In this document: positions 1 to 64,000 of the stretch, one piece after another
How the letters are laid out: each line of letters opens with the position of its first letter
Numbering within the stretch: position 1 is the first letter of the stretch
Source: Antedon bifida
Taxonomy: Eukaryota; Echinodermata; Crinoidea; Comatulida; Antedonidae
Reading direction: 5' to 3'
DNA length: 64,000 nucleotides
NCBI GenBank assembly: GCA_963402885.1
Contig: OY727096.1
Location: 1,612,001 to 1,676,000, forward strand
Made by a program: the position numbers and the translations under genes
The notes under the pieces: generated by a model
Databases searched by the model: none
Seen by the model: the letters and a program-made list of their open reading frames with translations, nothing else
Told to the model about the DNA's origin: nothing

Positions 1-2050
1 GAAACCTTCAACCCATTGCACAATACCACCAGAGCAATGACAATGCTTTTATTATCTATGCTTTTAAATAAAGTGGTTTAAAGAGGTGCACCGCTGGGTC
101 ATATTTGGGTAAAGTTTGTTACATAATGGGAAATTGTGAAAAACAGTTCTAGGAAATAGTATAGTCTGTCCGACTAATGTTAATTAGTTGCACATTGCTA
201 CATATAATATTAATTATGTATTAATTTATGTATTTGTTGATTGATAAATTGCATTTAAGAATGTTTATATTGAATATTTCATTCAAGGCAGTCTTAGTAT
301 TGGGAAGCCAATTTATAAAAGAAAATTAACATCAAGTTAAAAATAGAATGTAAGAAGAAAAAGTTCTAAATAACTGAAACAAATAAAATAGTATTTTGTT
401 CATAGGTGGCCTAAAGAATTTAATTTAAATAAAGTTAATTGTAATTTTAATGTAATATTGTGTAATTGTAAGAGGATTATGATATGAGCATTCTGCATTG
501 TTTGTGACACATCAAGTCATTTACAGTAGATTTCATTAGGAAATTAATTTGAAAAGCATAAAAGTGTTAAAAAAAAGTAACAATCTACAAATCATGTATT
601 GTCTAATAATTAACTTCTAATTACTCAGTAGTAATTCTAGTAAGGCCAAAAAAGTACTTGTTCAGCATCAACCTCTGTGATTTTATCACAATTTTTTGTC
701 ATTTATTAATTTTTTTAAAAACAGAGGCAGTTGGAAAATCAGGGGAGGAAGTAACAAGTACATTTTTTTGCCCAAGTATTAGTACTAACCATTGTATTAC
801 CAATTTCCACTATAACCTATATCTTTTTTTATCATGCATAACTTAACACCTCTTCAGCCTGTCAACAAAATTAAAACATTAGTCTGTGAAAACATGTAAT
901 GAATAAACACATTTGTTTCTTTCATAACTTATTAACCAATGAAAATGAAAAATGGGTGTGGTTTATTTTTCTATTGTAGTATTAGATCACTCTTGTTAAC
1001 ATTGTAATATTCCTTGTGATAATTTGTCATTTTTGTTTTTTAAAAAAAACAGTTTTAATTACACTAAAAGAAATGTCTGGTATCAGTTGCCTGTAGTCTG
1101 TACAAAGGCATAAGGTCAAAGTAAATGTGTACAACAATGGATTTTTGAGAAAGATAGATACTGTTGTCCCCATTGATTGTGCATTCACCTATTTACCCCT
1201 AACATGAGATGCCCATGTGAAAAACATTGCGAAAAGTTAAACAATTGTAAAACTAATAGGGCCAGTTTAAGTAAATATTTAATGTTCCCATAAAACATAA
1301 ATTCCATGTGACTTTGTCAAAATGATGACAGTAAAATAAAAACAGTTTTTGTTAAATTAAGTATAAAATATTTGTATACCTCTCTGGTTTATGGCTCTTT
1401 CAAAACTTACTTTTTATGTAATAATTTACAAATACCTTTCTTAATTTATGAGTTTTTAAGTGGTGTCAACATTTTTTAGTAAAACAACCCAAAACCCCTG
1501 AGAAAAAAACTATATGTATGTAGGCTTAGTTAGTATACATAATAATAATAATAATAATAAAAACATAATTGATAAGTAAAAAAACATTTATTACATTAAT
1601 GGTGGATGAAGTTTATGTATCCCCACTTGCTTATAGAGAGGCATATGCCTAGGCTTCTAAGGTCCTAAAAGTACTTACTAAATATTATTATAATTGTTAT
1701 ATAAAAATAGGCATTGCTACCAATTAGGCCTAGGCCTAGGATCTGCTGTAATAATTGTTGTTTACTCTATTCTTAATTTATACTGGCCAAGCCTAATTTA
1801 CTGACTCATTTCTATTCCTACCCACACCGTACCTGCCTGCCTACCTTGCTTGGTAGTAGAGAGAGTTTAATTGTAGGCTAGCTTAAATTTATAATGATGG
1901 ATCCTCCGTCTCAAATTGCAACACTACCGTTACCTTCGATTACTCAGACGCGCATGAAAGTGATTCAAAACGCAGCCTAGAATCCGTCACGCTTCAGTGG
2001 TTCTATTTAATAATAAAACGCCGGTTTATGACGACGATGATCTTGGAACC
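1..2050. other. Non-coding AT-rich DNA upstream of ARPC2
   Basis: I see no supportable exon in this stretch. An AATAAA lies near position 66 and could be the poly(A) signal of a gene to the left of the window, but nothing here proves it. A short AAT microsatellite lies at 1540-1561. Several TAGGCCTA words occur around 1725-1745. Confidence 0.6.
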
Positions 2051-2068
2051 CTTTTCATTAATTGGAAT

Positions 2069-2130
2069 AGGAACTTCCTGGTTTTCCGCTCGAGATCGTC
2101 GTGTGTAAAAACCAACCCAACCCAGGAAGT
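2069..2130 (+). promoter_or_regulatory. Candidate ETS-type sites in the ARPC2 proximal promoter
   Basis: Two GGAA-core sites lie just upstream of the ARPC2 start: AGGAACTTCCTGG at 2069-2081 (opposed GGAA cores) and CCAGGAAGTAG near 2122-2132. ETS/GABP-like sites are common close to start sites of housekeeping genes. The role is inferred from motif and position only. Confidence 0.35.
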
Positions 2131-2194
2131 AGCCGTGAGCTAAAAACATTCATTTATTCTAGGCCTAAAATACCATATTTCTGAAATAGTAAAA

Positions 2195-5100
2195 ATGATT
2201 CTTTTAGAAATTAAAAACAAAATCATAGAAGAAGCATTATCTCATAAATTCAAGACGGCAAAGGATGGGTGAGTACCCAATTTTTTAAAATTTTGCTAGG
2301 CTTTTCTGTTGTCTGGTTTGTGCGGGTGACAGAGAGAACGAACAGTCATGTGGGGAGACAGATCAGTGTCCAGGGTAGTCTTCTGCTTCCGTGTACGTTA
2401 TTACTAGGCCTAGATCAATACAAATAACTTAAATGTACATTGATTTCTTAGCAGGATATTTGCCCAATGAATGGAAGTTGGTTTATTCTAAATAATAGCT
2501 AGAGGGCCTAGCTAGGCCTATTTATTTTAATTTTATTTTATTTTTTTTTATTTAATAAAGCAAGCAAGGGCTACACTCAACTTCTTCCAACTGTTGGACT
2601 ATTTAATGTTTTTAACTTGCTACACACCAGTATACCGTTTGAATACTCTCAGCAGTAGTTTGTAAAAGTTCATTTTAAATAAAATTTGCCTAGCCTAAAA
2701 CTAACTTAAAAGTAAAGTAGACAGCTTGAATGAATCAGCAAGAGGAAGTGGATATCCAAGGATTTAATTTCTTGAGATCTAGTCACTTTATGAAAACTAC
2801 TTTTTTAATGCTCGGTATCTTTATTCAATAAAACAATATATATAAATTATATTCTTTACAAAATATAGAATAAGAAATTGAAAAAAAAAAGTACAAAGAT
2901 AAAATCATGGAGTAAAGAATAAGATAAAATATATATCAAAGGTAAAATGTATATATAAAAAAATAGGCTGCAATTGGTGTACACCAATATTTCATTTGTT
3001 TTATGTTTAATTCTATGTTTAATTTTGTTTCAGAGGTAAACCAGAAAGCATTGATATGACAATAGCAGGTAAATGTTCACACCAATGTACATATTCCAAT
3101 AGGCCTAATATTGAATATGAATACAACATACATATTCCTATTAAAATACATAGTGTGTGATGTTTTTATTGTCTGGAGATATTTAAAATGGACTAAATTT
3201 CACAAATTGTAATGCAAAAGATAGGACACCAAATTAAGTTCAGCACTTCAACACTACTTTTAGGCTCTAAATCTGCCACTGATAGAGAGTGTACAGTATG
3301 TATCTATAATGTATGTAATTGTATGTAATTTAGTATACATAGACAATCCTGGTACAGTGAGTGGTGTTGAAAAAAGGCTCATGGAAGCTTAATTTAAGTT
3401 TACTGTAACTATGGATGTATAAAATCATAAATGGTTTGACATGACTTAAGCTCTGTCTAGACTATCAAACTAGTTTGACAAAAAAAGTGTGTTGTGCCCA
3501 AATATGATAGTGATATGACATCATCGTGTCCATATATGGGTACATCACATTTTTTTTTCACATAAAGTTTGATAGTGTAGACAGAGCTTGAGCCGATCTC
3601 CTCCACACACAAATATCCATGAAGTGTGAAAGGCTACAGATAACATTTTTTCTTGTTTTATTCACAGATTTTGATGGTGTTCTTTATCACCTGTATAACC
3701 CAAATGGAGAGAAAAATAAAATCAACCTCAGTATTTCTCTTAAATTTTTTAATGAATTGGCAAAATATGGAGCACAAGAGGTACTTGTTATGGATTATTC
3801 TAATATTAAAAATCCTTTTCAAATAAATATAAGAATGCTAAATCTCTGTCTATACTATCAAACTAATTTGACAACAAAAGTGTGATATTCCCAAATATGG
3901 TAGTGATATGACATCATCATGTCCATATATGTATATACATCACATTTTTATCACATAAAGTTTGATAGTGTAGATAGAGCTTAATAGACCATTTAAAATG
4001 CTGAGTTTTTTTACAAATTTTTACTCGTCTCTAGAATTTTTTGTGAGGAGATATGTAGAGTGCATGCAGGCTTAATTGTAATTTTTCCAGTTAAGTTGAT
4101 TATCTACCAAACAGTTAGTAATAACTGCCAACTTAGCTGGTGAAGTAACTAAGCCTGAATGGGCCAAAAGTGAAATATGAATATAAATTGAACAGTAATA
4201 TTCAAATTTTAGATTTCACTTTTGTGTGGATTTAAAAAAAAAGTGATAGATTAAAATTCATTTTGTTTTGTTTTGACAAAAAGCTTTTAGAGAATATATA
4301 CAAGCAATGGATAACAAGTACAGAAGAAAGCTACAGCTTCACAATACAGTTTGATTTGGAAAATCTTCCAGCAGACACCAGTGATCTCGTCGCTAAAGCT
4401 TCGCTCCTCAAACGTAACTGCTTCTCTGCTGTTTTTGAAAAATACTTTGAATGTCAACAAAAGGAGAAACCAATTGATACGGCTGTTATACATTACAGGG
4501 ATGATGAAACAATGTAAGAATACTTTGATTAAGCTCTGTCCATACTATAAAAAAAATGTAATGTGCCCAAATATGGTAGTGATATGCCCAAATATGGTAG
4601 TGATATGACATCATCATTTCCATATATGGGCACATCACATTTTTTTGTCGCATAAAGTTTTATAGTAGTGTAGACAAAGCTTAACTTTTGAATTACTTGA
4701 TTTTAACTAGTGTGAAACCATGGAAGCTTGCCATTGAATTTTCCAAAAATATGTGGTTGGATTTTATATACTGTATTATGTTAACATATAGTGAATACTA
4801 AATTAAGAAAGATATTACAAACTTTATATTTTGGTTTTATATCAATGTGCATTTAATACATTTGAAGACAAAAAGTTATCTTATTTTAGATAAATATTGA
4901 AAAAGATATGTATTTGCTGCTTATAAGTGTAAACCTCTGTCTACACTATCAAATTTTATGTGACAAAAAATGTGATGTGCCCATATATGCCCACAATGAT
5001 GTCATATCACTGCCATATAAAAATAAATTATAAAATAATATGTGTTTGTTTATTGTGTTTCAAGACTAATGAATGTATTTCATATTTCAGGTATGTGAAT

Positions 5101-7429
5101 GCCAGGAAGGACAGAGTGACAGTGGTGTTTAGTACTGTGTTCAAAGACTCTGTTGACATCATTTTTGGTAAAGTTTTTATGCAGGTAAGCATGTCTTTAC
5201 ACTCTGTCCTGTATCTTCACATTATTGCATTTCATTACCAATATTGTAGGCAAATTCTGTAATACAGTGCCACAGGTGTATCACATATGATATTGTATTG
5301 TGTTAGGTTAGGCTCATGACCTATGATACAGGCATCACATGTGGTACACTGTATTAAACAATTTGCCTTTGACAAATGATAGATACATACAGAGAATCGG
5401 CTAAGCCTTATCAATAGCGTAAACATGTTGATGCACCAAATGTTTAGGAAGAGATTATTATGAAATATATGAAACCAATACTTTTCAGCACATACCCACG
5501 TATTATACTTGTGCTCCATATAAATATAACAAATCAAATAAAACTTTGTTCGTTTAAAGACCAGAAATTGCATGGAAAATTCTTTTCTTTTGACAGAATA
5601 TGCAAATGATATTTGTATTATTATTTTTTGTTATAGGAGTTTAAAGAAGGACGCAAGGCAAGTCAGACAGCACCTCAAGTCTTGTTCAGCCACAAGGACC
5701 CCCCAACTGAACTGAGCAATACAAATGCAGCAACCGGAGAAAATATTGGCTATATTACATTTGGTAAGCGGCCTGCAAAACCACAGAGAGAGACAATGCT
5801 CTACTCTGCATGTAATAATTATGGATCTTCTTCTTCATGTTCCATATCCTACAAGAACGTTGGACGTTACGGATTTCCAAATTCAGTTTTGAGTTCCTTT
5901 GCAATGCTTCTTAAGCTCTGTCTACACTATCAAACTAGTTTGACAAAAAAAGTGTGATGTGCCAAAATATGATATGACAACATCATGTCCATATGGGCAC
6001 ATCAAATATTTTTGTCACATAAAGTTTGATAGTGTAGATGGAGCTTCATAAACATGATTCTCTGCTTTCCTCTGGATTTCTTTCCATCATTCCCTGTTAT
6101 GGGTCGATAAAATGCTACAGCCACTAATGTACCTTGTTATTGTTAATGGCTTCCATGTTCGGCAATAGTTTTATCTATAATAATACGTTACCTATTTTTT
6201 ACAGTGCTTGAATCAAGACATACAAATGCAAAAGTGAGAGAGAACACAATCGACCTGATTCACACATTTAGAACATACTTACACTACCACATCAAGTGCT
6301 CAAAGGTAAAGTACTTACCTAACTGTTAGTCCCAAAATCCTGTTTAATATTTGATAATATAATAAGTTGTATCAGTACTAATGTCAATAGCAACTGAATG
6401 CCTAAAGCTCCATCTACACTATCAAACTTTATGTGACAAAAATATGTGATGTGCCCATATATGGACATGATAATGTCATATTACTACCATATTTGGGCAC
6501 AGCACACTTTTTTTGAGAGAGAGAGTCTTCATTCATTTTATGTAAGAATTCTTCTGTCTCAGTTTTAGTAGATTGTATCATCATTTTTTGTGTTTTTATG
6601 CTTGTTTTCAGGCCTACATACACTCAAGAATGCGCGCACAAACCTCTCAGTTCCTCAAAGTTCTAAACAGAGCACGGCCAGAATCACAGAACAAAGAAAA
6701 GAAGACTATAACGTAAGTACAACTAAACAATAATGTTGAATTAATATAAAATATGGCTTTATAAGACACATATAATTAAGAAATAGCCTGATAGCACACA
6801 AGACTTAAAGATGTATTGTCCCCCTGAAAAATATTTTTTTTCAATTTTTGTTGTTGAATATGCCATTTTAATGCCACATAATAGTTATTGACTTCGACCA
6901 AAAATTGGATCGAAAAAAAAAATTATTTACCTGAAAAAACTGGAATTTAAAGCAAAAAATGGTCAAATTGGCTGCCAGCCAATGGATTTTTAGTTGAATT
7001 TAACCATTTTTCATGTTATTTTATAAGTGAAAACATTATTTTTTCCGATTTTTTTTCTACGGAAGTGATTCACTTGATTAAAACTACAAAATAACCTATT
7101 CAAAGTCTGATTTAATTAATCTTCATTTTTCATGTTTTTGGGGGACAACACATCTTTAAGCTCTGTCTACACTATCAAACTAGTTTAACAAAAAAAAGTG
7201 TGATGTGCCCAAATATGGTAGTGATATGCTTAAATATGGTAGTGATATGCTTAAATATGGAAGTGATATGACATCATAATGTCCATATATGGGCACATCA
7301 CATTTGTTGTCACATATATTTTGATAGTGTAACCATATGTGACTGTATTATTCTGCGATCAATTAAAGCTATGATATTCAAATTCTGTTCTGTTCTGTTT
7401 TCAGTGGACGATCGTTTACCAGAAGTTAA
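2195..7429 (+). CDS. ARPC2: Actin-related protein 2/3 complex subunit 2 (p34-Arc)
   Basis: Coding exons: 2195-2268, 3034-3068, 3668-3780, 4284-4513, 5091-5184, 5637-5763, 6205-6305, 6612-6712, 7405-7429. They join in frame to 900 nt, 299 residues, matching the roughly 300 of animal ARPC2. All introns are GT-AG. The product opens [15 protein letters not shown] and keeps family blocks: [82 protein letters not shown] and a C-terminal [12 protein letters not shown]. With ARPC4 this subunit forms the structural core of the Arp2/3 complex, which contacts the mother actin filament and nucleates branches in the cytoplasm. Exon 3 must begin inside an open stretch at 3668, not at the upstream ATG 3619. 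AATAAA at 7531 and 7552 fit a short 3' UTR. Introns hold at least seven copies of the main MITE. Confidence 0.97.
3449..3588 (+). mobile_element. Main MITE family copy (ARPC2 intron 2)
   Basis: Full-length copy with both TIRs (AGCTCTGTCTAGACTATC and its inverse). Flanked by TTA on the left and TGA on the right, so one TSD base is mutated. Contains a CCATATATGG CArG box; the other site is mutated to CCAAATATGA. Confidence 0.85.
3842..3981 (+). mobile_element. Main MITE family copy with TAA target duplication (ARPC2 intron 3)
   Basis: Full-length copy between TAA at 3839-3841 and TAA at 3982-3984. It sits about 60 bp after the exon 3 donor. Carries CCAAATATGG. Confidence 0.88.
4532..4681 (+). 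mobile_element. Main MITE family copy (ARPC2 intron 4)
   Basis: Full-length copy starting 18 bp after the exon 4 donor. Two tandem CCCAAATATGGTAGTGATATG units inside. Flanks are TTA (left) and TAA (right), which do not match. Confidence 0.85.
4933..5018 (-). mobile_element. Truncated main MITE copy (ARPC2 intron 4)
   Basis: One TIR and about half of the interior, reading TGTCTACACTATC then the complement-orientation interior. The second terminus is missing. Confidence 0.75.
5914..6045 (+). mobile_element. Main MITE family copy (ARPC2 intron 6)
   Basis: Both TIRs present; left flank TTA, right flank TCA. The internal unit is shortened to CCAAAATATGATATG. Confidence 0.85.
6406..6514 (-). mobile_element. 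Truncated main MITE copy (ARPC2 intron 7)
   Basis: One TIR after a TAA flank, then CCATATATGG and the inverted CCAAATATGG. The right TIR is replaced by GAGAGAGAG sequence. Confidence 0.75.
6809..7155. mobile_element. Second TIR family, TTAA-flanked (ARPC2 intron 8)
   Basis: Termini AGATGTATTGTCCCCC and GGGGGACAACACATCT are inverted. Both are flanked by TTAA (6805-6808 and 7156-7159), which could be a piggyBac-type target duplication. The interior is low complexity with CTACGGAAGTG near the right side. Related copies lie at 34911-35000 and 55601-55882. Confidence 0.75.
7159..7331 (+). mobile_element. Main MITE copy abutting the second family (ARPC2 intron 8)
   Basis: The left TIR starts directly at the TTAA that ends the neighbouring element, so one inserted at the edge of the other. 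Three tandem internal 21-bp units. The right TIR stops after TTGATAGTGTA. Confidence 0.82.
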
Positions 7430-7551
7430 ATGCAGTCTTGGTTAACACCATTTTGTTGGAAATCATTTAAAATTGGCAGAAGCACTTATAATCATTTCTT
7501 TTTCCATTTATGGGGAAACTAACTAAAATTAATAAATTTTAAAATTGTGCA

Positions 7552-7557
7552 AATAAA
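7552..7557 (+). terminator. ARPC2 poly(A) signal
   Basis: AATAAA 123 bp after the ARPC2 stop codon; another AATAAA lies at 7531. Either could direct cleavage. Confidence 0.6.
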
Positions 7558-7790
7558 GAAGCAATCTTGCTGATTGTTATCATTTATTTGCTATTGATTT
7601 CACATTTGTTTGTGATTGGTCTGTTTGTTCATAATGTGACCATATTTGGTTATGTTATTCCCATATATAGGCATATTATAGACATGGATTGAATACAATG
7701 TGGCAGAGTCTTTGAATACAAACCCATCATGTGACCAAATATATATTACCTACCACGGTAGACAAAAATAATATATGTATGTACTGGTAG

Positions 7791-7988
7791 CAGTGGCGTA
7801 ATGGCTATGAGCGCTCACTGACTAAACCCACGGGCCCCGGATTGTATGGGGGCTCCTGAGCAGTGCCCAGAGGAAAAAAGACATTAAAATATGTCAAAAA
7901 TGGGTAAAAACTCCCGAGGCATCCAGCGTTGGAGGGCCACTTTGAGTTCCTAAACCAGGGGGCCACAGGTCTCTGCGTTACGCCGCTG
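7791..7988. mobile_element. hAT-like MITE with near-perfect 8-bp TSD
   Basis: Termini CAGTGGCGTAATGG and GTTACGCCGCTG are inverted. The left flank ACTGGTAG (7783-7790) matches the right flank ACTGGTAA (7989-7996) at 7 of 8 positions. 8-bp TSDs and CAGTGG ends fit the hAT superfamily. A related copy lies at 12738-12876. Confidence 0.88.
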
Positions 7989-8714
7989 ACTGGTAACCAA
8001 TCAAAATGTGATGGAATACGGTATTCTTTGTGTGTTTTAGAAATCATAATATTTAACCATCTAAATTGAATCAAAATAATTAAAAATCCCTTGTGCCTGC
8101 CAGACTCTAAAACGCTTCCGTGATGATAAGGATTTTGACGACTGGGTATGTTTTGTTTATCATATAGAATACTTCAGTTATTTCATTTTAACAATTGTTC
8201 TTAAGTAATATCTTTATGTTATGTTTTTTTTAAAGAAATGAGCAGAAGTAAGATCAAAATTGTATTTACTTTATTAAAAGAATTTAACCTTTGGTAATTG
8301 TTTTGCCTAATACAGAATTAAAATGATATATAAATTTGTTTTGTCTTAAAGAATTAATGTAAAAAATATAGCTTAATTACAAAATGTAATTGCAGGATAT
8401 AATCACTTTATAATAATGCAAAAAAAAAAGAATATAATTTAGTAATACCTATTCATACTCAATTTATTTAAAGTTTATTACCAGAAGTACGGCCTTGTAA
8501 ACTTCCAAAACTTACCCAAATCGTAAGGTTAGTTACCTAACTGGACAGTAAGACTAACCATGAGATCAATCTTACTGACCTTCCTAGTTTATATATAAAC
8601 ACTTGTGTCAAATTAATTAATTAAAAACAGTGGTAACATTTGCCAAATTAAGTTGGAAATCTTGAAAAAAAAATTTTTATTCAGTGTGAATCACTTTTCT
8701 GTATAGTTTTCTTT

Positions 8715-8794
8715 CCGGTTCTGTAACATTGTATCCGGTTCTGTAACATTGTATCCGGTTCTGTAACATTGTATCCGGTTCTGTAACATTGTAT
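8715..8794. repeat. 20-bp minisatellite, four copies
   Basis: Four exact copies of CCGGTTCTGTAACATTGTAT in tandem. No link to a gene is visible. Confidence 0.97.
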
Positions 8795-9243
8795 CCTTGT
8801 GTGGTGACCATTTTTATACCATACAGTACTTCTGTTTATGTCACATTACCACTATCTTTTCTAAGATTTATACATCAATCAAGTATTTTGTAGGGTAGAT
8901 AAGTTCTTTGCCTGATAAAGAATTATAATTAATACCGAGTATGTTATGAAATGTTTATTGAACTAGGAATGATTTATATTCTTCATTATTATAAAAACTG
9001 CTTAGTATCATCATTAAATCTAGTATATTTCTATTAAAAAAATGTTTCCTTTATCTGTAAAATCATTCAAATTCAGCGCACTAACAAACTTTTTTTGCAA
9101 AATAAAGTTTGCTTGTGTAGACTTGAGCAAACCAGTTTTCTACAATTTGTTGATGCTTGTCAACCGGTGTCAACCGGTTTACACTAGCAAACTTTGGAAA
9201 CAACTTGTTCTCGTTGTCTTGTATTGATGTGTTGTTTTACTCT

Positions 9244-11553
9244 TTATTCTTTTGCACATTTTGGGATTGGATTAAATGTCTCGAAAAGCCTATCGGTTAT
9301 AAAACTCGGAAAGTACTGCAACGGTTGCCAAACTAGTTTAGCATCAATGCCTGGTGCGTAGCGATTGTACGGCCATCGTGCAAAGAGGGCGTGCTGTATG
9401 TCGTCGGTAACGTAGTGCAAACGTGGAGAACAAAGCAACTTCATCGCATCTTCAACTTTATTCGAATCTGAAAATAACAGAAATTTTTTTTAAAAATAAA
9501 TTTGGGTAGAATGTTGTGATGTCTTCAGTACCATATTTGAGCACATCACCCGTTTTTTGTCAAACTAATTGAATAGTGTAGACAGAGCTTTACCACAAAC
9601 GGTTGCTTGGTAAGTATGGTACAGTTTTGATTTTCTTTAGCATAGGAAATTTTAAAAGACCAGAATGGCTGGTTTTTAACCTTTCATTTTGTGAAATAAC
9701 AAAAGATCTCTTACACTCTTCTACGTAATCTGGCCCATACGCCTCCTTTTCTTCTGTGCTTAATCTATCCCACGCTTTCTTCATAGACGGTAAAATGTTC
9801 CTTTTGGCATCAGCTACAAATGTGCGGAAGTAACCTGGCTCAATTATGTGAATGGATACTCCATGCTTCTTCAAGGTAATTCTGCAATAAACAAAACATT
9901 TACAAGAGTCAGTTTTAATTGTACATAAGCTCTGTCTATACCATCAAACAAAGAAAGTGTGATGTACCAAATATGGTAGTGATAGGACATCATCATGTCC
10001 ATATATGGGCACATCACATTTTTTTCATCAAAATTGTTTTTGTTCAAAGAAGCACATGTAGTGTCTGTATGTTAATGTATATTATAAAGACTCATTCGTA
10101 TTTATAGGGATTTTTGACTTCTAATGAATGGTGATATCTATAAATTTTATATTTTATTTTCTAAATAGATATGACTTAACTTTTATGAAACTGTAAATGT
10201 GCACTGCAATGCAGTAGGTCAAAAGGTTAAATTACTGTCTTAAGCTCTGTCTACACTATCGAAACTATTGACAAAAAAAGTGATGTACCCATGTAAGGAC
10301 ATGTCATACCACTACCATATTTGGGCATATCACTACCATATTTTGGCACATCACATTTTTTTGTCAAACTAGTTTTATAGTGTGGACAGAGCTTTAGAAA
10401 ATGGCACATCATCATTGAGGGTTTCTTACCGCAAACCATCTGAGAACGCCATTAGTCCGAGTTTTGCGATTCCATATCCACCACTTGGAATAGGATTGAT
10501 TCCTAAGCTACTACACATATTGACGACCCGACCTTTGGCCTTTTTAACGAGTGGTAGAAACGTGTTTGTTACGTCTATAGCACCAAGCAGGTGAACGTCA
10601 AACACATTTTGTAGCTCTTCCTTCGTCCACCAATCATACATGCCAACAAGTCCTGTTATTCCAGCATTGTTAACCAACCCCCATAAACCTTTTAAAAAAG
10701 GGGATTTTTAGAATTGTTAGTGGAATGAGTGTGTTTGTAACTGCTAAAGTTCTGTCTACATTATCAAACTAGTTTGACCAAAACAATGTGACAGTGCCCA
10801 AATATGGTAGTGATATTCCAAAATATGGTAGTGATATGACATCATCATGTCCATATATGGGCACATCACATTGTTTTGTCACATAAAGTTTGACAAAATT
10901 ATTAATAACATGTATGTATAAACATATACGTGATACTATAGGACTTCTTTTTAAAACGAGTAAGAATTTAAAAATTCATTATCAAGTTGTAGGTAAATGG
11001 GCTTTAATTGTCTATCTTTGATTTACACTTTAGTTTATTTGATGTACAGTAGAACTCTTATTAAGGGACCCGAGAAATAGGGGTTGTCCCCTGCATAGAG
11101 GTTGGTTGTGTAGTGTTGATAAATATTGCGGCTTGGCCCTCGTTCATTTTATGGTCAGAAAGTGTCCCCTTAATAGCAGTGTCCTGAAAGAGGAGGCTAC
11201 TAGAGACTTTAATCCAAGCTTGTAGAGTACCTTTATGAGCTGGAAGGATTTGTTTTACTTCATCATATGCCTTTAAAACACTGTCATGCTTTCTAACATC
11301 AAGCTGAATACAATGCAACCTCTCTGATGTATCCGCGTTTAATTTCTGCATGCCATCTTCGGTGAAACACATAGCAAACACATGGCATTCTTGTTTATCA
11401 AGCGCTCGTGCTAATTTATTTCCAAATCCTGTGTCACATCCAGTTATCAGCACATACTTTCCGCGTCTTGCGATGAAAAACTGATTACGAAGCCAATAGA
11501 TTGTGTAAAGTGTACAAAATGCTATACAAGCACAAGCAGTCCAATATATCACT
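9244..11553 (-). CDS. Short-chain dehydrogenase, retinol/17beta-hydroxysteroid dehydrogenase type (5' end open)
   Basis: Coding exons, 5' to 3': 11553-11231, 10688-10430, 9881-9715, 9467-9244, joined in frame to about 323 residues, the usual size for this family. An N-terminal hydrophobic stretch (about residues 3-21) suggests a membrane anchor, probably ER. The classical SDR signature is intact: TGCDTGFG (about 37-44) for the dinucleotide, NNAG (114-117), MCSSLG serines (about 167) and the YGIAK catalytic pair (Y179, K183). The C-terminal IQHALFARWPYNRYAPG block resembles RDH/HSD17B6/DHRS9-like enzymes, which oxidise or reduce retinoids or steroids with NAD(P). The substrate cannot be read. 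No in-frame ATG precedes the open stretch; GCCAACAG at its edge looks like a splice acceptor, so the start codon probably lies in an unseen exon between 11560 and about 13500. Introns hold MITE copies. Confidence 0.9.
9516..9589 (-). mobile_element. Partial main MITE copy (dehydrogenase intron 3)
   Basis: Right half only, ending GTAGACAGAGCT followed by TTA. The left TIR is lost. Confidence 0.75.
9928..10032 (+). mobile_element. Truncated main MITE copy (dehydrogenase intron 2)
   Basis: Left TIR AGCTCTGTCTATACCATC and the whole interior, with both CArG-like sites, but the right TIR is missing. Confidence 0.78.
10243..10393 (-). mobile_element. Main MITE copy with TTA duplication (dehydrogenase intron 2)
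   Basis: Both TIRs, flanked by TTA at 10240-10242 and 10394-10396. The element ends about 35 bp from the exon 2 donor. Two internal units in the minus orientation. Confidence 0.88.
10748..10893 (+). mobile_element. Main MITE copy, right end lost (dehydrogenase intron 1)
   Basis: Left TIR after TAA, two internal units, CCATATATGG, then a truncated right TIR ending AAAGTTTGACAAAA. Confidence 0.8.
11047..11202. mobile_element. Possible degenerate TA-flanked DNA transposon remnant
   Basis: The left end reads TA then CAGTAGAACTCTTATTAAGG; the interior has GTCCCC motifs on both strands and the right end reads GAGGCTACTAG. This resembles Tc1/pogo-type non-autonomous elements, but the inverted ends match poorly. 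A related stretch may lie at about 33566-33640. Confidence 0.35.
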
Positions 11554-13560
11554 CTGTTGGCAAGTATTACATTAAAATAATTAATATAGGCCTATATAAT
11601 ATTTTTAATATTAATTAATAAATCATATTATATTATCATTTATTTAAACTTTACATTTTATAAATATTACTGATATAATTAATACTCTTCAGTACGGTAA
11701 AACACAAATACTAGGAGCCTGTTTGACACGAAGATGAGGTGCTCCTCCCTTTGAGCCAGCTAATGTGCTCAAGATAGGCCTCGCTCGGCTTACTGACCGG
11801 CAAGGCCTGCTGCATGCTGGCTGTAGAGCAGGCCTATAGTATTATTAGGACGGATAGCTAGGCCTAACTTTAAACCTCTAAAAATAACTATATCTAATTC
11901 TAGAAAAAATGATTTATAGTTGCAAAAATACCGTTCATGATCCAATTTTTGCATTAATATATTTCTTTTGTCCACTCCCATGCTGATGGCTAGTAGTAGT
12001 AATAAACACGAAAAATAAAGAGAGAGGACACCAGGCCAAAGTTTATGTTTGTTTTGGTTTGGTTTGTAAACACAACACACATGTGCTCTCTTTTTCACAA
12101 ATAGCGCCATCTATATTTTTCAAAAAGTTTTCTTTACCGCCGGCGGGCCAATTGTATCGCACAGGCTGTTAAAAAATACGAAGCTATTATATATTATAAT
12201 ACATAAATTTAGTTCTACTGCTAAACCATGAAGAAATAAGTAAGTTATGGCTGAACAGAAGACATTAGCCTACTTTAAATAAGATTTTTACAAGTTAAAT
12301 AATGAAAATTAAAATATTGGACACAGACAAGCATTATAAAGTAAACACATTTAAAGTTTATCACCGATAACGCACTTAGTATCAGGGACAAGTATTAGGA
12401 ATATTATCGGTCGAAACTCGGGGTTGTTGAGCCCTATAGTTGTTTTTATCTTAATCAAATATTTACACTTCCGTGCGTAATCTACTTAACCGTGGTTTAT
12501 GGCAGTTTTTTAGGCCTAAAAAATATAGGCCCACCTTGCCGGGTGTACTTCTTAGTAGACGCAAACAACGATAGTGAGAATATGAAGACAAAAAGAGTGA
12601 GAAGAAGGAAACAAATTTAACTTTGAGTAGAGCGGGTGGGGAGGGGGTGGGAAGAAGAATCAGATAAAGAAAATAAACTACATTTGGCAAATAAGACCTA
12701 ATACAATCATATACCCAACCTACTCCAATAATAAACTCAGTGGCGTAACGGCTATGAGTGCTCACTGGCTAAACTCAGGGGCCCGGGATCCTGAGCAGTG
12801 TTCAGAGGAAAAACAGGCATTCAAATTCGAAAATTAAAGGCTAAAAAGGGCATCAGGCCTCTGCGTTACGCCACTGAATAAACTACAAACGTATTTCTAA
12901 TATTCTGATAGATGTATGCCATGTAGTAGTAGTAGGCCTTATATCTGCTATTTATTCAACCAATGTTTCGGTACCTTTAAGTAGTCACCTTATTTGCTTA
13001 AGTCGACACATAGGACGCGTATTATAATCATCAAAGTGGTTGATTAGATTGTTTTGCTTATCATTAATTATACACAAAGTTGTTCCAGTAATGTACCAAC
13101 TAAAGTTTACGTAGATAATAATAGTATCCTCTCCGAATAAATAGGTATACATTTCATCTGCTTCATATTTGTATTTTATATTTATTTATTTATTATTTCA
13201 TATTATTGATATATGTACAGTATAGGCTACGGTAGTCAACAACGAAACATAATTAATAGTATCCACTCTGAATGATCTATACAATAGGCATAAATATTAT
13301 TATCTATATTAGTATCATCATATTTTTATTGATATATGCCTACAGACAGTAGGCTATGGTGTGGCTACGATAGTCAACATAACATTGCTTTATTTTATAA
13401 GAGAATTTATTCTTTTAATTTCCTTCGCTTTCCTGTACATATCCCATTGTTAAGTCCTACGAAAACCAAATCGAAAATACATTTCGGGCTGAATTACAAA
13501 GTGTGAAAACGTTTTAATATTAAACGCTCGCGCAATACCACCTGTATCACGTGAGCAGTC
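11554..13560. other. Intergenic DNA between divergent genes
   Basis: It should hold the promoter and first exon of the minus-strand dehydrogenase and the promoter of the plus-strand Ly6 gene. I could not fix the missing dehydrogenase exon. A hAT-like MITE lies at 12738-12876; nothing else is supportable. Confidence 0.5.
12738..12876. mobile_element. hAT-like MITE with perfect 8-bp TSD
   Basis: Termini CAGTGGCGTAACGG and GTTACGCCACTG. Flanked on both sides by AATAAACT (12730-12737 and 12877-12884), an exact 8-bp target duplication. Same family as 7791-7988 with an internal deletion. Confidence 0.93.
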
Positions 13561-13599
13561 TGTTCTAAATCCAAAGGTCACGGACGCTAGTTTTTTTAC

Positions 13600-13742
13600 T
13601 TAGCTCGTGTGCCGTGTTAGTCTGCTCTCGGCCTAATTTTTGGAATTGGAAGGCTTACTAATACTGCAAACTCCTTACTCACGAACAATAATAAGAAGTT
13701 GGAATTGTTTTCCTTGATTTGTGGGCCTTACTCTGCATTTTG
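13600..13742 (+). other. Candidate first non-coding exon of the Ly6/uPAR gene
   Basis: The stretch is less AT-rich than its surroundings and ends in CTGCATTTTG followed by GTAAGT, a strong donor. No long open frame. Assigned to the downstream gene because the next good internal exon on this strand is also non-coding. The 5' end is a guess. Confidence 0.4.
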
Positions 13743-16076
13743 GTAAGTGTCGTTATATTTACATATTGCTTATTACATACATCAAATGTGAATTGAATTG
13801 AATTGTTTTGAAGCTAAACGCCAGGCGTGAATTACCTAATTTGAATAACTTCGTCGATTAGTCGCCCAGGTGGCGTGGTCGAAGTCGTGTGCTCAGCACG
13901 CTCTACCTTCCCAGGGGCTGTGTAGCAGAGAAAAAAATATTCTTAGGTTATTCAGGAATGGCTTTCTGCGTGAATCCATTTCTTTGTTTTTGGAGTATAT
14001 TAGTAATATGAATATGTTTTATACCATCATGAAAGGTATTTGCGATTATAGTGATTCAATAAATATATATTTCATTTGTAGGCCTTTGCCAATATAATCT
14101 TTTTAAACATCATTAGAAATCTGCTATTTTTGATACAATATTATATGTATTCATCTTTTCCATTGATTGTAGACCTCTAATGAAACTTTGTATTTTTTTT
14201 ATTCAAATTCTGTATTTTCTTTCAATAATAGTCAGTATAATTCAATTAATAGTCAGTATTTTTTTTATTTATCATTACTGTAAATATTCATATTATATAT
14301 AATCATATATGTTTTTATAATTAATATTTTTTGTAAAAATCACTATACTATACACGTTCTTATGGTTATTATTATGAATTCATGATTGATTGAATAAAGT
14401 TCACAAGAAACGTACTTTTACTTTCAGGGACCCTAAATTGTTGCAATTGTACACAAAATAGTGAGAACAAATAGTCATGCCCTCACTCAGCCTATTTGGA
14501 ATCTAAAAACAGTGTATTTTTGTTTTGACAACCGAGGAATAATGGTACACACAATGTATTGATATTATATTTAAAGATTTTATCACTAAAGGCGACAGAA
14601 ATTGATTCAGATGGTGTCAATGTTTATATAACGTGTCATTGTGGTATTTCATAGCCCATCCATTTCTGTCAATGAAAATATCGTTTTAGAAATCCATCCG
14701 CCCTTAATTTGATACACAATGAGTCATATTAACATAATTATACAGCAATTTGATTTGCTTTCGTGCCAACAATTTAACGCTTTATTTCCAGTTTGATATC
14801 ACAACAAATTTGGCGTGAACAAATAATTTCTCTTTTGATACCATTTCGTAATTTAAACTTGATTTGAAATCCAATACACTAGTGTAGAAATTGTATGATT
14901 TTGTTTTTAAAAATATTATGTAGGCCTACATGCTTTCAACCTAAAATTTATATTTTATTGATCAATAAGTAATTATTCATTTATATTAATTTCTACAATT
15001 TAAAATTGAATTCTATCAACTATGAGTTAACTTTATTTTGTCTAAGAGGAAATTCACTTTTATTTGACATACAATTTTCTAAATACTTAAAACTACAGCA
15101 ATAATTCATTTTAAATGATATAACAGAGGTACAAATTACTCTGATGAAAACAGTTTAAATTTAGATAATTCTGCTAAAAAGCATTTTTTTATTAATAAAC
15201 TTTTTATTTGCATAGGTTTTACAGATTTTATAGCTTTAAAGCTTTTAGGCATTAGGATGTCATTAAAAAAGATTTGCCTAAAATTCATTAATCTAAACCA
15301 CAACTTTATTTGCTCCCAACAATAGTTAGGGCATTAACTGTATAAGAATGTTGCTGTTAGGCATTGAACGTACTAACTTGCATTGCTCAAAGCACAGCAC
15401 AACAAACAAGAAGGTATTCTTAGGCCGGAGGACTTGGTAAAATTTCTATATGTTCTTAGGTTTTAGTTCCACAGGTTGTAATACTATTATTATAATGAAT
15501 AGCTTTAATTTAAGTCTGGGCTTTTAATCCTTGAAGAATGTATGTGTAAGCACAGGGACTTAGTTAATGAACTTTGGTTTGATGTCGCTGAATCGGGTAA
15601 AGGTGAATTTAAGGTTAGAGTGCCACGTTTCTTAAGTCTCAACATTGTAACCCAATTTGATGTCACCTTGTCTCATACTCAATACATACAAGTGTTTGCA
15701 AATTTCCGGTGTATGTTTGCTTGTTATGTATTAATGTTAAGAAATCAGGGAAGGTACACTGTGTATTCAACATTGGTAGCCCAGTCCCACCCACTTTTAT
15801 TATGTGTAAAAGTTCTGTGTTTAACTGTACAGTCAATTTAAACATTTTTTGTGACATATGTTTTCAGGGCGAATCCAGCATTAGATTAGGGGGTGGGGGA
15901 GTTGTGTTTCTAAATATTTCATAAATGATGATCCGCTGGGTTGTTTAGGGGTGGAGGAGTCTCTGGTTTTTCAATTTTTAAAGTAGTTTATATCATCTGC
16001 TGTTTTCAGATTTTTTCAAGAATGGCGTGTTTCCGAAATGGCATAATAGATGTTTTTGTTTGTACAACAAAGTTAA

Positions 16077-16150
16077 AGATCTATCCAATAGCATAATAGG
16101 TAGAATGTCTGCATATCAAGCAGAAATCCAGGTTCGAATCTTCAATGATT
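16077..16150 (+). repeat. Degenerate tRNA-like stretch
   Basis: It shows an anticodon-arm-like hairpin (TCTGC, loop ATATCAA, GCAGA at 16108-16124), then GGTTCGAATC like a pol III B box, and TAGCATAATAGG like an A box. The T-stem and acceptor stem do not pair. More likely a tRNA pseudogene or SINE head than a working tRNA. Confidence 0.35.
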
Positions 16151-16752
16151 ACCAGTTGTTTTTAATATGTATTTCTTTCTAGTTTTATTTTAAACATTGT
16201 ATTTCCAATTCAGCATTGGCTCCAATAGTTACAATTTAATTTATATGCATTTTAAAATAAAAGTTACCGATGATAATATAATCCGCAAAAACTGCAAAAG
16301 AGCAACTTCTCTTTAGATGATAATTGCGTTATTTCCCCTTAGTGTGTGTTTCTAAGTCGGCATATCAAAGTCCATTGTGTTTGTTTACAAATAACTGTAA
16401 AGGCATGCTTAATTAAACGTTGGTGTTAAAGTTGACTTGGACTGGTGTAGCGCGTAATGTACCAGAAATAAAGTCTTAATTTCAAGCGTAACTGCAGAAT
16501 TTTGAATTTACTATGCTAGATTTAAGCCTCATTTAATCTCATTGAAAAATATAGTTGCCTGATTAAGGACAAATATTATACAGTTGTGGAAGAAGTTTTG
16601 GTGGAAGAGTTTTATACTATTGACCCATCAGCTGTCATAAAGATGTTAATTCATTGAAGATATATTACATTTTTTCTTCCTATTCTTTTAAACATTTTAT
16701 TACAAATTTTCAAAAGTTTGCAAGACACATACTTGTATGATAGTCTATATGT

Positions 16753-17020
16753 TCTTTGTAAAATGGTAGATTATTCTTAAATTATAATACATAAGACATA
16801 GTAAAGAACTATTATAGACCAGGCGTTATCATCACAACGTAATTGAATTACAATGCATAATTGTACTGTTACACATTTTTTTAAAAGTCTGTATTTTCTT
16901 TGTAAATGGTAGATTATTCTTAAATTATAATACATAAGACATACGAAAGTTAGAACTATTATACACCAGACGTTATCATCACAACATAATTAAATTACAA
17001 TGCATGTATTGTACTGTTTT
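16753..17020. repeat. Tandem duplication of about 135 bp
   Basis: The block beginning TTCTTTGTAAAATGGTAGAT (about 16750-16875) recurs at about 16896-17020. Both copies share ATACATAAGACATA and GTTATCATCACAAC, with small indels. Confidence 0.85.
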
Positions 17021-19689
17021 TGTATGTTAGACTACCGGGCCAACTAGAATGGCCTTTACCTGGTACTTAAGTACAGTACAAAGTACTATAACCTCAAAGT
17101 ACATACTGTTGGTAGTACACTATGTGTGCCTTAGGGTGTTATAATCGCATGTAAGATTTAACACAACACCCAACACTCAGTAAATGCTTGTTACAAACAT
17201 TTATCACTTAAGTAAATACAAACTACACAGTGTTGTTTCCCAGGCCAATGACAATGAACAATCCGGAACATGTGATCACCCAGTGTTTGTGAACGTGAGG
17301 TTGACTGCCATTTGTAGGTTATTGTTAGCCTTGATATGTTCCACACAAACGTTCCTTTTGAGGTAGTTTTTTTATGCTCATTACTTAAATCATTGGAATC
17401 CGCAAATACCAAAGGTAGGCTACTTCTACAGATTTGTATGTATATTTTTTTTTTTTTGAAGATTTTTTTTATTGTAGCCTATACATTAAAGCATGGATAA
17501 TTGAAGTATTTTAAAATAATCATATGTGTAATATTAACAATTTATGTATTTTGTAAATGTATGTACTGTTTATGTACTGCTTCTCCCTTTGGAGGTATTT
17601 TTGAAATAACTAATAATAATTGATAAACAAATCAATACATTAGCTTGTTGTAAATGTCGTTAATATACCTGCAAATATATTAAAATATGCTGTGCATAAA
17701 GCGTGTTTAAATGCATCACAAGTTAAATGTCTTAATAAATCAAGCTATTAAATCAACATATTCAAGAAGATAAAATATTGAACACATTTATTTGAAGAAA
17801 ATACAATGTAAAATTTCTAAAAAATAACGTAAGGAAAATGGTACCTCTCTGTAAACTTGGTTTAATTGCGAAGTCCAAGCGTTCACATATCGGAAAGATT
17901 ATAGCTTATTATATAAAACATTTTATACTTTTTATAAACAAATAAAAAAATGGTGAAAATACTACACTACAGACTTAAATTAATTTTTAATGCAGTAAAG
18001 AAAAATTTTATCATGAATTACTTTTATATATATGTGCAGCCTATGTTAGTCTATTTTTTACATTGCACAATATCCTTCACATTATTTTGTTCATTTTAAG
18101 TAACATAGCCCTTACCAACCATTGTATGCGTTACATGAATGTTTACTTTGTATATTGTGAATAACAAGATCCATCACTTACCATTGTTGTTAACAATCTA
18201 AAGGATGATATAATGTTTATACAAGTCTCTATATTATATTTGCACTGTATTCTACTCTTGCTAGGGTCCTCGATCTTACCATTGTTCCCAACAGCTTACA
18301 GGGTGCTGGTACCGCCAGACAACAGGCCTCAAATCAGGTTATTGTGTGGTGAAGTAGATAGAAAGAATTAGAATACAATACAGAATTCATTGTCCAGTGG
18401 ATGGATGATGGACAAGACAGACACTTTTTTATCTCTAAATCACCAAAATTTACGAATTTTCAATATTTCACTTTTAAAAAGAAACTAATAAACTGTCTGT
18501 ATTTACCATCTAAATTTGTATTTTACCATTGGTTTGATAAAAAAAGAAATTTCAATATTCAAATATTTTATGATTTTATCATTTTAATTTTATATATTTA
18601 AAAATAGAAATATCTAAAAATGGTTAGACTTCACAACTTCATTTTTTTTAATTTGCAACCTCAAATCACCCACAAAAATTAGATGTGAGCTATGAGCAAG
18701 CCACAGTTTCAGTTTTGAAATAAAGAATAAACAAGAAATATTTCTTACAAAAAACACTGCTCATCTCACCATAACTACCATCTACATGCATCTTAATATT
18801 TATCAGAAAATGTTTTCATAGACTCTCTTTTTCTCAGACGTGCTTTGGGATGTGCGCATACCAAGTCCAAGTTTCCAAATACGCATTTTTTCTTGTAGTA
18901 AAATATAAGCTACCACATGGTAACTGTTTCATAATGCTTTCATTCTCTTGAAGAAAAAAGAAGATAGGTTATACTTTTATTGGCATTATTTTATATCCAT
19001 ACAACATGTATAATTATTTCTGATTCAATATTTCCTAGTGTCATATTATAAAGCTGAACTCACAAATTAATTCTGTATAAAATTCTTTAAAACCTCATAA
19101 ACTATCCAATTAAATTTTATGTCCTAAGAAACCATAGAATATTTTAATGGTAGCCATGACAGTATTAACCTTGAAGTTATTATAATAACATTTGATCTTG
19201 AACTTTACCTTTGGAATTTGTACTTTTTAAAGTGAAAATTAACTTTTATTTTTTTATTATTATAGATCATTTGGAAAGTTAATTGTCCTCATTCTTCTCT
19301 GACTTTTCAGTTCATTGCATTTCATGTTTTCTCTCAAACTGGAACCCCAACAAAATATTTATTTTCCCTGGCCTGTAATATCTTTTATTTTGTGTGTATT
19401 TTTAATTAGCTGATTTTTTTTGAATGTGAATTGATTTGTTTTTCTTTTTCACAATGAATATCTTAAATTGGAAGTCGTGATGCTCATTTGCTAAATTGAA
19501 TTAAACGGAAATTAGTTATCAAATAGAGACACTTTTGTGTGTTTATATAACTCTTACAAAGGCACTCTTTGATAAGTTAAATTGATTAAATGTTGAATTT
19601 CTTTAGCAGTACAACAATGCTGTTTTTAAATATTGCTGGAACTTGAAATTGAAAACTTTACAATATATAAATAATAAAAAGTTCTGATG

Positions 19690-19860
19690 AACCAGTAAAT
19701 TGTGGAGGTATGAAAAGAGACACCTCCCATTGAACCTTTTGTAAAATATAGGGCATTAGGTAAGTTCAGCAGTTTTATAAATTTCCAATAATTCATCTGC
19801 ACCACCAACCTTCCTCACCTCTCCCATTATTTCAAAATACCATAGTATGATGATTAGTCT
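19690..19860. mobile_element. Old hAT-type remnant
   Basis: Shares GGGCATTAGGTAAGTTCAGC and a TATTTCAAAATAC segment with the better preserved element at 38354-38479. Ends and TSD are not resolvable. Confidence 0.4.
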
Positions 19861-21794
19861 GGGTTCCAGATGGAGTTTTGTCTTAATATTAGTAAAAAGA
19901 TAAATATTTTGGCACATATGGCGTTTCATACATATACTACTTGATTTTGGATTGTATTTTCAGACAAAAATCGAAATAAAAACAGATAAATAAAAAAAAA
20001 AGACAATGAATACAGACTTGGGGCAAGTCTATATGATGATATGCCACTAGTTTCATGTAGTAAAGTGATGCTGAAGATTTCCTGTATCAGCTACTAATTG
20101 ATTTGTGAGTTTCCAAAAACAATAAACAAATGCAAGTACTGTTGGGCATAATGAGGGTATTCCAGGTTATTTTAATAAGGTCACTGTCTTAAATGATTGG
20201 CATAAAAGGTCTTAATATTTTCGCAAAATTCCGGTCTATTTCATAATTTAACACCTTTTCAATTATTCAGGCCCATGTATATCACTTTGTGCTAGCAGTG
20301 ATTTGAACCATGAGCTGAAAGTATTAAGTAAATTCACTAGAGTATAAAATAGCTAATTAGGTTCTTAAGTACTGTACTTAGTTGCTTAAAGCATGGATTA
20401 TATATAGCAGGATAATGCCCTATAGTATGTGACTTAAGTTTAATTTCTGTTGATGAAAAGTGTTGCTTTAACTTATTAGTTATAATCTGAGAATTTATAA
20501 TCTTTGCATAAACATTGAAATCAAGGCAGTTTTAAAAGCTCTATTGATATTGTATTACAGTCATGATATTCTTAGAGATTTAATAGTCAGAAAATGTATG
20601 TATAAACGATTAAGGCTTATAAGTACTAAATACCAAACGAAAGAATTGATAATACCGAGAGAAAGGCTATAAATATAATTATCAATATAATCAAAATTTA
20701 AACAAAAGAATAGAAAGTACATTAATGATTCATACCTTCCAAGTCTCACGCATTAGGTGCGTGACTATTGAAAATTTCGCATATTTCTTTAAAATAGCCT
20801 TACTCTTTTTATTTATAAATACATATACCAGTAATAAAAAATTGTAATATTGAATGTCATGGTAATTATAAATTTATATTACTACATTATTTTTATTTGT
20901 AAAAAAGTGGTCGGGCGATACTCCTTTCATCTACCCCTACTCAGTTTGTACCAGGAAATTAATGTATCTATTTTTTAAAGATGTACATAAATATATAATT
21001 TATACTGTATTATTCCTGGTATAGATTTTCTAATTACTGTTTTCCTCCTTTTCCTTGCCCCACATATTTGAATACAGTAGCAATACTGTATTGTATATTG
21101 TCAAGAGTATTTTTTAATTAGTCTTCCTCAACATCCAATTAGCAGACAAACTTGTGAATAATTGATTTTAAGTGAGGAAGAAATAAATTGAATTCATAGA
21201 TTGCAGCTGTCCTTTTATTTGTGTATTCAGCTAGTATTTTATTTTGAAATCATTTAAATAGACTTTTGTAGCCTTGGCAGTTTAATGTTTATTTTCATAT
21301 CATTATCATTATTTTTCAATTAACTACATCTCCCATTCATGATAGAGTCCCACTTATTAGGATTGTTTGGAGGTGGGATGTGGTAGAAATCTTAAATGCT
21401 TTCAGCGAGATTGGTGTGTCAATGAGTACATTCCTTGAATCTTTGTAATCATGTCATAAACGTTTATGGACAGTCACCCTACTGTATATGTAGGCCTACA
21501 TTGAGGCAACTAACATACACCAACTCCATGCATACACTAAGTAGGAAGGCTGATTATCTGGGGTACATGGGGGTGTTGTACAACAAATTCATGAAATTGA
21601 TATTGATAATGCGTGATAGGTATGGTCAGTTTTTGTTGTACAAACAGTTCACCATAATGTAAAGCTGTATTTACTTGGTGGTCAATCCTTACAAAGACCA
21701 ACCCCAGAGGCTATATATGTACCCATCACCATTATTAATACATTATTGCTTATTTAATAATACCGTAATAAATAAATTGATATACAGTACTGAA

Positions 21795-21975
21795 TTGTAT
21801 CCCAACCGGCCGAGTCCCCCTCCCCTAAATTTTGAAAAAAAATATATTGCAAAAGATAGGACATTAGGTAAGCTCAAGACTTAATTTTACAATTTTTAGG
21901 ACCAGGAAAATCCCCCCCCCCCCACCCACCCCCACCCCTACCCCTCTATTTCAAAATCCTGTATCTGTCATCTGT
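21795..21975. mobile_element. Old hAT-type remnant with C-rich core
   Basis: Contains AAAAGATAGGACATTAGGTA, a C-rich tract (21911-21940), and CTATTTCAAAATCCTGTATC, parallel to 38354-38479. A similar fragment lies at about 3210-3285. Ends not resolved. Confidence 0.45.
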
Positions 21976-22457
21976 TATGCTACACTTGATAATACAATGA
22001 CCACTTTCAAAGTTGATGAAGTTATGTAGTACTTAAAGCAAAAATCCACATACTTAACTTTGACAAGATATTTTTCAAAGTATCAATATCGTAAGAGTGC
22101 GTTTCACTTGTGCTTAAAGTGAGCTGGAATACTTAGCACAGCATGGTATCATCAATTAGCTCCACATTGGTGTCAAGTAATTCCCTACATGAATTGTCAT
22201 CAAAAGATACTGTATATTAATATTTGTAATTTGATCTACAAATTATGATTTTGTTTAAAAATTCCTGATACCATTTTGTCAAAATGCACAAACTTTGCCG
22301 GTCTTACAACCATATCAAATAGTGTTTTGTACAATAGAGAAACATCATCTGTATGATTAAACCATCACCCCTGTGAAATAATGGTTGAATCCACTGCCTT
22401 TTGTGAATGTTACTGTACTCTGGTTTTTATAATCATTTACTTGCTTTCTCTTGCAGA

Positions 22458-22648
22458 GTGCACATGAGTGTATTGGAGTAAAGTCCTACTTACGCATCAT
22501 ATCCAGGGAATAGTCACTTTTTACTACCTGTAAAGAATCCGAAACATTTCATAGAGGCCAAGGAGCAAGTTGTCATTGGAACAATTACATTTTATCGTTT
22601 ACCAACATAACCTGGATTTAAGTTGTAACATCAAGAGCGACGCTAAAT
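22458..22648 (+). other. Candidate second non-coding exon of the Ly6/uPAR gene
   Basis: Preceded by a pyrimidine-rich acceptor (CTTTCTCTTGCAG) and followed by GTAAGT. All three frames have stops or lack an ATG in a sensible place, so it is most likely 5' UTR. Its link to the coding exons at 34 kb is inferred. Confidence 0.45.
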
Positions 22649-24814
22649 GTAAGTATTTTTCTTCCTTTTCAATTTTTTTTAAAATAATAATATTTATTCA
22701 GAATAAGTGCTCTTAACATGCTGCCTCACAACGCTATAAGACCAAAAGTATTTTGAACTTGAAGGCAGTTTATTTAAGAAGAGACTTAAATTGCATTTTA
22801 TTAATATTTATGTAATAATGATTTATAAGTATGTTTATTAATTAATATAATTTGTAGACTACATTTACTAATGTCATTTTTTTTAAAATATAGATATCAT
22901 TGAAGAGAAATGTAAGTTGTTGGTGTCCAAAGATGGTTCGGCTAAGTTGAAAATTCAAATCAAGACAAATGTAAATATACTATACTATTATTTCCCTAAC
23001 TTGTTTGAGTTTTCAAACTAATTACGAATTTATCAATAAGACCAAAAATAGCTCCTAAACCAACATGGACTCCAACAGCACTCAGAACCATGGGAAAGTT
23101 GCTTAAGTACACCCCAAGCTTAATAATTTATCAATAAAAATTTAAAATGTGTGCAAGCAATAATATTTAAATAACTGTATAAACAACATTTGAACAAATA
23201 CTATTAGTGTCTATTTTTATCAATTTACATTGATTATTTGTTTACCCTACAAATTTTAAGAAGAAGTATTTTCAATTAAAGCGTAGTTCCTATAATAATA
23301 TGTCTTCATCAAATTTTACAGCAAGTAAATTAACAACTTGTTTACTTTACTCGAGGCTTACAAATATTTCATGATAATCAGACGTCATCAAGTAATCATA
23401 GTTTGCGTTTCTTTGTTGCTGTATTATTTTTGCCAAATCCCCGTAGACCCCTGTTGCCTCGCCTTCCCTTGGGGGTGGTGGCGCATTTTGTAAATACACT
23501 TTTTTTTTCACCGTGTGTGGTTGTCAAATGCTTTGTTTAGTTTGGTAGGTTTTATTGAGTTTGTGTAGAGCTCAGCCTCTACAGTATGTTGTCCATTTCT
23601 TTTATGCATTTGAAATGATCAATAAACGTCAGTTGAATAGCTTTGTTTTCTAAAAATGGTTTCTGAGGAACTGATATTTAGTGAAATGTTCCTATTTAAA
23701 AATGTAAAATTTTAATAAATATGATAAATATGCTGTGATATTAATACGTATTACTTACTTGTTTACTTGTTTCCGGAGCTCAGCATTTGCTTGATCCGCA
23801 GTCGAAGGCTAGGCTATGCCTATAAGCCCCTCTTGAAAAAAACATCAAATCTTGAATACGGTGCAAATTGATACTGTAGTACATGAATGAAGGGTAAATG
23901 AGGTTTTTCCTGATTTGAGGCACTCTGATTTAGAGTGAAGTATTCATATTAAGACTAGGCTACCTTTTGCTGTTGTTCAATCTTTTATTCTTGAGGGTTA
24001 GAAGCAGGGTAACCCCTGTAACATCGTTAGTAACTTACTATTAAACATACTTTGAAGGTAGGAATTTAATCTTTTAGATTGAAATACACCATGCTGGACC
24101 AAAAACTGTTAGTTACATTGACACAGTTGGCATCCCATACTGTCCACACACACCTCCCCTAGTACCAGGATATCCAATGGTGTTTTTACAAGCAGGAGGT
24201 TGATTAGTACAAATGGTTTGCATATCAAATCGTGCGGGGTCGTAACAAGTGTAATGTTATCCTAGCATGTTGTAAATTAGCGACATATTTTGTAGGTATA
24301 CAAATTGGTGTCTTGTTGGTTTTTATCGGCTTGTAGAAACTTTTTGAAGGTTTTTCCAACTGATGTTTGTAACTGTTTGTAGATTAACGTCCAGTCTTGT
24401 CTCTGTCATATAGTGAGCGTAATTATGTTTTGTCTACATCTGCAATGTTTTCAAGTTCAACGTGATCTTTAATAAAGTACAGTTTCACCAAGGATATTTT
24501 TCTTATCTAAAGTGAGGGACAGATAGAAGGGAAATAATTATGGCCATGGGCTACAGTAGTGGGATGGATTGGGACACGAAGGGGGGGTGGGGATGTTGGT
24601 TTTCTTCTCTCCACTCACAACCTAAAATTCCAGCTGAAATTTCAAGGAAAAAGATACTTCATTTAAAAATGTTTAGGCCCTGTCATTCTGAGAAAATTAC
24701 CCAATGTTATGAAGTAAATTGTCATTAATACAAAAAAAAATGGCGGAGTAGGATCTGCCACTGAGGCCGAGATATTCAATGCGGCCCTTTGCATACTTCC
24801 AATGATTTTGAATT

Positions 24815-24882
24815 GGCATGGGATTTGAACCAAGCCATGTACTGTTATATGCAGCATAGGGTGCTTAACCAGCTGACCTGCT
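24815..24882 (-). repeat. tRNA-derived SINE head
   Basis: On the minus strand GGTCAGCTGGTTAAGC (A-box-like) is followed after about 35 nt by GGTTCAAATCC, an exact B box. A five-pair anticodon stem is not formed, so this looks like a SINE or tRNA pseudogene. Confidence 0.5.
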
Positions 24883-25288
24883 TTTGTGTTTTGGTTACAA
24901 GCTCTGTGCTACAGTTACAATTATAGGTTTGTCTTTCATCTTGTTGATCATATAACAGTATTATAAATGAGAACTGCCAAACAGGTGGTGTTGTTATTGT
25001 CACTTTCATTCATATCCAAATCATTTTGGTTCCAACTTACATTTTTTACTATTTTTAGGTTTATATGATTGATGTTTTTTTTTTTTTTTCCAAAGTGACT
25101 GTGTTATTTGACTGTTACACATACTACTACTAGACCTGTAGAGTGAGAAACTAAGTTTATTAAGCGAAAGTTTAAGGTAAAGGAAAACCTAAGGCAGGGG
25201 AGGGTTGGACCCTGTTTTCTTTAAATATGTTCCTTTTTTGTCAATACCTTTGTGGTTATGTCTGAATGGCCTTGGATAACAAATGTTA

Positions 25289-25360
25289 AGCTTTGTCTAC
25301 ACTATCAAACTCACACTTTTTTTTGGCAAACTAGTTTGATACAGTAGTGTAGACAGAACT
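25289..25360. mobile_element. Internally deleted main MITE copy, TTA duplication
   Basis: Only the two TIR regions remain (72 bp), flanked by TTA at 25286-25288 and 25361-25363. Confidence 0.85.
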
Positions 25361-26136
25361 TTAGAACGAAAATGTCATTATTTCCTTTTCTTCCACCTCC
25401 CCCAAATCCCCAGGCTTCCATTCTCAACAGTCTTCTGACAAGCTGTATAATGTCTTTATCTGATGAATACGGTACATATGATTTTTGGAAATGTCTTTAC
25501 CATAATGTAAAAATGAGTAAACATTATATAAGATGTCCTGTACTTACTGAAAATTAGTTATTTTAAATAATTATTTGTAAAAATAATTTAAGAAAATGTT
25601 TGTTGATAACTTCTAAAACACGGGGAGTAAAAATGTAATATTTGCATGTACTGTACCACTTGGGAAAGCTTGGGATATCCCTCAACGAACCTGCAAAAGT
25701 AGCCTACATACCAGACCTGAATGTAAAGTGAGTTAAATATTTATTTCTGAGGTTAAAACAATGTCAGTTGATTTACATAGTTCCATTCTTTATTTATGGT
25801 TGAATTCTCAGGTACAGAATTTGAGATTGGTTTGTGTCGTAAATCTTGCTTGTAATTGGGTTTGTGTCTGACTATTTCAATATTGTTCTATAAACTTAAT
25901 ATATGGACTGATACAAGGGGGTCCAGTGTTCTGACTTGGTTGTTTCCTAAACCTGTTTTCCAAATGTATAATCATGGAGTTGTAATAATGTACTGTATAT
26001 GCAGAGTAAGTAATTTGACAATCGCAAGTGAATGAATGATCTTCCGAATTATTGCCTGTGAATCAGTCAAGTCAAATTCTTGCCAATCTGTACATCTCAA
26101 ATATGCAGTTTTAGAATATACTACAAAAATTGCTAA

Positions 26137-26299
26137 GGTTATGTTCAGACTCACTGCGTTACGGTAGAGTTTTGTAAAATTTGTGTCTGAAATACGCCGC
26201 GGATTAGCATTAGGCACCTCACCGCCGGCATTACTATATCTCTACTAGCAGAGGGGTATATTTAATTACGCTAACGATCCTGTGAGTCTGAACATACAC
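26137..26299. mobile_element. TAA-flanked TIR element (PIF/Harbinger-like)
   Basis: Ends GGTTATGTTCAGACTCAC and GTGAGTCTGAACATACAC are inverted with two mismatches. Both are flanked by TAA (26134-26136 and 26300-26302). The interior includes GCCGCGGATTAGC. No coding capacity. Confidence 0.82.
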
Positions 26300-26848
26300 T
26301 AAGTTGTTCTAATAGCCCTTTGATTGATTTAAAAATGCCCAAAACTGTCACTGACAAATGTACAATCCCATCTGTGACAACCTCTCCCTACCTACCAAGA
26401 GGAATTAAAAGTACCCAGTGGCCTAGCTTAACCACAGTCACCCAAACCACTTAACTACTTTTAATGGTTTTTTGATTGATTTGGATATGCCTTCTTCTCC
26501 TTCACAACAACTGAATAAATTTAAAGATTGGCCTAGGCCTACATACCAGTTGATATACCACACTTCTTCCACCCTTAACCCACCCTGGCTCCTTCATGCT
26601 ATTAAGCCTTCATTTTCTTTTTAACTAGGCGATTCCCAAAAGCCCCCAAGATACCACTTCAGAGGAGATTAAAGTACAATTTGTTTTTATTGATGATGAC
26701 ATATGGGGCTGTAATATTGGGGTTATGAGACTTTAATGACCCATTAGTGGTGGTAGTCATTTTAGGGTTCCAATGATGTGGGCTAAATTCCTAAAGTCAA
26801 TTGCAAACTGTGTACCCTTTCCACTAATGCTATTGTTTGTCATACTGT

Positions 26849-27002
26849 AGCTCTGTCTATCTAAAGTAGTTTGACAAAAAAATGTGATGTGCCCAAATAT
26901 GGTAGTGATATGCTTAAATATGGTAGTGATATGACATCATCATGTCCATATATGGGCACATCACATTTTTTGTCAAACTAGTTGGATAGTGTGGACAGAG
27001 CT
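26849..27002 (+). mobile_element. Main MITE copy
   Basis: Both TIRs, the left one partly decayed (AGCTCTGTCTATCTAAAG). Two internal units; right flank TTA, left flank TGT. Confidence 0.85.
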
Positions 27003-27302
27003 TTAAGATCACAGGATATATGCATTGCATGGCAGAAAGTGTCAACAAACTTGATAAGTAATGTGGAAAATATGAACCTTTGAGACTGCCATGATGTTTC
27101 TTAGAGATGGTGCTTAAATACATCAATACAGTAACAATTGTCTCTTCATCAATGTGTGGTCTTGTAGTACATTCTGTCACATTCAAAACAGCATTATCTG
27201 AAGTGGTTGTATACAAAGTAAAAAACTTACATACATCAAAGAATGTCCAGTTTGAGTGACCCTACTTTCTTTCTCTCATAAATTTTCTAGTTTTTATCAT
27301 AA

Positions 27303-27481
27303 ATCTCTGTCTACACTATCAAATTTTATGTGACAAAAAATGTTATGTACCCAAATATGGTAGTGATATCCCCAAATATGGTAGTGATATCCCCAAATAT
27401 GGTAGTGATATGACATCATTATATTTATATATGGTGACATTTTTTTGTCACATAAAGTTTCATAACTGTGTAGACAGAGCT
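27303..27481 (+). mobile_element. Main MITE copy with TAA duplication and three internal units
   Basis: Flanked by TAA at 27300-27302 and 27482-27484. Three consecutive CCCAAATATGGTAGTGATAT units. Confidence 0.88.
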
Positions 27482-28008
27482 TAACACATTGAATTTTATC
27501 ATTAATACTGTATCACCAAACGTTTTGAAATGTCTATTATTAGCGACAGAAAGGACCAAATGTTGATATAGGTATACTAAACCAGTTAATGACGGATTAC
27601 CCTGCAAGACTTTGTTCAAATATAGCCTTTTTTAATCGCTAATAAGTCCATCATCTTAGAGTGTGAGTTATCTCTACATTTTTCGGGAGTGTGATGTCGT
27701 TTCAACACCATTCATCATTCAGAGTGTTTTTGTAAGATTCCGTTTGATGTGGTATAACATAGTGGCATATGGAAACAAGCCTGACATCAATAACACGAAT
27801 GCACGTAGGCACATAGGTGACTTTGATTCATGGTTCTGGAAATTAATTATACTTCATGCTCGATTAGATTATAGTTCTACACATTTACACAAGGCCTATA
27901 AATAAAAATGATTGCAATTGTCAATAGTAGCAAATACCATAGGTGAGCTTGGTAGGCCATATTCACCTGGCTAATATTATACTACTCTTGTTTAGCAAAT
28001 AATATATA

Positions 28009-28352
28009 GGTAGGTTTTCTCTTATTTATTTCAATTCCACCGGTTGCCACAACCAACAGTTTTCTACTAACTAAAGTACTGTTACTTATAGCAACAACAA
28101 AAAATAGTTTGTATGTATTATGGTGGTAAAGACGAGTCCCAAAGGTGAGACTTAACATAGGGGAATGAGCTGATAAAGTGTTCATTGTGCTATATTTCTA
28201 TAGGTTGGTCTTCCCTTATTTATTTCAATCAATTCCACAGCTTTTCTACTAACTAAAGTACTCATATATAGTATGTATGTATTATGGTGGTAAAGACGAG
28301 TTGTCCCATATTTTTTTCTGAACGTAGGGGAATGGGCTGTTAGGAGCTCATT
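28009..28352. repeat. Tandem duplication of about 190 bp
   Basis: Two diverged copies share TTATTTATTTCAAT, TTTTCTACTAACTAAAGTAC, ATTATGGTGGTAAAGACGAG and TAGGGGAATG, in the same order. The second copy has a deletion around the Thr/Asn-like CAACAACAAA stretch. Confidence 0.85.
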
Positions 28353-30537
28353 TTTCTAAGCCTTGGCATTATATGGTAGGGTGGACAGTTCATTTCCATG
28401 CTGCAGTAATATAGATTGTTTGAATTGACTCAAAACCATTGAAATTACTGTACTGCAGAGTATAGGATAAACTGTAATAAGATTTACTTGGACTTTTCAC
28501 TCAAGCAGTATTTTTTAGCAACAAAGGCATTTTTGATTCATTGATGGCTGCCGCATGGAACCTATTCATAGTTCATTCATTTTACAGTGGTGGCTTTTTA
28601 CAGACTATACCAAAGTACACTGTGTCATTGACATCATTAACCAACAATCGTCATTTAAATATAATAATTATTTGCTTTTTATTGTTCTCGTTCTGCTAAA
28701 CTATGCCCTAAGGGAAAGAAGATCAATACAAGAAGTAAAAAACTAGCAACCATAACCTCAAATATAAAGTTACGTAGATTCACAATGCAGGCGAAGACTA
28801 CTGTCTTCAAAATACATTAATTCAATGTAATAAAAATATTGGACAATATGTCAATTGAATTTATTTTTTAAGTACAGGTAGAGTAACAGTTAAATGGCTT
28901 TGTTATTTTGACAATAAAGGCGATCATATATTTGGTAAAGAATAATAACTCAACTGGTTTTAGATCAACATTCAGTCAAGCTGAAAATGACTTTGACGCT
29001 AAAATTACCCAAAAATAATAATTGACACCAGAGATATGTGTCTGTCATGTTTGAATAGTTAAGCTTAGTAAGTGTTGTTTATTACATGAAACCGGAATTT
29101 TTTGGAATTTCTGGGTTACCTAAGCCTCTATAATAATGAATGATCTACTTATGTATTATATTATAATGGCAGGGGATAATCCAACATACAGTTTTATTAA
29201 GTCAGTTAAAAATAGGTATCAAAAAGTAGGTTCAATTTAGTAATTTTATTTTTGCTACCTTGTATCCGCCCCTGAATGGAGTAGTTTTATTTACATTTTT
29301 ATACAGTCATAATTTCCAAAATATCCTTTTAAATATTTGTATTTATCTAAGAAATAAAGTTGAGTGAAATTCCCACAAAAAAGGAAAATAGAATAGGAAT
29401 TATCTAAAGAACATTAATTAAAACCATAAAAAATCAAAATTAATTTTGTTTAAAACATTTAAGATGTTATTTATCTGCACTACTAAACAGTAAGTCTATA
29501 TACGTTATAATGAGGACAATGAAGCCAGCATGTACAGTACCATCATATTGACTGCTTGGCCACACCCTACCCAGCCCTCAGTATGGGTGTGGTCTAAAAC
29601 ACCACAATGGTGGCTGCTTCTTTGAAGTTTGTAATTTAATTGTTCATACTCACATCAAAGGCAAGCTAGATGTAGTACTGCCCTATCCACAAGGTCTTTG
29701 ATGTACAAATAAGTTAAGTAATACAAGATATTAAGAATTGAGTTGGCAAACTGGCTTAGAACATAAAATATATATCTTGGTTACTTGATGTACTTCTCAC
29801 TAATTTAGGTTTATTCAGGAAAAACAATACAAGCATATCAAACAGGTTTAAATAGTAGTTGCTAGGAAGATCCAAGAGCAGCATAAAAGCCATCAACAGT
29901 GATGTGAACATCCCTTACTACTAAAAGAGGCAAGACATAATAAAAGTGGGAAAAATTATTTTAGTACATTAGTACATTTAATAATAATGAATTTAAACCA
30001 TGCACCTCATGATTAAAAACCCAAATTGTTAGTATTTCCCAGAAAGCTAAGCCTACCAACAACAACAATGTGTGAGGGTGACCGAAATTAATCCACATGA
30101 AATCAGTGTTTGTATGTTATGTTTGAAATATTATAGTTGAATTTGTTTATGACAAATAATCATTGGTTATCAGCCACCGATTTGGTTGCAATTATACCAA
30201 GGTCCAATATGACATTTAAAAATCCTTTGTTATAAGATAATAATAAGAAGGTAGAATGTCAATGCTGTTGATAGTGTCCATGTAATTCATACCTGGGTTA
30301 CTAAGGTAAAATATTTAACTTTTTTGATGTAGTTTTTAGGCCGCTGTGCTTAATCATATTCAACGTTATAGCCATGTTTGCTCATTTACTAATCCTGTTT
30401 TTTAAATGTTTCCACTGGTTTATAAGCAATCTTTATTGGTGTATAAAATGGGTACCTGGTTAGATCAAGACACAACTTTGCGCTGATTACTAGCTGCATT
30501 ATGGGAGTATGTTTCCATATGTGTTTGATTAAAAAAA

Positions 30538-30628
30538 TTACCAGGGTAATAATGTGCTATGTAAAACGCCTTTGAGTATGAATATTTATGAAAAGGGCTC
30601 TATAGAAATGTGGTATATTATTGTTATT
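30538..30628 (+). mobile_element. 3' tail of a LINE (L2/CR1-like) or dependent SINE
   Basis: AAACGCCTTTGAGTATG followed by GGGCTCTATAGAAATG and a short ATT-rich end is the common 3' architecture of L2-type elements. No reverse transcriptase remains. Confidence 0.45.
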
Positions 30629-31631
30629 GGTTGCAATTATTTAAACTATAATAGGCCTAGTATTATATAGTGATATACAGTACACAATTGTCAAAATGAT
30701 TTGTTAATTTTTTTTATCTATGCAATATTTTTTCTTAATATTTATTTTATGATGTAATTTATAGTTTTTTTTATCATGATGTTTCATGCAATTTTGTAAA
30801 AATCAATTCAATTTTCTTTGATTTTGATTTATTACAGAATGATAAAAAGTTAAGATTAAAATTAATAAAAACTATTACAAACATGTCAAAAGCTTGCTAA
30901 ATTTCAAATTCATTTGATTGAACATTATAAAAAATTAAAACTGGCCAAAAAAAATAAATTTAACTTTGTGTAAACTGTAGGCCTACATATTATATCTTGA
31001 TAACTGTAGCTTCCCAATTGCACCTACATCAGAAACCATAATACAAACAATGCTTACATAACCCTGTTTGATGCTAGCTGTATTTCTAAAGATTGTTTAT
31101 TCACAATTTGCAATGTTATTGATCAAACATGGAGGTGTTAACATACTCCCATGAGACCTGCGTTCTGATTGGTTGATAATAAACAAAAGCAAATGAATCT
31201 GATGGCCTTATAATAATCAGATTTAAGTTCAAATTTATCATTTCATTTCATCGGATTAGTTTGGTAAACACGTCCCTGATCTCATCTCATTTGCTTCATT
31301 CAAGAAATTTCTGCTCTCACACATTGCAAATAACTGTTCTGCATTTCAGGTATTTTTTTTTGAAAAAAATTCTGCATATTATTAATGGCATTATTGCCAT
31401 TATGTAATTCATGTTTTTATTTGAAATCAATTTAATATAACAAATTGCAACACTCTACAAAATGTTGTGTTGAATAAGCTGACCTTTAAGTTTTGTATCG
31501 CTAATCCTTTTCACATGTTTCAGCAATATTAAAGATATTTCTGTAAATTTAGAGACATCTACTATAAAAGGTTGGTTTGTCTGTCAGTCCCATGTTTGGT
31601 CCTTTACTGTACTGCATTAGTAGTCCTATTA

Positions 31632-31748
31632 AACCAGGGGTGCATTAGTACAACCAGGGGTGTATTAGTACAACCAGGGGTGCATTAGTACAACCAGGGA
31701 TGCATTAGTACGACTAGGGGTGCATTAGTACAACCAGGGGTGTGTTAG
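31632..31748. repeat. 20-bp minisatellite, six copies
   Basis: Six tandem units like AACCAGGGGTGCATTAGTAC, with single-base differences; the last unit reads GTGTTAG. Confidence 0.95.
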
Positions 31749-34222
31749 GGCCTGCAGCATAAAAGTTGATTGAATACTTTACTTAATAATATTTTATCAT
31801 TTTCTCTATTGAGTGTACAATATTTTGATTGTTCATTTTTCTATTTTAAATGTGATTTGGAGACAGTGTTCTTAGTGGTTTTCATTGCAAGGTTCTGTAC
31901 CATAACATAAATATTGTTTAAGGTAAATAAAATCTAACCAAATCATCCGTTGTTACCCCGAGGCAGGCGGTAGGCTCACCACACAGAAAGGTGTGCGGCT
32001 TGCTAACCTTTACAAACTTGTTCTCAAGCCAGACTTGATGGTGGCTCAAAATTAAACTCAAATGTAATTAATTATATCATAGGTTTTAATGATCTTGGTT
32101 ATAGTATGTGATGGAAGGCTGATAGGATTTTAAAAGCATACGGTGGTCTATGACAAGGTTAGAAGAATCTAGAAGTTACAGTTCTTTTCAAATAAATACT
32201 TTAATTTGCTGTAATTATTATCATACAGCCAACTTTTAAAAGAGTACAGTAGTTCTATATAATTATTCTATAAATATAAAGTTGCCATTTTAAATCTGCA
32301 TGTACTGTGTAGGCCCGATTTTGTCGTAATTTAATAAAACATACTTTAAATGTGAAGATATTTGCAAAGAATAAAAAAAAACTTTGATAGTTCCCTCCAG
32401 ACGGTCAAACAGGTGACAGTCGGTCTGGTGACCTATGGTCATTCTAATTATACACCCTGGGGAGACGTCAACAATACACACCCCCTGGGGAGATGTCAAC
32501 AACAGGCACACACCCTGGAGAAATGTCAAACCTCATCAATACGAGACAGTGGCCTAATGAAATGATCCAGTAGGAATTATGAAAGTCTTACAAATGAGAA
32601 CAACTGGCAGAAAAGAGCAAAAAAAATTGTTTACAAAATTCTGAAGGTTTACAATATTACATATTTAAAGTTATTAATCTGTGAGTGTTACTTGGTAAGC
32701 AACCAAACATGCATTGGCTTACTTAATTTTAAGCATAGTTTGATAAAACTTTTGAATATAATTTTACCATATTGTTGCTAAAAATAATTCATTTGGTAGC
32801 CACACTTTTGAAACAGTGGCGTCCAGAGTAAGTAAAATAAAAGTTAAAGAAAAAAATTATTTAACAATAGGCCTATTTACAAGGAAACTTAAACTAAATT
32901 ATGTACAAAATATAAAAAATAACATTAACAAAGTAATACAGGATTTAAAAAACAAACAAATACTGTAAGCTATTTCATCTACAGGCGAAATTAATGAACT
33001 AGGCCTACATAGTACATCTCAATTCACTCCATAAACCCTGATCGGTGACATTTATTGAGCTGGTTTTAAGGACATTGCTATAAAACCGCTTTATCGAGGC
33101 CCTACAAATTAAAGATCCAAAAAAGTAATTTTAATTAAAAATGTTCAGATGGTTGTTCCATAAAGAAGGTGTTTCTGGATGTGTTAAAGATTGTCTGGAA
33201 TGTTCATATGTATAGCTTTTGGATTATCTTAGCTGCCTTTTCTATCTAGTTTGCTCATTTTGTATTTCTTACACTTATTACTATACTAGTTTTAAATAAT
33301 TTAATTAATACATGTTAATCCCACACTTATTCTTTATCTTAATCCTACTTGCACATTATTGATACATTCCAAACTTGCAGATTAGCTGGATGGCTAGACC
33401 AGTACATGTACTTAACTAATCTTAGATAATCCATTTAATCCACATTAAAGATTATCATTAATATTAGGCCAAATATTTATAATCTGTTGAAGAAATACTG
33501 CTAATTACAGTAGCCCAACCCCTCCTGTGAAACAATGTATGTTTTAACACTATGACCAACTACTATTGAAGGGATACCCCTAGTAAGGGTACACCTGTTG
33601 GCTCCTAAATGTGTCCTCATGTAGGGGTCTGCTGTGCAGTCATTATACTGTATTGTCTGTTTTACATAATGTATACAATTACTAATGTTATATACTGTAT
33701 TAAATTGTAAATGCAGTATTGAAATGAATAAAACATATGCTACAGTACTACAAATTTGTTCAGTCTATAGTGATGTTATGTTTTTCAAAGGTTAAGTGAA
33801 TAAAACATTGCATCCTATATGTGCCATTTGTCTTACTCTATTAATTATTAACTCTGCTACTGCTGATAATTCCTAATCTAAAATGATATACACACCGTGT
33901 TTCAATGAAGATGGATGTCGTTTATGATATTAAAAGAACGTAAACTCACGAGGGAGTTTGGCTATTTAAATTAACAGTTATGCTAGATTCATGGAGCTAT
34001 ATGAATGTAGTGGGGTAACTTTTTTTCATGATATAAGCAGGGAGAGTGAAAATATAAGTTATTGAAGTTTACATTGTATTTTCTTATTTTTGAGAAATAA
34101 ATTTTGAATTGAATGTTTTGTATAAACATGTACATCAATCATAGAAAATATGTTCTCATTCTTCCACTACTAGGATATATCTCCATTTACATTTGTACAT
34201 TAATTTATGTCATTTTCAGAGC

Positions 34223-34246
34223 ATGCATTGTGGCCAGTCGACATAG
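34223..34246 (+). promoter_or_regulatory. Short upstream ORF ahead of the Ly6/uPAR start
   Basis: If exon 34220 starts as predicted, the mRNA has an ATG at 34223 that encodes seven residues and ends in TAG, out of frame with the main start at 34275. Such uORFs can lower translation; the effect here is inferred. Confidence 0.35.
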
Positions 34247-34274
34247 TTGAAGATTTAAAACCTTATAACACAAG

Positions 34275-36941
34275 ATGCTTAACAGATGTCTGTGTGTGAT
34301 ATTATTGGGTTTGATAACCCTATTGATGTCATCTGCTGCCCCCAGCAAGGACATGACACTTCTCTCATATGATGATAGTGAGTACAGTATATTTGATTAT
34401 ATCAATCAATACTAATTTCTTTAGATTTGAATGCTGAGTGTAAAGTTCTTGCATTACTAATTTAGTTTAATATCCATGTTGTAAATTTTTATGTATGTGT
34501 TACTGTATATGCTTACAATAACATGCAGTTTGATTTCCTTTCAAACATTTGTAGTATTAATATTATACTTTATTTATAATCAATACACTTGCACTTTTAA
34601 CATCTGCATTTTTCCCACATACGCTTTTTATGACAATGTTAAAAAAAATATAAACTATTAAAAACATATGTACAATATGATACAGTTAATTATATCTTAC
34701 TATAGAGAGCTTTAGAAAACAAGCGACGGGGCACGCCAGGCAACACCAAATCGACCAAATCATGTTGTCTGTTGAACAGTCCGCAGAAATTATTGTATCC
34801 TCATGCGCACTGTAAATTGTGCGCTCAGTTGCGCATCGCACACTGCCGCGTCACCTGTTTCAAAATCTCTCTAAACGTACTATATATTTGCAAAATTACA
34901 ATAGCAACAATTTTTTTTTTTAATATGCCATTTTATTGTAACATAATAATAGTTATCCACTTAGACTGAAAATTGGATCGAAAAAAAAGTGAATTACCCA
35001 AATCCTACAGTATGAAAAATATAATAATTTATAGTTTTGATCTTTGTATGGTACACCTTTATATTTAAATCTCAATTTGAGGTTAAAAGGTTACAAGTAG
35101 CATAATACACAACATTTGTCGTAAAATTCTATGTCAAATGTTATATAAACAAATTCTTTCAACTTTATATATATTTATATCTTGAATTTATGATGTTATG
35201 CTTCTTTCAATGCTGACAAATCAGTTACAGTTTGTTTTATTATCTTGTTTGTACTACCATTCTACATTTCTATTGTTTACGCTTTACAAACTAACAATAC
35301 TAAAGAAAATGTAAATCTCGACTCTCAAATACTGTTTTTAAATGAATATATGCAAAATTATGTGTTATTGTTATTTTCACATAATTTCAGTGCATTTTTG
35401 CATAAATTATTTTGTCTTTGGAAAAATGCCAAGTAAAGTATATTGCTTTTGTAGTATGTGTGTTTGCACAATAAAATCCAACATTTTTGTCAATAGATAG
35501 ACCATAGCATACCAACAATTGATACATATTTATGATTTCACAAAAGCTCATTAAATTTTTTTTTTAAATACTTCGTCCTTTGCTGCTCTGCTTCTGTATT
35601 TTGCCAAATATCTCCAGTGCTTAATTTATTTAATATTTTTTTCTGTAGGTACACCATTTCCAAACGCACTGAAATGTTTCACGTGTGATAATAAATCCAG
35701 CAATCATGAATGTAATAGTAAAGCGTATGACATGTTCTGTCCTAGAGGTAAGTTAGTTTTACTATTTCCTTCAGCTGAAAGAGAGTTTTAAACGGTGTGC
35801 CCTGTGGATAGTAGTTGACAATTTATGTTGTTTTATCTACAGAGAGACACATCTTTATAGTTAGCTCTTTAGAATTACTAGTTTGAATGCTTTAAATAGA
35901 TGCATGACATTCTTCGGTTTTTATAAAATATGTAGGCTGCTTTTAGTGAAAACATTTTCCTCTGGTTTCGAAACTGTCTTGAAACGCAAGTTAAAATTAC
36001 TGGTGTATAATCAATGAACTACATATCAATGTAGCCTGCTTTATTTATGCTTGTGGTATACCTTACGGTATTTTAAATTTATTAACACAATTATAAATTA
36101 TAGAAAAGATGTTTGATTATGTAGAGTGACACATATTTCAATCAAGGGATTTCATTGTACATTTCAGGTACTAAATTTTGTCACTCATCTCATCACGTTG
36201 ACGAAGCGACGGGGAGCGTGACGATCACCAAGAAGTGTGATATTGGAGGGGAGTGTTCACCGAATAGTGTGGGCTGTGTTGATACAGGCATCCCAGGCGT
36301 CAAAGTAAGTCATGTTACCTATACATTTGTCTATTTCGTGTCTGGCTTACCTGGAATGTACCATTATCTGACAGGTGTGTTTCGTAATTTTTTTATAAAT
36401 TCGAGTTGTAGCTCTCTTCTCAGTGAGAATAGGCCAATGTCGATTTATCCAGGTAAGCTAGCACTCATAGCCTAACACCACTTTTGGTTTGTGTAATTTA
36501 AAATTTTTTTTTTGTATATAGACCATGAAAAAGCATTATTTTTTATGTTGTAATGTGAACTTGTATTTTCAATTATTTATTAATTGCTATTCAACAATGT
36601 TTACTTTGTTGCAATAAAGAATTTAAATTTGATTTGAAATATGGTTATATATGGCTATATCAGTGTATATTCCTGCTCCAAAATGGCATAAAATAGTTAT
36701 TAATAAACATACCACAGAACAATATATTATGTAATGAAATATATTAACATGAATTTATTGTTTGTTTTTTTTTCAGCGCTGTGTTTCATGTTGTGATTGG
36801 AATGTGTGTAATGCTGAATCGCCGTCAAACAGTAGTTTTGCAGTATTTGCATCAACTAAACCAAATACTTCTTCCTCATTCAGGACTTCCAAAATTATGT
36901 GCCTTTTAAATTTATTATTAATTTTTATGTGCAGGACATAA
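34275..36941 (+). CDS. Secreted Ly6/uPAR (three-finger) domain protein, probably GPI-anchored
   Basis: Coding exons 34275-34377, 35649-35747, 36168-36304 and 36777-36941 join in frame to 504 nt, 167 residues, with GT-AG introns. Residues 1-22 form a signal peptide (hydrophobic CLCVILLGLITLLM, then SSAA). The LU domain spans about 42-125 with twelve cysteines at 44, 47, 56, 65, 72, 91, 97, 104, 115, 118, 119 and 124. It opens LKCFTC and closes CCDWNVCN, the diagnostic CC-x4-CN ending. Sequons at N49 and N131. A Ser/Thr-rich linker and a short hydrophobic tail (KIMCLLNLLLIFMC) suggest GPI attachment, though the tail is short and ends in RT. Three-finger proteins act at the cell surface in signalling, adhesion or channel modulation; the partner cannot be told. 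The first exon begins at 34220 after TTTTCAG; two upstream non-coding exons are likely. Confidence 0.9.
34911..35000. mobile_element. Partial copy of the second TIR family
   Basis: Matches the left half of 6809-7155: AATATGCCATTTTATTG, a TAGTTATCCACTTAGAC segment and AATTGGATCGAAAAAAAA. Lies in the first coding intron of the Ly6 gene. Confidence 0.6.
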
Positions 36942-37012
36942 ATTAGTATATGATGTTGACAAATGTGTAGAGTCTGTGTCTGCAGGTTCGGAGACACGGT
37001 GGGTGGACGGCA

Positions 37013-37018
37013 AATAAA
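37013..37018 (+). terminator. Candidate poly(A) signal, Ly6/uPAR gene
   Basis: AATAAA 72 bp after the stop codon. Another AATAAA occurs near 38757, so the true 3' end is uncertain. Confidence 0.4.
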
Positions 37019-37573
37019 TTCAACTCAATTTTTTTTTTAAAGAGAAAGTACAATGTTGGCACATGTAACCTTACACACTGTTGGATGACATCAGTGTATG
37101 GGACACATGATAATTTTGAACTATGAATACACGCTGATAAAAACACATGTTGAACAAAGAAACATCAAATACCAGTAATTCATCCAGAACATCTCAACAA
37201 AAACATTTTTTTTAAGATAATGGAATTGTTTGTAAAGAAGACATCTTGTTTTGCTGCATTTTCTTAATTTATTTCAATTTCTGATCTTTGTATCAATTTT
37301 CCAGTTAAAACTACAAAAAATTGTGTAGTACTTTACTTTACTAGGGTAAAGTATAATAGATGAAGAACAAAACATAGAGGAATTATGTGGTCTGAGAACG
37401 ATAGGTGTATCGGCTTGATGAACATGGTTCAAATATGGCGTCTAGACAACCCATGACCTACGATATGGGGCACGCAAATTCTCGCAGTACCTAGGAAAGA
37501 ATGAAACCCCTACAATGTCAAAATAGAACAGCTTTTTCCCTATTACTATGAGGGTGATCTTAAATTTCACAGG

Positions 37574-38010
37574 AAAACACTTACTGGATGTTATTTTGCC
37601 AAAACAATAGAACAACAGTACTGATTGATTGAACCAGTTATTTGAACTTTCTTGTGATATGTTGATGTTCCTCTAATAATATCACAATTGGAAAAACAAA
37701 CTTAGGCTTACTGGATGTTATGTGCCAGACAGAAGAACAACAGTACTGACTGAACCAGTTATTTCAACTTACTTGTAATATGGAATGGGCTTGTAGATGA
37801 CATGGTCTTCCTCTAATAATATCACAATTGGAAAAACTCTTAGGCCTACTGGATGTTGTTTGCCAAAACAAGAGAACAACCGTATTGTGAACCAGTTATT
37901 TTAACTTGTAATATTGGATGGTCTTGTAGATGGCATGATGTTCGGAAAAACACTTGGGCCTACTGGAAGTTATTACCAAAACAGAAGAACAAAACGGATT
38001 GAACCAGCTT
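37574..38010. repeat. Diverged tandem repeat, about four units of 100-140 bp
   Basis: Each unit runs from CTTACTGGATGTTAT-like sequence through AGAACAACAGTACTGA and GAACCAGTTATTT to TCACAATTGGAAAAAC. Units differ by indels, so the array is old. Confidence 0.85.
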
Positions 38011-38353
38011 TGCCTTGGTTTCGGAATCTGATCATAAGAAACTCTTAAAGACTGAGAGATAAAGAACATCAAGTTGTTGCTAAGACACTACATTATATTC
38101 AATGTTATTTATCAGGCTTCTTGGATGTCGTCGTTTAATTGTATTGTCATGCAATTTATACAGTTGTAAATATGTTAATAATAGTTATTTTTTGATTAAT
38201 CATTTCTATACATTTAATTCTCAGGTATGACAATCAAATAATGATTCTTAAATTAAATTAATATTTCAATCAATCAACTGTTTACCAATTAAATCTATTT
38301 AAATTACATTTACAAGTACAGTACAAAAACATTTACTTACATATTCAAATCAT

Positions 38354-38479
38354 AGGTGGATTCAAGGGTGGCAGCAAATATTGCTAATTGCATTAGGATA
38401 CTAATTTCAGTTCGGCACCTAAAATTTCCCTTTTTTAGGCCCTGGGCCCCCCTATTTCAAAATCCTGGATCCATCACTG
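38354..38479. mobile_element. hAT-like non-autonomous element with perfect 8-bp TSD
   Basis: Flanked by CAAATCAT at 38346-38353 and 38480-38487. The right end reads CCTATTTCAAAATCCTGGAT then CCATCACTG; the left end, AGGTGGATTCAAG, is a decayed inverse of it. Relatives lie near 3210, 19690 and 21795. Confidence 0.8.
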
Positions 38480-39220
38480 CAAATCATTAGTAAAGTCTGG
38501 TTTGTGGTACACTACAGATGTGTAAAGTAAAGTTGAGAATGCCTCACTTTCAACGCTTCAACAACAATCTTTTGTAGTCAACCGAAACAAGACATTCTTA
38601 ACTTAAAATTTATTTCCCATTGGAACAGATTGTACACCACAACCACCCTGACTTGTCTTCTCCATGTAAACCTTTAAACAATACTATATCAACGCATAAA
38701 AAATGATTCTATTGATGTACATATCTACATTGTAAATTTACAGTATATTCAGTATAATAAATACATCTTTGTGATTTTTGACCAAAATGTGAAAGCTTTA
38801 ATCCAATATTGATTTTGACAATTATGCAAGATGTTGTCTTCTCTTAATTTTAATGACGTTAATTAATGATGATTCAACTAGAAAAATAAAATAATATTTA
38901 ATACGATAATCAAAGACAGAATTAAGCAATAATTTTGAATGATTGGGTACCGAAATAGACAATCATACTCGCCTCTTGTTCAATCAGTGCCACAGACAAA
39001 TTGTCCTTTTGGCCGCTTACAAAAACAAATTTATTGATATATAGATATTATGTAGCATCTGATTTTAAGATAGATGTATAGTAAATATTTAAACTGTGCA
39101 ATAGTAGGTTTTTTTAGCATCATAATTGTTTGTGCCATCTATGCACTATAGATGGACAGTTGTAGGCCATAGTAGTGAACAGTGGATGTTTGTGGAGCAT
39201 GCATGCTTGTGCTTTACTTA

Positions 39221-39332
39221 AGCTCTATCTACACTATCAAACTAGTTTGACAAAAAAGGTGTGATATGCCCAAAATTGGTAGTAATATGACATCATTTTT
39301 ATACATGGGCACATACATTTTTTGTCAGAGCT
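39221..39332 (+). mobile_element. Main MITE copy with TTA duplication, shortened right arm
   Basis: Flanked by TTA at 39218-39220 and 39333-39335. The right TIR is cut to GTCAGAGCT, so the arm was internally deleted. Confidence 0.83.
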
Positions 39333-39434
39333 TTACATCAATTACAGTGCCTGAAATATGTGTATGCAGCAGATAGTGTAGCATCAATATTGATAATGAT
39401 ATCACAATATTATAGAGCCTTATGGTTTATTTTG

Positions 39435-39823
39435 GGGTTAACAGGAAATAGAATTACATTCAAGATCCTGCTCTTTGTTTTCAAAGCTCTTCATAATTCT
39501 TCATCTAAGTTCATTTCTGAACTTATTCAACCTTATGTTCCTAAGCGGTCTCTGAGATCTCGATCTGAGTCTCTTCTTGCCCATATATTTCATCCCTCCA
39601 CTAAGTTTTATGGAAATCGTTCATTTTCTTCGGCATCCGTTTCTCTATGGAATGCGTTGCCTATTGAAATCCGTCAGGCTACTTCCACCAGTGTCTTCAA
39701 ATCTCTCCTCAAAACCCACCTTTTTAATTTGTAATTTTTCAAAATTTTCTGTCTTTGTAAAGCGCATTGAGGCTTTCAGCATAATGCGCTATATCAAGTA
39801 CCAGTTATTATTATTATTATTAT
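39435..39823 (+). mobile_element. 5'-truncated non-LTR retrotransposon (L2/CR1-like), C-terminal reverse transcriptase piece
   Basis: An open frame to the stop at 39732-39734 encodes the usual C-terminal tail of these elements: FKALHNSSSKFISELIQPYV, RSLRSRSESLLAH, then YGNRSFSSASVSLWNALP and SVFKSLLKTHLF. It is followed by AAAGCGCATTGAGG, ATGCGCTATATCAAGTACC and a TTA/ATT microsatellite tail (about 39803-39823). This 3' layout is typical of L2-type LINEs. The copy lacks the endonuclease and polymerase core and cannot be active. Confidence 0.85.
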
Positions 39824-40382
39824 CTTAGAAGATTACAGAGATATTTACCATAGGAATCTGAAAATTGTGTGTGGCCTAGTTATATCATAGAGATACTATA
39901 CTATATATACTATGGTTATATATGTACATTATAGACTATATATTTTTATACCATGCTGCAAAGTTTGGCCCCAAAATAATCTTTTTTTTTCTCCACTGTA
40001 TAACAACCTTCCATATTCAAGATGCTTAATTCAGAAACTGACCACTAGACGGCAGGCTCTGACATATTGTTCATTTTACAACCTGTTTATTTTGTACATT
40101 TTCTAATAAAGCTTGTACATATTTCTGCTGAAACTTTTGTGTGTCTCGTTATTTTAAAATCCCAATATGAACAGTTTACATCTCAGGATCTTTGTAATTA
40201 AAATGTTTTTCCGCACATACCAGTTCCGCATGTTAATCGCGCAAAAAAAGAGTCTCAAAATTAACACACAATATTAATTTAGATTTATTGAATTACAGGA
40301 ACTACACTACATACAATAAATGTTTTTAAATATACAGTGTTCCTTTCATTTTCGGCAGTCGTTAAAAAAAATTAAGGCGATT

Positions 40383-47663
<7,281 letters not shown>

Positions 47664-47857
47664 ATTTCGTTATGAAATAAGTGTTAAATCAAGAAATAAA
47701 CAATTAAGATTTGGCCTACAATAATATAACTTTTGTAAGAATTATTTACAATTCTAGAGGGTTGCTTAGTTTCAAGTAGTCTTCTACCTCCATACGTCGT
47801 ATGAAGTAGCCGTCTTTCACCATCCGTTACATTGCAACAGCCTTTTCGACATCCAAC
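47664..47857. promoter_or_regulatory. Shared bidirectional promoter of DRC1 and RPL11
   Basis: Only 194 bp separate the two divergent start codons. The RPL11 side carries a pyrimidine tract (CCTTTTC at 47841-47847), the 5' TOP signature of ribosomal protein mRNAs. Just before it lies GTTACATTGCAAC (47826-47838), an RFX/X-box-like palindrome that would suit DRC1. Confidence 0.75.
47826..47838. promoter_or_regulatory. Candidate RFX X-box
   Basis: GTTACATTGCAAC fits the loose X-box pattern RYYNYY-N(1-3)-RRNRAC at 10 of 12 fixed positions when read on the minus strand. RFX factors drive ciliary genes such as DRC1. Assignment by motif only. Confidence 0.4.
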
Positions 47858-51194
<3,337 letters not shown>

Positions 51195-51599
51195 TTTCAA
51201 ACAACATTGATAACTGCATTTATTTTCCGCCAAACGTCGACAGTAATGGGTAGGTGTCGCTACCATATCTAAAATGATACTACATCTTCAATCAACATGT
51301 GTAGTGTAAATTATAAGAAAAAAATAAATAAAAACATACTTAAATGGATATGTGTTTCAATTCGTTTAATTTTTGTTGACAAATCGCATCTACAAATATT
51401 GCTATATGTACAATGTGTTATCATGTGGTGTCATAGTAACCAGTGTACAAATAAAAAGGTCAAAATATGGCAATTTTTTAGTACAAGGAATTTTTACATA
51501 AAATGGCCAATATATGCGCTTTTCAAACATCATCTTATTACGCACTAATAGTAATACCTGTATTGATATGTGTGCACGTTTTATGGTGTAACAACATTT
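51195..51599. other. RPL11 3' flank
   Basis: Probable short RPL11 3' UTR; an AATAAA occurs near 51320. I see no other gene before the satellite. Confidence 0.4.
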
Positions 51600-53232
51600 T
51601 TATTTTGGTTACTTTGACGCTATGAGATGATGGAAAAAAAAAATGGCAAAATTTCGACCCTTTTATTTTTCAACAAAACTAGTTACTATGGCTCTATAAG
51701 ATGATACAAAACAATATATAGATACATTATCGCATAATAATTGAATTTTAAAAAGGTGATATTTTGGGCATTTTTCGAAAAAATGGCAACATTTCGACCC
51801 TTTTATTTTTCGACAAAACTAGTTACTATGGCTCTATAAAATGATACAAAGCAATATATAGCCATATTATCGCATAAATATTGAATTTTAAAAAGGTGAT
51901 ATTTTGGGCAATTTTCGAAAAAATCCCTGTACTATAGTATAGGGATTTTTTGAAAAAATGGCAAAATTTCGACCCTTTTATTTTTCGACAAAACTAGTTA
52001 CTATGACTCTATAAGATGATATAAAGCAATATATAGCCATATTATCGCATAAAAATTGAATTTTAAAAAGGTGATATTTTGGGCATTTTTCGAAAAAATC
52101 CCTGTACTATAGTACAGGGATTTTTTCCAAAAATGGCAAAATTTCGACCCTTTTATTTTTCGACAAAACTAGTTACTATGGCTCTATAAGATGATATAAA
52201 GCAATATATAGCCATATTATCGCATAAATATTGAATTTTAAAAAGGTGATATTTTGGGCATTTTTCGAAAAAATCCCTGTACTATAGTATAGGGATTTTT
52301 TGAAAAAATGGCAAAATTTCGACCCTTTTATTTTTCGACAAAACTAGTTACTATGACTCTATAAGATGATATAAAGCAATATATAGCCATATTATCGCAT
52401 AAAAATTGAATTTTAAAAAGGTGATATTTTGGGCATTTTTCGAAAAAATCCCAAAATTTCGACCCTTTTATTTTTCGACAAAACTAGTTACTATGGCTCT
52501 ATAAAATGATATAAAGCAATATATAGCCATATTATCGCATAATAATTGAATTTTAAAAAGGTGATATTTTGGTCATTTTTCGAAAAAATCCCTGTACTAT
52601 AGTACAGGGATTTTTTCCAAAAAATGGCAAAATTTCGACCCTTTTAGTTTTCAACAAAACTAGTTACTATGGCTCTATGAGATGATACAAAACAATATAT
52701 AGATACATTATCGCATAATAATTGAATTTTAAAAAGGTGATATTTTGGGCATTTTTCGAAAAAATCCCTGTACTATAGTACAGGGATTTTTTCCAAAAAA
52801 TGGCAAAATTTCGACCCTTTTATTTTTCGACAAAACTAGTTACTATGGCTCTATAAAATGATACAAAGCAATATATAGCCATATTATCGCATAATAATTG
52901 AATTTTAAAAAGGTGATATTTTGGGCATTTTTCGAAAAAATCCCTGTACTGTAGTATAGGGATTTTTTGAAAAAATGGCAAAATTTCGACCCTTTTATTT
53001 TTCGACAAAACTAGTTACTATGACTCTATAAGATGATATAAAGCAATATATAGCCATATTATCGCATAAAAATTGAATTTTAAAAAGGTCATATTTTGGG
53101 CATTTTTCGAAAAAATCCCTGTACTATAGTACAGGATTTTTTCGAAAAATGGCAAAATTTCGACCCTTTAATTTTTCGACAAAACTAGTTACTATGGCTC
53201 TATAAAATGATACAAAGCAATATATAGCCATT
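51600..53232. repeat. Satellite array, about 175-bp unit, about ten units
   Basis: Each unit runs ATGGCAAAATTTCGACCCTT, ACAAAACTAGTTACTATG, an ATGATATAAAGCAATATATA block, ATTGAATTTTAAAAAGGTGA and GGGCATTTTTCGAAAAAATC. Unit starts fall near 51643, 51784, 51958, 52133, 52311, 52449, 52625, 52800, 52975 and 53149. Seven junctions hold the palindrome CCCTGTACTATAGTACAGGG or a close variant; the two short units lack it. Adjacent units are near-identical. Confidence 0.96.
52092..52127. repeat. Perfect 36-bp palindrome inside a satellite unit
   Basis: The core CCCTGTACTATAGTACAGGG extends to GAAAAAAT on the left and ATTTTTTC on the right without a mismatch. Identical copies lie at 52582-52617 and 52758-52793. 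Confidence 0.95.
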
Positions 53233-53492
53233 TTTTTACTAAAAATGCCCAAAATAACTTGGTATTCAGGAAACATGCGCTTTTTTCACATGATTATGTT
53301 ATTCTGCGCAGGTCACATTATGATAACCAGTTATGAAAAAATAAAACTACTTGAATCTAAAAAGAATGAAAACATCATATTTACAGTATTTTAATATATA
53401 ATCCCTTTCTAACATCCAGTCTTTCAATTTGATAGAAAGTCCAATATTTCACACACTGTCTTGCAAACAAAGTAAAGCATAGTAAATGGTTG

Positions 53493-56187
53493 TCATTCTA
53501 ACACTTGGGCAAGCTCTTCCACCGCCTTCCTTGATCCGGGGGAAGTCCCCAGATAAGCATTACACGTCATTCGCATGTGTTCGCGGTTGATTTCGTGCAG
53601 TTCTTTAAGTTTAAATAATTCCATTCGGCTCCAATCTTGTTTTGTTCTCGTGTAATCTTTCTGTTTACGCTCATGAGCGTTGCTGCTGTACTTAGTTCCA
53701 AGCTCACTCCTAATTTATTGAAATGATTTTGAATAAAGATAAAAGTAAGTATAATAAAAAATAGTAAAGCCCCTACTTTTGGACACCCCTATAAATTATT
53801 CCTGTGTTACAAATAAGAGGAAATATATAATACACCTATTCAGTATACACACCACTAAAGGGTCTTTCACACCTGTTCTGGCACGGTTACAGTCTGGCGC
53901 CGGCAAATTCAACGTGCTTTGTTTTCACACAGCTATGCGCACATTGATTGGTGCATAGCCGTTTAAAACGAAACATGTACGTTCAATTTGATTTGCCGGC
54001 TCTGGATTGGAACCGTGCCGGAACAGGTGTGAAAGACCCGTAATTAAGAGCTTTGTTCGGTTCCCACAGTGTCTCTTCTACAATATAACTCCAAAACAAT
54101 ATCTAAATAGAGTACTGTAAACTTGAATGACTTTATTATACACAACAGTATGTAATATGCTTACCTGAGAGAAGGAACGTCTCCCCAGTTTAATTCCGTG
54201 TTATTTGCCACAGGTCGTTTGATGGAAACAACCGGCCACTTTGGAAGACGTGTACTGCCCTCCTTCTTATCACTGCTTCTTGTCAACACGCTACAAAAAT
54301 AATTACCTGAAGTTCAGTCTACAGTAGTCAGGGTTCTCCCCCAAATGATGTTTATAATCATGCGTTTATTTGAGGAAATAAATAAAGGTCCTGGGGCGTT
54401 TATTCAAGGGGAGTGATGTTCTATGAGAGGGAGGGTGGGTGGCGTTTATTTGAATAAATACGGTAATACTCTAATCCTATCCCAAGTCACATTAAAAATA
54501 AACTTACATTTTCTTAATGTCTGGTCTTGTGGGACATGGAACTGATGCAGGAACTGGGTCTACCACTCTGAAAAGAAAAACACCAAATTATTACAATTTT
54601 AAAAAGGACAAAAGTATATTGTTATTAAAGTAGAAACCATTAGCATCCCATAATGTTTGATAGTGTAGACAGAGCTTTACACATGAGTTGACTTACATGT
54701 CCATTGAATGCGAGACTTCTGGATCAACAAGGCCTATTGCCGTCTTTCTTGTGATATACCCATGTCGCACTGCAGGAGGCTAAATGTAATTGCAGAAATA
54801 GTATTAATTACTGTAAACATTTTAAACCAGCAAAGAATGTTAAATTGCTACTGAGTAATGAACCCTAGGCTTACAAGGGTTCTCTCTCTTACCATGTCAG
54901 CCATGTACTGCATCAGATATGTATTGTAATAAGGTTCCAAACTACTCCAGATAAAGGGTGAATATGGCTTACTGAAAAACATAATAACATCAAATTAATG
55001 TCTTTTTGTTCATCTCATAAAAAAACAAAAACAAACAAAAAAAAACAATACACTTAACAAAAAGGAGTGAAAGAAATTTAAAACAATATTTACAATTCTG
55101 GTTTCATAATTTTGGTAGACTCTCTTTCCAGACTTGTTTTCAACCTTTTCATTTCGGCTAAGAATTGTTGCTCCATCTTCTTATCTCTTGGTGAATTTTG
55201 AGCTGAATCTAGGAAAGCAAAGCAAATCTTTCTTAATCTCTGTCTACACTATCAAACTTTATGCAACAAAAAAACAATGTGATGTGCCCATATATGGACA
55301 TGATGATGTCATATCACTACCATATTTGGGCATATCACTACCATATTTGGGCATATTTGATTCACATACAATATTTAAAAAATGTATTGTAACAAATTGT
55401 TTGCTTTCTGAAAATCTAAACATTCTAAGATCGTCCCAAGTTACTGTATGTAGTATTATTTTATTATTAAAATATTATTTTGAATGTGTACCATCATTTT
55501 TTTCACTTGGTGCTGCTGGTTCCTGTGTTGGTTCCTCCGTTTCCCCTTCAGTTGATTGCACCTAAAATAATTAAAATAAAATATTAATTATTAATTAATA
55601 TAAAATTCACAATTCCCTGAAAATGAATATGCCATTTTAATGTAGTTATTCACTTTGACCAGGAACTGGAAAAAAAAAATTATTTATCTGAAAAAACTGT
55701 AATTTTTAAATTTAAAAAGCAATAAATGGTCAAATTGACAGGCCAGGTTTATTTTGTAAAAGTAAAAATATATTATTTTTACTTTTTTTCTACGGAAGTG
55801 TATTAAAATATAAAATGACCTATTCAAAGTTTTTTTTTTAAATAATCTTCATTTTTCATGTTTTTTGGGGGACAATACATTTTTAATTAATAGATAAAAT
55901 ATTCATTGCATATAAATATTTGTTTTTCATGCCTATAACTCCAATCCTGGTGGGAGGCCTACAACAAAAACAGCAGGCCCACTAGAACAGTAAGTAAGCT
56001 GTTTTCAGCCTCAGTTAGGTGCAGTAAACACCACCATACCCACTACGTATTGTAACAAACAAGGCCTAACAATGCAATACCGTGTAACAAACACAGTACC
56101 CACAACTTAGTTTGTATTTAGGCCTAGTTAACACTTAAAACTGGGACTAAAATCGATACTTACCTGCTCATTTTCTTCACTGGACAT
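53493..56187 (-). CDS. Conserved-looking 257-residue protein, function unknown (possible ciliary protein)
   Basis: Exons, 5' to 3': 56187-56164, 55561-55492, 55208-55094, 54971-54893, 54779-54697, 54567-54508, 54290-54165, 53709-53493. All have GT-AG borders and join in frame to 774 nt, 257 residues. The start ATG encodes MSSEENEQ; an acidic Glu/Pro/Thr-rich N-terminus (1-32) is followed by a short coiled segment (about 40-65), an aromatic stretch (PYSPFIWSSLEPYYNTYLMQ), then RHGYITRKTAIGLVDPEVSH, LPKWPVVSIKRPV and a basic C-terminus ending SRMELFKLKELHEINREHMR and TSPGSRKAVEELAQ. I do not recognise the family with certainty; the compact Pro/Tyr-rich style recalls small axonemal or sperm microtubule-associated proteins. 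An X-box-like motif lies 154 bp upstream. No signal peptide or membrane segment. Confidence 0.85.
53859..54040. mobile_element. TAA-flanked TIR element, PIF/Harbinger-like
   Basis: Inverted ends AGGGTCTTTCACACCTGTTC and GAACAGGTGTGAAAGACCCG continue inward to GGCACGGTT / AACCGTGCC, about 29 bp. TAA flanks both ends (53856-53858, 54041-54043). Lies in the last intron of the 257-residue gene. Less AT-rich than its surroundings. Confidence 0.88.
54330..54475. repeat. Repeat with GGCGTTTATT motifs
   Basis: CGTTTATTTGAGG, GGGGCGTTTATTCAAGGGG and GGCGTTTATTTGAATAAATA occur within 120 bp; the last folds into an AT hairpin. Probably a fragment of a dispersed repeat; class unknown. Confidence 0.4.
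54650..54676. mobile_element. Main MITE right-terminal fragment
   Basis: Only TAATGTTTGATAGTGTAGAC and AGAGCT remain, followed by TTA. Confidence 0.7.
55236..55357 (-). mobile_element. Main MITE copy, right end lost
   Basis: Left TIR ATCTCTGTCTACACTATC, CCATATATGG, then two inverted CCAAATATGG units. Lies in intron 2 of the 257-residue gene. Confidence 0.8.
55601..55882. mobile_element. Second TIR family, diverged copy
   Basis: Parallel to 6809-7155 over TTCCCTGAAAATGAATATGC, TTATTTATCTGAAAAAACTG, CTACGGAAGTG and a right end TTTTTGGGGGACAATACATT followed by TTAA. Confidence 0.7.
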
Positions 56188-56340
56188 CTCGTACAGTCGT
56201 GTCCGATGCTAAGCATACACAGCCGACTTTAATTGGGTCTCAAAAGTGTTTTAATAAATATTTGTTACACCTTTTTTTAAGTAACAAACACAGTACGATT
56301 CTTACCACCATAACAACACAAGCATGTGGACTCCACAACA

Positions 56341-56353
56341 ATTCCCTAGCAAC
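56341..56353 (-). promoter_or_regulatory. Candidate RFX X-box upstream of the 257-residue gene
   Basis: On the minus strand GTTGCTAGGGAAT matches RYYNYY-N-RRNRAC at all but the last position. It lies 154 bp upstream of the ATG, within the usual distance for ciliary X-boxes. Confidence 0.45.
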
Positions 56354-57253
56354 CGTAACTATGACCCGATTTTCGACGCGCCACATGTCGTTCAATGGTC
56401 GCGATTTATCTATTGTTTTCGGGGAATCGGTTTAATATTTTGTAACAACAAAACTGATAAGATAATGATTAACAAAAGAACGTAGATTATCCAAAGCGTT
56501 TAATTAACTTCTAGTTTCAGTAAATGAAATTATTCATTTCTGTCAATCATTTGATCTCTGTCATCAAACGTAGTCACGTGTCTATCAGGACAGGTGATAT
56601 TTTATTGTCAACGTCAATCATGTTTAAATGATTCATGTAATATCAGTCTATTTCAAAATCTATGAGAAATATATAAAATAAATGCAAACTATAAAATATT
56701 TGTATATATCTTTTAATTTGTTTTGTCAAAAACATTTTTTTTCTTCTAATTTTTAAATCAATGTGCAAAGGTATATTGGATAATAAAAATAAACATAATT
56801 CCCACAACAGGTAGGCATATCATTTATCATCAGTGTAGTAAACAAAATACTGCAAGAAATATTAGCAGGAGGCACAGTCCCCCACCCCCTACAATCAGGA
56901 CATTTTTTTCAATTATGAGTATTACATAATTACATATTAATAATATAACTTATATAATGTATTATAATTATGTATTATCTATGCAATAGAAAGGCTAGAA
57001 ATATAACTTTTTCATTGAACATAATTTAGACACATTTGTTGTTTAAAAAATAATATGTTCAGTTGTGTTTTAAGATCATTGAACTAGGTTTAAAAGGCAA
57101 TGGTGGATTTAAGATGTTTGAAAGGGGGATATTGGTGGGGGGAGTTCTTTCCAGTCCTCTCCCCTCCCCCAACCCTTTTCTTGTTTTGGACCTTCAAAAG
57201 TGGAAGCATGGGACCTACCCCAACTCAATCCCACCAATGATTTGAACCTCTAA

Positions 57254-57419
57254 AGCTCTGTCTACACTATCAAACTTTATGTGACAAAGAAAATGTGATG
57301 TGCTCATATTTTTTAATGTTCCCATATATGGACACGATGATGTCATATCACTACCATTTTTGGGCATATCACTACCATATTTGGGCACATCAAACTATTT
57401 TGATAGTGTGGACAGATCT
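57254..57419 (-). mobile_element. Main MITE copy with TAA duplication
   Basis: Flanked by TAA at 57251-57253 and 57420-57422. Two inverted internal units, one with CCATTTTTGG. Confidence 0.88.
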
Positions 57420-57583
57420 TAAGAAACAAAGGGATGATAACTAATAATGAGGAGCATATTTTTTTTCTCCTCTTAAACTTTACAATATGAATAAATATAA
57501 TTATAACCTTATATTTGCTTACAAAGAAAAGTAACACTTTTTTGGTGGGATTAAAAAAACAACTAGATGAATATAATATCTAA

Positions 57584-57729
57584 AGCTCTGTCTACACTAT
57601 CAAAAAAGTGTGATGTGCCGAAATATGGTAGTGATATGCTCAAATGCTAGTGATATGACATCATCATGTCCATAGATGGGCACATCATATTTTTTTGTCG
57701 CATAAAGTTTGATAGTGTGGGACAGAGCT
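57584..57729 (+). mobile_element. Main MITE copy with TAA duplication
   Basis: Flanked by TAA at 57581-57583 and 57730-57732. Only about 160 bp from the previous copy and in the opposite orientation. Confidence 0.88.
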
Positions 57730-58966
57730 TAACAATAGTATATAACACTATAATAACTATAATCTTATATTCTGCTGTATATCATTGATATGACAATGCA
57801 CCCCATATGATTATGAAGTATTTATGCGGATCAAAAATAGAAAAAATTCACATTTCTTGGAAATTAATTGAAACCTATTAATACATTCTCTATTAAGATG
57901 CAGTTTGCCATGGCAACTAAATGCGCTAAATGCATCAATTGTGAAATGAAGGTTGAGCTGTTTTCTTTACTCAAAAAGGTAATTAATAGAATTCTCAACA
58001 GTAATTTGACAATGCAGCAATAACAACCAAGGTCCACACACAGAGTCCACAACTCGACATTTCGATTTTTGTTCTCAAGTAGTATACATATGAAACGCCA
58101 TATATGCCAAAATATTTATGTAGCATATAAACCAGTACAGTATGCTAGTCTTCCTTAAAAAGATTCTCAGTACTGTATCTAGATTCAGCAATTATATCTA
58201 GGCAAATTCAGTGATACAGCAAAACATGTGTTTTTCCATACTATTTTTTGCCACATACAGTACAGTGACACAGTATTTATTTAACAAATTCTTGATAAAT
58301 TGGTCATATGTGACATGCACTGTTAGACCTATCATAGCATTTCCCTAGATACTGTATACACATATTATGCCATCTGCCTAGATACAGTACAGAAAATATT
58401 AAAACACGAGTGGTTTCCAATTACAGTATTACACCACTGTAACCAAGGTGTAGTAGAATATACGTTCCTATTGAATCATGTCTAAATATTACCATAGAGG
58501 TTATAAAAGATTCCACATAGAGGTTATAAAAAAACTCCATATTACCATAGAGAAATCCTCATAATTCAACTAATATATAAATAATAATAAACCCAAATTA
58601 TACAAACTATAACTCAAATATAGCTATACTTAAATCTATCTAGCAAACTCAAACGCTCTTCAATCGTCAATCAAGGTATTATACTTTTCATATTTTAAAT
58701 TGAAGATTTGTTTAGTGATGTTTTATTGTGTATTTAGGAAACAATTGAAAAATAACCCGATATTTATATGTAATGGAATCAATTTGTGGATGATTACTAT
58801 GTATTTAGAATACAATAAATATACAATTGGTTTGAAACATACGTTATAGGTTTGATACTGAAACCATCTGTAAAGTTTGAATTTTTTAATTTTTTTTATT
58901 GAAAACAACAAAAGGCACGGCATATTATAATAATTTACACATGACAGTAAACACACAAGAAATTAA

Positions 58967-59082
58967 GAAAAAGTGTGAATATGCGCAAATATGGTAGTAA
59001 TATACCCAAATATGGTAGTGATATGACATCATTGTGTCCATATATAGGCACATCACATATTGTTGTCACATAAAGCTTAATA
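58967..59082 (+). mobile_element. Main MITE interior, both TIRs decayed
   Basis: Two internal units and the right arm to TCACATAAAGCTTAATAG; the terminal parts are gone. Confidence 0.72.
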
Positions 59083-61110
59083 GGGGGCACATATGAATAA
59101 TGCGTAATGAAGAAATGGACATAGATCAAATAGGTTATGTCATGTTCTTTGGCCAAATGGTATATGTTTTAGCTTGTAATAGTAGCCTTATAATTATTGT
59201 ATAAATGATGTGATAATTTATTAAGTATGGTAATATATGTATAAAGGATGTATGTTAAGAAATATAAAAGTAAATAAATGAAAGGTAAAGCAAAGGATAA
59301 CATACACACAAGACTGATAAAAAGAAAACAAAATAAAATGAAAACAAAATTCAAACACAGCAAACATTTAAACAAAAAGATATACACATGTGAACATGTA
59401 ATTATTTTACATTTTAAATTACGATAGCCATAGTGTTTAACCATAGTGTTATAAAACCATTAACATTACGTGTTATACATATTATGTAGAGTGTTTTATA
59501 TGTGTACTAGTGTCACATCATTAGATGACGCATAAACACCACTTTGTCGTTTAATGTATTTTAAGTACGTCATTAGCGTGCTAAATATAAACAGCACGTC
59601 CGTGGAGGTGTAGAGTACGTGCTTGAATATTAAGCAAATACATCTTTACTTAGGAGGACATATTTGTTATATTTAATTTAATAAATAAATATTAATCATT
59701 TTGTATGTTGACATAATTATTGTTGTATGTATTTGAATACTATTAAGGACCATGTCAAAGTTATTTTATTGCAGTTACTGCAGTAACCACTCCTCTTTTT
59801 TTACTCAACTTCTTTATGCAATGTATTTAGCAAACCCTTTTTGTGTGATCATACACACTGTTTATTTTAGTTAACACCTCATAATCTTTGAGATTTAAAT
59901 AAACTAAAATAACACATTATTATTGTTATATATTACTGCAGTATCTGCAGTAGAATAAATTTGACATAATCCCTTGCATTCATTCCAGATAAAGTAATGA
60001 AATGCAGGGACATAATATGGAATTGGGCATTGTATCCACATGTATACACCCAATGTAATTATGAATAAAACCATCACCAAATTTTACCTCAAAATATTAT
60101 GATACAATTAGTTTCATTCCATTATGTATAATTGTATATTTATAACATATTCATAATTAATGTTTACACTGATTGACTAAAGGTGTTGGGAAAAAAAGTG
60201 TGAAAACAAAACTATTAGAAAAAAAAAAATTTTTTTATTATTTTTTTTTTATGTTTAAGAATTAAGATAATTTTACAACTAAAAAAAATTTATGCCGAAA
60301 AAATACCGTATATTTATAATTTTTTAAATTTTAATATTTAATGAATGCTATTGTATTTGATTGTCTTAAAATTCATATTTTAGATTTTAAAATAATAGAT
60401 TAAATACTTATAGTATTTCCCTGATTAAATTCAATTCAACACACTTTGATTACTGAACAATTGATTTTAGGATCAAAATAAAAAGCATTACTTGAGAGCT
60501 TTGGATGACCTAGTATGACCTTTGACTTATGAGGTCATGTAGGTACAATTAGTTTAATGTCACGTCGTCAGACCTAACCTGGTCGTATTTTAGGGCCATG
60601 CGATGACATTGGATTCTCTCATCACACACATTTTAATAATTTTTGGGTGCATGTTTGTCGTGTAAAAATCAAATTTTTTAGAAACTGGAAAACGACTAAA
60701 TGCATAATTTAAGTCATACGTCATCATAAATGGACTGTTTTTAATCTACATCATCAATACGCATTATTGTGGTTGTTTGTTTACTTTGATACCTGAACCA
60801 TCCTAAATAAGGAGCATCTACTATTAATATTTTATCTCTACACTGAATACCTTTTTGTAGTAACTGGGAATTTTACTTACAGTAAAGCGGCAACATAAAT
60901 AATTTTTTTTTTCTTCATATAAATTTTGCAACATCAACTTTTATTTTGTTATCCCCGCCGCCGACAGAATATACAATTTACTACACAATCAATTCTCATT
61001 AAATAAATGTTTGATTTACAACTATTATCTACAAATATAGCTAAAATAGCGAGTTAATTACATAATAACATTATATATCTTGACATTATCATAAATAAAA
61101 AAATGTACAT

Positions 61111-62408
61111 TTATAAATCAGTAGACATCAGTTTCTGTTTTGGTGCGATTGTTAAAATATGGTTTGTTGGTTTGTCGTTTTCAACTTCGGTCATACTTGA
61201 GATCGGTTCTTGCACGTACGTTTTGTGATTGGTGCTCGCTGAATTCGTCGAGTCAACAGAATTACTACGCAGTTTGTCCACGGGAGAGATCACGCCGGTA
61301 GATAGCTTATCTTCGTTCCCGGTAGTGATGTCACCGACCACGATCGAGCCGCACTCCGACGGTGTCTCGCAATCGGCTATGTTCCCACTCAATTCCGAAT
61401 GGATCGAATCATTTATGCTATCGTTATCGTGGTATGACGTCTCCGTGACGTGGTCACTGATCTTAACAGTATTTTTCTTACTGCTTCTGGATCTACCTTT
61501 ACTTTTCTTTATTGCCCCAACTCTGTCCCCTGCTCCTACTCGGTCCCCTTTGTGTGGTTCCCACGGGTTGAGTCCATTTTGGCCAACGTCTACGTTACTG
61601 CTTCCTCCACTGGAATGTCGTGACTTGGTGATTCTATCAACCACCTCAGCGTGCATGTCAAATGGGCCGTGGACAATTGATGAAATGTTAGTTATACCTA
61701 TGACAAAATAATTTAATTTATGATATTTTTAACATACTGGAATTGATAAGAAATATCAATCATTAAATTTGAAAACACATCATTCAAAAAGAAAAATGGG
61801 AAGTTAAGCATCATTATGAGGTACAAGGTACTGTATGATATTTAAACCTATGTATGCCAGGACTTGAACATAAATAGAATTGAAATCTAAACACTTCAAC
61901 CCCTAGGATAAAGTCCCACTACTATTAATAATAAGAGAAAATAACATTTTACTCTATATAGTACTTGACTATTATTATAAGCTATTTTGATGTACCAGCA
62001 TGAAATATTTCTTTAAATTTATATTAATTAAGTAACTATAATTTCAAAAATAGCTAAGTTATACAGCTTCAAATGATGAGGTACTGTAGAAGACGTGAAT
62101 TGAAGTGAATTCAATGAAAAACAATTACTTCTCTGCACTATAAACTATAAATACGTAAGCAACAAAAACTAAAAAAGTGATTATCAAATTGAAAAATAAT
62201 TAGCAATGACGACATTGAAAACAAATTATGTATTACATAATGAAAGGGAAACAAAGTGTATGTAGAAATAAAGAATATCAATTAACCTTTTTCTTCGCTA
62301 ATTGATCCTGCCATGGCGGTCATACTTGCGTTGTCAGGTAGGTTTAACGACGTACTCTCACTGCTCACGCTGCATCGCTTACTGCTCACTTCAAAGTGTA
62401 CATCCAAC
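61111..62408 (-). CDS. C-terminal two exons of an unidentified gene (5' end outside window)
   Basis: Exons 62408-62287 and 61697-61111. The first starts after TTTTGCAG and ends before GTTAAT; the second follows GTCATAG; both fit one frame, giving about 235 residues to the stop TAA at 61113-61111. The upstream exon encodes VHFEVSSKRCSVSSESTSLN and ASMTAMAGSISEEKG. The last exon encodes NISSIVHGPFDMHAEVVDRI, a basic KKSKGRSRSSKK patch, a direct repeat GDRVGAGDRVGA, then a Ser/Asp/Thr-rich tail. Codons here are less AT-biased than the surrounding DNA, which supports real coding. No domain is recognised; it reads like a disordered cytoplasmic or regulatory tail of a larger protein. Further exons must lie right of 62408, and I found none before the window ends. 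Confidence 0.8.
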
Positions 62409-62672
62409 CTGCAAAATAAAAATTAAAATAAATAAAATTTATAAATTAAATTTGTTTTTATACAGTACAAATTCAATTCAATTATTATATTCCATCAAGC
62501 ACTCTGGCTTAAAAATTGCTTGTCACGTATATAAAAACATTAAAAATATGATAAAATGTGTAAAATACAGTGTATTTTGTATTTATGTATTTTGCTTAAG
62601 CTGCCATGCCCAGCATTTTTCGTTTTTTTATATAATTGTATTGTAGTATTAAAAATTGTGGAGTGAGAGTAA

Positions 62673-62801
62673 ATCTCTGTTTACACTATCAAGCCAGTAG
62701 TGATATTCCAAAATATGGTAGTGCTATGACATCATCATATCCATGTATATGGGCACATCACATGTTTTTGTCACATAACGTTTGACAGTGTAGACAGAGC
62801 T
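62673..62801 (+). mobile_element. Main MITE copy
   Basis: Left TIR after TAA, right TIR followed by TTG. The centre is shortened; CCATGTATATGG replaces the CArG box. Confidence 0.83.
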
Positions 62802-62973
62802 TTGAAAGAGTGAAAAAGAGAGGGAGTGAACAATTGAATAGAACAAAAAAATTGTGAAAAATATGGATGGCATAAAATGATGGGAAAGTGTGAGGCATTA
62901 GATGATACAGATATAAAATTCATATCAAAAACTAAACGATTGTTTTTAGCGTCACAAACCCATCCTATTCTTA

Positions 62974-63155
62974 AGCTTTGTCTGCACTATCAAATTTTAT
63001 GTGAGAAAAAAATGTGATGTGCCCATATATGGACATGATGTCATATCACTTACTACTATATTTGGGTATATCACTACCATATTTGGGTATATCACTACAA
63101 TATTGGGCACATCACATGTTTTTTGTCACACTAGTTTAATAGTGTAGACAGTGAT
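62974..63155 (-). mobile_element. Main MITE copy with TTA duplication and three internal units
   Basis: Flanked by TTA at 62971-62973 and 63156-63158. CCATATATGG then three inverted units. Right end mutated to GTGAT. Confidence 0.88.
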
Positions 63156-63218
63156 TTAGGTTGTTCCACAGGAGGAAAGTATTCCTTTAATTAGAATAGT
63201 GGTTTCCTCAAGTTTTGT

Positions 63219-63252
63219 TTGTCACATAAAATTTGATAATGTAGACAGAGCT
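63219..63252. mobile_element. Main MITE right-terminal fragment
   Basis: TTTGTCACATAAAATTTGAT then GTAGACAGAGCT and TTA; the rest is missing. Confidence 0.72.
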
Positions 63253-64000
63253 TTAATAGCTATTTAAAAGTAAAAGTTCTTCAGTATATTCACAGAATAT
63301 TATGTCAGAAAATATAATACTAATAATGGATTGATTTATGGGAAATTTAACTGCACTTTCAACGTACGTCACTAATTGTGATTTACGCAATACGTAACAA
63401 GGAAACAGAGACATGATGTGAATTATGTAATCAGTTGTATTCTTACACATCTATTGTAATTGACAGAAAATGTGCTATAAATAGCCATGTAATTACTTCA
63501 TGTCACACCATTCATTAAATGTGAGGTTTTTAGCAAGACTGATCACTCTGAATTAGTTAGCAGTATTTAATAAGGATACTTAATGAGGTAGAAATAGATG
63601 GAGTACAACAATAGACAATGGTCAACTCTAATGCAATCACTGTGGAGAGGGAACATCTAATATTCTGTAGCTGTCTCAAATTGACCAATCAGATAGCCAT
63701 TCACAAGTCTTACGCACTATGACATGTTGCACCCATGTTGAGCAAAAATACTCCAATGGGAATGAAATATGAGTTGATAAATTACATTAATTTCTTTAAT
63801 GGCAAAATAACAATACATATAATATAATTCAGAGATTTTAAATACCATTATTGGGGATCCTATAGTAGAAGAAAACAAAGTTTCTTGTCACATCCCAAAA
63901 AAAGATAACAACAACTAATATAATATGTCATTTATTAAAAATACATCAAACTACTGAGTAGTAGTATGTATGTGAAAAGAATATCATCTGAAAGAAGTAC

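Follow-up and report, generated by a model that had tools for sequence, protein, structure and literature searches.

An abundant MITE family, most probably of PIF/Harbinger type, with an unequal middle base in the TWA flanks of a third of its sampled copies

What kind of element has strewn short, hairpin-forming copies over a 64-kb stretch of the Antedon bifida genome, and do the two flanks of each copy record a duplicated target? The window (the whole stretch of 64,000 nucleotides analysed here) had been described in a first-pass annotation as dominated by a MITE family with about 28 copies. This is a fair count: blastn with a family consensus gives 29 merged places in the window, together covering 4209 bp or 6.6% of the 64 kb, and one of these places is itself an array of several tandem copies. 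No consensus match falls in either of the two stretches that had been called free of copies, 10.9–25.3 and 27.5–39.2 kb. The 18-bp TIR, AGCTCTGTCTACACTATC, has 49 matches at ≤3 mismatches in the window, with 0.03 expected from shuffles. Genome-wide (315.6 Mb) there are 37,529 TIR ends at ≤2 mismatches, 18,908 forward and 18,621 reverse, and the reversed pattern, used as a control, gives 0 forward and 2 reverse matches; at this threshold TIR density in the window is 5.6 times the genome average. The family is real and abundant. Its copies in the window are as follows.

3449..3588, plus strand: MITE copy of 140 bp, flanks TTA/TGA, a single 21-bp unit
3842..3981, plus strand: MITE copy, flanks TAA/TAA
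4532..4681, plus strand: MITE copy with two 21-bp units, discordant flanks TTA/TAA
4933..5018, minus strand: MITE copy without far end
5914..6045, plus strand: MITE copy, flanks TTA/TCA, past the ARPC2-like exon near 5.6–5.8 kb
6406..6515, minus strand: MITE copy without far end
7159..7331, plus strand: MITE copy at the end of a GGGGGACAATACATCTTTAA-family repeat, right TIR decayed
9517..9589, no strand given: MITE fragment, single end
9928..10039, plus strand: MITE copy without right end
10243..10393, minus strand: MITE copy, flanks TTA/TTA, adjoining the SDR exon 10429–10707
10748..10893, plus strand: MITE copy without right end
25289..25360, no strand given: short 72-bp derivative, flanks TTA/TTA
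26849..27002, plus strand: MITE copy, left TIR decayed
27303..27481, no strand given: MITE copy, flanks TAA/TAA, both ends of B type, three 21-bp units
39221..39327, plus strand: MITE copy, right end truncated, flanks TTA and TTA
43735..44543, minus strand: tandem array of 3.5 units with a period of 228 bp, in which full MITE copies alternate with partial ones, flanks AAA/TTA (43735)
45847..45989, plus strand: MITE copy without right end
46461..46565, no strand given: MITE copy, discordant flanks TAA/TTA
49356..49472, plus strand: MITE copy without left end
50896..51104, plus strand: MITE copy, flanks TTA/TTA, containing six 21-bp units; the RPL11 exon at about 50105–50356 is close by
54646..54676, no strand given: solitary MITE end
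55236..55356, minus strand: MITE copy without far end
57254..57419, minus strand: MITE copy, flanks TAA/TAA
57584..57729, plus strand: MITE copy, flanks TAA/TAA, 1-bp insertion in right TIR
58968..59083, no strand given: MITE interior without TIRs
62673..62801, plus strand: MITE copy, flanks TAA/TTG
62974..63155, minus strand: MITE copy, flanks TTA/TTA
63214..63252, no strand given: solitary MITE end

A copy with one 21-bp unit (CCCAAATATGGTAGTGATATG) is about 140 bp long, and longer copies grow by 21-bp steps; window copies with two recognised ends span 72–209 bp. When 98 fetched copies were scored against consensus sequences of one to four units only, the best fit had one unit in 36, two in 54, three in 6 and four in 2. 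Just inside the TIR the two arms differ, with AAACTAGTTTGAC on what we call the A side and AAACTTTATGTGAC on the B side, and 58 two-ended copies divide into 31 AB, 2 AA and 3 BB, with one end unclear in 22. Whole copies fold into a long hairpin, as the first-pass annotation had it: in 54 copies of at least 100 bp, four of them from the tandem array, the median folding energy is −60 kcal/mol, and relative to mononucleotide shuffles the median z is −9.8. MITEs are described as short and non-coding, with TIRs of about 14–50 bp and high copy number (PMC10741241, excerpt); this family is short, non-coding and present in high copy number, and its 18-bp TIR lies inside a longer hairpin.

The copies are of similar, considerable age. 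The 82-bp right half has 233 genomic matches, 39 perfect and 194 with one mismatch, and this 194:39 ratio corresponds to a Poisson mean of 5.0 per 82 bp, that is 6.1% divergence, under a model that ignores rate variation among sites. Direct alignment of 65 copies from C1 gives a median divergence of 5.6%. These values point to a single old wave of amplification, now about 6% diverged, with no recent activity.

The window array at 43735–44543 is a short satellite whose 228-bp units each hold one full and one partial copy that share TTA junctions. Tail-to-head pairs of copies across a single TWA (≤2 mismatches) occur at 47 places in the genome, three of them in this array. Other repeats share the window. 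A second family, with ends GGGGGACAATACATCTTTAA, occupies 6805–7159 and 55867–55886 and is also present in L032, L041, L043, L045, L048, L052, L053 and L103; the MITE at 7159 abuts its TTTAA end exactly. A satellite of about 1.6 kb lies at 51638–53231 with periods of 140 and 175 bp, and short tandem arrays of 20-bp units lie at 8714–8796 (4.2 copies) and 31632–31742 (5.6 copies).

Protein matches place ARPC2-like exons near 4.3–4.5 and 5.6–5.8 kb, SDR exons on the minus strand at 10.4–11.6 kb and an RPL11 exon at 50.1 kb; from our reading of the sequence, a further ARPC2-like exon probably lies near 5.1 kb. In all three genes checked, ARPC2-like, SDR and RPL11, copies sit between or beside exons. 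Outside the window, contig C27 carries a COX1 with six in-frame TGA codons, which suits an animal mitochondrion without proving one. The claim that some copies lie under 60 bp from a splice donor agrees with the copy at 4532, whose TIR starts 19 bp past the last base of an ARPC2-like exon, which we read as 4513.

The case for a TWA duplication had been built on copies flanked by TTA/TTA and others flanked by TAA/TAA. In unoriented copies this contrast proves nothing, because the two are equal when read from opposite strands. We oriented copies by their asymmetric interior before comparing flanks, and both kinds persist. Reading each end inward, we call it L when TAA|AGCTC stands there and S when TTA|AGCTC does; one L and one S are then what any true 3-bp TWA duplication yields. 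Among 163 ends, 83 are L, 55 are S and 25 are other, so that TWA is present in 138 of 163, and the L/S counts are 39/19 at A-type and 32/25 at B-type ends. Since TAA and TTA occur at both subterminal end types, a fixed asymmetric base is excluded, and we reject an asymmetric TIR bordered by a TA duplication. In 152 ends, position −4 is C in 47% (background 16%) and position −5 is T in 47% (background 34%); as this preference is present at both ends, the target is roughly T-C-TWA-G-A. Of the same 152 ends, 95% have A or T as their middle base (C 1%, G 4%), and where an end reads NTA, N is T in 55 of 61 cases (ATA 3, CTA 2, GTA 1).

Exact 3-bp identity of the two flanks was found in 26 of 55 copies, with 17.3 expected from re-paired flanks. 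Matches of 1 bp (4 vs 4.0 expected) and 2 bp (5 vs 7.6) do not rise above this null, and none is longer than 3 bp. Tabulating flanks, as the first-pass annotation had proposed, thus favours a 3-bp duplication, although the middle base differs in 28 of 83 copies. Two fetched samples contain 206 ends, 170 with TWA, 26 that differ from it at a single base and 10 that differ at two or three, the last being in excess of what scattered point mutation would suggest. In the window itself, all nine matching pairs of flanks quoted earlier are readable, that at 57584 only with a 1-bp insertion and that at 39221 beside a truncated right end, and six other two-ended copies mismatch: 3449 (TTA/TGA), 4532 (TTA/TAA), 5914 (TTA/TCA), 46461 (TAA/TTA), 62673 (TAA/TTG) and 43735 (AAA/TTA). 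The evidence supports the MITE status of the family, its TWA flanks and a 3-bp duplication in excess of chance. Joining the two flanks of a copy, we made 58 queries for unoccupied sites bearing one TWA and ran them on the window plus 0.3 Mb of fetched sequence; none gave a usable hit, the 41 junction-spanning matches all coming from three tandem-array copies, and a repeat-flank search for empty sites yielded no usable repeat flank.

How far do the flanks agree within a copy? We assembled 83 copies with TWA on both sides from three samples. The C1 sample comprises 100 listed places on the plus strand with a perfect left TIR, and it skips stretches of C1; 30 have no recognised right end, and 17 of the remaining 70 were dropped for a non-TWA flank. 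Of 39 copies sampled genome-wide, 6 have no recognised left end, and 13 of the other 33 were likewise dropped. Window copies were taken with two TIRs at ≤4 mismatches, which leaves out 39221 and 57584; the array was counted once and 3 non-TWA copies were dropped. Outside the 83, then, stand 33 further copies with a non-TWA flank.

The agreement that had been reported as the mark of the family holds in 55 of the 83 (LS) and fails in 28, which divide into 23 LL (TAA...TTA) and 5 SS (TTA...TAA). Independent ends would give 39.5 LS, 30.7 LL and 12.7 SS (p 0.0004), and the excess of LS means that the two ends are linked, as duplication requires. Discordance is also lopsided: LL exceeds SS by 23:5 (p 0.0009). 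C1 contributes most of this excess (18:2), and in the two remaining samples, both small, the split is 4:2 and 1:1. Exact ends counted over the whole genome number 8077 L and 5030 S, a ratio of 1.61 (p 2e-157) where strict duplication predicts 1. Twelve copies with both ends perfect, from C1 below 3.26 Mb, where we took the matches as complete, comprise 7 LS, 5 LL and 0 SS; this set partly overlaps the first C1 sample. Divergence is 5.7% in LL (16 copies) and 5.5% in LS (32 copies; p 1.0), a comparison whose power is limited by the similar ages, and the −4 context is alike in the two classes. In a third of sampled copies the middle base is unequal, which goes beyond plain 3-bp duplication and mutation. 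A search that demanded identical TSDs would lose about one in three real copies of such a family.

Which superfamily do such flanks indicate? Most probably PIF/Harbinger, as the first-pass annotation had proposed: MITE structure, TWA and 3-bp duplication all speak for it, while within-copy agreement fails in 28 of 83 copies and a Harbinger with the same TIR was not found at 53 of at least 150 places (see below). TWA duplication distinguishes PIF/Harbinger from the other PHIS groups (PMC4482050, excerpt), and an extended 9-bp insertion preference is described for PIF and mPing (PMC2836001, excerpt); here too a preference extends beyond the TSD, with C at −4 and T at −5. We consider it very probable that this is a Tourist-like MITE family amplified in one old wave, in trans, by a PIF/Harbinger-type transposase, whose involvement and identity we infer. 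A Harbinger transposase would have moved the MITE in trans, cutting C-TWA-G-like targets with a 3-nt stagger and so duplicating TWA. The family resembles mPing and other Tourist-like MITEs in being small and non-coding, with a 3-bp TWA duplication and an extended insertion preference (PMC2836001, PMC4561436, excerpts); it differs in its own TIR, its expandable 21-bp unit and the unequal middle base in one third of sampled copies. The TIR string AGCTCTGTCTACACTATC was not found in the literature searched. In kind it is an ordinary family, one more abundant Tourist-like MITE.

A pogo/Fot MITE of the IS630-Tc1-mariner group, with a TA or TAA duplication and a DDE_1 transposase, is an improbable alternative. 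Fot elements do have TAA or TA duplications, Fot-like ones also TAAA (PMC7386202, excerpt), and DDE_1 transposases are present at 49 places in the genome. Against this reading, 3-bp matches exceed the null and exact 2-bp matches do not, either T or A can stand in the middle whichever the end type, the target as a whole is similar to the extended preference of PIF and mPing, and L195, the one of the 49 DDE_1 loci that was read (1.5 kb each side), lacks such a TIR. It is highly improbable that the element duplicates TA and has AAGCTCTGTC as its true TIR, TAA...TTA copies being canonical (CTAG target) and the others damaged or of a different stagger: the genome-wide surplus of TAA-reading over TTA-reading ends and the 23:5 surplus of TAA...TTA over TTA...TAA copies would suit it, but a bare TA duplication predicts neither the T in 55 of 61 NTA ends nor concordant TWA pairs above independence (55 vs 39.5). 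The TAA...TTA subset alone would fit a 2-bp TA duplication; a Tc1/mariner duplication of TA is nevertheless rejected for the family, on the 2-bp matches and the same NTA ends. NuwaII, another PHIS group, is similar in that C and G flank its target, C|TNA|G (PMC4482050, excerpt), but it permits any middle base and is rejected on the 95% A or T found here; the duplications given in the same excerpt for ISL2EU (AT), Spy (none), NuwaI (CWG) and Pangu (ANT) do not match TWA flanks.

How might a PIF/Harbinger-type insertion leave unequal middle bases? The leading explanation, unproven, is carry-over of donor flanks. In mPing, a staggered cut through the TSDs has been proposed, leaving 5′ overhangs derived from them (Gilbert et al. 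2015, PMC4561436, excerpt), from which we infer that, on excision, 3 nt of the old flank stay attached to both 5′ ends of the element. At insertion, the donor's 3-nt 5′ overhangs would anneal to the TWA gap of the new target, and the middle base of the new "duplication" would sometimes be inherited from the old site. That such carry-over sets some of the middle bases here is a tentative proposal, and on our analysis a rather unlikely one. A simple steady-state calculation with unbiased resolution yields 2/3 concordant copies, and 55 of 83 (66%) were observed. The TAA excess would need biased retention, 0.54 for an A overhang and 0.28 for a T overhang; with two parameters fitted to two free proportions, this is not a test. 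T:T pairing is better tolerated in mPing excision repair (PMC4561436, excerpt), so the direction of the bias seen here is not predicted. If carry-over is true, the genome records "target" duplications that are partly donor-derived, whereas TSDs, the usual label of a superfamily, are assumed to be copied from the target alone.

Discordance could instead postdate insertion, if copies recombined or underwent gene conversion with one another or if the hairpin served as template for repair between the ends of a single copy; this competes with donor carry-over and not with the family assignment, and we regard it as possible, if doubtful. The very many similar copies and the strong hairpin speak for it, and the 10 of 206 ends that depart from TWA at two or three bases may point to rearrangement of some ends. 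Recombination, however, predicts TAA...TTA and TTA...TAA copies in equal number, where we find 23:5, and the divergence of discordant copies does not exceed that of concordant copies, within the limited power of that comparison. Homogenisation of the arms is at odds with their sequences, since A and B stay distinct in the two-ended copies.

For LL copies, the main alternative to carry-over is a variable stagger of 2 or 3 nt. One-base slippage (TTA+A) as the source of TAA...TTA is not favoured, T standing at −4 in 9 of 46 such ends and in 10 of 54 concordant TAA ends; among 28 C1 two-TWA copies with ≤1 error in the right TIR, T stands at −4 in 7 of 9 TAA...TTA copies, and slippage may explain some of them. 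Point mutation is rejected at about 6% divergence: 28 discordant copies in 83 have P 2.5e-16 at an assumed rate of 5%. A literature search on mismatched Harbinger TSDs returned only the mPing work and two general works on other transposons, and the effect may be reported elsewhere. Thousands of copies with a biased middle-base mismatch are a natural data set on PIF/Harbinger cutting and sealing.

Does the genome hold a parent element? DDE_Tnp_4 has at least 150 scored places, of which we inspected 53 distinct ones, drawn from the 30 best (1.5 kb each side) and 24 stretches of 4.4–5 kb; 29 of the 53 were covered to only 1.5 kb each side. Outside this count we also scanned L153 and L154, each 0.7 kb of sequence next to one more DDE_Tnp_4 place; L194 was unused. 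No transposase enclosed by the TIR AGCTCTGTCTACACTATC was found at these 53 of at least 150 places; at L114, one of them, a MITE copy of the usual kind lies close by. A full-length Harbinger carrying the MITE's own TIR, which the first-pass annotation had suggested looking for, was thus not met with there, and an element with a partly similar TIR was.

This element, L042, is a two-ORF Harbinger of 3865 bp at C1:13358568-13362432 (local 669-4533 within G000:C1:13357900-13362899), with a TTA/TTA duplication, perfect TIRs AGGCAGGCATACACAGTC, and ORFs matching DDE_Tnp_4 (1.7e-34) and MADF (3.8e-9). Its TIR and that of the MITE both start with AG, have TACAC at matching offsets and agree at 10 of 18 positions; by chance, 27 of 8276 TWA-preceded 18-mers in the window match as well, or 9 of 450 of those starting with AG. 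It differs from the non-coding MITE in its length and coding capacity and in number: a whole-genome search for the L042 TIR at ≤1 mismatch, with TWA required so that ends with other flanks were mostly missed, gives 21 ends, against 13,107 exact TWA-preceded MITE ends. The two end types stand at 10:11 for L042 and 1.6:1 for the MITE. The 21 ends form 9 two-ended places, from 71 bp to 12.5 kb long, of which 8 are LS and 1 is LL, the discordant one (C12:18722382-18726235, TSDs included) having TAA...TTA flanks. Concordance in 8 of 9 is not significantly different from the 55:28 of the MITE (p 0.26). L042 speaks for TWA as the duplication of a real Harbinger in this genome. It has short relatives elsewhere, of 616 bp and 71 bp.

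In two other DDE_Tnp_4 groups (L022-L028 and L034-L037), several copies have CAG/CTG before GGGCGGATT at one end and in this resemble NuwaI, as defined by CWG (PMC4482050, excerpt). Within 0.7 Mb at G000:C8:21.52-22.20 Mb lie 16 DDE_Tnp_4 frames with near-equal scores and one TAA stop each (L009-L012, L014-L020, L029-L031, L033 and one more place); this cluster is an amplified dead transposase.
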